Source: Xanthostigma xanthostigma
Taxonomy: Eukaryota > Arthropoda > Insecta > Raphidioptera > Raphidiidae
Direction of reading: 5' to 3'
Length of the DNA stretch: 64,000 bases
NCBI GenBank assembly: GCA_963575645.1
Contig: OY754466.1
Coordinates: 35,806,001-35,870,000, forward strand
Each line of letters starts with the position of its first letter. The stretch's first letter is position 1. This document shows, one piece after another, positions 1-64,000 of the stretch. The translations under genes were made by a program, and so were the position numbers. Below the pieces are notes generated by a model. It did no database searches and was not told the origin of the DNA. It worked only from the letters and a program-made list of their open reading frames with translations.

Positions 1-380
1 ACTCGCGCGCACCCGAGATACTAGAGCAACATATATCCCGTCCAGATGCCTACGCGCATTTCCTAACTCGCGCGTAAAACGCGTGAAATGAGCGGGGCTC
101 TCGACTCGCGCGTAAAAACGCGCGAGCGCCGCGCGAGTCGAGATACTCGGGTGCCAATTGCTGCGTCCAGTACTACGCGCGCGTCCGTTGCGAGTTTCTA
201 TCGACGGTATGCAAGCCATAACACAACCGCTGTTTCCGAGTTCATGTTTGTAACTGGCGCCACACCGAGCCCAGTGTAGAAACGCGCGTAAAACGCGGTA
301 TCTGGACGCAATAGAAATTGAAACGCGCGAGTGGACTCGGCGCGTAAAACGCCTCATCTGGACACGGCCTAAGACCCATT
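1..380. repeat. GC-rich repeat fragment with recurring gcgcgtaaaacgc words
   Basis: This stretch is much richer in CpG than the rest of the window. It repeats the word gcgcgtaaaacgc, with small variants, at about 72, 107, 283 and 338. The words ccagatg (near the start) and catctggacacggcct (near 355) look like the two arms of a terminal inverted repeat. I read it as an internally repetitive DNA-transposon remnant cut off by the window edge. The 63-codon ORF at 88-279 follows the repeat and is not gene-like. Confidence 0.45.
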
Positions 381-424
381 CAAGTCTTGAGCTGAAACGA
401 CAACCCAAGACTTCGTCCTTTTTT

Positions 425-1503
425 AAACGCTTTATATTAGTTTGGGTTGTAACTATGTATGTATGTACTAACGGAATCTTTGAGCATAATTTTCACCAAT
501 TTCCCGAAGTCTGATTAATTTGAAACTTTGCATACGTATCAAGGACCGATGACAATGCAATAATTTGATAACAGTTTCCCATTATCCTTATTAGGACCCC
601 CAGGATTAATTAGTTTGGGTTGTAACTATGTATGTATGTCCGTAACGGAATCTTTGAGCATAATTTTCACCAATTTCCCGAAGTCTGATTAATTTGAAAC
701 TTTGCATACGTATCAAGGACCGATGACAATGCAATAATTTGATAACAGTTTCCCATTATCCTTATTAGGACCCCCAGGATTAATAATTAAACGCTTTATA
801 TTAGTTTTTAATCCTGGGGGTCCTAATAAGGATAATGGGAAACTGTTATCAAATTATTGCATTGTCATCGGTCCTTGATACGTATGCAAAGTTTCAAATT
901 AATCAGACTTCGGGAAATTGGTGAAAATTATGCTCAAAGATTCCGTTACGGACATACATACATAGTTATAATTAATAATAATAACTATGTATGTATGTCC
1001 GTAACGGAATCTTTGAGCATAATTTTCACCAATTTCCCGAAGTCTGATTAATTTGAAACTTTGCATACGTATCAAGGACCGATGACAATGCAATAATTTG
1101 ATAACAGTTTCCCATTATCCTTATTAGGACCCCCAGGACATTAATTCTGACCGATAAAAAATGTTGCAAAAAAATTTTAGTAAACATGAGTTTATTTAAT
1201 AAATTACAAAACTTTAAAAAATAACAAATTTGAATAATTTAAAAAAAAAAAAAATTAAAGCATTCCAATTAAAATACGAATATAATTCTATATTAAACGC
1301 TTTATATTAGTTTGGGTTGTAACTAACTATGTATGTATGTAACTAACTATGTATGTATGTCCGTAACGGAATCTTTGAGCATAATTTTCACCAATTTCCC
1401 GAAGTCTGATTAATTTGAAACTTTGCATACGTATCAAGGACCGATGACAATGCAATAATTTGATAACAGTTTCCCATTATCCTTATTAGGACCCCCAGGA
1501 TTA
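425..1503. repeat. Cluster of five near-identical ~165-bp units (family A)
   Basis: The unit runs from gtttgggttgtaactatgta to cttattaggacccccaggat. Copies lie at about 425-605, 609-784, 981-1139 and 1295-1503 on the + strand, and at about 797-967 on the - strand. They are nearly identical. The clearest difference is gtatgtacta in copy 1 against gtatgtccgta elsewhere. The inverted copy pairs with its right-hand neighbour to form a palindrome centred near 975, which explains two almost identical ORFs on opposite strands (857-1051 and 899-1093). Similarity this high implies recent local amplification. No coding content. Confidence 0.9.
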
Positions 1504-1539
1504 ATAAATTCTTTTATAGATCCTCAAACTAAAAAGTGA

Positions 1540-1765
1540 AAAATAAAATATAGTTTAAAAAAAACTAAAAAACACGCTTTATATCGGACTAAAAAGTAAA
1601 AATAATTGTTTTAAAATAAGCTTAAAAAGCGTTGGGCGCTCGATGTACGAAAATGTGGAACAAAGCGCCCCACGCTTTTTAAGCTTATTTTAAAACAATT
1701 ATTTTTACTTTTTAGTCCGATATAAAGCGTGTTTTTTAGTTTTTTTTAAACTATATTTTATTCTT
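1540..1765. repeat. Long palindrome (foldback), ~100-bp arms
   Basis: The left arm contains cacgctttatatcggactaa and aaaataagcttaaaaagcgt. The right arm carries their reverse complements, ending around aaactatattttattc. The spacer is about 30 bp, between gggcgctc and agcgcccc. Arms are nearly perfect, so transcripts in either direction would form a long hairpin. It lies just after the family A cluster and shares the word cgctttatat with that cluster's flanks, so the two may be related. Likely a foldback MITE. Confidence 0.8.
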
Positions 1766-1770
1766 TAAGT

Positions 1771-2659
1771 TTTTTTTTTTTTGTTTCGGATCGAAAATAT
1801 CTTTGAATATGTAAAGCAACTTGGTGAGAACACACACCGTAACTGAATGATTATAATTTTGGCATCATTTAGGCTTGGCCATTCCATTCCTAATTAACGA
1901 GACAAGCCCCTTCGTGTCTGCTTCAGCATTGAAACAACGTACGACCGTACGAATTGCTCCAGGCAGTGTCACATCTCGGGAGTCTGGAGCACCATTACAC
2001 TTGTTCCCTTTCACACTGTGTGCCGTGCAAGCAGAAGCAAGACAGAACTAGACCATATAGGCTTCTCTTAACACTAATTGTGAATGTTCGCCTTCTCCAC
2101 GAGAGTGCTGCCGTTCTCTCTTTGTTTCGCTCATTCATGTACATAACGTCAATGGTTAATGAATAATGACTGTTGGAGACAACGTCCACTCGACTCGCAC
2201 AAGAGACTATGAGTGAGGGGTCTACTTATACATCAACGATCCACTGTGATTTTGATCCGTTTCATAATATCGAAGAGTTTTGGCGAGTTTATTTAAGATT
2301 TAAAATGTGCATTAGAGAATAACTCTCGTTGATCGTTACCTGAAATAGAAGTTTATCAAAGCGACCAGCAGTGCTCTATCTCTTACCATCACAGTGAAAA
2401 ATAAAGTATTAAAAAAAAAAACACGAGGATTAATTATTTTTTGCTCGACTTCGTATAAAATAGCTGCTTTTCGTGTAAAATGACCCTTTTTATTAAGTAA
2501 ATGTAATTCGATTTTACCAATTCAATAGTAATATCTCTGCCAGTTGCCATTTAAATCTCAGGGTGGATTTTTAAAATCCGAACACGCGTTTTGTTCGTAG
2601 AGAAGGGGTTTTCGAAAAAAAAAGTTTCGGACTCAACTTGCAGGAAATCAATGGGGCAG
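1771..2659. other. No recognisable gene or repeat
   Basis: AT-rich single-copy-looking sequence. Two overlapping short ORFs on opposite strands (1954-2166 and 1995-2189) show no recognisable protein. A minus-strand acceptor/donor-like word lies near 2340 and is discussed under rejected items. Confidence 0.5.
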
Positions 2660-3405
2660 AACATTGGTGAAATGTTTTCATTAGTTGGGGAGGTGTCTGA
2701 ATTATCAAGGTCACTTCCACTTTTTTAAATAGGAATCTATGTTTTTTTATCCCGGTTTTTGTTTTTTGGGTCTAACAAAATAACTTATGTATTTTTTTTT
2801 TATTTGACGCCACCGTGAATCGCTCTTTGTTTCTCTCAATTCATCCCATATTTCCTATTTTGTGTAAGTCGGAAAAAAACCCAAAAAATTCAACTATTGT
2901 CTGATGAAACATTGGTGAAATGTTTTCATTAGTTGGGGAGGTGTCTGAATTATCAAGGTCACTTCCACTTTTTTAAATAGGAATCTATGTTTTTTTATCC
3001 CGGTTTTTGTTTTTTGGGTCTAACAAAATAACTTATGTATTTTTTTTTATTTGACGCCACCGTGAATCGCTCTTTGTTTCTCTCAATTCATCCCATATTT
3101 CCTATTTTGTGTAAGTCGGAAAAAAACCCAAAAAATTCAACTATTGTCTGATGAAACATTGGTGAAATGTTTTCATTAGTTGGGGAGGTGTCTGAATTAT
3201 CAAGGTCACTTCCACTTTTTTAAATAGGAATCTATGTTTTTTTATCCCGGTTTTTGTTTTTTGGGTCTAACAAAATAACTTATGTATTTTTTTTTTATTT
3301 GACGCCACCGTGAATCGCTCTTTGTTTCTCTCAATTCATCCCATATTTCCTATTTTGTGTAAGTCGGAAAAAAACCCAAAAAATTCAACTATTGTCTGAT
3401 GAAAC
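2660..3405. repeat. Tandem array, three units of ~248 bp
   Basis: The word acattggtgaaatgttttca starts at about 2661, 2909 and 3156, giving periods of 248 and 247 bp. Each unit runs through ttgacgccaccgtgaatcgc to caactattgtctgatgaaac. Units are almost identical, differing mainly in homopolymer lengths. There is no ORF through the array. This is a short satellite-like tandem duplication and a possible site of assembly collapse or copy-number variation. Confidence 0.95.
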
Positions 3406-4520
3406 TAGTGTTCGAGGATGCTGAACACACCTCTGTGCACACATAAATAAAATGCGAGGCAGAAACACGAAACATGAGGATTGCATCAAATAAAAAAATG
3501 TTCGGTACAAAAGTTATTACTTTGACCCAAAGAGCAATAATCCGAGATAAAAAATATGGGTTTCTATTTAAAAAAGTGGAGGCGAAGGCACTTCCACCAG
3601 ATGAAAAAAAGAAACTACAGCAATGTTCTTCCCTCTTCATTCCCTGCAACTTTTGTTTCGAAAACCCTTCCTCTACGAGATAAAAGAGTAAGAAATCCAT
3701 CCCTGTATATGGGCGACAGAGACAAGCACAGTAGACGTTGTCATCGTAAACAGTCCACATATAATTCCAATATGGCCGAACTGAGTTGTCAAAAATATTA
3801 CAAATATACCTATTATGATGTGAAAATCAGCTATTTACTGATAGGAGGTGCGTGCAAAAAACGTAGTATGTATTTAGATAATAATTTGTGTCAAAATTGT
3901 AGCATAAAAGGGTTATTATATAATATCATTACCCTCCTTCTGGCGCAGTCGGGTAAAAATAGTTCTCGCACACGTAGATACGTAACTAGTTCTAAGGTAA
4001 CAAAACACTATATGCATACTTACACTAAGCCGCCAAGAGTAAGGTTGAAGGACGTGGCAGCGTTTTGAACATAATATTCGTAGTGACAGTGTTTGTGTGT
4101 TGAGCAAAGCAATAGGCGACGTGTATATTTCGTGTCACATATTTCAGCCAGTTTCTGATATTAATTAAAGCCTGCCATATATAATTCTGCGTTGGAGACC
4201 GTGCATGCACATTGACATCGACAGGCGTACGGGAAGAGGAAGGGGTCGGGGTGAGGGATGCAGATTGTGCCGAGTTGAATTTACGTTTGTTTAAATTGAT
4301 TCAAACTGATTATGTAACGCGTGTGAGGCAAAGTGTCTATCGGCATTGATTTAACTTTTTTGAAATATAGGCACGCTCATAAAGGCACTAAATTACGATC
4401 TCGCATCATCTCATGTTGGACAAGCTTGTTATGTTTACGAGAATTCCTACCTTTTAATCCAGACGTGTTCACAAAGGTCTGTTTTAATTGCAATTTTTGT
4501 TATGACTTTTTATTAATATA
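3406..4520. other. No supported gene; longest ORF of the window lies here
   Basis: The 170-codon ORF at 3556-4068 is the longest in the window, and a 123-codon ORF runs opposite it at 3389-3760. The predicted protein is basic and of low complexity at its start, has no domain I recognise, and its first third overlaps the antisense ORF. I see no splice-flanked exon structure. I regard both as chance ORFs. Confidence 0.5.
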
Positions 4521-4524
4521 TAGG

Positions 4525-4970
4525 TACAGGGTGCCCGGTAATTGCTCGTATTCCTCTCTGGAGAAGAAACTGTAACTAATTTGGAATGATTTAACCACTT
4601 GAAGGTCGGAAATGCGCCATTTTCAAGAAAATCTACTTCGATTTTCTTTTTACAAAAATCCGAATTTTGGGAGTTAAACATTAAAAAAAAATATTCTCGC
4701 TTTTTGGCCTGAATGTTTCCATGGTCTGATAGTTTACTAATTGGCCAACCTTACTACAGCTAAAAACCACGAAATTTACTGTTAGATTTTATGCTGTGTG
4801 TTAAAACTTACAATAAATAAAAAAAATAAAATAAAAATTCTCCACAGACGTGTTATTATCATAAAAAAATTACACATTTCCGACCCCTAAGTGATAGAGG
4901 TTAAATCATTCCAAATTAGTCTATAGTTTCTTTTCCCGAGAGGAATACGAGCAATTACCGGTCACCTGTA
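4525..4970. mobile_element. Non-autonomous inverted-repeat element, ~446 bp
   Basis: Terminal inverted repeats of about 100 bp begin with tacagggtgcccggtaattg at 4525 and end with caattaccggtcacctgta at 4970. The arms share attgctcgtattcctctc and ctaatttggaatgatttaac. The interior is AT-rich and non-coding. An acagggtg-type end is common among insect DNA elements, but I cannot name the superfamily. No target duplication could be read with confidence. Confidence 0.8.
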
Positions 4971-5162
4971 TAATTAATTAACGAGACATAGGTATGATGG
5001 ATAGCTAAAACTTCACTTGCTCTGCAGTCTATAAAATGCAAATATTTTGTTACTAATTTGAAAGTTTCGTTTCTTTGTTTTTCCTTGTTTGATTGATTAA
5101 TTTTTGTGCAGCTTTTCGAAGCGAAAAGCAACTCTGAAATGTTAATTCCACATAATAAAGAC

Positions 5163-5574
5163 TAGTGATGTAACGAATATTCGCATATTTTTTGGCATTC
5201 GCATTCGCAAAAATCATGCGAATAGTTTTCAAATATTAATATCAGACACCGATCATATTTTAAAAAAAAGTGAAAATAGATTAAAGACCAAAAGTATTAA
5301 TTTCTCAGCCAATTTATTAAAAAAAAATTTTTTTTAAGTAACTTTCATTTTTTCGCTAAGATAACCTTGCAATATTATATACTTTATCAGCCTTTACTTT
5401 AATGATAGGTAATAAAATCTTACACCTAGTATTAATTTACAACCAGGTACCCAGTACTACTGTGTACGAGAGACTTGCGCGGCCACTCAACTGTCAAATT
5501 TTAACCTTGAACAAATAACGCCAGATGTGAAAACTGAATGTTCGCATTTAAAATTGGCATTCGTTACATCACTA
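5163..5574. mobile_element. hAT-type MITE with perfect 8-bp target duplication
   Basis: The element opens with tagtgatgtaacgaat and closes with attcgttacatcacta, a clear terminal inverted repeat. It is flanked by the identical 8-mers ataaagac at 5155-5162 and 5575-5582. An 8-bp duplication with TAGTGATG-like ends is the signature of hAT transposition. The 412-bp interior is AT-rich and non-coding, so it must have been moved by a transposase from elsewhere. The perfect duplication argues for a fairly young insertion. A fragment of the same family lies near 62137-62205. Confidence 0.9.
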
Positions 5575-5594
5575 ATAAAGACTACAAAATGTTA

Positions 5595-6002
5595 AGACGG
5601 CTGCACACGAGACTGGTTTTGCCGCTGCAATCGTTACTGGAACTTGACGTAACTGCAGGTTCGCGTGCGTGGTCACAAGACGAATTTCAAAATTAGAACC
5701 GGGGCTATTTTCGTGCTTTTTGTCTGCTTGTTTTGAACAAGAATCGATCAGGAAACTGTATCTTGTCACGTTGGCGACATGGGCATGCGTCCACAAATAG
5801 TCATGGCGTCATAGTGTGTGTTCTGTTCAGAGACAGGAAACATTCTCTTTTGTTAACATTCAAACTGTGACTGCGCGCGCCTCAAACCCATCTACATAGC
5901 CAGCTTCAATACATGCATCTTGTGAAGCGGACATATAAAGGCCAGCGCCGCAGCGCGCTTGAAATATATAGCGTCAAAAGCAGCCTCGTGTACAGCTACC
6001 TT
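5595..6002 (+). mobile_element. TA-target MITE, family B copy 1
   Basis: Begins with agacggctgcacacgagact next to a TA and ends with cagcctcgtgtacagctacctt followed by TA. The terminal inverted repeat matches the ends of copies at 20773, 56161 and 60786. Internal landmarks shared with those copies are ttgccgctg, gcgtgcgtggtcacaag, gtgtgtgttctgttc and cttttgttaacattc. No coding capacity. TA at both flanks suggests the Tc1/mariner group, but this is not proven. Confidence 0.85.
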
Positions 6003-6004
6003 TA

Positions 6005-6904
6005 AATATGTTTTATTAAGATCGCTACTCTGCTCTTCTACCTGTTTAAATATGCACACCGGTCGAGTCCTCTGGTTGAATTGTGCACGACAATCACCTT
6101 CTATTAAAAAAGTGTACTTTATTTTTGCATTTTTTATTTCAGGTTACGTTTATATTGATAAACAATATTTACATTTAATTTACATGGCACATTGTTGCTA
6201 ATTACATTCTAGTTTTCTGCATATTTTTTACAGTATTGCAGACTGTAATCTTTTTTTTTTTCATTCACTCGCCTGCTTAATTGTTGGGGTGCAGTGCAGC
6301 CAACATAAACATTTTTTCCAGCCCTTCTCAGGTTATAAAAATGTTAATAAAGGCATCAAACGTAATATATATTCTCCACACTGCGTTTTTTTATAATTCC
6401 AAGCGTATATTTGCGTATCATATGAGACGATATATGTTCAACTATTTTGTAATTTTCAATTTAATATCAATTTTCACTTAAATTCCGGCGACTATGTTTC
6501 TTGTTTCTCTTTAGCTTCTGGTAGTGCTCCGCGAACTCTTTAAAATGACACCTGAATCAACGTCCTAGCTAATCGCGTTTCCACGCTGCAATAATTTTAA
6601 ACTTTACACAAAGCTAATGGGTGACTATCATGCGCATGCGCTGACATTTGAGCGATGACGTCACGGGCAAAGCAAATCCTACGCGACAAACACGTACCGA
6701 CACGATCAATCCGTTGAGGGTTCAACCATTAACACAAGAAAGTTCAATCGGCTATCACTTTACTAAAAATCGAATAGACGTTCTAACGACAAAAATCACG
6801 AAAATTAAGAAAACACACAGCTTTTGCATGCATTCTAAGATTGGTTCTAGTTGCGCTTATAAGTTTATACTTATCAATTACTGGCATTTCAAAATACAGT
6901 ATTA
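6005..6904. other. No recognisable gene or repeat
   Basis: AT-rich sequence with short ORFs only. There are acceptor-like pyrimidine tracts ending in cag at about 6142 and 6331, but neither is followed by a convincing donor or by an open frame of interest. Confidence 0.45.
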
Positions 6905-7217
6905 AGTAAGTCGAACTGTAAGGGAGACGCCAAAAAATTCGAGTTTTCGAGTTCGACTTATGAAGGATTTCCACTTAGGCGAATTTTGTAAAAAATATTC
7001 GACTTGTAGAGGTTAAAATTCATTCTAACTAATTTTTAGATTTTACTATGTTCGAGGTACAGAGGTCCAATTTATTTTTTCGACCTTGGGTTGAGTTTTC
7101 TAGTAGGTAATGAAGGTTTTTGGGTTTGAAGGGAAGGGAACAAAACATTTTTTCGAGTTTTGGAGGTTTTCGAATTTCGACTTATCGAGGTTTGACTTAA
7201 AGAGCCTCTACTGTAAC
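6905..7217. mobile_element. Probable pogo-like MITE remnant
   Basis: Contains repeated cgagtt/ttcgacttat words and ends with tcgacttatcgaggtttgac and agcctctactgta. Ends of the form tacagtagaggctc with internal ctcgataagtcg are typical of pogo/Tigger-like elements. The left end is degraded: gtaagtcgaactgtaaggga near 6905 is an imperfect partner. No ORF encodes a transposase. Confidence 0.5.
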
Positions 7218-7889
7218 TTTAAATTAAACCAAATATATATTTTATAAATGTATAGGTGCAGCATATCGTACAAAAATCCTGAACATTTTTGCAGTTCTTA
7301 TTTCCTCAGTGTTAATTTCTCTTTAATATGGCCTTGATTTTTACGGAAATGTAAACAAAAAATAAATGAAATATCGTATATGTACTCAAGTTTGGTGTGT
7401 TTGGTAGCGCGGTATATTTTTTTCTGTGTACATGGTATCGCAAGGCTCAAGGGATGAGAGCGGGTTCGGTTTTTTTAACATTTTATTTTCTGTGAAATGT
7501 GAATGTTTTGGCATTTTGCCGTCTCGCATCGAACATAATAACGTGCTGCATATATACTAAAGTTTAAAAGCACCGTATAAAAGTTTTTCAGATGCATACA
7601 TATTCTACATAGTGTATGTACATTTAATTTCACATCTGCCCCCATCGCTACCGCCCCAAAAGTTTTCTACTCCTCTCTCCATCGACTCGAAATGATATAT
7701 TTGCGCACATCATTTACAATAATATTGAACAATAGCTCAAGCTTTGCTCTATTTATAATTCAATCTAAGTTTCGAGGAAACTTCAACAATGCAAGACAAA
7801 TCGGATAACTTCAATACGCGATTATAGTAAAACAGAACATTAGATCAGGAAGCTTAGAAACAGCTTTAAAGTTTAGAAAATCATAAACA
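7218..7889. other. No recognisable gene or repeat
   Basis: AT-rich intervening sequence without a supportable ORF, tRNA or inverted repeat. Confidence 0.45.
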
Positions 7890-7899
7890 TACTTCTATA

Positions 7900-8287
7900 A
7901 AATATATTAATAATAATAATTCGCACCATTACTATTTTCCATCTATCACACTTCCCGTTATTTTCTACATTTCTAAACTTCCACTTAATTAATAGCGATG
8001 GGCGAATAAAGTAATTTTAAGACATTAGGATAAGGTAGGCAGATTTTGAGCATAGGGGTTCGACAGGTACGCGGCCATGACCGTGAATAAGGAGCAATCT
8101 CGATATTTATCTGGAATTATTGAGGGAAATCATGGAAAACCTCAACAAGATGGCCGGTACAGGAATTACCGTTTCTCGACGAGAGCCATCAGGAAAAAGT
8201 CCTAGCCACATCTGCCCCCGCCGGGATTCGACCTGGTACCTTCCGAATGCGAGTCTAGTGCTCTCACCATTACGTCACCCTGCTCGG
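7900..8287 (-). mobile_element. tRNA-derived SINE, copy 1, with 10-bp target duplication
   Basis: On the minus strand the head carries an A-box-like segment and a B-box-like ggtcgaatcc at about 8224-8233. The tail ends in an (att/taa) microsatellite near 7905-7920. The flanks share tacttctata at 7890-7899 and 8288-8297, as expected for target-primed insertion. Compared with the copy at 40591-41021 it lacks the distal segment around gtttctcgactttatg, so it is internally shortened. The body shares ttgagcataggggttcgaca and aacctcaacaagatggccgg with that copy. Confidence 0.85.
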
Positions 8288-8297
8288 TACTTCTATA

Positions 8298-8420
8298 GGG
8301 GGGAAGGTACATGAGTACGCACGTTCATCTTAGTTCACCGAGATGAATGCTGTGTCCAAATTTCATGATGATCGGAGTTACCATTCAAAAGTTTTTGTTG
8401 GACAGACAAATTTTGAGTTA
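8298..8420 (-). mobile_element. Helitron fragment, reverse orientation
   Basis: The segment gagtacgcacgttcatctta through tttcatgatgatcggagtta is the reverse complement of 36095-36185 in the Helitron at 35516-36233, with scattered differences. The ends are not present here. It directly abuts the SINE's target duplication, so the SINE may have inserted into an older Helitron copy. Confidence 0.7.
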
Positions 8421-8639
8421 TATATATTTTTTACACCTTGCTGAAGTTTTCGTAGGGCTCCATAATTTAACTCGATTAACAATATAGCTTATTCTACTAA
8501 ATGATAATATAGCAAAGAATCAATCATTACAAACAAAAATTCACAACGTTTCTCTTCATATTATTAAATAGTAAAGATAGGTATTGATTTTACGAGAAAG
8601 ACACATTACATGTTCGCTTTAAAATCACACGCTGAGTTA

Positions 8640-8935
8640 ATCAGAACGATGTTTAAAAGACCGCACACACTTGTCGTGCACAACCCTGTACGACCAGCAA
8701 CCTGCTCGATGTTACACACTAGACCAGCATAAACCTGCAAATTTTAGTGCAAGTTTCGTAGGTTACAGTTTTGTGAGTAGTTTTATCAATGCAAATTATT
8801 TAACGAAAACGACACATCACTAGCACTAGATCAGTCCAGCACGGCCAGACAGAAACAGGCGACCCGACTGACGGTCATTGCTGGCTGCTGGTTGCAGGTG
8901 TTGGTCTACTACTACTCTGTTAAATAAACGGGTAC
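8640..8935. other. GC-richer unexplained stretch
   Basis: Contains gaccgcacacacttgtcgtg near 8658 and tgctggctgctggttgcagg near 8880. The composition and the first word resemble element ends seen elsewhere, but I found no convincing inverted partner and no ORF. Confidence 0.3.
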
Positions 8936-9019
8936 CGTCACAAACAGGCTTTTTTTGCTCCGCGATGTGCAAGTTCATACTGGTATAAAAAACTAAAAAT
9001 TAAATTTTTCATTTGGCCT

Positions 9020-9440
9020 TTTTGATGTCAAACATCTAACGGTTCGTTTGTTTGGGAGTAAAACCGCGCAGTTGCTGCGACACTTTTATGAGAGGACGCT
9101 ATCTTTGTGTGCGCTGGATTAAACGCAGCTTTAGTTGAAGGCGACATCTAGAGATAACAGGGCGAAAGTTAGTAACTAGTTCAGTTACTATAGTATTTCC
9201 TTGCTTGCTTTGTGTGCGGTGGATTATAACTTGGCTTTCGTTAAAGACGACAAATATGTGACAGGGCTGTGAAACATCCAGTGGTGCGTTTGTTTGGGAG
9301 TAAAACTGCGCAATTGGTACGACACTTTTATGGGAGGACGTTACTTCGTTCAAATAAAAACACTTCAATATAATATATTAAAAAAAAATGTATAATTACA
9401 TTTAGATGTTTCACATCTGCCAGACGTTCCAGGGCGTCTC
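9020..9440 (+). mobile_element. Family C element copy 1, with duplicated head
   Basis: Shares gcgtttgtttgggagtaaaa, cgacacttttatg, gtgtgcgctggattaaac and gttgaaggcgacatctag with copies at 43120-43500 (+) and 59858-60205 (-). The head occurs twice here, near 9043 and near 9282, so the copy is internally rearranged. It ends near gatgtttcacatctgccaga and gcgtctcaca. The 89-codon minus-strand ORF at 9099-9368 is a shadow of the repeat. Confidence 0.8.
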
Positions 9441-9717
9441 ACATACCTTTGTTAATTAACAATTTGGAACGAGAAAAAATATTTTCAAAAGAAGAGTTTT
9501 GAGTATTTTGATACCAGAAAATTTTTAGATTTTTTAAATTACAAGAAAAAAATTGCCGGATTTGAAAATGTATAAATGTATGTACAGGTCGTCGCTTTTT
9601 TAAACAAAGGTTTAAAAATACCAATTAATTTTTCGAAAAACAACTTTATATTAATAGCGTTCTAAGCCGCGCTGATATCTTTAGATAAATATGTGGTTTA
9701 TAAGTTCATGTAATTAT

Positions 9718-9875
9718 AGGTTCGTTCCAAGCAGCCAGTGAACGGTTTCGGAACTGCCAGCCGCATGCGCACTAGGTAAAACGAAGCTGTTAGTGGCGAT
9801 TTTAAAACACGTTTTACCTACTGCGCATGCGGGTGACGGTTTCGGAACCGTTCACTGGCTGCTTGGAACGAACCT
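9718..9875. mobile_element. Short palindromic MITE, family D copy 1
   Basis: A 158-bp element with terminal inverted repeats aggttcgttccaagcagcca and tggctgcttggaacgaacct. The internal inverted pair gcatgcgcactaggtaaaac / gttttacctactgcgcatgc makes almost the whole element one hairpin. TAT flanks both ends, a possible 3-bp target duplication. Another full copy lies at 55334-55488 and a one-ended fragment at 48533-48564. Non-coding. Confidence 0.9.
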
Positions 9876-10917
9876 TATGTAAGTGCGCAAATTAGAGTTA
9901 CATAATTCCATGTGCGATAGTCGAAGTCTTTCATAAATGTAATTAACGTTATTGCTTTATGGCTTCGGCGTTCCGATTCGAATTAAAACTGTTATCTGCT
10001 TCAATTATCGTCCTGTGCGCGATTTTTAATTGGTTTTTCAGTGCTCACTTAATTACGTTTGCATCGATTATTGAAACTTACTGTTCGTTTCAACTTGGCA
10101 GTGTTTCATTTTTCCAACATGATTACCTGACATTTGTAATCCACGTAAACCTAATTGAGTGGCATTAAGGTTCTCCGCACACGTTACTTTAAAATACTTC
10201 AATTTTTCGTGCTTAATTTTTTTATCATTTTTTAACTCGATGATTCTAAACATTTTTGAAAATTAAAGTGCGCGTCGCTTCCATAAATCTAGCGTTTATG
10301 AAAGTGCTTGATGCTCGTTGCTTCAAGCATTTGGCTTCGGTGCGCTTTACCCCAGCACTATTACCTAAACATGTTTGGCGGTATCAGTTTCGTGTTTGGT
10401 AAAGTTGCATGCAGACCTAGGGTTAAGTGAGTAGTATTGAGAGGGAAAATAACGGTAGGCGACTGAATAATAAAATGCACTTTTTACGATTCCACCTTCT
10501 TGTTATTATAAAATATTGTAGCAAAACCAACCCCCATGCATATATATATCTATTTATTATGGAACATACATGGTTGAGGGGTGCACGTATTTTAATACAC
10601 ACATAGATACAAGGATTTTACGTTTACCTACGATTTTACAATGTCAATTCTTGTATGTGTAATGCGTATTAAAAACGACCGATAAAATCTTACATTTCCG
10701 CATGTGAATAAAGATTGATAGGTATTTTTATACATTTTTATTTATCGGTCAGCGAATGTATTTCTTTCATGATAAACTAACGTTTGGACGCCGTATGTAA
10801 TATATTTCCTGGCTCGTTTTCTGACTACTATTTTACGAATTTCAAATTTTTACCACGAAATCATGCTAATACAAATCTTGGAAATACCGAATGTTAACAA
10901 AAACTTTTTTTAAAAAT
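9876..10917. other. No recognisable gene or repeat
   Basis: AT-rich. Short ORFs at 9959-10168 (+) and 10068-10253 (-) overlap each other and resemble nothing known to me. Confidence 0.45.
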
Positions 10918-11092
10918 TTTGATTAACGTTTGATTAGAACTCTTCAATAAATAAAATTATCGACCAATTTTTCAGACAATATATTAACATAAAAATAATA
11001 TAATTAATACATTAACGTTTCAATCCGGATTAATTATATTATTTTTTTGTTAATATATTGTCTGAAAATATTGGTTGATAATTTTATTTATT
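10918..11092. mobile_element. Family E palindromic MITE, copy 1
   Basis: The left part tttgattaacgtttgattag continues into ataaaattatcgaccaattt and ttaatataattaat. The right arm mirrors it with gttaatatattgtctgaaaa and ttggttgataattttattta. A related copy at 34818-35012 keeps the outer segment on its right side (gacgttaatcaaagatttga). Fragments of the same end lie at 15585-15640 and 36281-36330. Non-coding, superfamily unknown. Confidence 0.8.
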
Positions 11093-11099
11093 AAAAACT

Positions 11100-11490
11100 G
11101 TTTTATTTATACCGGATTTAGTCGTTGCGTCGAGAGTACAACGTAATATAAAAAACATTTTTGAAGTGAAACTTTTTTAGGCACGCTAGGGAGATAAATT
11201 GGTCTGAATTATACAAAAAGTGAAACGTTCCCCTTCCTCGACTTCAACCGATGTTTGAAAGGAAAAAGTGGGAGATGCGCACTCTACACGCATGCGCCGT
11301 GCGTACTGTGTGTATACGTAGCATTTTCTCTTGCCACGGTAACATATTCTATATAACCATTTCATAATCAATAAATATTAAAATCTTCAACAAATGCTAG
11401 AACCTAAGAAGTTTCACGCGAGAGTCTCAAGCATACTTTTCTTTATTTATACCTGATTTAAATTTAGCTGTTGCGTCGAGAGTAGGTACT
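11100..11490. repeat. Two copies of a short gttgcgtcgagagta repeat
   Basis: The word string ttatttataccggattta plus gttgcgtcgagagta occurs near 11105-11140. It recurs with slight change (ttatttatacctgattta, gttgcgtcgagagta) near 11443-11485. The intervening ~300 bp includes a 61-codon minus-strand ORF without recognisable content. The arrangement could be a small tandem duplication or the ends of a decayed element. Confidence 0.5.
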
Positions 11491-12520
11491 ATTTCATCTT
11501 GGCCACATAATAAGAGACATTTTTTTTTTATCTTTCAACAATTATTTATTGACTTTCAATCGAAATGTAACATCCTATATTTAAATTATGTTTTATCATT
11601 TCTCTTCATGTTTCCATTTTTATACTAATTAACCGGAAAGTATGAGTGGCGACTAGAATTTGAGACTAACAAGTTAAATACAGTATAATAACGCTAATTT
11701 TAATCAAGTAGATACATTCACTAAACTTATAAAATAATTACTTTTGACCAATAAAAGCATCACGAGGTCTTTAGATAAGAGAGTTGTACAAATAGTTGCA
11801 TAATATGTGTCAAAGTAATTGAAAATAAAAAAAAAAAAATCTTTTATATAATTATCTTTTATTTAAAGGACCCCGCACCAAATACATGAAAAAATAGATT
11901 TCGGTCAAATTCTTTCTAACTGGAGGGAATGCCTACATATTGCACGTTGTTCGTTAAACAGCCGTTTTTGATAAGCTTGCAACTTTGGACACCAGAATTT
12001 TAGAGAACTATTAGAGATGAAATTAATTATTTCCGTTAATCAATTAAATGGAATTTACTGTATAATCATTACACTAACTCTTGAGTGACATTGACGTATA
12101 CGTCACTTGCTAGTGGCGCTACCAGGTGGCAGAAAAAAAAACCTGGCAGCTCCCATTGTGCATTATTTTCTTTCAACACACAATCTGTGTGAAGATGATT
12201 TATCTTATGTCAAATGCATTTTTATTTAATACGTTTTTAAGAAGTTCTCATCTCGCTATTGCCACATTTCGAAGTGATGTTTTGGTATAATTTTGTCAAA
12301 GTTTGTATCGCTCTAAAAGCTTGTAATATAAAGTTTTATATGGTATTACTTATCGTGTACGATGAGAAAGTTGTCTCAGACCTGTGACTAATTCTTGTAT
12401 AATATTGAGTTCATTTGTAATTTGAAAAAAAAAGTCTATCTATAAAGTATAAATTTGACCCAGAAAGTCTGAGGGATTATATGGATAAGTCATGATATTT
12501 ACCTTAATAAAAACTGAAAA
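11491..12520. other. No recognisable gene or repeat
   Basis: AT-rich sequence with several homopolymer runs. No supportable ORF, RNA gene or inverted repeat found by eye. Confidence 0.45.
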
Positions 12521-13580
12521 AAAAAATTGGTTGTCTGTAAAGTCGGTTTACGGACGATAGTTTTACGTGATAACGTATTCCGTAATACATAACCTAAACC
12601 TCCCAAAATTTGGTTTCAATCCGCTTATCCTTGGTGTCGGAATGATAAGAAATGTCAAAAGTGACGTTTGCAACTGTCAAAGTATTATGTTCTAATAATA
12701 ATTAGTTATTCCAATACTTAACTTAGAAGGCGTTGCATTTCACAAAATACTAATGTCAAAAATTGAATTAAACATTAGAAATGCAGCCGTTTTCATGTTA
12801 AGACAAGACATACGTTATCTTCTAATTTCCATGTACGGCAAACAAAGACGACCGACCGCGTCGCGCCATGCATTAGACAACATTGCATTTATACAGCTAT
12901 TTTTCTATATAAATTTGTATAAAAAATTGGTTGTCTGTAAAGTCGGTTTACGGACGATAGTTTTACGTGATAACGTACTCCGTAATACATAACCTAAACC
13001 TCCCAAAATTTGGTTTCAATCCGCTTATCCTTGGTGTCGGAATGATAAGAAATGTCAAAAGTGACGTTTGCAACTGTCAAAGTATTATGTTCTAATAATA
13101 ATTAGTTATTCCAATACTTAACTTAGAAGGCGTTGCATTTCACAAAATACTAATGTCATTAAATTGAATTAAACATTAGAAATGCAGCCGTTTTCATGTT
13201 AAGACAAGACATACGTTATCTTCTAATTTCCATGTACGGCAAACAAAGACGACCGACCGCGTCGCGCCATGCATTAGACAACATTGCATTTATACAGCTA
13301 TTTTTCTATATAAATTTGTATAAAAAAACTGTTTAGGCAAATTCTGTTATACGAAATCTATGTAAAATGTTCTCCTCTTTCGTTTAAGACTGGTTTCAAA
13401 CCGATCTGATTTAAATTGAGCGAGAAATTAGCAAAAAGCACGCACAGGGTCAGGCGGAACGTTACGCGTTACGAACGTTAGGATTTAGGAACGTTACACT
13501 TTTTCGTGCATGCAGCCGGTGTTTTATCAATTTATAAGATTGGTGATTCATCAATTTATAAGACGTTATCACGTCAAAAA
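12521..13580 (+). mobile_element. Family F element with exact 400-bp internal tandem duplication
   Basis: The unit beginning ttggttgtctgtaaagtcgg starts at about 12527 and again 400 bp later. The two units differ at only a few positions (for example gtattccg versus gtactccg, and a few bases near gtcaaaaattg). A tail follows (gtttaggcaaattctgttat through ataagacgttatcacgtcaa). A single-unit copy lies at 62348-63037. The motif acgtgataacgt near the start is inverted as acgttatcacgt at the end, consistent with subterminal inverted repeats of a DNA element. The ORF at 12753-12992 spans the unit junction and is not gene-like. Confidence 0.85.
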
Positions 13581-13699
13581 TGTCCTTCAAAATTTTTTCA
13601 CTTTAGATACGTCATTTTAATATGTTCCGCCGGAATTGTTTTTGTTGATTTTGGCCCTAGAGTATTCTTAAATGTTTTCAATATTTTTTTTCGAGAAGA

Positions 13700-13770
13700 C
13701 AGCTTGGTGAAACGGTTAACGTGCTGACCTTTGAATCCAACTGCTTTGAGTTCGAATCCCACCTCCGCTT
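13700..13770 (+). repeat. tRNA-like sequence (SINE head or tRNA pseudogene)
   Basis: Reads agcttggtgaaacggttaac followed by a B-box-like gagttcgaatccca at the expected spacing of about 40 bp. The acceptor stem does not close and the anticodon arm is poor, so it is not a functional tRNA. It probably is the polymerase III head of a decayed SINE unrelated to the one at 40591. Confidence 0.55.
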
Positions 13771-15446
13771 TTGAATGTTTTGTGATTTACCTTTTTGTTC
13801 TAATTTTTCGATATGTTATTGCGTAATTCTGTTCTTCTAAAACATGTTGATCATGAGTTGAAATCTATTTAATGTTATATTTAGGTCTGTCTACCAACCT
13901 CTATATATAAATGCGGGAAGGAAAAAAATGTTGTACCGATTTGTGTGTGTTAAATCGCCCACATTGTGATAAAACATACATTGTTCTAATGAGGGAAGTG
14001 CACAATATATGTTTCATCACGATGTGTACGAATTAACACAGATAAATTAAATTCAGTAGAAATTCATATAATGACAAAAGAACCTCAATAACGTTCAAAC
14101 TTAAAAATTTATTGAATTACGGTTATTGTAAAAACGTTACCCCCTTCTTGACTTGGCCGTTGTTTAATAATTAAATAATGTTTAGTATTAGTGACTAAAG
14201 ATTAGTCACGTCTCATAACCTAACTAAAAATTTCAGTGCACTAGATGTGTACCTATGCGATAGCTACTGATAAACCGGGGGGACCAATGAGGTTATTGCA
14301 TGTTTCTTAATAATAATCGTTTGTGTGTTTTATGTACATTAAAAATGAAATAGTTTCACTAAATGTTTTGGAATTGGATTTATTGAAATAACGCTGGTCG
14401 CACTACTCTCTTGACTTTTACATTAGATTCGAATATTAAGTATAAAATGCTCACGTCATAAATTGAAATAATAACAAACCGTCGAGCGGCGTGACAGATT
14501 TACCCTAGGTTTTGAACACTCTGTCAGTGGACGACTTTAAAAATATTATCCAATAAAAGAAAACTTTCGACTATAACATGTTTTCATCAAGAAAAAGCAT
14601 TTTGTATTTCGAATTTTATTTTGTTTTATGCGGATAAGAAACGAGTGGTTTACGAGCTGGAGTTTATCGTGTTTCTGATGCATTAGAAAATATTATTTAT
14701 TGGGAAAGGAGGTTTTATATTTATTTTTCCATATTAAACTTTCGTATCGTATTGTTACAACTTAGTAATAATAGAAGTGATTTTCCGATTTTTGTGCCAA
14801 TTATTGATGCTTAGGTGGGGTAGAGCGGGGCTTAATAAGCCGCGGGTAAAAAGATTCATCTGTAAATTCTCAGCGATTCGCAAATATTCAGTCTTTCTTG
14901 ATCAGCTGTTAAATTTGAGGTTATGTGTAGCTGTCTTCATACCCGAATGTGAAACAATATCTTTTGGGAGTACTTACGACTGTTTTTTTATTGTTTGGTA
15001 TCATACCGTGATAATTACAGGAACTACAATATCATCTGAGAGGTATTTTTGAAACACAAGAATCCAACTGAGAACTTTTTACACAAATATATTTTTTAAT
15101 ATTATGTTCGTACGTTATAGAGAATTGAACATTAAAACCGAATAACCGATATTTTTTTACGATATTGTTTTTTTCTGCTTTTACTGAGGTTTCAATGAAT
15201 TTTTACGGGCTGAATTTAAAGTAAATAAATTGAAAATATATTTTTTTGTTTTATTTTATTAGGTATCGATATTATTTTATAATTAAATTTACATTTATTT
15301 TTTCGTTCGTGTATCGCAAACGATAACAAAGTTTCAAAACATTGTATTGTATAGAGATTAGTAAAAAATTTGCATATTATAATATTTATATAGAAAAATA
15401 TATACTTTGTCAATATCAATGCTTATTGTGTTTCTCTTTTGTTTCA
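13771..15446. other. AT-rich stretch without supported genes
   Basis: Includes a possible Helitron-like start (ctctatatataaatgcggga near 13901), too weak to call. ORFs at 14777-15052 (+) and 15216-15419 (-) have no recognisable product. The last ~30 bases form the pyrimidine tract of the splice-like site at 15447. Confidence 0.45.
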
Positions 15447-15503
15447 GGTAAGCCGGATTTAATTTATGTCGTGGTTGGGGAGCTTTTTAAAATCAGGTTA
15501 GTA
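15422..15503 (+). promoter_or_regulatory. Candidate recursive splice site with following micro-exon
   Basis: A pyrimidine-rich tract (gtgtttctcttttgtttcag) ends at 15447 and is followed at once by gtaagcc, so a strong 3' splice site abuts a near-consensus 5' splice site. Another donor-like sequence, aatcag|gttagta, follows at 15496/15497, bounding a 49-nt potential exon (15448-15496). One frame through it is open (reading KPDLIYVVVGELFKI), and another contains an ATG at 15466 (reading MSWLGSFLKS). The layout matches ratchet points of long introns, where the zero-length exon regenerates a donor. RNA data would be needed; a chance match cannot be excluded. Confidence 0.45.
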
Positions 15504-15584
15504 GAGAAGGAACACTCAATTTTTCTACAGCGTGATATTATTTTTGTTTTTAAGGCATTTTTCATCGTGATATATTTTTAAACC

Positions 15585-15640
15585 TTTGATTAACGTTTGA
15601 TTAGAACTCTTCAATAAATAAAATTATCCACCAATTTTTC
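15585..15640 (+). mobile_element. Family E MITE end fragment
   Basis: Contains tttgattaacgtttgattag, aactcttcaataaataaaat and ccaccaatttttca, matching the left end of the element at 10918-11092 nearly base for base. No matching right end lies nearby, so this is a solo end or a truncated copy. Confidence 0.75.
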
Positions 15641-17156
15641 ATTCATCGAAAAACCTATTACAGATATAGAATCGTCATAGTATACAAAGTAAATACAAAA
15701 AATGCCCAACGATATTATAGGTGTACAACATCATCAATTTTTAAAATTTAAATATTCTGATACGTTATAGAATATAGAATAAGTCCAGTGTTTTCTTAGA
15801 TATTCTGTTTTGAAATAGAACCGCCAATTCACACAATACGGCGAGTTGCATATACCTACTCCATAGAAAACTAATTTTTTTTTTTTTTTGAGATACATTT
15901 CTGCTCAAATCTCCAAATTTACATTTTTGTTTTAATTAACTGTTTTCTTTTTCTAGTGGTATATTTTTGTATTGAATTTATAATCATGAATGGAGTCGAC
16001 ACCATTGTTTACATTAAATGAATACACGCGGAATGTCACACATTGGATGCAAAATATAATATATTTTATGTATCTAATATTAGTTACATATTGTCGTCAT
16101 GAGATGTATCAAAGTTGCTGCAATCAAAACCAACAATGTTGATCTAATCAACTTAGTTCATGTGAATGTCACATTATGTTTACAAAAACTATGCATCTAA
16201 TGCATTCACAATTAGCTGCATTTTTCCATCATCAGATGTATCATAAATGCTTCAAATTCAATTATGAATGTTGTCTCAATTAAATGACCCAAAAAATTGT
16301 CACATTGTTGATACACTATTCATTCAATACTTTTCTACATTTTCGGTGCTTACATTACACTTTTCTGATGATGTCAATTTGATCTAAATCTCTCATATAC
16401 TAATTTCGTCAAATAAAATACGTTCAATATTCTGTAAAATTTGGATAATTCATTTTCATCATACCCATGAGTCTCATACTTGTCTATCTGGGATATGTTT
16501 AGAATATTCTCTTAAAGTTTTAAAACGATCTGAGTAATATTCTAAGAGATATAGCCTTCGGATGTTCTACCCTTCAGGCTATGCTATTTGAATGTAAATC
16601 TTTAATCACGTTTTTCTCGAAACTACGTCTTTGAAATCGGTGGTCACGATTTCTCGAAAAATTATGAACCAATCTCTTTGAAATTTTGCACACTTCTTCA
16701 AAATAACATTATCTCGTGCTTGAACGAAGGATTTTTTTTTCCCTATTTTAAGTGATTTTTCAAGGCCATGAAGGGTGCAAATTTTACTCAAAAAAAAGGG
16801 TTTTTTTTGTTCTCAACGCCGCCAAAAATGCAATTTTATTTATTTCTTTTTTTCCTTCGTCCAAGCACAAGCTTTAAGCATCTACTAACAGAAAATTTTT
16901 GGTTTTTGCATTTCCGATGAATTTGTCATGAGTTATCCTGACCACGCCGATAGAACTTTTTTTTGAGGGGTAGCAGGAAACGACGTGTCCACGCCTTAAT
17001 TTTCAATATTTTTTAATGAAAATTTCACAAACTACTTATGAAATATATACCTTTAATATGGTAAATTGATGGAATGAAATATTTTGTTGGTTAAATAAAA
17101 AAAAATTCGTAAAAATGTACCTGTTTTGAGCCTTTGAAACCCACCTAACCCCTTAA
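15641..17156. other. AT-rich stretch, no supported gene
   Basis: Between 16010 and 16340 short words such as atgtatc, catctaat and gtcacatt recur in both orientations, suggesting a degraded repeat that I could not delimit. Between 16500 and 17150 the text is AT-rich with long T runs. No ORF of interest. Confidence 0.4.
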
Positions 17157-17295
17157 GGCATCATGACAATAAAACTACGCAGGTCTTTTACACCGCAATG
17201 GCAAAAAATATGAGATTGTCACACGGCGCGTCATGATGCCTGAGAATCTCCTATTTTCTGCCCTTGCGGTGTAAAAGACCTGCGTAGTTTTATTG
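17157..17295. repeat. Foldback element, ~55-bp arms
   Basis: The left arm caataaaactacgcaggtct and tttacaccgcaatggc is mirrored on the right by gcccttgcggtgtaaaagac and ctgcgtagttttattg, ending at 17295. A second inverted pair, aggcatcatgac at 17157 and gtcatgatgcct near 17229, is nested within it. The nesting suggests two rounds of inverted duplication. Non-coding. Confidence 0.8.
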
Positions 17296-18170
17296 TTTAA
17301 TGATTTACACAACAATATTCATTTAATTAACGTAGGGTACTAAAAACGTTATCATGTTTGTGGTCTCGCATTTGGGATGCGACTGTACCTTAGAGACACT
17401 GCCGTGGTTCTGCAATGCAGGGCAAGGTTTGTTTACGAATATCGTTTTCTACGCCGCATTTCCATAGGTAGAGAGAATCTGCCACTACGATAAGGGATGC
17501 AAAAACCCCCTAGGCACACTAAAGTATTAATACGTATATATAGTAAATTTTTATGCACGAAACACATAGCAGTAAACTGGAGAATTTCCAACGTATTTGA
17601 GGTAGGTCAATGGTGAGTTACCTCGTTACATTAGCCATTAAATAAATAAAAGAAAATTTAACTTTTTTTCGTAATTGCACATATCGCTAAACTAGCGGTA
17701 TGTGTTCTATTATCGCTTTGCGCGTCAGAACTGACTTTCGTCCATACAAAAAGTTATATCTAAGTTAATTTCACACGAAATCCATTCAAATTGTAGGTTT
17801 TTAAGAGAGGAGATTCTGTTCTATAAGAACCATTTTTAGATCGATTCGAGTTCAAATTACTACTAAAATTGTAATTGAAAATCACGAACAGCAGTTGTCG
17901 GTTCGTCTGTACGTACGTATGTACGTCCGAGCTCTACAGATCGCAATTTTGGTCGGATTGCCTTGATTTATATATTATTCACTTTGTGTACTATCAGACC
18001 AAATTACCAGAACTCTGTTTAAATTCACTGAAATGTGATCAGTAATTATATTTTTATAAACAGTTTTATTTTTTATTGTTATTGACAACTAATAGTTAAA
18101 AAACAATATAAAATGTATTAAAATACTGTTAATAAGTTCTATATCACGATAACAGCAGCATTAGTGTAAG
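17296..18170. other. No recognisable gene or repeat
   Basis: AT-rich sequence including a short gtacgtacgtatgtacgt simple repeat near 17910. No supportable ORF. Confidence 0.4.
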
Positions 18171-18171
18171 T

Positions 18172-18240
18172 GTGCCATTGCGCAGTGGATAAGACCTTAG
18201 TTTAGTAGTTGCAAGGTCCCGGGTTCGATTCCTACTGACA
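18172..18240 (+). repeat. tRNA-like relic (SINE head or tRNA pseudogene)
   Basis: Contains an A-box-like tgcgcagtggataaga and a B-box ggttcgattcc at normal tRNA spacing. The box words resemble those of arginine-type tRNAs. The 5' and 3' ends do not pair into an acceptor stem, so this is not an intact tRNA. It is followed by a T-rich region but not by a recognisable SINE body. Confidence 0.6.
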
Positions 18241-18610
18241 TAATTGAATTTTTATTTATTTTTTCTGTTTCATTTTATTCCACTGGATATTTTTTATATG
18301 TTTCTCACATGTTTTTTTCAATTTCTTTTTTATTTTTTCAATTGTTTTTTTAATGTTTTGCAATTTTCATTATACAGGGGAAAACTTGCGGGATGTGCAC
18401 TTTTGATTTTGCCAACTATATTTCTTATTTAATTGAAAATTAGTAAACGTTACTGGGTCAGCCGTTGCGTCAAAAAGTGCCCGAACCTGTTGAATAACCA
18501 TGGCGACTGCGAGTGCGCTTGCCGGTGAAAAATGACAAAACGCCTTAAATCGTCGTGATCACAGTTAAAGGCGAGTTTATAATCGTCTGTATATGTGTTG
18601 AGTCGTGGTA

Positions 18611-20570
18611 TAGTCCGGTGCATTTAGGAATTGACCCAAAAATTTCAGATACATTTTTTCTTTTGTTGCTTATTCGAAAGGGTCTTCGATGGAGACCTTA
18701 ACCCTGAATTTGCGCATTCCCCAAATTGCCCCGTCCGCCGCCATCTTGGATTCTGTTTTTTATTTTCAATTGCTCATATCTCGCGTTCTAATTATCCCAC
18801 AGCAATCGTTCTAGGGTCGTTGGACTCGTCAGGATTTACTCTTTAATTGAATGTCTATCGAGTAAAACTCTCCAATGTACTGGAAAAAAGTTATTAGCGT
18901 CCAAAGTTCAAGTTTTTTGTTAAAAGTTCTTGCGCCCGGTTTTTCCGCGCGCAGCTCTTTCCAGTGCATCTGAGACCCTCACCGACAGTTTACTATTTAA
19001 ACTAGACTCAATTTCCAGTATTTCAAAAAAAAATCATCCCGATCGGTTGATTCCTCGCCCGCCAATCCACGCTCGAAGTAGCGCTGTTCATTATCGTGCT
19101 ATTTTGAAGTCTCTAATACTCGCGTTTCGCGCTGCATTTCTCACTTTTGTAACTAATATAACTCAAATTAATTAAGATCAACGACATATTCGTTAAATTT
19201 ATGCTAAGAATACGCGTTTTACATTAATTTTTTATTTAAATTTATAACTCAGATCAATAGTGACGTGTAGGAGTCGGACGAACATGTAAATATTTTGAGC
19301 CGGAACGAAATTACCTACCCCACCCCCATTTTCGGGGATGCGGTATACGGTGGAAATATTAAAATTTCGTTTTGGGGTTACGCAACCCCCCAAAACGGCC
19401 AAAAACCACACCCCCAAACGGGGTTAAACGCGCATTACTTATTCCCTTTCAGAAAAAAAAAAATTTTTCCCTGAGTTTGAGGATGCTGAGCACGATGGTG
19501 GTGTTGAAAATTGCCACCGACTCTCACCAATCCCTCCACCGACCAAATCTCGGAATCCTGAAACGGAGAGATAACCCAATTTTGCTGGTGATATGAAAAA
19601 AATTCACCCTTTTCGGGGTTGAGATTTGGCCGGTGGAGGGGTTGGTGAGAGTCGACGGCAATTTAATACCATCAACGTGCTCAGCATCCTCAAAAACAGG
19701 GAAAAAACATTTTTTCGGAAAAGGAATAACGTAATGTGCGTTTAACCCCGTTTGGGGGTGGTTTTTGGCCGTTTTGGGGGGTTTCGTAACCCCAAAACGA
19801 AATTTTAATATTTCCACCGTATGCCGCATCCTCGAAAATGGGGGGGGTGTAGGTAATTTCGTTCCGGCTCAAAATATTTACATGTTCGTCCGACTCCTAC
19901 ACGTCACTATTGATCTGAGTTATAAATTTAAATAAAAAATTAGTGTAAAACGCGTATTCTTAGCACAGATTTAACGAATATGTCGTTGGTCTTATAATTA
20001 ATTTGCATTATATTAGTTACAAAAGTGAGAAATGCAGCGCGAAGCGCGAGTATTAGAGACTTCAAAATAGCACGATAATGAACAGCGCTACTTCGAGCGT
20101 GGATTGGCGGGCGAGGAATCAACCGATAGGGATAATTTTTTTTTGAAATACTGGAAATTGAGTCTAGTTTAAATAGTAAACTGTCGGTGGGGGTCTCAGA
20201 TGCACTGGAAAGAGCTGCGCGCGAAAAAACCGGGCGCAAGAACTTTTAACAAAAAACTTGAACTTTGGACGCTAATAACTTTTTTCCAGTACATTGGAGA
20301 GTTTTACTTGATAGACATTCAATTAAAGAGTAAATCTTGACGAGTCCAACGACCCTAGAATGATTGCTGTGGGATAATTAGAACGCGAGATATGAGCAAT
20401 TAAAAATAAAAAACAGAATCCAAGATAGCGGCGGACGGGACAATTTGGGGAATGCGCAAATTCAGGGTTAAGGTCTCCATCGTAGACCCTTTCGAATAAG
20501 CAACAAAAGAAAAAATGTATCTGAAATTTTTGGGTCACACCTATAAAATATTTCTAAGTGCACTGGACTA
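18611..20570. mobile_element. Giant foldback element, ~2 kb with ~0.97-kb arms
   Basis: The left arm starts tagtccggtgcatttagg and the right arm ends cctaaatgc-like, as ctaagtgcactggacta. The arms mirror each other through tgacccaaaaatttcagata, ccatcttggattctg, gctctttccagtgcatctga and ccccaaaacg blocks to a centre near 19590. Four pairs of mirrored ORFs (for example 18631-18846 with 20323-20538) are by-products of the symmetry. The left arm is preceded by gta and the right arm followed by gta, a possible 3-bp target duplication. There is no transposase. The arms have diverged by scattered substitutions and a small indel. Confidence 0.9.
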
Positions 20571-20772
20571 GTATGGGTGCAGTCGTGAACTGATGTACCT
20601 CCTCCGCTTCGCTCTTCACTCCGTACTCAATACCGTGACGGGTTATTAATGTCAACACATTAACATTTAGAGGGAGGCGGGGCTTAGTGAACATTTCACG
20701 CAGGGTTGCTATTTAATTTGAAATGTTTATTGAGTTTCCCTCTGACTCACCTGCAGACTTATCATATAGCTA

Positions 20773-21185
20773 AAGACCGCTGCACACGAGGCTGATTTTG
20801 CCGCTGGAATCGTCGTTGGTACTTGCGCTGGCTGCGAGGACGTAAATTACGTCACTGCGGACTCGCGTGCGTGGTCACAAGCTGGATTACAAAATTAGAA
20901 CCGGGTCTGTTTTCCATGCTTGTTTTTCTGCTTGTTTTGAGCAGGAGCCAATCAGAAACAGCATCTTATTACACGACGTTATAGTGTGTGTTCTGTTCTG
21001 AGACAATAAACGTTCACTTTTGTTAACATTCGAATTGTCACTGCAAGCGCACCAAACCCAGCTTCAAAACACGCATCGTGTGAAGCGATCAAGAAACCCA
21101 GCGCCACTCAGCACGCTTGAAACCTATAGCAGTCAAATTTGGCAAGGAATCGATCGGCAAAACCAGCCTCGTGTGCAGCGACCTT
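20773..21185 (+). mobile_element. TA-target MITE, family B copy 2
   Basis: Preceded by TA (20771-20772), it begins aagaccgctgcacacgaggc and ends gcctcgtgtgcagcgacctt, followed by A-rich flank that can be read as TA. It is about 413 bp, in the same orientation as the copy at 5595. Internal words cgcgtgcgtggtcacaag, gtgtgtgttctgttc and acttttgttaacattcg are shared. Non-coding. Confidence 0.9.
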
Positions 21186-21479
21186 AACTTTACCCTACCT
21201 GCAATCGTGTAAGCACTTCAAATCTCATCGCTCATCACTGATTATAGATTTCGCAATATTACCATTTTAATTATAATATATATACTGAGACATTTATTAA
21301 TTACCCGCCATTTTGAATACGCTAGAAAATTGAAACGTTTTGTTGAATTTTCAATTGTTGCATTGACATGATTTGTTTGTCGAAATAGCAACCGAACTAG
21401 CGATTTTGAAATAATTCGCGATAAATATAGTTACTGAAATGAATTTTTTTCGATATTTAAAAGAGCATTTTACTATTCC

Positions 21480-22300
21480 AACCCACAAGTGGGGAATTCA
21501 AAATTTTACATTATTTTTTCGTTTTGAGGTCCCCCGAATCCAACAACATATTTTTTGGAAAAACTCTGCGTCTGTTAGTCTATGAGCACGGTACAGATCA
21601 AACGGATGAACGGATTGGAAGCAAATTTTGGCAGCATGTTTGGTATGCAATTGTGAAGAGCCCGATTGTTTTTGGGGAAAATCGGCGCACGCGCAGAAGA
21701 AATATATGCTATAACGGTGTTTTTTGTTTAATAATGGTATACTACCATAACAGCTTATAATTCTATTTATTTTTTTAAGAAAGTTTTGTTAAAAATTTAT
21801 TTTTCTAAACTATAGTTTCGGAAATATTTTGAAAATATAAGAAATCAGCTGCTCTTTTGTTTTGTAGATCTATCAGAAATAAACTAGTTTAGCATGCTTT
21901 GATTAATTTTTATGACGTGGAACATAATATTATGTAGGTAACCATGGCAACGAATAGCAAATATCATATTGAATATTAGCCACTACCCGCGTCACTTCAC
22001 GCGATTTCAGAAATTTTATTTTCTTTATTATACTATAGGTATAAAATGTCAACATTTTGTAGTTGAAATGGTCCCGTCGCCCAATTTGATAGAATTTTTT
22101 ATGTTATGGTGGTATTTTTTTCACAGCCTGTATTGTGTTCTCAGACGAAAAGATTTTTTCAGACATTTGTGTTTTGGATTCAGGGGTCATCAAAACAAAA
22201 AAATACTGTATCAAATGTCAATATTTTTGAAGTTGGAATGGTCCCGCCTCCCAATTGACTGGAATTTTTTTCTCTATAAAACCGATAAAGAACGTAATAA
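21480..22300 (+). repeat. Family G interspersed repeat
   Basis: Landmarks are cccacaagtgggg, ttttttcgttttgaggtccc, aaaaactctgcgtctgttag, ggatgaacggattgga, taaccatggcaacgaatagc and tgtcaacattttgtagttga-atggtcccg. The same landmarks occur in reverse order and strand at 30630-31020. The motif tgaagttggaatggtcccg recurs within this stretch near 22230. ORFs at 21524-21760 and 21969-22328 lie inside the repeat and have no recognisable domain. A decayed, non-coding repeat of unknown class. Confidence 0.75.
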
Positions 22301-22854
22301 ATGCAGCGCTATAATGACTCAGTTTTAAAATTGATAACACCCATTTTCGCTCCTAATTCTTCTGTTTTTGAGTTATTACTGCAGGTTTGGAACCGGCATT
22401 TTCCACTATTATCTTATTTCTAACAACAGTTAATCGCCTGTTTAATTTTTTGACAGTTTGTATAATTGATTTTTTCAGTCATTATAGTTTAATTGACTTG
22501 TGCCAGTGATCTACATGTTAGAGATGCATCTGTCTGTTTTTACAAATATTAACAATGCGCAAACATGAAAATATACCGGAAAATTGAAACATTAGAGTAT
22601 AAATGTACCATAACCAAATGATTCCTTAATATTAATAGAGCACTTTCATTTGAGTTCAGAAAATTCCATGTTCATTCGATATTCTCTACGTTCACAGTTG
22701 AGCAGTTTACACGCGTAATTACGACAAAACACGCGAGTACCTTCCTTTATTATAAGTCTCCAATTCCGCATTAAAAGGACGTGCCGAGTTTACTTGTTGC
22801 CGTTGAACTTCGCTCGCCATCGTCGTCTCGAAATTTTTAGCGTTGTTCAGCCAA

Positions 22855-23030
22855 TTGAGCGACAGGACCATTCAAACTACAAAAATATTGAAATTTTGAC
22901 ATAATAAATAAAATAAAATTTCTGTTAACACGTGCGGTGAGGCGGGAACGATATTTGCGATTCGTTTGTATGGTTACATAATATGATTTCAAGTGTAAAA
23001 ATTTACCAAAGCTTACTATCTTTTTGACAG
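22855..23030 (-). repeat. Family G fragment
   Basis: Contains gcgacaggaccattcaaact, attttgacataataaat and cgtttgtatggttacataat, matching the end of family G at 30635-30740. Related fragments are at 29925-29975 and 41775-41900. Confidence 0.6.
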
Positions 23031-24047
23031 ATCCTCAGAACAAAAGAACGGCTGATTTTTTTTTAATTTTTAAAATATTCCCGACACTAAATACCGATAT
23101 GAAATATATACCATTCTAACAGAAAAAAAACAACAACGTTGTAGCGCCGATCTTCCCCCAAAACAATAGAATTCCTTCATATTTACTTACATGATAGACA
23201 TCTTATCGGTTATATGATTTTGTAGATCATCGATTAAGGATGATGACAATCACGTGGCTGTCATTACTTTGTGTGCGGTAATCCGACGGTGTCCCGAATT
23301 AATGAGATTCTACGGTAGATAAATAATTAACCGGAATAATAAGCGAAAATCGTCAATGTGAAAGAAGCAAATAACTCACTGTTGATTTGATAAATGGCTT
23401 CGATTTATTACATAATTTGACTTAATATAATGTTGAAAACATCCTACGTTATGAAAATAGAACTGCTTTTCTGGCATGCGAATAATGCAAATGACTTGGC
23501 CATTTCATTTACGCTGTGGATTTCCTCCTGTCACGAAATATGTTTACATGTGCATTTATGTACAAGCTGGCTAAATAAAAGCGTTAACGTTTCGAAACAG
23601 AAAACGTCACTTTAATAGTTCAAGACACTTCCTTCACACATAAATCATAAACGTTCATGGTACGATTCACATACAAAACAACTGAATTCGATCCTCTTTT
23701 GTTTTTATTTGGCACGGGGTAGTGTGCTTATTTCAAAATCAAGAAAAAGCCAAAGTCTTCTCATGATATTCAGACCTTTTCTACAAACGATAACTGTGGT
23801 GATTACGAACTGCTTAGCAAAATAAATACTCTGTGTAATTATTTTGTTTGTTTTATTCTGCTGCACAAAGTGACTACCTAAATAGTATGTTAAATATTAA
23901 TGATCACAAATAGTGCTTATAAATTTTGTAATCACTGTGGCTACGTTATAACCGATCAGAAAATAAATAGTAGATTATGGTAGTTATTTTAAATTTTGCA
24001 AAAGTAAACTCTTTATTCTTCAGTAATAAAAAGTAAAAAAAAAGAAC
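23031..24047. other. No recognisable gene or repeat
   Basis: AT-rich intervening sequence. The ORF at 23430-23615 is short and unrecognised. Confidence 0.4.
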
Positions 24048-24218
24048 AACTTTTAAAGGCTGGAATTTATGGTACCTATATTTATTTGCTAAATCTCCTG
24101 TAATGTACATTTCGACACCACCATTTCCAACTTTTGAATCTTGAGGCAAAATAATGATGTCGAAACGTTGACTACTTAACAAATAAATATATTATATTCA
24201 ATCCAGCCTTTAAAACGT
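24048..24218. repeat. Small inverted-repeat element
   Basis: The arms cttttaaaggctggaatt (near 24049) and aatccagcctttaaaacg (near 24200) face each other across about 150 bp. A line of aatgatgtcgaaacgttgac sits between them. Probably a short MITE; ends not confirmed by a target duplication. Confidence 0.55.
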
Positions 24219-24399
24219 GTTATTACTAACTACTTAGTTTTTAATTAAAGAAATGTCACCATTGCACTGACGTCGAGTGGGTTGAACTGGAAAAATATTT
24301 GATTAAAAAGTTCGTGGAGATGATAAATGTGAAACAAATCTACTTTGTTATGAAAAATGTGTTAAAACCAATTTATAAACTTTTCTTGTCTTTAATAAC

Positions 24400-24570
24400 T
24401 CTCCAAGTGTGTAGGCTTTCACGGCCGGTGTTGATCCAAATCTCGTGTGTGAGCAGCTCAGAAGGACACTTCGCCCGCTACCACATCGCCTTTGATAATG
24501 TCTACCGCAGTTGTAGACGAAACGCCAGCTAGTAATACCAATGGACCTCGGCATACAAGCCCGGAAACCA
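24400..24570 (+). mobile_element. Probable Penelope-like element relic with hammerhead-like motif
   Basis: The stretch gtgtgtaggctttcacggcc through gacctcggcatacaagcccg is GC-rich compared with its surroundings and resembles terminal sequences of Penelope-like retroelements that I recall from arthropods. At 24492-24523 ttgataat is followed by a perfect 6-bp stem (gtctac/gtagac, loop cgcagtt) and then gaaac. This is the order CUGAUGA-stem II-GAAA of a hammerhead ribozyme, with the first core block degenerate. No reverse transcriptase ORF is present, so it is a terminal fragment. The family assignment is an inference. Confidence 0.5.
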
Positions 24571-25224
24571 AGAAGATTTGGATTTTAATAACTCTATTGA
24601 CAATTGCCTCATATTGATTTAATACCTAATACTAGAGTAGACTGGTGCATGTAATCTATTACCTCTTGACGTGTTAAAAACCTGGAACATTTATGTCGTA
24701 TAGAATAGTATGATGATGTCTACACTACTGTATACATCATATCTTCACGTCCGTTGTGTCGGCGTTCTTTTTATTTTTGACGCCGACTTTTTTTATTACA
24801 GTTAAATCACCCACTCGGAAAGTACACGTGACGTTTTCTTTTGTTTTCGTGTATTTTCACCTGACGCTCGAATGTGTCGTGTGAAATGGTATCTAAAACA
24901 CATTTGCATTTTGTTATAAAGAAATTTGCACGATAAAGTGATATGTCGTGTCGGAGATTACATTGTGTCCATCCGGAAATGCTACATAGCTCATTGTGTA
25001 AGTTCTTAGACTGTGACTCAGACAATTGTAAATTAAATTAAATGAGTGCGATGAATATTAAGTTACTGAAAATTCCATATTCTAATATTTCTGTGGTGGC
25101 AAATAATTGAATGATTGCTGCGTGTCTATTGTTTGGCGGTTTTTTCTTTTTTGAATCAGTGGTTTTCGTTGTTATTATTTATTCCGTGGTTAAATTCTTC
25201 GCGCTTTGTGTTCCTGTTTGCGTA
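24571..25224. other. No recognisable gene or repeat
   Basis: AT-rich intervening sequence with one 72-codon minus-strand ORF (24807-25025) that resembles nothing I know. Confidence 0.4.
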
Positions 25225-25490
25225 TAATAATAATGCGTATAACGTCTGTTTCTCGACTTTATGTCATAACAGACGCCATTCGTACCATTACTATTTTTCA
25301 TCTATCACTGTTCCCATTATTTTCTACATTCTTTCAACTTCAACTAATCAATAGCAATGGGCGAATGAAGGAATTTTAGGACATTGGAATAAGGTAGGAA
25401 AATTTTGAGCATAGAAGTTCGACAGGTAATCGGCCATGGCGAACCATCTCGATATTTATCATGGAAGTGCTCTCACCACTACGCTACAGC
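25225..25490 (-). mobile_element. tRNA-derived SINE, copy 2, internally deleted
   Basis: Shares cgtctgtttctcgactttat, gtcataacagacgccatt, aagg-aattttaggacatt and ttgagcatagaagttcgaca with the copy at 40591. The segment carrying the B box and most of the tRNA-like head is missing: the body jumps from tatttatcatgga to gtgctctcaccactacgct. It can therefore no longer be transcribed from its own promoter. Confidence 0.8.
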
Positions 25491-27814
25491 GCTTGATCTG
25501 TTATTACAACAAGTTGATAATTTCGATGTTGAAATTTTTTAAATATGTATAGCCTATTCATCGACAAACTATAACTTTGACCGGTTTAAGTAGCTTAATC
25601 CTGGATCTAAGTGTCTAAAGCAGCGTTTCTCAAGCTTTTTTCGCATATCATTCGTGTACAATGTATAAATAATTCGGGTATCCGCTCAACTAAAAAAATA
25701 TTCTTAAAGTCTAAAATTTCAGTGGGAAACATCGATCTGCTGCATAGTTGCAATAAGAGAGGAGATGTTGGGTTCAGTTGTAGTCAATTTTAGCTAACGG
25801 TTGCGTCCCACATTTAGATATTTTGCACGTACCATAGTTTGAGTACCACTGGTCTAGAGTACGGGTTATCAAATATTTTTAATCCAAAAGACATTCGAAA
25901 ATCTTGATTCCATCTTCTGACTCCATCCGAATCAATTAGGTTTTCTATGAGATCTTTTTAATGGCTTTACGACTCGTAAGATTCCGTTCTAGCCTAACAC
26001 CTTTCAGTATAAGTAATTATTCCTTACACATTATGCTAGCGATTTTTATTAGAGATTATTTTTAACCTATTAACAAATTTGCGTTAAACACGTCACGTTG
26101 CAAAGACATTGTATGCACACGTATAACCCATAAACCTTGATAGTCTAAATGACCTTTTGACACAATTCTCCTGTACCAACGATACAAGGAAATGGAGTAT
26201 CGATTTCTTCTATAACCTACTGTTATACATATTTGTATATGTTTTGTGTATGTGATATGTTTTTTTTTTGCGCGTGTATCTATGCCGCGTGGTTATAAAC
26301 GATTAGAAGATGAACGCAAAACCGGCTATTTAATCAAAACCGCCGCGTGCTACATACTTCCAGTTAGAGCGCAAACAAATGTCTATGATTACTCATGTGT
26401 TTGTTGCATTGCGCTATTCAATACATCGCATAATATATCGTTCTTGTATAACGACATTGCATCTCAAACTAGACATGGGAAAAGTCGTTACTCTGTGATC
26501 ACAGTGACTGTTATTCCAGTTACACAAAAAGCACAGTGAAAAATCATCGTGACTCTGTCACGTCGATCCCGATCGAGCAAACACTCGGTTGGACGTTACG
26601 TCGGCTACTCAGTTGGAGCGACCGTCGTTATTGCAGTGACATAGAACAACATATGTTACTTTCTAAGTTTCTTCTAACGTGGTTACCTCTTGTCAGATCA
26701 CAATGATCATTTTAGACGGCTGGTCACAGTGATTTTTTCATAGTGACGTTGTTTATTCCCCAACTCTATCTCAAACTGAAATGGCACAGGGTAAGATCGC
26801 ATACTATTGAAAGTTTACTTTCTGACAGGATCGACCCATGATCACTTATAAAGACTATAATTAAACTTGTTCACTTACAATTTAATGGGTCTTAGCCCTC
26901 TCCCCCCCCTCTCCAAATCCTCGTTCCGCCGTAATTAAAACATTGGGTTCCGAACGATCGTGGTCAATGAAGAGACAACTGGTCAATTGGAAATCTGAAA
27001 CGGTAAAGACTCGTTTTATGGCACGTGATTTTATTCTATGAAAATTTGGTCAGTGTCGCAGAATCTGCTGTATAAATAACAAAAATACAAAAAGTAGACA
27101 TTTTGAACTAGTTTAACTAATGACTAGGTATAAAACATATTTGAAGTTTTAATGAACAGGAAATGCATTTTATTATAATAATGATACGAGTATTAATTGA
27201 TCAGTGACGACAGCGAATAAATAAAATTTTACGAGCAACAATGCTTTAAATACTAGTATATTTGAACACTGGGTGTTTTAGTTCAACTGAAGGATTATTT
27301 TGATCGTTGCAATTGTAATAAATAATCCAGGTCGCTTGTTTGTTGTGAATATTTGTGATTGAAGAGTACGGCAGAAAAACATGGTAAACCTAATGAATTA
27401 CATCAATTTCACTAGAACAGTGCACATCCTCCGTTTTTTCCCCGTTTTTTTTATGGTCGGGTAATATTGAACACCATTAACGTAATGTTACACTGGTAAT
27501 GTGCTTCATATACACAAAAATGTTTTTTTTTTTTTGTTTATTCGATTTTTGTTTTGTTCGTAAAATTTTAGGTTAAATCGGGATCTGTCTTCATCTTGTG
27601 TGTGTGTGTTTTTTTTTTTTTAATTTATTTTTTTGGAGTGAAGTGACCGGATAGAAAATGAAAAATCCATAGTGAATTTAACATTATTTTATCATATAAT
27701 GCACCATATCATTATCTGGCAAACCGTAAATTTATAACATTTGCAAGTCGCCTGCACTTTGTGCACTTGATGTATTATTTTGGTTCTGTTTTTGAACAAA
27801 TAATACACCAAGCT
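25491..27814. other. No supported gene
   Basis: AT-rich sequence. The 97-codon ORF at 26246-26539 is considered under rejected items. A (GT)n/T-rich simple repeat lies near 27598-27620. No other repeat was recognised. Confidence 0.4.
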
Positions 27815-27877
27815 ATCAAAAGATACAGATATGCAGTCAAAAGATACAGATATGCAGTCAAAAGATACAGATATGCA
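27815..27877. repeat. Minisatellite, three exact 21-bp units
   Basis: The unit tcaaaagatacagatatgcag is present three times back to back without change. The antisense reading gives the repeated peptide DCISVSF in a short ORF (27692-27898), which is a by-product. No spacers, so not a CRISPR-like array. Confidence 0.95.
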
Positions 27878-30240
27878 GTGCCACAGAATCGATAACATTG
27901 TTAGTATTTCTCAAAAATTATATCAACACAAACGACAGATATAACTCCAACTCTTTACAAAGATTGTTATTAGCTAATGCTCCAGAAAGAGTCAAAAATA
28001 TTTTTTTTTATGTCACAAATGCACTAAAATTACGGGCATTTCATCTATGGGAATAATTTTATAAGAACATACGCTTTATTTTGTATATTTTTGTATTTAT
28101 TTTTGTAATTATTTTTGAATTATTCATGTACATTCCCCTCCTGTAAAGAAATTTATTTATTTTCAAATACAGAATATTATTATTATTATATTGTAGTATC
28201 ATTCGCAGTTATATTTGTTGTATTTATGGTCGCCATTTTTATTATAGTCGAGAAAATCTTTCTTTACTTGACTACGTTTAACCACTGCTTCGCACTCGAT
28301 GGATGAAAAAATTCTAAATTTTATAATTTTCACGCTTTAAAGCATTTTTTATAAATATGAATCCCACATTTTCTTTTTATTCTTTTTAGGGTTAGAATTC
28401 GCTTCACAAACAAGCAATATTTTTTGAGAAATTATTTGACTCCTTCGCGCCTTCTCATCACATTGCAAGCAATCAGATGAGCGTTTTTATATCTTGGATC
28501 TTTTTACATGATTATTACGGAATGCTAAGGGCTTCCATTTTAATAAAATTGAATTGCTAATTATATGCGTTCAACAATTTCAGTTTTAAAGCGTAGCGTG
28601 GACGTGTCAAAAGAGTTGTTATAATGAACAAGCGGAACGACGATTCTTCAGGGAATTAGAGGCATTTTAAGCCAAACTTTCTAAATAATATATTACATTT
28701 TTTAATCCTTGTTAAAGTAAGAAATAAGCTGCGATGCCACCTGATAATAACGCAGGTATATTCTCTGAATTTAAAAGGTGACGTGATATTTTCATTGACC
28801 CCCTTTAAATGAAATTTGGTGTGATTTTGCCGGACCGCCCCTCCAATTTTGAGCTCACGTAATTAATGGACGTCCCTAATGATGTGCATTGTTCAAATTC
28901 TGACATACGCTAGTCTCCACTTTTCGATTCATCTGGAAAAGAAATTCTATCGATTTGTCTGTTTTCCTTTCAGTTCTATTTCAACGAATCCTAAATGTAA
29001 AACCATCAAACCAGTAATTTGTATCTACAGTCATTAAGCTAGCAAGCACATTTTCCTCTCAGCCTCCCGTAATTTTATTTTCAGCTTATGTTGTTGCAAG
29101 ACGCGGTCGAATTAATTTGCACTCGTCCTGCAGTTTTGACATTTGCAATCGTTACGAGAACAGCTGGCTGCGATATTAATTTTACGTAAAGGTGCACTGG
29201 ATCACGGTTTTAATTAATGTGTCTTTTGAAAGATTTGTTAACGATAATGGCGCCATTTCAGACTTAACGTTTCAAGAAGAAATTAACGTGACTGAATAGA
29301 GTTTGAATATTTGAAAAATGCGTCGTTAACGAAAAGCTCTGGTATACAAAAGTTGCGGCCCTGTAAATGTTCTATAAAAAACAATTTTCTTCCTTATGTA
29401 CCTAATAACATATTTATGGAAAATATACCACAAAGTTGGGCAGTGCTGAGAACAGACGCCCGATGCTTACAGAGTTACAGCAATAATTCAACAAGCCTAT
29501 TAAGCATTAAGAATGTTTATAGTCTAAGATCCGGGATTAGAAATATATACCCTCATCTCTTATTTGATGGTGACAAACATTACATATTAGATAATATATA
29601 CATCGATAAATCGCAAATGGTTTAAATAAAATAAATTCTAATTAACTTTTTGGATCAAGTTCCCCAATTTGTTAATCATAAAAATCGAGCATTAGCTGAG
29701 AGAATATAACACAAGGAATTGGAAAAATAGAGGTTGTATACATACTTTCCCCGCAGCACAATTTACTGTGAAGTTGCCAGGTAAACTTAATAAACACGTT
29801 CAATCCATTTTCAACGTAAATGAAACCTACCTGTGTGGTTTTATATTATATTAGTTCCTATTTTGTTTGATTGTTGCGGTTTAAATCCGAAAACCAGTTC
29901 ACACATAAATAATTAAGCGGATAATATATCAATATTTTTGAAGTTGGAATGGTCTCGTCGTCCAATTGGCTGTGTGTGTTTTTTTTTTTTTTTTTTTTAT
30001 ATAAATAAGTTTGTTTTTTTCGTAAACTACAATAGCTATTCCTCATTATTTTTAAGTAAATGAATATTTAATATACACAAGCGAAGCTGAAGTAATTTAC
30101 ACAGAATGTTATGATTATTATTGAATTTAATTACAGTAACGAATTTTAATTTTCTTTTTTAAAGTAATTTATTGTTTACGACTTTCACTGACTGCATAAA
30201 GTGAACAAAGCAATTTACTAAATCCGGTCTCCGAATACAA
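27878..30240. other. No supported gene
   Basis: AT-rich. The 104-codon ORF at 29311-29625 has no recognisable domain. A family G fragment (tttttgaagttggaatggtc) lies at about 29933-29965 next to a long T run. Confidence 0.4.
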
Positions 30241-30266
30241 TTATTTTTTTTTGTGCAGGTAAACTT
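30240..30266 (+). promoter_or_regulatory. Weak recursive-splice-like site
   Basis: A T-rich tract (ttattttttttttgtgcag) ends at 30258 and is followed directly by gtaaac. The acceptor side is good and the donor side poor. No strong second donor follows within 100 nt, unlike the three better sites. Confidence 0.2.
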
Positions 30267-30629
30267 ATTAATAAGCAGTTTACTAATCACTCAGTATGCT
30301 TTAATGTAAATACTCTTTTTTTTAAAGTGTTTTGTGTCAATTAGCGCATTTTAATATCGGAAGGAACCAGTGAAATTAATTCACTCTTTTTTAATTTCTA
30401 TAATTATGATAAAATACCGTACTTTTCATTTTTATTGTCAAATCATCGTTTTTACGTTGTGTTTAGCCAAGGAAAAATTATATCTGTATATTATTAACAT
30501 TTTTTTCATAAAAAAACAGTGCAAAACTGCGGGTTTTGGAAACTATTTGCCATTCTGTTTTTTTTTATTTTATTAGAATTCATTTATACTGCATCAAACT
30601 TCAGACATTTAAAAAAAAATCCAGCCACT

Positions 30630-31020
30630 TGGGAGACAGGACCATTCCAACTTCAAAATGTTGACATTTGATACAGTATCGGCGAGGAACGCGGGTAATG
30701 GCTACTATTCAATATGATATTTGCTATATTCGTGGCCATGGTTACCTACATGATATTTTGTTCCATGTCATGTAAGAATTAATCAAAGCGTGCTTAACTA
30801 GTTTGTTCCTGACAGATACTTATATAAAAAAATTTGGTTTCAATCCGTTCATCCGTTTGACCTGAATCGTGTTCACAGACAAACAGACGCACAGAGTTTT
30901 TCCAAAAATATAGTTTTTATACCTCAAAACGAAAAGATATGGTAAAATTTTGAAAAGTGTATTTTGACATAAACTAGTACCCCCTACTTGTGGGTTGAAA
31001 TGGTAAAATAATGTCACTTC
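30630..31020 (-). repeat. Family G interspersed repeat, reverse copy
   Basis: Reverse-orientation relative of 21480-22300: gacaggaccattccaacttc, gtggccatggttacctac, ccgttcatccgtttgacctg, gacgcacagagtttttcc and ctacttgtgggttg occur in the mirrored order. It is shorter because segments are missing. Non-coding. Confidence 0.75.
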
Positions 31021-32040
31021 ACCTCTGCGTTTCTTAGTTTTTGCCTAGTCGTTCTACATCTAATTTATATGTCCCTGATTCGCATTACTTTTTGAATGCA
31101 CCTTGCACTAGAACAGCGGCTGCCAAACCGTTATATCGGGCGTCGCAAATTTGTGACGAAGCCACCACATTACAAGCAAGTGACATGAAATAAAAGTTAA
31201 ATTTTCATATATACTAAAAATTACTGACGCAATAAAAATAGAAATATATCTATTTTTATGTTAACAATAAAACAATAAAAATTCGTTGTAGCTATAGAGG
31301 GAGCAGTGCATGGAAAAATTTGGGAATAAATTCACTAGAATGCATCGACGCTTTGTTAGTGCCATAAGCATTCTTGATTAATTATTGTAAACCATTTCTG
31401 GAAGCGATGTATAGATTGAGATAAATCACGTCTGTCCACTTGCATCAGAGTGCCAACTGTTGTGTTACATAACACTGTGATTGTTGATCATTTATATGCC
31501 AATTTAACGTTTTATTGGTTTTAATTGTTGCTATTTATGTACGCCACTTTATGTGCCTGAACGGTATGTTTCTCACATTTAATCTGGTTGAAAATATGTG
31601 ATCAAAAGACATAATATTCTAGTTGAAAAAGTACGACATTTCTAGTCTAGCCGAGAAGTGAGTTTCTTGCGAAAAATAGTACCAGGTCTTCAAAAAATAT
31701 GATCAATAACTTATTTGATTCGAAAAAATATTCCGAAATAGACGTTTTTATGATTTTTTTTTACCGGCAAAAGTCGCATTTGCTATTAACAAAAAACGAA
31801 AAGAAAAAAACCCTCAGATTTTTGACAATTACTTGAAAACTATAAACGATGGCGGAAATTGAAAAAAAAAAGAGGAGAGAACTTCCAATAAAAAAGTCCC
31901 CCTCCCGGGACTTTATCTCTATTATTTATAGTTTTAATTTAACGTTGAAAATAGGGTTCCCGCGGCCGTTACATTACAGGCCGAGCGCTACGCCTGTTGA
32001 GAGAGTACAATAATTTTATAGTATTAAATAACATTTTGAA
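31021..32040. other. No recognisable gene
   Basis: AT-rich. A short hairpin-like agtccccctcccgggact lies near 31893, and a GC-rich patch (cccgcggccg) near 31960 leads into the next feature. Confidence 0.4.
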
Positions 32041-32044
32041 AATT

Positions 32045-32470
32045 TGTGCGTGATATCACGCTGCACACTGCACAATCCCTGAGTCGCGCGTACACAACGC
32101 TGCGATCATCAGTGCCGCGTGACGTCGTAGACTTCGATCAGTCTCGGTTGCGGCTCATTCATCAAGATTCGAAACATTTAAAAGTGAACATCAGTTGAAA
32201 TTTTGTTGAACTTCCATAAGAATTCAGAACTCAACACTCGGTTACACCGCAAGCTCGTGAACTTGGTCTTAACGAATTTGTATAACGAACGGACTGTTCA
32301 GCCTCATCCGTTATAGATAGTTTTGCCATAATACGTATAAGAATTATTCTGGTAAAGCACAAGCTGTTTATTCATATAGTTAGTTACGTAAGACGGTAAG
32401 ATCTATTTGATCGCGGAATCTACACTGAAGTTAGAATGTACAAACATTCCTTTTTCTTATGCTCGAAGAA
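32045..32470 (+). promoter_or_regulatory. Possible promoter / 5' exon region
   Basis: The segment 32075-32165 is distinctly GC- and CpG-rich (agtcgcgcgtacacaacgct, gtgccgcgtgacgtcgtaga) in an AT-rich setting. It contains gatcagtctcggttgcggct, where tcagtc matches the arthropod initiator and is followed about 26 nt later by agatt, near but not at the downstream-element position. Possible donors (gtaag) lie near 32389 and 32396. No ORF supports a coding exon. The call rests on composition and weak motifs only. Confidence 0.25.
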
Positions 32471-34635
32471 TGTTTACAGTGAGCTCGTATGCGGAATTTT
32501 GTAAATATGAACGATATGTATATGAAGATAATGACAATAAGTAGAAAACGTCAATTAAATAAAGACAAACAAGTTATAATGTGTGCAGTACGTTCTTCTG
32601 TGAATGTTTTCAGGGAAATCTATTGTTTAATGTTGCATTCGTCTAACAGAACATTAATTTTCATTCCGTTACTGCAGGCGGCTTGTTTGCACGATGTGTG
32701 TTAAATTGGAAGTCTTATATGCAGAGCTCTCTACCGACACGCTTATTGAAGTGTAACTTCTTATGCTGGCTCGGACTTTTTAGGGGCCCATTCAAGTATT
32801 ACGTAAGCAGAATTTCAGTAATTTTTGACCCTCCCCTCCCCCTTCAAAGCAAATTTAATCAAAGCTCTTACCCCCCTCTTATGTTTACGTAAACATTGAA
32901 AAAGTAAATAAATAAATATTGTTGACGTACACCTTTTAGACCCCGTGTCCCTCATGTTGTCAAAAATAAGCTAAGCAAAGACCCGTTAACGCTCGTGTTG
33001 GTTAATTAACACTAACACTTGAATAAATGTAGCATGCATAGAGCTATTAGACGCTACGCGCATACGAACATGATTCCTGCCTCTATTCGGTTGGTAGTTC
33101 TTTTCTGCGAGTAACTTCATCATGTTAGTTTTTATGTTACAGTATGCGCGCGCATCGTAAAAATTAACTCGCATCAAACGATTTGTATATTTATTAACTG
33201 AAATGTTAAATGTTTTTTTTAGCTGTAATTGGAAATTGCGTTAAACTTTGTGGATTGTTTACATGATTTTTTTATAATTATTTTCATAAACATAACGAAA
33301 AACATTCACGTAATTATTTGTAAACTTTGCAAAACGTGAATTATCATGCGAAATTTTATCTTGTCACAACTTGCCCCAGGCCTGTTGCAATTTGCCCCTA
33401 ACTCAGGATGTTGTCGCGATGCACATTTTCTTTAAAGAAAATAGTTAGTAAAAATATACCTATAGTTATTTTCAATTATTTTTCAATTGGATACGACACT
33501 TGAATTTATCAAAACAAACCACAAATACAATGGTATGGTGAGTTTTTGCAGTACGGTCGTTTTGCTAAATAATATTACAACTGACCCTCCGCTCCCCTAC
33601 TGCGAATAAGCATACACAGAGTTCGCTGTTACGCACGAAACATTGAGGGAAACATAAAAGCTTCACTAATGTGTAACGTCATGAAGGGTGCAGGAAAAAA
33701 AAATTCATTCAGAAGAAATGTGAAAAGTTCGCAGAGCACTAATTGGTCTGTTAATTTTTAATACGGACTGTACATTGTACATGTTGTGCATATTATGTTT
33801 GTTTTTTTATGTGTAGGAAGCGGTGTATAGATATGGAAGCAAAAAAAAAAAAATGTGGTCAAAGATTAATCAATTGATGTGATTGCCGACTATAAAATTG
33901 ATTTGGTCAATCAATAAACCTAAAATGATTCCAAAACCGCTGACCGCAAAATCACTATTCCCCAGTTTACTATTATGTTACGTTTTACTAGGCAGGAAAT
34001 GTATGAACTTACTTTGAGTATTTCAAACCAGAGACGTTATGAATATCCTCTGTATGTTTGTATGTTTGAACAGATTATTTGAAGCATTTTGATGTATAAC
34101 TTTCGTTAAAATGTTTCTGACTGTTCCAAAAATGCTATAGGTCATCGCTGATCGCGGTTTGAATCAATTTTTGATTACATTTATATGGGTTTTCCTATTA
34201 CGTAAGCCGTCACTCAAAAATAATTGAGTACCCCTTCACGTATGCATATTCCGAATGTGATCAAGGTCATTGATCCGAGGAGGTTCGGTAATAAATTGGA
34301 GAAGCGCAACTACGTCTGTGATGCAGACGGCGTTGCGCGAACATACACACGCGCGAACGGGCATCCTATGCGGGCCTCATGTAAATGTAATTACTTTATG
34401 AGAATTTCGAAAGTAATTAAATTTTATCTGTCGATTAATTACTTAGTAACAATAAAAAACTCATCAAATAAATAAAAACAGTTGTGTGGTTTTAAGAAAC
34501 CACGACGCAAGTGAAACTTTTATTGGATTGTAGGCACTTATCTATCACGATTAATTATAAACAACAATATTCACATGAATGCACGAATAAAAACATGTAA
34601 ACACTGTACAGCACTTGCCCGCATGACAGACTGAC
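32471..34635. other. No recognisable gene or repeat
   Basis: AT-rich sequence with scattered ORFs under 85 codons (for example 32489-32704 and 34224-34475) that resemble nothing I know. Confidence 0.4.
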
Positions 34636-34639
34636 TATG

Positions 34640-34812
34640 TGTTATACATACTACACGGTCAGCTGATGCTAACCATGGGCGCCGCCATATTGGCCTTGGC
34701 TGCTCTACCGAGCGCCTACTCCGAGCGCCTTTCACTTTACCCCTACTCCGCGGCCGCCTGTAATGCGACATGCAACAGACGGCCAGAAAAATTCGGGGCG
34801 ATAGAAGAAAGT
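34640..34812. other. GC-rich patch with ccgccatattgg motif
   Basis: A locally GC-rich block (ccatgggcgccgccatattg, gagcgcctactccgagcgcc, actccgcggccgcctg) just left of a family E MITE. The + strand ORF starting at 34639 reads through it with a hydrophobic run (GAAILALAALPSAYS) that mimics a signal peptide. It then runs straight into the MITE, so the protein is not credible as a whole. The patch may be part of a decayed element or a regulatory site. Confidence 0.35.
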
Positions 34813-34817
34813 TTCAC

Positions 34818-35012
34818 TATAAAAATTATCGACCAATTTTTTTCAGACTACATATGTTTGATTATTTCTGAAGAAGTCAAAATCCGGATTGAAACGTCAT
34901 CTAGTGAAATATTGATTTATAATTTTATTATTTTTGTCAATATATAGTCAGAAAAAAATTGGTCGATAATTTTATTTATTTGAAGAGTTGTATTCAGACG
35001 TTAATCAAAGAT
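34818..35012. mobile_element. Family E palindromic MITE, copy 2
   Basis: The left arm aaaattatcgaccaattttt is mirrored on the right by aaaaattggtcgataatttt, followed by the outer segment gaagagttgtattcagacgt and taatcaaagatttga. An internal cggattgaaacgtc matches the centre of the copy at 10918 (caatccggatt in the other direction). Non-coding. Confidence 0.8.
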
Positions 35013-35294
35013 TTGAATAAAAAACTCACTTAATTATAAATAAAAACATTAAGTCGGCTGCAGCATACGATGCCTATCATTAATAGGTAATCTACGAAGC
35101 CGGATAGGGCCGCTAGTTTTGACATAATTATTAAATTGTCACTTCATTCAATAAAATAAAAAAAGAACAGATCACAAAAAAGTTCAAATCTTACATTCTG
35201 AATACATCTAAATAGAGAACTTGAATAACGACGCAGTTATACATAATATTATGTAAATATAAAATTTGCAATGCGTGTGTTCGGCATAAGTTAA

Positions 35295-35390
35295 CGACGT
35301 GTCTTCTGTTTGTTACAGGTGAGCAAGCGTAAATATGTCCGTTAAAATACAAATAGCTTTCGTCGATCTATATTTAACTGAAGGTAAGCA
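35295..35390 (+). promoter_or_regulatory. Candidate recursive splice site with possible start-codon micro-exon
   Basis: The tract gtcttctgtttgttacag ends at 35318 and is followed at once by gtgagca, an acceptor abutting a donor. A second donor, gaag|gtaagc, lies at 35383/35384, bounding a 65-nt segment. All three frames have a stop early in it, but an ATG at 35335 in an aaatatg context opens a frame reading MSVKIQIAFVDLYLTE and leaving one base at the donor. It could thus be either a ratchet point or the first coding exon of a spliced gene. I do not recognise the peptide. Confidence 0.45.
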
Positions 35391-35515
35391 TCCCTATATC
35401 TATAACTGTACGTCGCGACGTCTTGCAAATATCTAATGTATCACGAATGGGCTTGTGAAAAAATTATTGAACTTCAATAATTCCTCTGACTATGTGTGGG
35501 AGGTTTTGGTATCAA

Positions 35516-36233
35516 TCTATATACTAATATATAAAGCTGAAGAGTGTGTTTGATTGGTTTAACGCGCTAATCTCAGGAACTACTGTTTCGAATTGAAAAA
35601 AAAAAAAATGTTTTTTTTTTTTGTTGGATAGTCCATTTATCGAGGAAGGCTGTGTGCACGAAGCCTACTAGCGCCGCTAGTGGGTAATAGAGAATTATTG
35701 AACTCACTTTTTATGGAAATCGTGACATGTTTCTAAGGTGATCAGTCAAAAACTTTAGTTGGCCATGATATGTCAAAAAAAAAAAAATGTAATAAGAGAA
35801 ACTGATGTCAATTTGTTTACACTGACAGCGGAACGTCAAATTAGGGCGCCAATGGTCTTCTTTTACTTAAATCGCCATCAGCGCAACAGCCCGGAACACA
35901 ACAAGCATTTTCAGATCGCTTAGTTTTCCTATGTTTTCTTTGTAATTAAAAAACTTTATAAAATTATAACTACTTTCACTTTTAATAAACATTGTTCACT
36001 GACATACGGAAAATTTGAGTTTGAAGTTTCTCCTAGTGCTCACCACAAACGCTCGCATCGAAAAATTTGTAACTGCGCCTCCCTGCACATAGGCTATATA
36101 AACGATAACTCCGATCATCATAAAATTTGGACACAACATTAATCTCGGTAAACTAAGATGAACGTGCGTACTCATATCCTTTCCCCCATTTGTTCTTTTG
36201 CACCCGGGTGAAACCGGGGGGGGGGACTGCTAG
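35516..36233 (+). mobile_element. Non-autonomous Helitron, 718 bp
   Basis: Begins with TC (tctatatactaatatataaa) after an A at 35515. It ends with CTAG at 36230-36233 before a T, matching the Helitron rule of insertion between A and T. A short hairpin (cccgg-gtgaaa-ccggg) sits about 10 nt before the end, as expected for the 3' terminus. The body contains taacgcgctaatctcaggaa and taactccgatcatcataaaa, words typical of insect Helitrons in my memory. No Rep/helicase ORF, so it depends on an autonomous partner elsewhere. Confidence 0.85.
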
Positions 36234-36280
36234 TGAATTATACGGACGGTTACTTCAATCAATACGAATAAATTGAGAAT

Positions 36281-36330
36281 AAATAAAATTATTTATTGAA
36301 GAGTTCTAATCAGACGTTAATCAAAGATTT
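36281..36330 (-). mobile_element. Family E MITE end fragment
   Basis: Reads ataaaattatttattgaaga, gttctaatcagacgttaatc and aaagattt, the outer segment of family E in the orientation of the right end at 34818-35012. No partner end nearby. Confidence 0.75.
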
Positions 36331-37360
36331 GTAAATTGAGAAATGTTTTAAACAATTTGGCTCGGTTTCGTTTGATATTATTATAGTACGACCAAAACCC
36401 ATCGCATTGTGTTTGTTATGTGTTAAATATTTTATTTGTACCAGAGTGTAGGTACTGTACAAAAGAAAATAAAGTAATTATTTGCTATTGAATACGCGTC
36501 GAAAAAATGCAAAAAAGTCCGGTAACAAAAGATATGATCTGATGTTAAATCGGAAAGATGTAATTTGCTATGGGCGGCTTTACTTTTTACTTTTTCAATT
36601 TATTCTTTATGATGGTTAATTTACAAAAAGCTTTACGAGACTTGGATGAATCCTTGAGTCCTTCATAAAACAAGTTTTCCTTTCTATGAAAGTAATTTAT
36701 TCTTTAAATCGCACACTTTTGTACAGAGTGTGGCAGAATAAAATAATTGTACGGATAGAATCATAAATAAATGCATAAATCTGGCAATCCTTCATAAAGC
36801 AGGTTCCTTCTTGTTTATACAGACTGTTCCAAGCAACCATCATTTGATTGTTAAGCGCGGCTAAAATCGAAAGTCTTCAAATATTTTTCAATAAATATTA
36901 ATTTTATATCTAAGCAAACCTAAAAGATCCCCAAAACGATAATTTGCGATTGTCAGTATTTATGTGATTGAAGGTTTCAAATGATGGGCCCAATTGAAGC
37001 TGTATCATTCGCGCAAACCTTAGTCGATTGCTGAACTGTGTTAGAAATTGTCATTAATCAAATTTTTTATCATTTGCTTTCAATACCATAGTAATGAAAC
37101 AATCGCTTCAATAGCCTATAAATAAACGATAATTTTTTTGCATCAATGAATGTCAATCACGTAAACATTGAGAATCACAATTGACCATCTCGAGGATACT
37201 TTAAATAGCTTACATTATTTGAAAAATGAATAATTTTAAAATAAAGTATCAAAAATATTACGTAATTATTAACAGTATAATGAGACTTAAATACTTAAAA
37301 AGTGAACTTTAAAAAAGTACAACATTTCAACTACATCTGGCCAGGCACAATTATTCGGTA
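36331..37360. other. No recognisable gene or repeat
   Basis: AT-rich. The word gttccaagcaaccatcattt near 36829 faintly resembles a family D end but is too short to call. Confidence 0.4.
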
Positions 37361-37441
37361 GGATAAAATATTTAATTCGTAAATGCGCCGGGGACCGCTG
37401 AGCGATCCCCGGCGCATTTATGAATTAAAAATATTTCGTCC
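37361..37441. repeat. Near-perfect ~80-bp hairpin with GC-rich core
   Basis: The arm ttcgtaaatgcgccggggac pairs with gatccccggcgcatttatga across a tiny loop (cgctgagc). The stem extends outward through aaatatttaatt / aattaaaaatattt to ggat / gtcc. The stem is about 33 bp with few mismatches. The core gcgccgggga is strikingly GC-rich in AT-rich DNA. It may be a very short foldback MITE or a small-RNA precursor; the sequence alone cannot decide. Confidence 0.85.
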
Positions 37442-39367
37442 AAATGAAGAAAAAGTCGGTACGTCGGCCCAGTTGAAGTAGAAGATCTTAAACTTTTTAA
37501 ATGTTTGTTTTTTACGTCGGCTTTTTTTAAATTATGGTTTTATCTTTTTAGCGTTACGATATTAGTTTCTATTCACTTTCAACCTTCTTATCAATAGAAT
37601 AGACGTTCGATGTTTCACGCAAACTAGAATGAAGACGTTTCTCGCCTGTTTTTTATTGGAGTTACTGAAGTTTTTTGTTTCTTTTTTTGTTTTTGACCCT
37701 CTACCATTGATTCTGGTTTTTGCAGCATCGTACATATTATGTAGATATATTGTATATGTATAGATGAATAAGTATAAATGTTGTAATCAGTGGCGGATCG
37801 TAAGATTATGATCTTATGTAGATATTTTTTTCTTATATTGCACTTGGTTATTTTTTAGTTGGTACCCTCAGTGTGTGCCCGTTCGGGTTGCTCTGTCGCT
37901 GACATTAACTTCGTGAACGCTCGGAGATTTCCGGCGAAGGATTGTTGACGCCGACTCAAAATTACTTAGATATACTAGACTGTCACATACGTTCAACTAC
38001 TTAGATACAACTTAGTTAAATAAAAAGATTTATTATTTTTTCCTTTTCAGTTTTTTGGCGGTTTAATTTTTTTGTTAAAAAGTTTTTATTTTTTTGTTTG
38101 CTATGCGACTATTTATCGCTGAGATATCGGCGATTAAGTAAAAAGTAACATTTGGTTTTTTACCATCGATATCTCTAACTAATGATCGTACAGTAAAAAG
38201 AAGGCTTACTATGCCATCATTAGTTTAAGTGATAAAGTTTTGTGTGCGTAAAAAATGCGAGAAAATTGTTTTAAATCTCAATTTAGGTTTGAAAAAGAAC
38301 AAAAAAAATGACTAATCAAAACTAAATAACTCGATCATACAAATAAGATATTCAAATTATTGACGAGTATAATAAATTTCCTGGAAAACCTGGAATTACC
38401 AAGGAAATTTCAAATCATTTTTCTGTGGCCACACTGTTTAAACATCGAACCAGAGAAAATCCGGAAGAAAATGGCAGACGACAAAAGTGTGACATTCTAG
38501 ATTAAAATTATTAACTAAAAATGTTCACACCATAACGCATAATGACAGGTCTTACGTGCAAACTAAAATCTGAAATGTGAGATCACTGATGTTTTTGATA
38601 CGTGCCCGCTACTGGCCTAATATATTTTTTACTTATACAGAGTTTCGTCTTAAATTTTGTTTTAATGTCGTCTACGTTATACGCCATAACAGACATAGAT
38701 ACAGTGAAGTAAGTTTTTTTTTTTTTTTTTTTATGGAACCCTGAATATATGACGACGACGTCTGTCATTCCGTACACATTTGTAACATGTCTTGTCCACA
38801 TTTTCTGTATGATGTTCGCATACCGGTCTAGAAACTGCGAGGCCGTTGTGGCGCTCTCATCTCTCCCTGTGCCCTGTCGTCCTTCCGCCCCGCAATAGCT
38901 GCCATTACTTTTTATGATGGCGCGATGACATTTTTTAAAGGTTGCAAACAGATATTTAAGGATTCGTGTGAAAGATTTATATTCGGGAGAAACTGGGGAT
39001 GTACTGAACGAGTTATTTCCCGTTGGAGGATTAAGGGAATTGAAATAATACCAAGTCGTTTTACTTTAGAATTCTTTTATTTTATTTTTACTTATTCACC
39101 TGTGAGTTAATGACTTAAATGTATTTTTATGAACGTCAACGTTTCCAATAAGCGGACAAATTTTGTCGTAAGGCGGCTTCGTGAGATTTAGGTACGAACT
39201 GTTGAGAAATTAAGAAAGTCATTCAACATAAATTATGTGACCTATTCGTTCATCAATTTTCGATCGAAGACAAAAATTCTTAAAACGCGTTTAAATACCC
39301 GAAAACCCCGTATGAAACCGACTTGACACACATGAGTTCTGTTTTATTTATGGATAGGTACTATTAG
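37442..39367. other. No recognisable gene
   Basis: AT-rich with T runs (38708-38731). Short ORFs at 38583-38801 and 38925-39110 resemble nothing I know. A modestly GC-rich patch lies near 38840-38900. Confidence 0.4.
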
Positions 39368-39643
39368 TGTTTTTTGAGGGAAGAAAATTCCTAGCGTAGG
39401 AATCAAAAATTAAGAAGCACTGCTGATTTTGTTGATTTTTTTTTTCTATTTGCTCTGGCGTTTCACCAAATTGTCATCTTCGGAGAATTGTTGTAAAAAG
39501 TTTTTAGCAGTGACGACTATACTTCTCCGAAGGTGCCAAAAAATTTGGTGAAACGTCAGAAAAAACAAAAAGAAACCCAAAATCAGCAGTGTTTCTTAAT
39601 TTTTGATTCCTATACGCCACGAAGTTTCTACACTCAAAAAACA
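39368..39643. repeat. Foldback element, ~125-bp arms
   Basis: The left arm starts gtgttttttgag and contains ggaatcaaaaattaagaagc, actgctgatttt and tggcgtttcaccaaatt. The right arm mirrors it with aatttggtgaaacgtcag, aaaatcagcagtgtttctta and ttttgattcc, ending near actcaaaaaacat. Both arms carry the word tctccgaag plus a stem-like gccaaa/tttggt and gaaac. Non-coding. Confidence 0.8.
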
Positions 39644-40577
39644 TATCAAAAAAAAGATCACCAACTGTACTATTATTTGTAGAAAAAAAATTAGGTAGGT
39701 ACTATTACTATTAATTATTTTTATTATAATTGCAGCACTTTACCAACTGTTACCCACTTCTAAGCAGTTCAGTTTGATCCATAAGTAAGCATCAAAAACT
39801 TTCAAGGTTCTTTAACGTAAACTTACCCTGTTAATTTATCAATTGACAAAATATAATGTGCTTATCAAAACTGCTATTATTGTGTAGACAAAGAACTTGG
39901 CATAATTTCTACATTTCAGTTATTTTTTTCTGATATCAAAACAAACAATCCTATCGCAAAGTTGTCCCTTTTTTATGTGGAATGTTTGTTGTCTGTCCGT
40001 CTTTACAGCTATTGTTTTAATTTCATTTCTAAAAAAAAAATGTAATTAATAATAATGTTACGTCAGTTCTCTGGTGCCCTTGATCTTTATTGTTATTCAA
40101 CCCATCTATGCTCATTTTTGCTTCATTGTTGAAAACAGTGAATATATTTTTTTTATATAATTACTGATGGGATCAACTCCTGTGAAAATTGAAACTAACA
40201 TACGAGCCGTGTTGATTTTTATTTCGTAATTTAGATATTATAATTGTTTTTTACTAGTTCCACTGTGGAAAGTCAGAGAGTGCTAGGAAAATGGGTTTTT
40301 AACAACAAAATACAGAAACATTCCTCGGCGAAGTGTAATATATTGTTTACCGAGGAATGCCGGAGCAATACTCGCAATGAGAACTGAACTTCGGTGTGGC
40401 TACACAAACAATTTGTATAACATTTTACTGAAACGCGAGGATGTAATTTCAGACCGTTATTAAAATAATTGTTTTTTTTTTCACATTTCTGTAATCGGAC
40501 AGCTGTGCTATTTAAAGAAGACGTGGTATTATTTGGTAGAGCGATTTCCAATTTTTCTGCTACGCCTTCCTGAATTT
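39644..40577. other. No recognisable gene
   Basis: AT-rich. The 92-codon minus-strand ORF at 40273-40551 has no recognisable domain. Confidence 0.4.
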
Positions 40578-40590
40578 GTTTTGCATCTCT

Positions 40591-41021
40591 TATAATAATA
40601 ATATTTAACGTCCGTTTCTCGACTTTATGTCATAACAGACGCCATTAGCACGATTACTATTTTTTTCCATCTATCACATTTTCCGTTATTTTTCTACATT
40701 TTTAAACTTCCGCTTTAATTATTAATAGCAACGGACGAATTAAGGAATTTTTAAGACATTACGATAAGGTAGGCAAATTTTGAGCATAGGGGTTTGACAG
40801 ATAATCGGCCATGGCCTTGAATAAAGAACAAACTTGATATTTTTCATGAATTATTGAGGGAAACCATGGATAACCTCAACAAGATGGCCGGTGCAGAAAT
40901 TACCGTTTCTCGGCTAGAGGCAGCAAGAATAAGTCCCAGCCACATCTGCCCCCGCCGGGATTCGAACCCGGTACCTCCCGAATGCGAGTCTAGTGCTCTT
41001 ACCACTATGCCACCCCAACCG
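40591..41021 (-). mobile_element. tRNA-derived SINE, full-length copy with 13-bp target duplication
   Basis: Read on the minus strand, the head is ggttggggtggcatagtggt followed by the A-box region (40995-41012) and a perfect B box ggttcgaatcc (40958-40968). The body includes cggccatcttgttgaggtta and gtctgttatgacataaagtc. The tail ends in an (att)n run at 40591-40603. Identical 13-mers gttttgcatctct flank it at 40578-40590 and 41022-41034, direct evidence of target-primed reverse transcription. The head resembles a tRNA only in its promoter boxes. Shorter relatives lie at 7900 and 25225. Confidence 0.95.
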
Positions 41022-41034
41022 GTTTTGCATCTCT

Positions 41035-43110
41035 GGTATTTCTATATTGCAGACAAGCTACCAACTATTTTTGGCTAGGTTTTTGAGGCAGCGTGAAAAT
41101 TTGCAACACTTCTTTTGTAATGTCTGAATACAAAAATCGAAGACCAAGTCGTGAATTTTTAATTTTGCGAAAGTTTATTTGCAAAAAAATCCCGTTGGGC
41201 ACTCTTCGGGTACGGAACTTTAGAGATGACTTGCGGGAGTCAGGAATTTACGAACCTATATTTTTTTAACAGTTTTACTGGATTCGTTTGCAACAAAATG
41301 TCGCTGTTATTTGAAATATTGCGTACGGCTATCCTGTATTGTACGTTAAGTGTGCACACGTAATGCGGTTTTTTTAAAATATGCTGTCAAGTTTGAAATC
41401 GCTTAATGGCATCAATTTTCTATTCGCTAGTCGTCGGGGTCAATTATCGTCATTCAGAAGAAACTTGTCGTTTTATGTGAAAGCATCGCAACACATTACG
41501 GTCATTATCAGTGATTGGTTATTGTTGCAAGTTCAAAGTTCATTCACCAGTCTTCATGCTTGGTTTCATAAAACGTTTCAGGAAATCTCTATTAACAATG
41601 ACATTGGTTGTAAGCGTACAGTATTAACGGATAGTAAAAGACCAAACTAAATTTAAAAATGTATAGTCCTATAGTTTACTGGCTCCTCTTTAACAAGCCT
41701 TCCATTTTCCAGGTCCTGATCTCAGAAATAGTTAAAGCATCGACTGGATTTTCAATTTATTGCTAATAAAATCCAACCAATTGACATTTGACATATTATA
41801 ATATGGAAATTAAATTTCTGTTGAAGCATGCGGTGACGCTGGTAAATGCTAGTATTAAATATTATGATATTTGCTATTCGTTTGCATGGTTATCTATATA
41901 ATTAATAAAAAAAATCGCAGGCCTGTGGACAGAAAGTTAGATTCATTAGTGTACAACGTTAATAAATAAAATTCGAAAGTTAGTTCAATTTCTTAACATA
42001 GTTGTACTGACTACGTACATTTTGAGTGTCTGTTATAATTAATAGAATTGTTTTTTCTAATAAAACACATTTCACTGATAATGCGTTTCTTCCAATTTGA
42101 CTCTTTAATATTTGAACTTCATTAAATAGAAATTTATGCCCAGTGTCGAAATGATCATTTTGACCGTGATGGTAAATTTCTTAAGTTTAAATTTTTGATA
42201 TTTAGAGGCAAATGATTATAATTTTTAATGATGATATATTCATAGAACCTTTGTTGACCGCGAGAAAAGATGTTACAAAGTGACTTTTAATTCTAGTGTC
42301 ATACTCATGTTGGCATACATTGTTCATAAAGATCTGCGGATATTTTTTGCAGAATATTGAACATTCGTAAATGAAAATGTCATAAATGGTAAGTAGTTTT
42401 ATGAAATTGAATAGCGGTCTACACGATTCTCTGGGTCCAACATTACTTATAGTTATTATGCAGCGTTTCTGAATAATGAACAAATCATTATAAGATTCTT
42501 CTTGAGATCACTTAAAAACAACTGAATCAATTTTGATGAAATTTTGTACACTACCCAAACACTTAGTAGTTAGTACTTTTGAAAACAAGGCGAATCTGTT
42601 GCCTAAATGGACGTTAACGGAAGCGAAACTATAGAGTTAATAGTTAGGTATTAAAAATGCAGAATAGACGTTTATAATTCGAAAGTTTGAGCTTTCGGGG
42701 TGATAAGTTACGGAATAGAATCGTAAGTTTCACTATTGTAAATATACCTGCCTGAAAAGCAAACAAACACGTGAAGGCGTTTTGTAGGGCTTTCGTGACA
42801 ACATTGTTTGCTTACACTTAGTGCCTGCAATTTCCACATTTTCTTAACAACCGACTTCACTCAATGCCGTAGTTCATCCTTCAGCCAGTGTGAAAGCTGT
42901 GAGTTGAAAATAAAAAGTAATAATTCTCAGTACTGGAAAACACTACAAAGCTTACTTAAAAAAAAATTATTACGAAAGACGGAACGACAAAGTTTTTTCG
43001 CAATATTTTGACAAACGTTTTGTAAATCGTATTTCATAGGTAAGAAAAAATATATCTCGTACGTCAAGTCAAAAAACAGATTGAAACTAAATTATCTATA
43101 AAAAAAAACT
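41035..43110. other. AT-rich, no supported gene; family G fragment inside
   Basis: A family G fragment (tgacatttgacatattataa, atttgctattcgtttgcatg) lies near 41775-41900. ORFs at 41381-41650, 42202-42483 and 42808-43011 have no recognisable domains. The word cccgttgggcactcttcggg near 41192 resembles the retroelement tail at 44440 only loosely. Confidence 0.4.
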
Positions 43111-43119
43111 GTTTTTCAT

Positions 43120-43500
43120 GTGAAACATATAATGGCGCGTTTGTTTGGGAGTAAAACCTTGTAATTGGGCGTAACACTTATAGAACCGCGTTTTATTTGA
43201 GGACGTTGCGTTTGTGTGCGTTGGATTAAACATAGCTTTAGAGTTTAGTTGAAGGCGGCATCTACATAACAGGACGAAATTTAATTACTTGTATTTCGTT
43301 AGATGACAGCGTGTGACGCTTGCTTTGTATATGCGTTAGATTATAACTTTGCTTTTCTTAAAGTCGAGAACTAGATGACAGGGTAAAATATAGTTACAGG
43401 ACGATACTTAGTTACTAGAATTTCGTTAGTTGACGGCAACATTTAGTTACTAAAACTCGCTTAAAAAGCATCACGTCAGGCGTCCCACGACGGCTCACAT
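43120..43500 (+). mobile_element. Family C element copy 2
   Basis: Begins near atgtgaaacatataatggcg, contains cgtttgtttgggagtaaaac, ttgtgtgcgttggattaaac and gttgaaggcggcatctacat, and ends near gtcaggcgtcccacgacggc. Internal near-repeats of the pattern acaggacgaaatttaattact and tttcgttagatgacagcg suggest internal tandem duplication. Same orientation as copy 1. Non-coding. Confidence 0.8.
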
Positions 43501-43637
43501 TTTTTTTTTTGTAGTTATACAAAATTATAATTGATCATAATTCATAGAATACCGACAAAATTTCTATGTGTATTTTTTCCATTATTGTGCGGAACTGAGT
43601 TAGGTATATGTGTCATAATAATTGTGGAATTGACATA

Positions 43638-43920
43638 CATTGTAAACTCTATAAAGCGAAATTCTATTTAACGAAACATTTTTTAAACGTAGAAATTGCT
43701 AAGGTTTGTTTGGTTTGCATTGTTATCCAAATTATATAGCGTAGCAACCACTCCCAATAGCGAAACAATATGCACATTTTTTTCACTTAATTCAGTCAAA
43801 ATTAAAACCACTTATTCGTAAAATTATATTGTTTTTTTTTTACTCTCCGTTTAACGAAAACTCTTTATAACGGAATAAACTACCCGGTCCCTTCAAATTC
43901 GCTATATAGAGTTTACATTG
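43638..43920. mobile_element. pogo/Tigger-type MITE with TA target duplication
   Basis: Starts cattgtaaactctataaagc after TA (43636-43637) and ends gctatatagagtttacattg before TA (43921-43922). The ends match as inverted repeats with about two differences in 20 bases. Ends of the type taaactctatatagcgaa are characteristic of pogo-like elements. The 283-bp interior is AT-rich and lacks any transposase ORF. Confidence 0.85.
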
Positions 43921-43922
43921 TA

Positions 43923-44395
43923 TTGTGTAATGTGTATGCCATTTGTTCTGTATTTCAATAGATTTAAATTGACATGTCTATGATGGTCATATCTACAACT
44001 GCCAGTCGTTATGAAATTTTTACGATATAATGAATACCAATAAAGCGGCTTGCAAAGTTCAGCCAGCAATATACCGTAATTAGCTACAGAGTAAGTGTCG
44101 AGATCCAAGCCTGGGTGCTTCAACTGATTTATTTACGATCGAACATAATTTTTTTACGTTCCCGATGTTGATCCGTATTTATTTGTGTTAGAATTCATTT
44201 TCAATTATAGACTAAGAGGTCGTGGCAATTTTTTTTGCGAATTCGTCAGATTGGAAAAAGTAAAATATACATATAATAAAGTATACAACACGGTACGACA
44301 ACTAAGCTATCAGATATAGCCACGAGGTACAATACAGTTCAGTAGTCCATCTGAATTCATTGCAATTGCACGCTTAGTTGGAAACTGACCGCGGC
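43923..44395. other. No recognisable gene or repeat
   Basis: AT-rich, with one 73-codon minus-strand ORF (43902-44123) overlapping the MITE end. Confidence 0.4.
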
Positions 44396-44500
44396 TAAGC
44401 GTGAAAAATCTTCGAGACTCGAACTATTTGCATACCTATAAGCGTGTACGGAACCCTCGGTGCGCGAGTTCGACTCGTACTAGGCCGTTTTTTTTTAAAT
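44396..44500 (+). mobile_element. Retroelement 3' end fragment
   Basis: Contains cgtgtacggaaccctcggtg, cgcgagttcgactcgtacta and ggccgttttttttaaa. This ending, with a gagttcgactcg core followed by a T run, is one I recall from 3' tails of retroelements in Lepidoptera. No 5' part or reverse transcriptase is present. The assignment is from memory and unverified. Confidence 0.5.
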
Positions 44501-45262
44501 AGTTCATTATTTTAAAACGATTTTGTCGTACAAAAGTTTCTTCCTAAATTATGAGTTTTGAGTAGACGTATAAGTAAACAGCTTACAAATAATTGATTTA
44601 TTTATATTGTTTAAGCCACAAATCAGTCTTCAGTTCAGTGACAAATTAAATGCACGCGACACTGCCCACCTGTTTACTGGAACATAGCGTTAACATACAC
44701 AAATACATGAATAGACAATATCACAATAGGTATATGCACACTAAACAACGAACGATGTTATTATGTATAGACGTGTTAAGCACATCATTCTGTTGTTTCG
44801 TTTGTTTATCCGCGGTGACGTGCGATTGTTTAAAAGCTTAGCTGTTCTCAACGATTTTTATCGAACAATCACGAAAATTAATTGCTCGACCTCAAAGCGA
44901 CACGGCGCTAGGAATTGGAATTTTGACAAATTCAAACCGGAATTTTTGGTTACGGGCAGGATACTGGTATTTCTGGCAGTGTAGGTCGCAGGAATATATT
45001 TATTTACTGGCCTTCCTTTTTGATATTTTTTTTTTCGACCAGATTCACGAATAATGGTTGTCTTAACAGCTTCGCACGAGGAGAAAAAATGTTTTACACA
45101 ACAGTACTGGAGCCTACGACTCCACGGCATTACAGTAATTTATGTATCATTGTTTCTGCATGCCTGCCTTTGTATGACTGTCTCTGTACGACTTTCCCTG
45201 TGTGACTGTCCGTGGAACTCTCCACTAAGCTATCTCGTGGTTTATGTAGGCGCTAGATAGTT
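44501..45262. other. No supported gene
   Basis: Five overlapping short ORFs on both strands (44650-45260) occur here because the sequence is a little less AT-rich. None resembles a known protein, and they contradict one another in frame. Confidence 0.4.
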
Positions 45263-45264
45263 CT

Positions 45265-45440
45265 TTCCTTTGTTGCTTTTATTGTTGTCTGGAATTTGAC
45301 AACAAAGCTCTTTTTACGTACGCATATTGTTGGAACAACAAGCCGTTTGTTGTCTCCCACAACAATCGGTGTGTCTTTGTTATAATGACAAGTCGATTAT
45401 TGTTTCACGAACTTCTTTGTCGTCTCAACGGGGAGTTTGT
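45265..45440. repeat. Run of small ttgttg/caacaa hairpins
   Basis: Successive mini-palindromes: attgttgtc-tggaattt-gacaacaaa near 45280, attgttggaacaacaag near 45328 and gtttgttgtctcccacaacaat near 45347. A looser ttgttataatgacaag follows near 45378. Three good hairpins in about 100 bp share the same stem word. Origin unknown. Confidence 0.55.
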
Positions 45441-47164
45441 AGCAATAGATTAAATATTTATAATTTAACTTCTTAAAGGGATGAATTTTCAAAAATCTTT
45501 TCTTAGCGCTCTTCTACGTTATACACGGTGTCCCAACTAAAACTTGTACCCCCATAAAACTCGGCAAAATAGACGTTTTGACAAAAATCCAAAAACACGT
45601 CGAATTTTTATATCAAAGGGGACCAGTTTTTATGCAAAAATCATTCCTGCAACTCTAGCCCTGTGTCCCCTCAATTTTTTAATCGGACGGGGGGGGGGGT
45701 CGAATGATCCCTAATTTAGAAGGGTTTTTCATTACTTACACAATCGAATTTGTTTTTTTTTTCCAATTCTATCGATTTATTACCGAGAAATTGCAGCACG
45801 ATTCAAATTCACGTTTCTTCTTACCTTGAAAACGGTTTACATTAGATTATTAAAAATCACGGAATTCGTACAATGACCTCTAGTTTTTCGTTTTGAACCT
45901 TTTAGCGGAAGAGCAAATTGTGGTTTTATTGAAGCAACGCACATTACAAGATTATTAATTGTTTATTACAACTTAACGAAAGTATTCATTTGTTAAGCAA
46001 TGCAAACATAATACACTATAATATAATAGTAAAACATTTTCACTTTTTTTAGCTAAACAGCAAACAACGGATAAATGAAATTATTATTAATATTTTGCAT
46101 ACATGTATATGTGCATTAACACCTTAATAAACTAATAAAATTTATTTAAATTGCACACAAGTGAAATTATAAACAATTTCATCATGTTTTGTTTCATTAA
46201 AATAATAAACAGTGAAAATTTATAATATTTATTTCATAACTGTTGCGGTTAGATATACACGCGTTCAATTGCTAATTTATGGCAGAAATTCTTATCGTGT
46301 TTGATAAAACTGTATATTCTGTTTTCTATACGCTTTTTATATTGTTTAGAATGAGAAATTAATTTTAATACCTGCTTTAAATAATTATTATTTACCGTTA
46401 CGAAAGTTGCGTTGTCAGAAGTGCAGAGGCTAGCGGTGCGTTTATTTTGTGCCTGTAATTATTACAGTTTAATTTTTTTGTTCTACTTGTGTGGTTCATT
46501 TTAGTTTATCGTATTGAAATTGAAAAACTACTGTCCGTCTGTCGCAAAGAGCAAACGGTACAAGCTAGTGACTTGACATTCGGCATAGTTAAGGTTTGCT
46601 GACCCAATGATGTGGTTTAGAATAAGATATGATAAATTTGGACAATTATGTTTAATTAATGGGAGGGAGGGTCAAATAGGTAATGAAAAATTAAAAAAAA
46701 AAAGTTAACTCCATCTAGTGGATTGTCTAATGAAAATCAAATAACTAATTAGAATACCATTAGTAAGTGTATCATATAACGATGATAAAAGTATTGACAA
46801 CATTGTATTTTAGTATTTCGGAGAAATTACAGATTCACTGTTGCTAAATTGCTTACAAATCCCAACATTTCAACATACATGAACTCAAGTCAATCTCGAA
46901 AAATATAACTAATAAAAATCTGAAAAATACGAAACATTTCACATATAAGCTCGGCTTGCACTTGGCAGCTCTTTTTGGCATTTTTAGGCCTCTGATCTTA
47001 ATATATATTTAAATCACGGAATAGATTCAATAATTGCAGCCTATATTTTTGACGAGTTAATTTCTAACATTTTTTTTTCGCAACGCACGTGATACCGCAT
47101 ACCTGTTGTACAAAATGACTTAATAATTGGTCTCATTGTGTACCCTTGTTTCTGTCAGGACTTA
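45441..47164. other. AT-rich, no supported gene
   Basis: Starts with acggtgtcccaactaaaact near 45529, which resembles an inverted-repeat element end, but no partner was found. A run of ten G lies near 45690. The rest is AT-rich without ORFs of note. Confidence 0.4.
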
Positions 47165-47172
47165 ATTATTTC

Positions 47173-47670
47173 TAGAGATGAGTGATATTTCACTACCTGT
47201 TACTTAGTCGCTAATATTTGGATTTCACGGTTCACTGCAGTGACTTCAGAGTAGCTACCTGTTACCAACCAGCGGCTAAGCAAAAAAATAATAGTCACAT
47301 GCGCTATTTCACTACCGGTTTTTTTAACTAAATGTATTACCCATTTTAATAAAGAAATGTGATCACTAATGTAAAATATGTACTTTATATACTTAAATAA
47401 ATACATAAAAATATTGTGCATGGGCTGTTTTAGCACCGAACGATATTTTACCTGTGATCACTGTTCGCTGAAATCAATATATTAACATCTCTGCTCTGCA
47501 CGTGCACAGTCATTCATGTGATCGGCGAACGCTGGTCGCTTATATATTATCTGCACTGCATGCGCATAAGTTACCAGCGATCACGGGTCGCAGTTAAAAA
47601 TCACAGGTATTTGGAAGTCGCAGTCGCCAAAGTACCTGTTACTTGAAAGTAGCTAATAATCTCATCCCTA
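47173..47670. mobile_element. hAT-type MITE with perfect 8-bp target duplication
   Basis: Opens tagagatgagtgatattt and closes aataatctcatcccta. It is flanked by identical attatttc at 47165-47172 and 47671-47678. The interior has many inverted words: tcactacctgttacttag near the left end versus agtacctgttacttgaaa near the right, and cagcgatcacgggtcgcagt. The 8-bp duplication and the TAGRGATG ends are hAT hallmarks. Length 498 bp, non-coding; the 78-codon ORF at 47200-47436 is incidental. Confidence 0.9.
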
Positions 47671-47678
47671 ATTATTTC

Positions 47679-48532
47679 TCCGCAGATAGTATGAATGATA
47701 ATACGTCTGCAAAGTTTAACTGCATTTGTGTAGTCAGCATGAGAAGTAAATTTCAGACGTAAAGATAAGACATGCAACTCTGCACGTTTCGGAAGATAAC
47801 CCCTATATTTGAATAGTACTATTACTTACCTACCATTTCTAGTGATTCTTGAATATAATAGGTACCTACTAGTGTACCAGTGCAAAACTTTTTGCATGTA
47901 TCATATTGTTTTAAAAAATATTTATTTTGACACAGATCTGCGACAATAATTTTATTCCTCTTGCATTAGTTTCCATTTACAATTATTAAAAAATCTAACA
48001 TCATTCGATACATTTACGATTTTCACTAGTTTTTTCTGATCTGAGACCAAATTTTAGACTTGGTACAGTCTATGTAATATTTAATAAAAAAATTATTTTG
48101 GCATAAAATTAGGATAAGCTTACACTTGCTTAAATTATGTATCTTTCTGTATCTGACGCTATAATATTCCGATGGAATTTTAAATAAAGAAATTATTATT
48201 ATTATTATTTGGACATTGTTTAATTAGGTAACTAGATTTTAAATGCCGACTTTTAAAATTAAGTTTGTTATTCTGACATGTTAATTTAATAATTTCAAAC
48301 GAATATTACTTAACAGGGGTGGCAGTAACAAAAAAAAAATGTTCTACAAAACTTGCTTATTTTTTAAAGATCTTTTAAATAATACAACTTTCGACCTATC
48401 GTTCTATTTAACATTCCGGAGTTCGATTCTTCATTAGAGCTTTTATAATACAGATTTTTGACAGAACTCTTTACGACTAACCGTTTTCGAAAAAAACGAC
48501 TGATACGGGTGGTCTGACTCACCCTGTATAGG
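47679..48532. other. AT-rich, with one element end at its right side
   Basis: The right edge (gggtggtctgactcaccctg, ending tata near 48530) looks like the end of an acagggtg-type inverted-repeat element. I could not find its other end. A short (att)n repeat lies at about 48196-48210. Confidence 0.4.
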
Positions 48533-48564
48533 TGTTCCAGGCAGCCAGCAAACGGTAACGAAAC
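48533..48564 (+). mobile_element. Family D MITE, one-ended fragment
   Basis: Reads tgttccaggcagccagcaaa and cggtaacgaaac, matching the first 32 bases of the copy at 55334-55488. The rest of the element is absent. It directly abuts another element end, so one insertion may have truncated the other. Confidence 0.75.
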
Positions 48565-49392
48565 TAAAAATAATTTTAGAATTTAAGCTTCAAGCCATCT
48601 CATTTTCAATAATATTTTTCTTTATTGTTCCATAGGTAGAAATATATATACATTAAAAAAATCAAATTTGTCGCTTCATCTGTTTGTTCACTTAAACAAG
48701 GTAGATTTCTAGGGGGCGTCAAATAATTTTCTGTACCAAAAGGGGTCGGTAGGCCAAATAAGTTTGGGAATCTCTGGTGTGTATACTAAAACACATATAA
48801 TTTTGATTAGTCATCAAGTTGGTATTTTGGCAGAAAAGAATTTCACGTGGCCATCTTGAATTACAAAGCTTCTATTTTAGTGATGGCATAGCAACACTGA
48901 GTAGATCTCTAACTCAACGACCGCTTAACGCACAACGCACAGCCATTGTGGGTTGTTTAGGATAAGCTGCACTTGAGTTGTTTGTGGAATGTTTCTGCGA
49001 TAATATTTGGGCGAGAGGAAGTAAACATTGATATGTTTATGTGCGTAGATAGGAAGCGAACGCTTACATTTATGCACCTTCTAATTCAGAGCCTGCTTAT
49101 CTAAAAAGGAAATATTGTGTATTGTGTGCGTGTTGTTCGAGATTGTGTGGTTTGTTTAATTTCTGCGGTTTGATATTATTGCGACCGTGTCGACATTTTT
49201 AACACTCTTAACATTGAAGTTACTCTAGAGTCTAGATGTTGTTTTATTTTGCCTTGTTTAAGTGCCTGGACCTCACGATTTATTTTTCATTTAATAAAAT
49301 TAATAGTCGAAGCGACGGACGCAAAAAATGGTTTCGATTAACAAGAAAAAATAACGTGAATTGCCATTATTTAAAACGGCAACAATATTATA
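48565..49392. other. No recognisable gene or repeat
   Basis: AT-rich intervening sequence without ORFs of note. Confidence 0.4.
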
Positions 49393-50095
49393 ATATGTCG
49401 TAGTCACATAGTGGAATTAGTCATATTGTGAAAAAACTGGGTGTAATGCGTTATTCTTTTGCTACTGAACATAATAACAACCTATTGACCATTTAACATT
49501 TTTTTTATCACAGATTTGCTATTATTATTATATCATAAGTTTTTAGTAATACTATATTGTGCGACTAGTGAGAGAAGGAGAAGATTCCATGAGCGTGAAA
49601 TTTGCCGCACGAGCGTAGCGAGTGCGGTAAAACGCACGCGAGTGGAATATTCTCCTTCGATCAATGGTCGCACATAATATTTTATTCAACTAGCACGAGT
49701 AATATGCAATCGGGGCCCTGATAAAAGAGGGAAAAATAATAAATCACTTCATGGATTGACGTACCCAGCGCCCTCAATGAACGCAGTTTTTTTTCATTAT
49801 TGCACGCTTGGGCTTGCTACTGCGTTTCTATTGGTCCAGAAAATTCATTATCACACTGTACGGCTCATTATTAGCACTACGCGTCAACATGAAGTAATTT
49901 ATTATTTCTCCCGAATTTAGCAGGGCCCCGAAATTACATATTACTCACGCGTGTTGAATAAATAATATTCTCGACGAGTTTTAGTTTTATTCTGTTTGCT
50001 TAACGCAACGTAATATATTTCATTATAGCAATTATTATAAAATATCTCGAAGTTTTTCACAATCGGACGGATTCCACTATGTGACTACGACATAT
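49393..50095. mobile_element. Nested foldback element, ~700 bp
   Basis: The outer arms are atatgtcgtagtcacatagt with ggaatt, and attccactatgtgactacga with catat. Inside are two further inverted pairs. One is gaaggagaagattcca against tggaatattctccttc, around 49575-49660. The other is ttcaactagcacgagtaata and cggggccctgat against cagggccccgaaattacata and cacgcgtgttgaa, around 49685-49970. The first inner pair encloses gcacgagcgtagcgagtgcg, itself a palindrome. No coding capacity. Confidence 0.85.
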
Positions 50096-50399
50096 ATTCC
50101 TAAAAAGCTTTAACTCTATATGGAACCTACATCAAAATGATTGACGGAATTGGTGTTGCCTAGGCAAGTCACTATATTTTCCTTAAGATTGTCATCTTCT
50201 ATAAATTCTTAACCATTTTTTTACATTCAATAAGGAAAATATGAACTTTAATTTAAACTATGTAGTGAGAAGAATAAGACAACATATTTCATTTATAATA
50301 AAGGTAATTTCATTAATAGCTTTGGTGAACCGTAGAATGCTAAATCTTGAGAGTGTCGTTTTTGTTGCTTCTTATATTTCCATTCCGGGCGATTTGATG

Positions 50400-51314
50400 T
50401 AGTGATGGGAATAATCGAATGATTTTAATAATCGAAAGGTTGCTACTCGAATGATTTTGATAATCGAATGATTCATTCGAAATGTTACCTTCGAGATGTT
50501 TCATTATAATGAGTATAACAAATATTCTCGTAGTATTTAGTTTACTATAGGTAGTTACTACTTACCCACCTTAATACTAATATATTACAGCACACATTAA
50601 AACACAAAACTTTTATTTCATTAGCAAAAATAATTAACTGGAAGAAATACATAATAATATATATTATATAAAACAAATTATTCCATTTCAATAGCAATCT
50701 TTCAATTTATAGGTACTATATTTTTATTTTTACTAAATAATTAATAAACTATAAAAGTATAAACTATAAAATGTAGTGTGGTACTGTGTAGTGTGTACAT
50801 CTATTTCTGGTAGTCGTAAACGCATTACGCAAAACACTGCAATAAAACCAATTGAGAGATTGGACAAAATTCTCTCGCGGACAGAATTCACTCATTGTAT
50901 ATCTCGAAAGGTATATTTCGAGTGGTTTAGGACGTTCTCGAACGATGTTACTGGTTACCGCAAGCTAGCCGTGAGCAGTGAAGACAAAATATACAAAATG
51001 AAACTTCATTCGACCTAAAATATTAGTTCGAGGCATCGAGGTTCGATTGAATTCATTCGCAGTATAAACACATTCTGAATGAAGTTTGCATTCATCTCGA
51101 CTTAGAGGTTTCGATTCTTTAGACTTTAATAGCTAATACAATAGAGTAGCCTGGATGCAGTGCTTCATAGAACAGAGGCAGATAAAAGATGTTACTACTT
51201 AGTATATACTTACTAAAAATCATTCGAGTGATTTTTAATAACCTCTCGAGATATCTCGAGATATTTTAATAATCGAATGATTCTGTATTTTATTTCGAGA
51301 TATTCCCATCACTA
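50400..51314. mobile_element. hAT-type non-autonomous element, 915 bp, perfect 8-bp target duplication
   Basis: Begins tagtgatgggaataatcgaa and ends tcgagatattcccatcacta. Identical atttgatg flanks it at 50392-50399 and 51315-51322. Near both ends the words taataatcgaatgatt recur in direct and inverted form, giving repetitive subterminal regions as in many hAT elements. The 80-codon ORF at 50776-51018 is the only interior ORF and shows no transposase feature I recognise, so the element is non-autonomous or a decayed deletion product. Confidence 0.92.
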
Positions 51315-51322
51315 ATTTGATG

Positions 51323-51680
51323 TAGTTTTTTGAACAACGTAATTTAGTGTACCGTCTCCGGCATGTGTGCCACTAACACTATATTTGTGTAGATGATACT
51401 TATAGGTTGTAGGTAGCGTGTCCTGTATTCTGCCACTGCACTGGGTCGACCAGTGGCGGCTGGAATTGGCTTACCGAGCTCTGTGGAGGGTGGCGGATTG
51501 AATTGCAAAGCCTTCGTTACGACACCCGCCTTCCAGCAGCGCCTAGCTTCAGTCAGGTCATCCGGAAAGCATTGGCTCTCGAACCTTAATCCACTTTGCT
51601 GACCCTTGTAAATAAACTGGACTAGGTGCCGGTGCTCGAATCTTGGACGCTCTCTTTGTCATAATAAAACGACTAAACAT
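51323..51680. other. Unexplained GC-richer island
   Basis: Between about 51420 and 51660 the base composition rises (ctgggtcgaccagtggcggc, cgacacccgccttccagcag, ggtcatccggaaagcattgg). No ORF of useful length crosses it on either strand and no repeat structure is visible. It could be an untranslated exon, a conserved regulatory element or the remnant of a retroelement. Confidence 0.3.
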
Positions 51681-53005
51681 ATTATTAGCCGTTATCTATT
51701 CAGTGCTTTTCAACACCGCATTGTTTTTGCTCGTTTGAGAGACGAGTGTTGCCAACTTATTTTCAGCTAAAATATGCATTTGTAATTTGACTTCGATTTT
51801 TTTGAGGTGCAAACATCTCTTCTGCCTCCTCCAATTTCTACTATAATGAAATGTCACTTGAGCGTCTAAATATTTTTTTGACATTTTATTTAACGATCAC
51901 TTAAACAGTTATTTTCATTAATGCCCATATGCACCGAACACTATGAAAGATAGAAGTTACTAATCTTGGAACAAATTTATTTGTTAGAATAAAATTTACT
52001 TTCAATTCACCAAGCAAATTATCAGGGAGAAATGTTAGTTAAAGAATAAATATACACTGCACTATACTCCATGCTCTTTTTGTTGAATATTTTGACGTTC
52101 ACCCAAAAAACGGCCGAGAGCGTTAGTGTAATCGTCAAAAAAAAGGTTCACAAATTAATAATGTTTTATCCTAACCCAATTGCACAGAAAACGTCCACTA
52201 ACTTTAATGATTTACAAAACTATACATTTCACAAAATGTTAATAAACAATACATAAATAAATTCACAAGAGCAACTGTAGATATAATACTCCACATTTAT
52301 AGGTTAGGTATTATGATATGTGGCGGCCATAATTATTTTATCAGGCAAATAAATATTTATACCCTGAAAATAAGACAGAATACATTTACCTATGCTGTAA
52401 ACATAATTATGGTTGGTGAATTGAATTATCGCTATTTATTCGGAAGAATAGTTACCCAAGGAACAAATGAACCGAATAAATAACTAAACTTACGTTCGGT
52501 GAACATGGCTATAAGTTTATCGGATTCAGTTTTATGGCGTCTATATGAGGAGAAAGTTTTAGTCTTGAAATTAACAGCTTTTTACAATCGCTTTGTATCA
52601 GATTTTTTTGTCATTTCAATTAGACGCTGTAATGTTGTTAAAATTTAGTGGGAGCAGACATAAAAGGGTCCGAGAATAAACTGTTTCGAGTCACAGTTGA
52701 AAAACATTGTTTACCGCAGCGTTAACAAAACCATCAATTGTAGGTTAACCTCTCACATCTACTGCATTGTGCCTCCTCCGCCGCCCCCTGCTGCAAATGA
52801 GTTTCACTACAACCTGTTTGTCGTATTACTCCTTTACAAGGCAACCTTTGTGTGTCTTGAGAGAGAGAGCACGCTTTTGTGTCGTCTTCGCGACGGGACT
52901 CTATGTATGTCAACAAACGAACCAGAATCAAGTTCCCTTTTTAAAAGTTTTTATTTAACTTGATTTGTTTGTCTTCACTGCTACAAATCTTCTAAGTCGA
53001 TTTTG
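51681..53005. other. No supported gene
   Basis: AT-rich. Around 52690-52990 three overlapping ORFs on both strands cover a slightly GC-richer piece. None resembles a known protein. Confidence 0.4.
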
Positions 53006-53009
53006 ACGC

Positions 53010-53175
53010 ACTTCCGGTTATCCGATTGAGTTGAAATTTTGCATACACGTGTAAATAGTTTCGATGACAATGCACTTAAGCGATTTATGTACTAAAAATT
53101 CAAGATGGCTCCTCCAATATGGCGGGCGAATTCAAGCTTCTATCTTGAAATTTGGCATAAATGAAGATCACGTAG
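53010..53175 (+). repeat. Diverged relative of the family A unit
   Basis: Contains gagttgaaattttgcatac followed by cgatgacaatgca, aligning with ttgaaactttgcatacgtat and cgatgacaatgcaa of family A at 425-1503. It is preceded by cgcacttccggttatccg and followed by aagatggctcctccaatatg. A second diverged relative (cccacttccagacgttttga, cattttgcatacgtattgac, cgacaatacagtaa) lies at about 53826-53890. Old copies of the same superfamily. Confidence 0.65.
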
Positions 53176-53911
53176 CACAAAAAAAAAAAACAAAAGTCAG
53201 TAATTATCTATGTAAAATTATTACGTAACAAACTTATTTTTTTTAACACGGAACTTCAAGGTAGACAATTTTTTTATCGTGTTAACAACATTGTACTCTT
53301 TAGGATTTTTTATGCGTCTGCGTTGGTTTTTAGGCAATTTTAACGTGGAAAAGAGAAGTACTCAAAAATTTGCATATAAATATGTACATAAATTTAATAA
53401 AATTACTGTTAATTATCACTCAGATTATGTGTAACATGTATGTAAATATTTATGTAAAATTAAACATCCTGCCGTTTTCGATGGAGTTAAGTATTAGCTT
53501 ATAAATAATAAAATTACATTTCATTTACATGGAGTCTAATAGCATGTGCCGTTATGTTATGTGACCGTATGACTAAATACTGAAGAGACGACATAGGTAT
53601 TAGAAAAAAACGATTAGAATGATGATCTGTAAAAATTGGAAATTAGTATAGCAATGTTTGTAAAATTCGACATACTATGGTGGAATTTTTCGACGTAGAC
53701 TTTTATTATAGTTTAAACAAAATACCTATGTATTTTGTTTGATATGTTCTCTAACCTTTTTTTTAACTTTATTAACTTCATCTGCATGTATGTTTCTATC
53801 TAATGGGGTCTTTAATTTAATTTTCACCCACTTCCAGACGTTTTGACATTTTGCATACGTATTGACAACCCACGACAATACAGTAATTTATATAAATATT
53901 TATAAATAATA

Positions 53912-54256
53912 CTAGCGGCCCTGTACGTGCTTCGCTACGTATAAAGTGAAATAATAAAACAATTTAATTGGAACATCTATCTATCTATTTTATTTATTTT
54001 AAAATATACATGGACGTATATGTGTGTATGTCGAGCACTCCGGCTGCGCCGTCGTGCCCGGTGCAAAAGAACGAATGGGGAAGGAAGAAAAAAAATTTAG
54101 GGGTGGAGTACCCCTAACATTTAGGGGGATGAAAAATAGATGTTGGCCGATTCTCATAGATACCGGATAAGCACAAAAAATTTCATCAAAATCGGTCAAG
54201 CCGTTTCGGAGGAGTATGGCAACGAAAACTGTGACACGAGAATTTTATATATAAGA
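53912..54256 (-). mobile_element. Non-autonomous Helitron, 345 bp, reverse orientation
   Basis: On the minus strand it starts tcttatatataaaattctcg after an A and ends with CTAG (plus-strand ctag at 53912-53915) before a T, fitting A|T insertion. A small hairpin (tacgt/acgta around agcgaagc) lies about 10 nt before the 3' end. The body contains cgaaacggcttgaccgattt and gagaatcggccaacatctat on the minus strand, a sequence style I know from insect Helitrons. No ORF for Rep/helicase. The 66-codon minus ORF at 53999-54199 is incidental. Confidence 0.88.
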
Positions 54257-54346
54257 TATAAGTAATGTATAGTCATTTGAGTGTTAGTTTTTAGGATTAT
54301 TATTAAAGTTAGAGTTTAAAAAAACGTCAACAATAAAACAGTCTTT

Positions 54347-54491
54347 TATAGCAATGTGGACTAAAAAATAAAAAATATTTTTTTAAATATAAAGATTTTA
54401 TTCAACAGCCTTAGGAAGTCCCCCAACTCGTTCCTATCGCTGTCGAACAAAATTTTTATATTTAAACATTATTTCTTTCCACATTGCTATA
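54347..54491. mobile_element. Family H palindromic element with conserved hairpin, copy 1
   Basis: The ends tatagcaatgtgga and tccacattgctata are inverted repeats. At 54408-54446 an internal motif, ccttaggaagtcccccaact followed by cgttcctatcgctgt, forms a hairpin that recurs better preserved in copy 2 at 58128-58166 (acagcgatagga / tcctatcgctgt). Non-coding. Confidence 0.7.
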
Positions 54492-54540
54492 CAAGTCTGT
54501 TTTTAAAACACATTTTTTTTAATTATATCTCTGTTGGTAC

Positions 54541-54608
54541 TAATTTTATTTTCTTTGTTTCAGGTAAAAAAACAAACCGTCATTGAACTCCTTTTAGTCG
54601 TAAGTACC
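54541..54608 (+). promoter_or_regulatory. Candidate recursive splice site with 36-nt micro-exon
   Basis: The tract ttttattttctttgtttcag ends at 54563 and is followed directly by gtaaaaa. A near-consensus donor gtc|gtaagta then follows at 54599/54600. The 36 nt between are open in the first frame (VKKQTVIELLLV) and divisible by three, so inclusion would keep a reading frame. The regenerated donor gtaaaa is weaker than that at 15448. Together with the sites at 15447 and 35318 it makes a set spaced 19-20 kb apart. Confidence 0.4.
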
Positions 54609-55333
54609 ACTGCCCAATATAAAATCTGAAAGTGTCTCACATTCTTTTCATTTAGCTAGGTACTCTATGGTAAAAGAAAATAATGCTTTTCTTTTTCTTC
54701 GCAATCTTAGTGAATATCAAATTATTATTAATACAAACAAGTACGTTTGTTTTTACGAAACTTATTTCGGAAACTTGAAACGTAATTATTATTTCAGAGC
54801 GTGATCCCAGGTTCCTTTTTATGAATTGTTTTGAAGTCTATTACTGACACATGATACTTATAGTAATTACTACGGGATTATGGATGAAATTACAGAAGTC
54901 GAGCCACAATGTACAGAAATTTATTGTTGCAGAGATAATTCATTTTTATTATTGATTGGTTTTGTATGAATTTACTTTCGTAACATCTTCAGAAACAAGA
55001 AATTCCAATCCAATTTTATGTCAAGAAACACCTATTTTTTAAATTTTTGTTAAAACTAGCAGATGTTAGACTTTGTAATTTTTCGTGTTCGGCCGAAAAA
55101 TCAATTGTTTTTTTGCTTAATTTCATAAATGGGTAAATACTGGATATATAATGTATAGAAAATTGAATAGTTCATACCTATTCTAACAGGTTTTTCTGAC
55201 GACTTTTTTATATGAACCATTCAACCAGTTGCTCTTTGGTGTAGGTACTCTCAGTTTTTGTCATCGCGAATCTATACCCATTGACACCGTAAATGTGTGT
55301 AACAGTTCATCGTTACATTATTTGAACTATAAC
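54609..55333. other. No recognisable gene or repeat
   Basis: AT-rich intervening sequence. An acceptor-like tract ending in aacag near 55189 has no matching donor of note. Confidence 0.4.
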
Positions 55334-55488
55334 AAGTTTGTTCCAAGCAGCCAGCCAATGGTAACGAAACCGTCACCCGGATGCGCAGTAACTAAAACGT
55401 GTTCCAAAATCGCTACCAGCTTCGTTTTGGCTTCTGCGCATGCGGGTGACGGTTTCGTTACCGTTTGCTGGTTGCTTGGAACAAACTT
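55334..55488. mobile_element. Family D MITE, copy 2
   Basis: Ends aagtttgttccaagcagcca and ggttgcttggaacaaactt are inverted repeats. Internal cggtaacgaaaccgtcaccc and gggtgacggtttcgttaccg make the whole 155 bp foldable. The 89-codon ORF at 55229-55498 runs through the element and is incidental. No target duplication readable. Confidence 0.88.
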
Positions 55489-56160
55489 AGAATATTAAAA
55501 CAAATGAATTCAGTAAATAGCTTTAATAATTGATAATTAAATTGCTTTAATTTTCTTGACGCACAATTTCATTTAAGAACAACAAAAATGACGATCAATG
55601 ATGTTGAAGTTGTATAAAAATATATAATTCAACGTCGATATTTCAAGAAAAACTATGATCATAATTTGAATTAAAAACGTAACAATTGATGAACGAATAA
55701 ATACGCCATTTTTAGGTTCAAAAAACAGCAAATTATTTTTGAAAATTGTTTCGTACTAATCTTTACATTCGGATATTTTTCGTATAAGGAAATCATGATT
55801 TTAAAAATATCAAATTTAATTTTCGGTCACTTCGTCCTGTAGAAGTAAGTGCACAATCCGTAAAATGATTTAATTTAATGGAAGCAGCTGTGTATTCTAT
55901 AATTATGCCTTGTTTAGCGAACTGTAACTTTGTAGCGTAGGCCATTCTGACTCTGTATGCGTAAATCCATTTTATAACATAACCCTCCGCGTACATACCG
56001 GGATTGGTATTTTGAACATTCTGGTATTCCAACTACAATTGAAGTCATACATCACAATATAGATACTTCAGTGTGAATATACACCGTGCACAAAGAGGGA
56101 CAAATCTATAGGAAAAACAGTAAAAGACTCATTAAAGAGTCCTAAGACAACCACAACATA
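55489..56160. other. No recognisable gene or repeat
   Basis: AT-rich. The 79-codon minus ORF at 55793-56032 has no recognisable domain. Confidence 0.4.
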
Positions 56161-56599
56161 AAGGACGCTGCACACGAGGCTGGATTTGCCGCTAGATTCC
56201 TTGCTAGATTGGACTACTAGTTGGTTTTCTTGATTGGTTTTATGTGCTCGATTCACACGAGACGTCCGTTCAGGCTTGCTTTGTAGGTAGGTTCGGTGCA
56301 CGCGCAGTGATAATTCGAACGGTAACAAAAGTGAACGTTTATTGTCTCTGAACAGAACACACAGTGTTTGTTTGCGGGCGTTTGTTTATGTCGCCCACGT
56401 GACAAGATACTGTATCCCGATTGGTTTTTGCTCAGAGCAAGAAGGGGACCAAGCAAGAAAAATAGCCCCTGTTCCAATTTTTAAATCCATCTTGTGAACT
56501 AGTAGGCGATCCTGCAGTGACGTCATTTCAAACCTCGTAGCCTGTCTGCCGGTCAGCAGAAATCCCAGCAGTGTTTCCAGCCTCGTGTGCAGCGGCCTT
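56161..56599 (-). mobile_element. TA-target MITE, family B copy 3, reverse orientation
   Basis: Begins aaggacgctgcacacgaggc after TA (56159-56160) and ends gcctcgtgtgcagcggcctt before TA (56600-56601). The interior is inverted relative to copies 1 and 2: gaacgtttattgtctctgaa, cagaacacacagtg and cacgtgacaagatactgtat read as their reverse complements. Length 439 bp. The minus ORFs at 56068-56328 and 56253-56477 are incidental. Confidence 0.92.
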
Positions 56600-56639
56600 T
56601 AGTTCATTGAAATGTTACATTTTTTTGAGCTAAAATTCC

Positions 56640-57250
56640 ATTTGTCAGAGGACGCAATTTTATTTTTTTAGATATCAAGAAGGGATTAGTGTAAAGTTAA
56701 ATTCAAGTTTGTGGGGTCACAACTCTTATCCCACGGCCGCCATCTTAGAAAAAGGGGTGCAAGTGGTTTCCAAGGCTTATCTCACGAACTATAGGTCTCA
56801 CAAAAAAAAATTTTAAACATTTTTTGTAGAAAATATAATTTCGTACAACTTTGATTCAGTAACTTTTTGTCGTAGTATTCCCAATAGGTCATTTTCGAAG
56901 TCACATAATTACTCTGTCCTCGCTTTTTTTGATGGACCAGGCTGCGGCTCAGGATATTGTATATGAAAGCCAACATTGTATACATTTATAGGATCTTGTT
57001 GACCTTGTATAGGATCTACGACAAAAAGTTACTGAACCAAAGTTGTAGAAAATTATATTTTATACAAAAAATGTTAAAAAAATTTTTTTGTGTGACCTAT
57101 AGTTCGTGAGATAAACCATGTAAACCACTTGCACCCCTTTTTACAAGATGGCGGCCGTGGGACTAGGTTTGTGACCCCACAAACGTGAATTTAACTTTAC
57201 ACTAACCCCTTCTTGATATCTAAAAAATAAAATTGCGTCCTCTGACAAAT
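56640..57250. repeat. Foldback element, ~240-bp arms
   Basis: The left arm atttgtcagaggacgcaatt, gatatcaagaagggattagt and ggccgccatcttagaaaaag is mirrored on the right by ctttttacaagatggcggcc, actaaccccttcttgatatc and aattgcgtcctctgacaaat. The centre is near 56945, with a ~130-bp spacer. The arms differ by scattered substitutions. Two minus ORFs inside have no coding value. It lies 40 bp right of a family B copy. Confidence 0.9.
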
Positions 57251-58090
57251 GTAGTCTCGTAGTTATTAGCGATTCAAATCTGACCCTATTTAGTAACATA
57301 AGAAAATTCGACTGCCTGTCACTGTGACAAGCCAATAGACGTTTTCAAATTAAAATGCATAAAAAGAAATTTTTGCAAAAATCAAAAACTACAAAGAATT
57401 TATTGCCCACCAGTGGTTTTTTTGGTCAGCTTTTTTCACGCGCCAGCTAAATCAAAACTGGTTATTTATTTAGTACTGGTAATTTATTAATTCCAGTTAG
57501 TTTGAAATATCACAAATACTTCGGAGCTTAAACTTTCTTAGTGTATTTTAAAGGATCTGTGAAACACCCTAATTTATATTTTATTGAAAGCTGCCTTAGT
57601 TAACATTAAAATATCCAGAATGCCACTGACAAGAAAAAAATTACCTATATATAAATCATGGTTCTGAATTATCGTATCCCTCATAAAATATAAGAATAAT
57701 ACAAGTATTATAGAGTTTTTAGTTTTATAGAGTTTTATAGGTTATAGAGCGACCGATTTTTTCGTATAGGCCATAGGGAGTATTTTTTTATAAATCACAG
57801 GCATTAGTCACAATATCGCGGTCCGCATGTCGTGAAAATGGACCAGTGTAGGGTATATAAAGTACCAGCACACATATTTGTCCGGTGAGCTTGAAAAAAA
57901 TGAGGCGGATATATTTTAGAATGGAAACTGATATTTCAGTCGAAATGGTGTAGTGGTTTGAACAAAGTATTTTGCACACACGAGAAGTGTGCCCCCTCAT
58001 TCAGGGCTGGGATTGTTGTTATCGTAGTAAATAAAATAAACAACTATAGCTACACGAGTATTCTGCTATTTGTGGTCTATTAGCTGTTAT
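57251..58090. other. No recognisable gene or repeat
   Basis: AT-rich. Includes a short local tandem (agagttttatagagttttat) near 57715. Confidence 0.4.
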
Positions 58091-58104
58091 TATGAGTAAT
58101 TTTC

Positions 58105-58215
58105 AATGTAGGTAAAGATTTTGTTCAACAGCGATAGGAAGTCCCCCAACTCGTTCCTATCGCTGTTTTACATTTAAAAATTATTTTTTACTTTTTAGCC
58201 TACATTGCTATATAA
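58105..58215. mobile_element. Family H element, copy 2 (left side truncated)
   Basis: Contains attttgttcaacagcgatag, gaagtcccccaactcgttcc and tatcgctgt, then tacattgctatataaga, matching the right end of copy 1 at 54347-54491. The internal hairpin acagcgatagga/tcctatcgctgt is perfect here. The left end is not recognisable beyond a weak caatgtagg. Confidence 0.65.
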
Positions 58216-59857
58216 GAATGTTGTTGGCACATTTAATTGAACTTGAAAATTGGAGCGATCGTAATAGTATATTACGCCATAAGGGCCGAAATTGTGATAT
58301 CTTGCCTTGCGAGCCATGTTGCCTGAGGTAAAAACACGAATGACAGCTGTTCGCGAATATTAGCTAAAATGTAATAGGGTTTGTTATGGAAGCGACATCT
58401 AAACAACAGTTGATTGGTTGTTTTTGCTTTACTACCGCACGAACTTCCCGCATTGGTGCATGTAATCTCACCAAGGAGTAAATGGCAGACTTTCTGCCTT
58501 ACAATTGGTGCCGAAAGTATGCACTTCCTATCGAGGTATGAAGAAAAATTATTATTGATTATATTTCACCTGCTCGTCTATGACAGATTCTCAGGTTCTA
58601 AACTGAAAATTAACGAGAGTATCAATTGAGTTTTCGAATTGTTAAAAGAAATAAAATCAAAATAAAAATAATAATTGTCGATTATGAATAAATCGTTTGA
58701 GCCATCGATGAAATAATTTTGTCCAGCCTTGCGCCTATTACATTACGTTAGTGCTTTTTGAGTTCAAAAACTGTAAGTACTGTGACATTTGTGTCTGATG
58801 ACGACATACCTTTGAACATATTTTGTATCTTCAGCCGTATACATTTTGTATGGCGTTCTTTTGAAGAAGCAATCGATTCACAAAAGAGTATGCTACAAGT
58901 CGTACAATCGACTTTTCGAAAATACAACCAAGTCCATTCAACGGTTGAAAGATTTGTAGAGTGGGTACACTTTAACTTAAGCGGGGCTAAGTGACTCGAT
59001 TGATGTGAATATTGTTCCGGTTTGCGATTTTTTTTTTATATATGATTTGAAAACGTTATATTCGTATACGAGAGCTGTTCAAATTGAAAATCATATTAAA
59101 ACCTTTTTCAAAAAAGATCACACAGCTGAGAACATAGAAGACTTACGATTTTTGTAAAGTATGAGTCAGACCCTACATTCCCATTTTTTTTTTTTAATTT
59201 TGGGTTCAGTATTTTCGGAGATTGAGTTGCACGATTTCTTGTATATTTTCTTTAATACCTTTTAAACTAGGCATTTTAAAATTATAAAAAAATATATTTG
59301 TACTTCTAATACTTCGCATGATGCAAAATTATGTTTTTAATTTTCTTATTTCTTCCCCAAAATTGGAAGTCGCCATTTACGCTGTACGGTCCGTGATTGG
59401 GTCATCTGACGTATCAACTTTTGTCGTCCAGTAAATTCAGAGAAAGTCGGCTGTGATAGACAGACACGAGGAGTGATCCTGTTTTTTCATCGGTTGTACG
59501 GAAGCCTAAAAACATTCGGTATTCAACAAAATTTCGAATAACCTCATCGAAAATAAATAATGGTTATTTTTGTTATCGTTTAACATATTTTGAACCGCCA
59601 GTTTGTGAGAAATCTATAAATCATTCAGGCATTAACTTAGCATTAGCATTTCCTAGTTTTCTAACTTGATTACATGCTTTATTATTTAACAGCGCGTTAC
59701 TGACATCTTAATAATTTTATTGGCGACAATCGATACTTTTGCAATTCTCAACGTTTTCATTAAATTAGAATAGCTATTTATAGTTTAATCGATTCAAATC
59801 TTTTCAGAAACACTTCGATGACTTAATTTAATTGCATAATAAAAAATAATTAAGGGT
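58216..59857. other. No supported gene
   Basis: AT-rich. ORFs at 58414-58629 and 58758-58994 are unrecognised and lack exon-like splice borders. Confidence 0.4.
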
Positions 59858-60205
59858 TGTCGAGAGACGCCTGACAGATGTGAAACAAATTTAAATGAAA
59901 TCTGTAGTAACTAAATTACGCCCAGTCAACTAACAAAATTTTAATAACTAAATACCGTCCTGTCACTAAATTTAGCCCTGTCAACTAGTTAGCAAGAGCC
60001 AAGTCACGCGCTGTCATCTAACAAAATACTAGTAATTAAATTTCGCCCTGTTATCTAGATGTCGTCTTCAACTAAAGTCATGTTTAATCCAACGCACACA
60101 AACGTAACGTCCACCCATAAAGCGTCGTCCCATAAAAATGTCGCGCCAGTTGCACAGTTTTACTCCCTGAGTCCCAACCGAACGTGTCATTAGATGTTTC
60201 ACATC
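59858..60205 (-). mobile_element. Family C element copy 3, reverse orientation
   Basis: Reverse complement arrangement of the copies at 9020 and 43120: gagacgcctgacagatgtga at the left, then ttcaactaaagtcatgttta, atccaacgcacacaaacgta, cataaaaatgtcgcgcc, ttttactccctgagtccca and gatgtttcacatc at the right. Internal near-repeats of ctaaattacgcccagtcaact / ctaaataccgtcctgtcact occur as in copy 2. Non-coding. Confidence 0.8.
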
Positions 60206-60215
60206 AAAAATAATA

Positions 60216-60454
60216 CCGTATTTTTCGGACTATAAGACGCACCTTTGTACATAGAAAAATTGACTCAAATTTTGGGTGCGTCTTATGGTCTGATGATATC
60301 TAACATTAAATTTTTTTTTTTTAATAAATCGTCTCTAAACTTATGTTAACAATAAATAAAAATTATGATCCGAAAGTATAGCATTATAATATATTTTTTC
60401 TAAAAATCATCGTATACATTTGCATCTTATCGTCTTGTAGTCCGAAAAATACGG
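60216..60454. mobile_element. MITE with accgtatttttcgg ends and TA target
   Basis: Starts ccgtatttttcggactataa after TA (60214-60215) and ends ttgtagtccgaaaaatacgg before TA (60455-60456). Inside, gacgcacctttg and gggtgcgtcttatggtctga form a second inverted pair. Elements with tattttccgga-like ends and ataagacgcac next to them occur in very different animals, as far as I recall. The 239-bp copy is non-coding. Confidence 0.85.
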
Positions 60455-60456
60455 TA

Positions 60457-60785
60457 TATATATATTATATAAGTTCGGCACTCAGTCTCATAAAAGTTTA
60501 TTTTGTACTTTATGTGTTAGCTTTCAAAATAGAAAAGTGTGGTTACCTGCTGTTCGATTCAGCTGAAACAGCCGGTGTAAATCGGTAGTGAAGACTGATA
60601 TTACTATAAAACGATACTGATGCGTCTTATATTTTTACAGTTAAATAATAAATGAACTGTGCAGACATAATGTAGAGATGGGTTAATGCTTCTGTGTGTG
60701 AAAGTATATCCTTGCAGTCAGATAGTTGTTTTCTCTCAAGAAAGAATGTGTCGTAGCTACAGGTGAATGTGTTTTTTTCGGAATA
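60457..60785. other. No recognisable gene or repeat
   Basis: Begins with a short (ta)n run. No other structure seen. Confidence 0.4.
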
Positions 60786-60993
60786 AAGGCCGCTGCACAC
60801 GAGGCTGGTTTTGTCGCCGGTATTGTTATTGGGTCTTGCGCTTGCTACGTCACAGCGGGCTCGCCTGCATGGTCACATATTGGGGCTATTTCTCGTGCTA
60901 GTTTCCAAGAACCATGCAGAAAACTATATTGTCACGTGAGCGACATGGATAAATGTCCACAAACAAACGTGGCGTCATAGTGTGTGTTCTGTT
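60786..60993 (+). mobile_element. TA-target MITE, family B copy 4, 3'-truncated
   Basis: Starts aaggccgctgcacacgaggc after TA (60784-60785) and follows copies 1 and 2 through gcctgcatggtcacatattg and gcgtcatagtgtgtgttctg, where it stops. The distal half and right inverted repeat are missing. The 84-codon ORF at 60726-60980 overlaps it by accident. Confidence 0.88.
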
Positions 60994-62130
60994 TTTTAGA
61001 ATGCTAAGGATAAAAAAAACGGTAGAAAGTTTATAATTAAGAATTGCATAGTTCATGGTCTGTACAGATACCATAGAGATATCTTATTTTGTATGCATTT
61101 TTATTCTTAACAGTGAGGAATGATGATCCTCTCCACAAAACACCGTGACTCTCTTGGAGGTTGTGGCCCACAGGTTGAAAATAGATGTTCCTAAGTGATT
61201 GGAATATTAATATATTATGAAATTACGGAATTTGTTCGTAACTGGACAACGGTGATGTGAAACGTGAATTTATTAGTATCTAACCTACGTCACATTTCGT
61301 ATAGAAATGTCAAATCATATGAAAGGAGAATTAAACTTGCGAAATATTAACCTAAAATTTTGTTGCCCATACACGAGTTTTCAAATCGACCGTACACGGC
61401 TTGTAACAGGAAAACTCATTAAAAATAAACAGAAAACCTTTTCCATTAGCAAGAAAATAGTCAGTTTGTATTATATTTTTAGGTCTCTGTATAAGTGACA
61501 CAATATTTCGGTTGATTACTTTAGAGATTTTGCATTGGCATTCAACTTCAGAGGATGACTTAGAAACTTCCTCGGGAGTTTTAATTAATCAAAAGCTCAT
61601 TAACTTTAAACAACTGGGATTTCATATCATATATACGATAGTAAACTGTGGCTTTTACTTTCACACGAAAATGTATTGACTTCATAAAAAAAATACTTTT
61701 GCACGTCCCTCTATAAAACAGCTGATTTTTACAGGCCTGCTTAGCGCGGTAGTAAAATCATATTTTTAACTCGAGTGCCGTAAACTAGAACAAAAAATAT
61801 CACCTACCAAATCCAACAGTAATTTTCAAAATAGACCTGTAGTCCAGGGAATAAAGGCAAAAAATAAGTTAAATTTCAAAAAAAATAGGGGAATGTTGGA
61901 TTTGTGCATCTATTTTCTTTTCATGATTTTAAACAATATACCAAAAGTCCTCTCCGAATCTCCGATACATTTGCCGCTAAAAATGTTTCGCGGGTCAAAG
62001 TTCACAAAAAACGGTATTTTGCGAAAATCTCGTTAACGGTGACTTACAGAAAAAAAGTATGTAGTTATCAAAATTGTAGTTTATAAAATTGCCTACAAAA
62101 ACATAGTATTACATATTTTTTTTTCATGGA
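60994..62130. other. No recognisable gene
   Basis: AT-rich. ORFs at 61307-61498 and 61904-62086 are short and unrecognised. Confidence 0.4.
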
Positions 62131-62136
62131 CAAATG

Positions 62137-62205
62137 ACGCCAATTTTGAAAACTGAATGTTCGCATTCACGAATGACTAAAAATTCACATTCGTTATACA
62201 TCACT
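62137..62205 (+). mobile_element. hAT-type MITE right-end fragment
   Basis: Contains gacgccaattttgaaaactg, aatgttcgcattcac and cattcgttatacatcacta. It matches the last ~65 bp of the element at 5163-5574 (gccagatgtgaaaactgaat, gttcgcattt, cattcgttacatcacta). The left end is absent. Confidence 0.75.
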
Positions 62206-62347
62206 AGTAGATACCATGCCAATAGATAGAACACCAAGTTTCATAAAATTTTACTCGGCACGGCAGTTTTCGAGTGATTTTGGTACAAACACAGACCAGA
62301 AATTCTAAAACGTGTTGTCTTACAGACAGAGGCCGTTTTTATATTAA

Positions 62348-63037
62348 AAAAAATTGGTTGTCTGTAAAGTCGGTTTACGGACGATAGTTTTACGTGATAA
62401 CGTATTCCGTAATACATAACCTAAACCTCCCAAAATTTGGTTTCAATCCGCTTATCCTTGGTGTCGGAATGATAAGAAATGTCAAAAGTGACGTTTGCAA
62501 CTTACAAAGTATTATGTTCTAATAATAATTAGTTATTCCAATAGTTAACTTAGAAGGCTTTGCATTTCACAAAAAACTAATGTCAAAAAATAAACATTAG
62601 AAATGCAGCCGTTTTCATGTTAAGACAAGACATACGTTATTTTCTAATTTCCATGTACGGCAAACAAAGACGACCGACCGCGTCGCGCGCGCGCCATGCA
62701 ATAGACAACAATGCATTTATACAGCTATTTTTCTATATAAATTTGTATAAAATATTTTTCTATATAAATTTGTATAAAAAAACTGTTTAGGCAAATTCTG
62801 TTATACGAAATCTATGTAAAATGTTCTCCTCTTTCGTTTAAGACTGGTTTCAAACCGATCTGATTTAAATTGAGCGAGAAATTAGCAAAAAGCACGCACA
62901 GGGTCAGGCGGAACGTTACGCGTTATGCGTTACGCGTTACGAACGTTACGTTACACTTTTTCGTACATGCAGCCGGTGTTTTATCAATTTATAATATTGG
63001 TGATTCATCAATTTATAAGACGTTATCACGTCAAAAA
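62348..63037 (+). mobile_element. Family F element, single-unit copy
   Basis: Matches 12921-13580 closely from ttggttgtctgtaaagtcgg to taagacgttatcacgtcaaa. Differences are an extra local duplication of ttttctatataaatttgtat near 62740-62775, a gcgc expansion near 62685 and a small run of gcgttac words near 62918. It lacks the 400-bp duplication of the other copy. ORF 62870-63055 is incidental. Confidence 0.88.
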
Positions 63038-63831
63038 ATCTGTGCCAATCTGTAGACTCAGACCCAAAGTCCTAAACTGATATGACACCTAAGATTACGG
63101 GGATTCACTGAATTTTCCCTGTAGTTAGTCGTGTGGTTCGTAAGCATTGTTCACTTAGTACCCCTTAGACCATTTGACATGGAATGTGAAATGGGTTGCT
63201 TAAACTGACCGACGTCGGTTTGTCTTCCTCGTGTTCCTAGATCTAGAATAGTGGTAGATCGTTAGTTACACATTAATTACAAAGAACGTTAGACAGGACC
63301 GTTGCGACCGTAAAACAGAAAGTGCTGTGGTTCGTGCGTTGGTTTCGTTTCGTTCGTTTGTTGAAGGAGTTCCTCGCGTTTTGTTACCGATAGATGAAGT
63401 AGTTAAATCGCCAATTAGTTAAATCTTAAAGCAAAAACAGTTGATTCGTTGATATACGATTAACAGTCGATTGAAATAGTTCGTTGAATCAACGCCCACC
63501 GCTAGTCTCGAATGCGCAAGCATTCCGAGCGCTGTAACATAATATTATCAAATGCCGCTCAAAATTACAGAAACGTCTTCAAAATTTTAAATTCTCGGTT
63601 TTACAGTCATATCTTTAACAGCGGAATTAATTTATAATAAAAACAAATTTATAATGCATTTACACGGTAGTGATCGCGGTTGCCGATCAAAGAACATTAA
63701 CATGACGTCACCGCTCTGTATGGATGCCACTTTATAATAAAGGAACTTGTCACATTTTTGCCCATGTTTTTAATAACACTAATAATAATAATACAAACTC
63801 GGATCGCAGTGCCAAACATAGTATATATTTG
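63038..63831. other. No supported gene
   Basis: Contains a slightly GC-richer piece at 63290-63380 (caggaccgttgcgaccgtaa, gcgttggtttcgtttcgttc) with no ORF. Otherwise AT-rich. Confidence 0.35.
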
Positions 63832-63832
63832 C

Positions 63833-64000
63833 TAGAGCTGTAAAAGTAACGAGAAATTGCGTACTCGTATGTATTCGTTATTTAAAGAACCAGTACCCGT
63901 TATTTTCGTATCGTTACGTTACTCGTTACTTTTCATACGACATACAATCGTGTTTAACTACATCAAGCAATAAGCATTAGAGAACATAAGCATGTAGCTT
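63833..64000. mobile_element. Possible hAT-type element end, cut by the window
   Basis: The sequence tagagctgtaaaagtaacga, followed by repeated cgttac/gtaacg words in both directions (cgttacgttactcgttactt), has the look of a hAT-type terminal and subterminal region. The right end lies outside the window, so neither inverted repeat nor target duplication can be tested. Confidence 0.4.

Follow-up and report, generated by a model that had tools for sequence, protein, structure and literature searches.

To our knowledge, experiments on recursive splicing have been done mainly in Drosophila and vertebrates. Fly ratchet points are reported to carry a ratchet donor stronger than the donor of the RS-exon, and RS-exons mostly break the reading frame (PMC8605326). 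Recursive splicing in other insects is covered, computationally, in one paper found (PMC2773006), which predicts RP-sites for mosquito, beetle, bee and sea urchin in their large introns and gives sense/antisense densities per 100 kb of 2.20/0.10 in fly, 1.03/0 in mosquito, 0.81/0.10 in beetle and 0.48/0.12 in bee.

The window, a stretch of 64,000 nt from a 623-Mb assembly in 28 contigs, was scored on both strands using generic splice matrices, not trained on the source species, and a branch matrix, with branch points compared at 17–30 nt from simulated acceptors. An initial annotation had placed three juxtaposed acceptor-donor sites (AG/GT, with a slash at the junction) on the + strand, TTTCAG/GTAAGC with AG ending at 15447, TTACAG/GTGAGC at 35318 and TTTCAG/GTAAAA at 54563, trailed by second donors after 49, 65 and 36 nt, and all of these sequences, positions and distances were found to be exact. 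The second donors read CAG/GTTAGT at 15497, AAG/GTAAGC at 35384 and GTC/GTAAGT at 54600. The predicted features of the window are:

1..64000, + strand: interior of an intron of a presumed pumilio-like gene; the intron starts at -80166 in window coordinates and extends beyond +154000, provided that no exon was missed in between
15425, + strand: putative branch-point A (CTTAT), 22 nt 5' of AG/GT; an equally good one in 12% of 818 simulated acceptors
15428..15453, + strand: predicted ratchet point 1, polypyrimidine tract, TTTGTTTCAG/GTAAGC
15448..15496, + strand: predicted cryptic RS-exon 1 of 49 nt, not divisible by 3, with a single frame open
15497..15502, + strand: RS-exon 1 donor GTTAGT, score 8.2, below the ratchet donor at 12.3
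35294, + strand: putative branch-point A (TTAAC), 24 nt 5' of AG/GT; an equally good one in 10.6% of 818 simulated acceptors
35299..35324, + strand: predicted ratchet point 2, TTTGTTACAG/GTGAGC
35319..35383, + strand: predicted cryptic RS-exon 2 of 65 nt, every frame interrupted by stops
35384..35389, + strand: RS-exon 2 donor GTAAGC, score 11.2 versus 12.8 for the ratchet donor
54543, + strand: putative branch-point A (CTAAT), 20 nt 5' of AG/GT; an equally good one in 4.8% of 818 simulated acceptors
54544..54569, + strand: predicted ratchet point 3, with a weaker donor, TTTGTTTCAG/GTAAAA; top acceptor score of either strand in the window
54564..54599, + strand: possible RS-exon 3 of 36 nt, divisible by 3, with a single frame open
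54600..54605, + strand: RS-exon 3 donor GTAAGT, after GTC, score 5.2 versus 7.1 for the ratchet donor

By log-odds composite, 15447, 35318 and 54563 are the top three sites of either strand (157 AG/GT on +, 156 on -). A normalised score without background gave the + order 54563, 15447, 30258, 35318, placed the - site 12502 (0.854) above 35318 (0.843), and at a cut of 0.8 retained nine + and two - sites in the window. Under an order-4 Markov model, the expectation per 64-kb strand was 0 in 20 Mb simulated for 15447, 0.016 for 35318 and 0.144 for 54563, or 0, 0 and 0.029 when an equally good trailing donor was included, and block dinucleotide shuffles (300) gave expectations of 0, 0.003 and 0.08. 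The sites at 15447 and 35318 are far beyond chance; 54563, taken alone, is not significant. The initial annotation had expected well under one chance site as good as the first, and had called the other two looser, which holds for 54563, the weakest of the series and with a poor donor, and fails for 35318, which has the top-scoring donor among the three. Permutation of donor halves among + AG/GT sites, a weaker test than the Markov and shuffle procedures, gave modest p values of 0.10 (15447), 0.022 (35318) and 0.043 (54563). Trailing donors as good as those observed fall within 25–100 nt after 3.3%, 0.35% and 18% of random + positions, respectively, and the third is therefore unremarkable. A fourth, weaker + site at 30258, absent from the initial annotation (order-4 Markov expectation 0.26), lacks the motif shared by the other sites, has a poor trailing donor (3.1), and was not counted as a ratchet point. 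An alternative exon ending at the ratchet donor (15263-15447) has no open frame and was rejected.

Coding exons were located 5' of the window on the + strand, near -142, -97, -82 and -80 kb in window coordinates, the last at -80298..-80167, and the window therefore lies inside a long + intron. With the fly Pumilio N-terminus as tblastn probe, three exons matched in order on +, two of them at E 7e-10 and 1.6e-5 and the third, at -142 kb, at noise level (E 0.49, beside 0.53 for a stray match at -172.6 kb). From this comparison, we take the upstream exons to belong to a pumilio-like gene. No match to the C-terminal Pumilio domain (PUF repeats) was found up to +154000 by tblastn using the Pumilio probe, and one upstream exon gave a single row against PDB, at noise level (E 0.66). 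Provided that no unseen exon intervenes, the window is the interior of one intron of this gene, at least 234 kb in size and bounded on the 5' side only; short exons were sought via splice scores in the window and at 60–104 kb only, so that an unseen exon could divide it. On +, T outnumbers A in 45 of the 64 1-kb bins of the window, as would be expected if this were the sense strand of a transcribed region. The excerpts of literature consulted draw no link between recursive splicing and pumilio.

Pfam scans, with stops read as X, covered all three + frames and most - frames and yielded no family above cut-off (on -, one frame of 4601-19599 and one ORF of 1-4600 were searched against PDB only); the sole row, Eryth_link_C, was discarded as noise at 15.3 bits versus a cut-off of 27. 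One tRNA-like match at the gathering score was returned by Rfam, and no tRNA gene was called by ARAGORN. When viral and prokaryote contigs were scanned for exact patterns, two site cores and two repeats had no match in any of the six scans, which are uninformative because those collections are not meant for insects. A bacterial promoter scan was also run, and has no bearing here.

Three more strong + sites lie in the same intron outside the window, at -52580, at -19650, where no good branch point was found, and at +114182. Over 344 kb, AG/GT sites scoring at least 16 number 6 of 861 on + and 0 of 896 on -. Within the 224-kb intron part, sites scoring at least 14, 16 and 18 number 7, 6 and 5 on + and 1, 0 and 0 on -, with no strand bias at a lower cut of 12 (12 on +, 11 on -) and with donors alone equally strong on -. 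Four sites of at least 18 were observed in the first 144 kb of the intron versus an order-5 expectation of 0.07, and the 119.8 kb upstream, including other introns of the same gene, held no + site and four - sites of at least 14. The six predicted RS-exons measure 65, 40, 49, 65, 36 and 46 nt, five of them not multiples of three; five begin with a full GTRAG donor, and the ratchet donor is stronger than the trailing donor in all six. Successive segments of the intron are 27.6, 32.9, 35.1, 19.9, 19.2 and 59.6 kb long. Three random points have a chance of 0.029 of gaps agreeing within 626 nt, and the series outside the window breaks the spacing pattern, so that the 19–20 kb regularity is local only. 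Of the very long + intron removed in ~20-kb steps that had been proposed, the + intron is thus upheld by the upstream exons and the three additional sites, and the step size is not general.

TTTGTTWCAG/GT is common to all six sites, occurring six times on +, never on -, and nowhere else in 354 kb; its acceptor core TTTGTTWCAG is fixed, with G at -7 throughout. This motif was formulated with all six sites already identified; those in the window suffice to define TTTGTTWCAG/GTRA, whereas the last G of GTRAG is based on five of the six. Extended by GTRAG, it occurs outside the window three times on +, never on -, and not once in 30 Mb simulated. Genome-wide, TTTGTTWCAGGTRAG has 595 copies, versus 4 of the reversed pattern, and among the 100 of 595 motif places listed, all 52 pairs of neighbours no more than 300 kb apart lie on a common strand and no gap is under 23 kb. 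The 15-base motif appears to pick out candidate ratchet points across the genome by sequence alone.

With a probability of about 0.88, we read the sites as recursive-splicing ratchet points in the + intron of a pumilio-like gene, with RS-exons skipped as in Drosophila. The locus has AG/GT juxtaposition, placement on the sense strand of a long intron, sense enrichment, and short predicted RS-exons that have a weaker donor and are mostly out of frame. In a transcript from +, the exon ending at -80167 would be spliced to the first ratchet acceptor, AG/GT would recreate a 5' splice site where the two are joined, and this site would outcompete the weaker donor 36–65 nt downstream, so that the short RS-exon, on which exon definition depends, would leave with the next segment. 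The step would repeat at -52580, -19650, 15447, 35318, 54563 (the weakest) and 114182.

Quite improbably, the stretches of 49, 65 and 36 nt could be ordinary or poison cassette exons that chance to start with GTRAG or GTAAA, AG/GT serving as acceptor only. An acceptor and a downstream donor are indeed present at every site, and some fly RS-exons are expressed, for example Ubx m1 and m2 (PMC8605326); however, the donor at the exon start is the stronger one in every case and a full GTRAG in five of six, and the GTRAG-bearing motif recurs genome-wide, strand-coherently in the 100 of 595 places listed. A coding cassette would preserve the frame and be open, as 54564-54599 alone is, whereas 35319-35383 is closed in every frame and 15448-15496 is among the five of six whose lengths break the frame. 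A dispersed repeat family carrying a splice-like core, which we rate slightly lower still, would fit the 595 copies and the self-similarities of 19–41 nt between several sites (54563 and 114182, for example, are 86% identical over 36 nt), but this similarity is limited to the span from branch point to donor, the first five sites differ from one another in their flanks (ungapped identity 0.19–0.37), and a transposon would hardly give the same-strand pairing and wide gaps of the listed places; the three window cores fall outside the self-repeats of the window. Least probable is a chance resemblance to splice sites in untranscribed or irrelevant DNA, a reading that the third site by itself and the modest permutation p values would allow, but that is opposed by near-zero expectations at 15447 and 35318, the six-to-none strand split at scores of at least 16, host exons upstream on the same strand, and the recurrence of the motif outside the window and genome-wide.

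Under recursive splicing, the pumilio-like gene would have six predicted ratchet points in a single intron, and RNA data of the species could test whether giant introns outside flies are generally dealt with by recursive splicing. The motif also makes it testable whether ratchet acceptors carry a recognition signal absent from ordinary acceptors. It is possible, though less likely than not, that the sites follow an extended ratchet code, consisting of a branch A ~20–25 nt upstream and TTTGTTWCAG/GTRAG with an invariant -7 G that would distinguish them from ordinary acceptors, present in ~600 perfect copies that form strand-coherent trains in the longest genes. If such a code is true, a U-rich-binding protein reading UUUGUU could be a dedicated recursive-splicing factor.

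The sites resemble vertebrate recursive sites with RS-exons in their AG/GT and downstream donor competition (PMC8605326, PMC5126111), whereas vertebrate RP-sites show little sense enrichment (ratio 0.9–1.5, PMC2773006), unlike this locus. With the RP-sites predicted in PMC2773006 they share computational evidence and sense-strand enrichment in introns >50 kb, and densities are not strictly comparable because the scoring differs; unlike in that work, a single intron is mapped closely here, including its predicted RS-exons and an extended motif. With the Drosophila ratchet points of Ubx, kuz, Bx and Ten-m they share AG/GT with strong acceptor and donor, sense orientation in a very long intron that holds several of them (PMC8605326, PMC6110457), and an RS-exon of ~50 nt with a weaker donor and mostly frame-breaking, predicted here from the DNA alone (PMC8605326). 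Segments are 19–60 kb here, versus typically 9–15 kb in flies (PMC6110457).

The three + strand AG|GT sites at 15447, 35318 and 54563 (last nucleotide of the AG), each with a trailing donor, were re-read from the sequence and lie exactly where the initial annotation had placed them. Scoring used generic splice matrices, not trained on Xanthostigma xanthostigma. By log-odds composite, these sites top all 157 + strand AG|GT of the window and score above each of the 156 on the - strand; by normalised score, 35318 is only fourth on the + strand and is outscored by one - strand site. The ratchet donors (the GT of the AG|GT) at 35319 and 15448 are the top two donors on the + strand of the window. 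For 15447, where the earlier estimate was well under one chance site as good, the expectation was 0 (20 Mb simulated); per 64-kb strand, 0.016 sites were expected for 35318 and 0.144 for 54563, and block shuffles gave 0, 0.003 and 0.08 for 15447, 35318 and 54563. Permuting donor halves among existing + strand AG|GT gave p values of only 0.10, 0.022 and 0.043, in the same order. On the window evidence alone, 15447 and 35318 are well supported, and 54563 is a candidate.

A branch-like A lies 22, 24 and 20 nt upstream of 15447, 35318 and 54563, and equally good ones were found in 12, 10.6 and 4.8% of 818 simulated acceptors, respectively. The RS-exons, the short stretches between ratchet AG|GT and trailing donor, measure 49, 65 and 36 nt, and that of 35318 has stop codons in all frames. 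Self-repeats cover 21% of the window, with all three site cores outside them; on the + strand, T outnumbers A in 45 of the 64 1-kb bins, and a Pfam search of the window, in the frames searched, returned no family at or above cut-off.

The window is part of contig 3 (54.7 Mb; 35,806,001-35,870,000) of a genome assembled into 28 contigs totalling 623 Mb. The analysis also took in flanks of 200 kb on the upstream side and 90 kb on the downstream side, and coding exons were compared with a Pumilio N-terminal probe. Coordinates outside the window are relative to its start.

Near -142.0 kb, + strand: coding exon 1, Pumilio probe E = 0.49
Near -97.0 kb, + strand: coding exon 2, Pumilio probe E = 7e-10
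-81.87 to -81.59 kb, + strand: coding exon 3, Pumilio probe E = 1.6e-5
-80298..-80167, + strand: coding exon 4, 132 nt, with an open frame in the phase that exon 3 leaves, donor GTAAGC
-52580, + strand: putative ratchet point TTTCAG|GTAAGC, trailing donor at 65 nt
-19650, + strand: putative ratchet point TTACAG|GTAAGC, trailing donor at 40 nt
+114182, + strand: putative ratchet point TTTCAG|GTAAGT, trailing donor at 46 nt

The exons near -142.0, -97.0 and -81.87 kb match the probe in order along the + strand; that near -142.0 kb, whose E value is equalled by a stray hit at -172.6 kb (0.53), was assigned because of its order and splice sites. This probe gave no match for exon 4 and no PUF domain up to +154000. 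The initial placing of the window inside a very long + strand intron holds: the intron starts at -80166 and is at least 234 kb long if no small exon was missed, the splice-score search for short exons covering the window and 60 to 104 kb only. Two open reading frames, 915 and 1059 aa long, run antisense inside the host gene (L014:4751-7495 and L027:5143-8319 of the flanking pieces, - strand), and by eye they resemble retroelement proteins. A long + strand tandem array (L020:8535-10000 and L021:1-1502; unit about 40 codons) is open across several hundred codons. The available passages of PMC8906543 place pumilio among fly-embryo nascent transcripts and show no tie to ratchet points.

Across a 224-kb part of the intron, sites scoring at least 12, 14, 16, 18 and 20 numbered 12, 7, 6, 5 and 3 on the + strand and 11, 1, 0, 0 and 0 on the - strand. 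For its first 144 kb, an order-5 model predicted 0.43 sites at 16 or above (5 observed) and 0.07 at 18 or above (4 observed); 144001-154000 (10 kb) yielded no additional ratchet site (best + strand score 10.0). At all six sites the ratchet donor scores higher than the donor of the RS-exon, and at five of them RS-exon length is not a multiple of three. The segments between steps are 27.6, 32.9, 35.1, 19.9, 19.2 and 59.6 kb, so the regular step of about 20 kb proposed at first is an accident of the window. Four of the six ratchet donors (-52579, -19649, 15448 and 35319) read GTRAGC, with C at +6 in place of the usual T, as does the donor of exon 4 at that position.

All three window sites share TTTGTTWCAG|GT, which in 354 kb occurs six times on the + strand, exactly at the six ratchet points, and never on the - strand; without the GT, the counts are 8 and 1. 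Among other acceptor-like sites on both strands scoring at least 10, G at -7 was present in 7/141 and TTTGTTWCAG in none; at 9 or above, the counts were 15/351 and 1/351. In the fetched flanks, TTTGTTWCAGGTRAG was found three times on + and never on - (0 in 30 Mb simulated), TTTGTTWCAGGT likewise three and zero times (0.18 expected per strand), and TTTGTTWCAG alone five times and once (2.8 expected). The motif may be an extended recognition motif of ratchet points; its -7 G may be specific to them or may be a general habit of acceptors in the species. A fourth + strand AG|GT at 30258 (TTTTTTTGTGCAG|GTAAAC, score 15.3), with a poor trailing donor and without the shared motif, may be a ratchet point that is decayed or of minor use.

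Across the genome, 595 places match TTTGTTWCAGGTRAG (339 + 256), versus 4 for the reversed pattern. Neighbour statistics were taken from motif positions alone for the first 100 of the 595 places. Among these 100, neighbours share a strand in 29/29 pairs within 100 kb and 52/52 within 300 kb (chance 0.545 each). Their gaps go down to 23 kb, with a median of 72 kb for pairs within 150 kb; on contig 1, the matches listed show 27 gaps of at most 100 kb versus 10.3 under uniform placing. Ratchet points in very long introns would be expected to form one-strand trains of this kind. Thirteen consecutive copies occupy one strand over 0.9 Mb of contig 1 (13,972,078-14,867,163, +) and may mark a single giant gene, or a few, with numerous ratchet points.

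Several repeats lie in the window. A tRNA-like match (40954-41013, -; 31.7 bits) adjoins a two-copy repeat (8007-8231 and 40741-40965, 87% alike), which suggests a tRNA-derived SINE. The long inverted repeat at 18632-20537, with arms 96-97% complementary along most of their length, would make either an intronic foldback or MITE-like element or a strong hairpin there. Arrays built of direct and inverted repeats of 164-174 nt, and three tandem 248-nt copies (99% matches, TRF), occupy 436-1507 and 2660-3405. The copies of one repeat at 12519-13580 and 62345-63037 are 94-100% alike for the most part, with 69% over one ungapped stretch, so they are probably recent.

Four findings count against recursive splicing: the 119.8-kb stretch farther upstream, which includes other introns of the same gene, has no + strand sites at 14 or above and four - strand sites; donors scored alone are equally strong on the - strand; -19650 is without a good branch point; and the 54563 donor is weak. 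In the fly model (PMC8605326, in the part available), the ratchet acceptor would receive the upstream exon in a first splice, the regenerated ratchet donor would outcompete the RS-exon donor, and the RS-exon would be removed together with the next intron segment; the donor-strength order at this locus fits RS-exon skipping at 6/6 sites. The passages available from PMC6110457 give a high-confidence site in 63% of fly introns >40 kb, up to seven sites per intron and segments typically of 9-15 kb; those from PMC5126111 give the fly consensus (Y)nNCAG|GTAAGT; and those from PMC2773006 describe enrichment on the sense strand for fly, mosquito, bee, beetle and sea urchin, with little or none in vertebrates. 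The mechanism is already known, and the Xanthostigma locus is very probably a new, unusually clear example of putative ratchet points.
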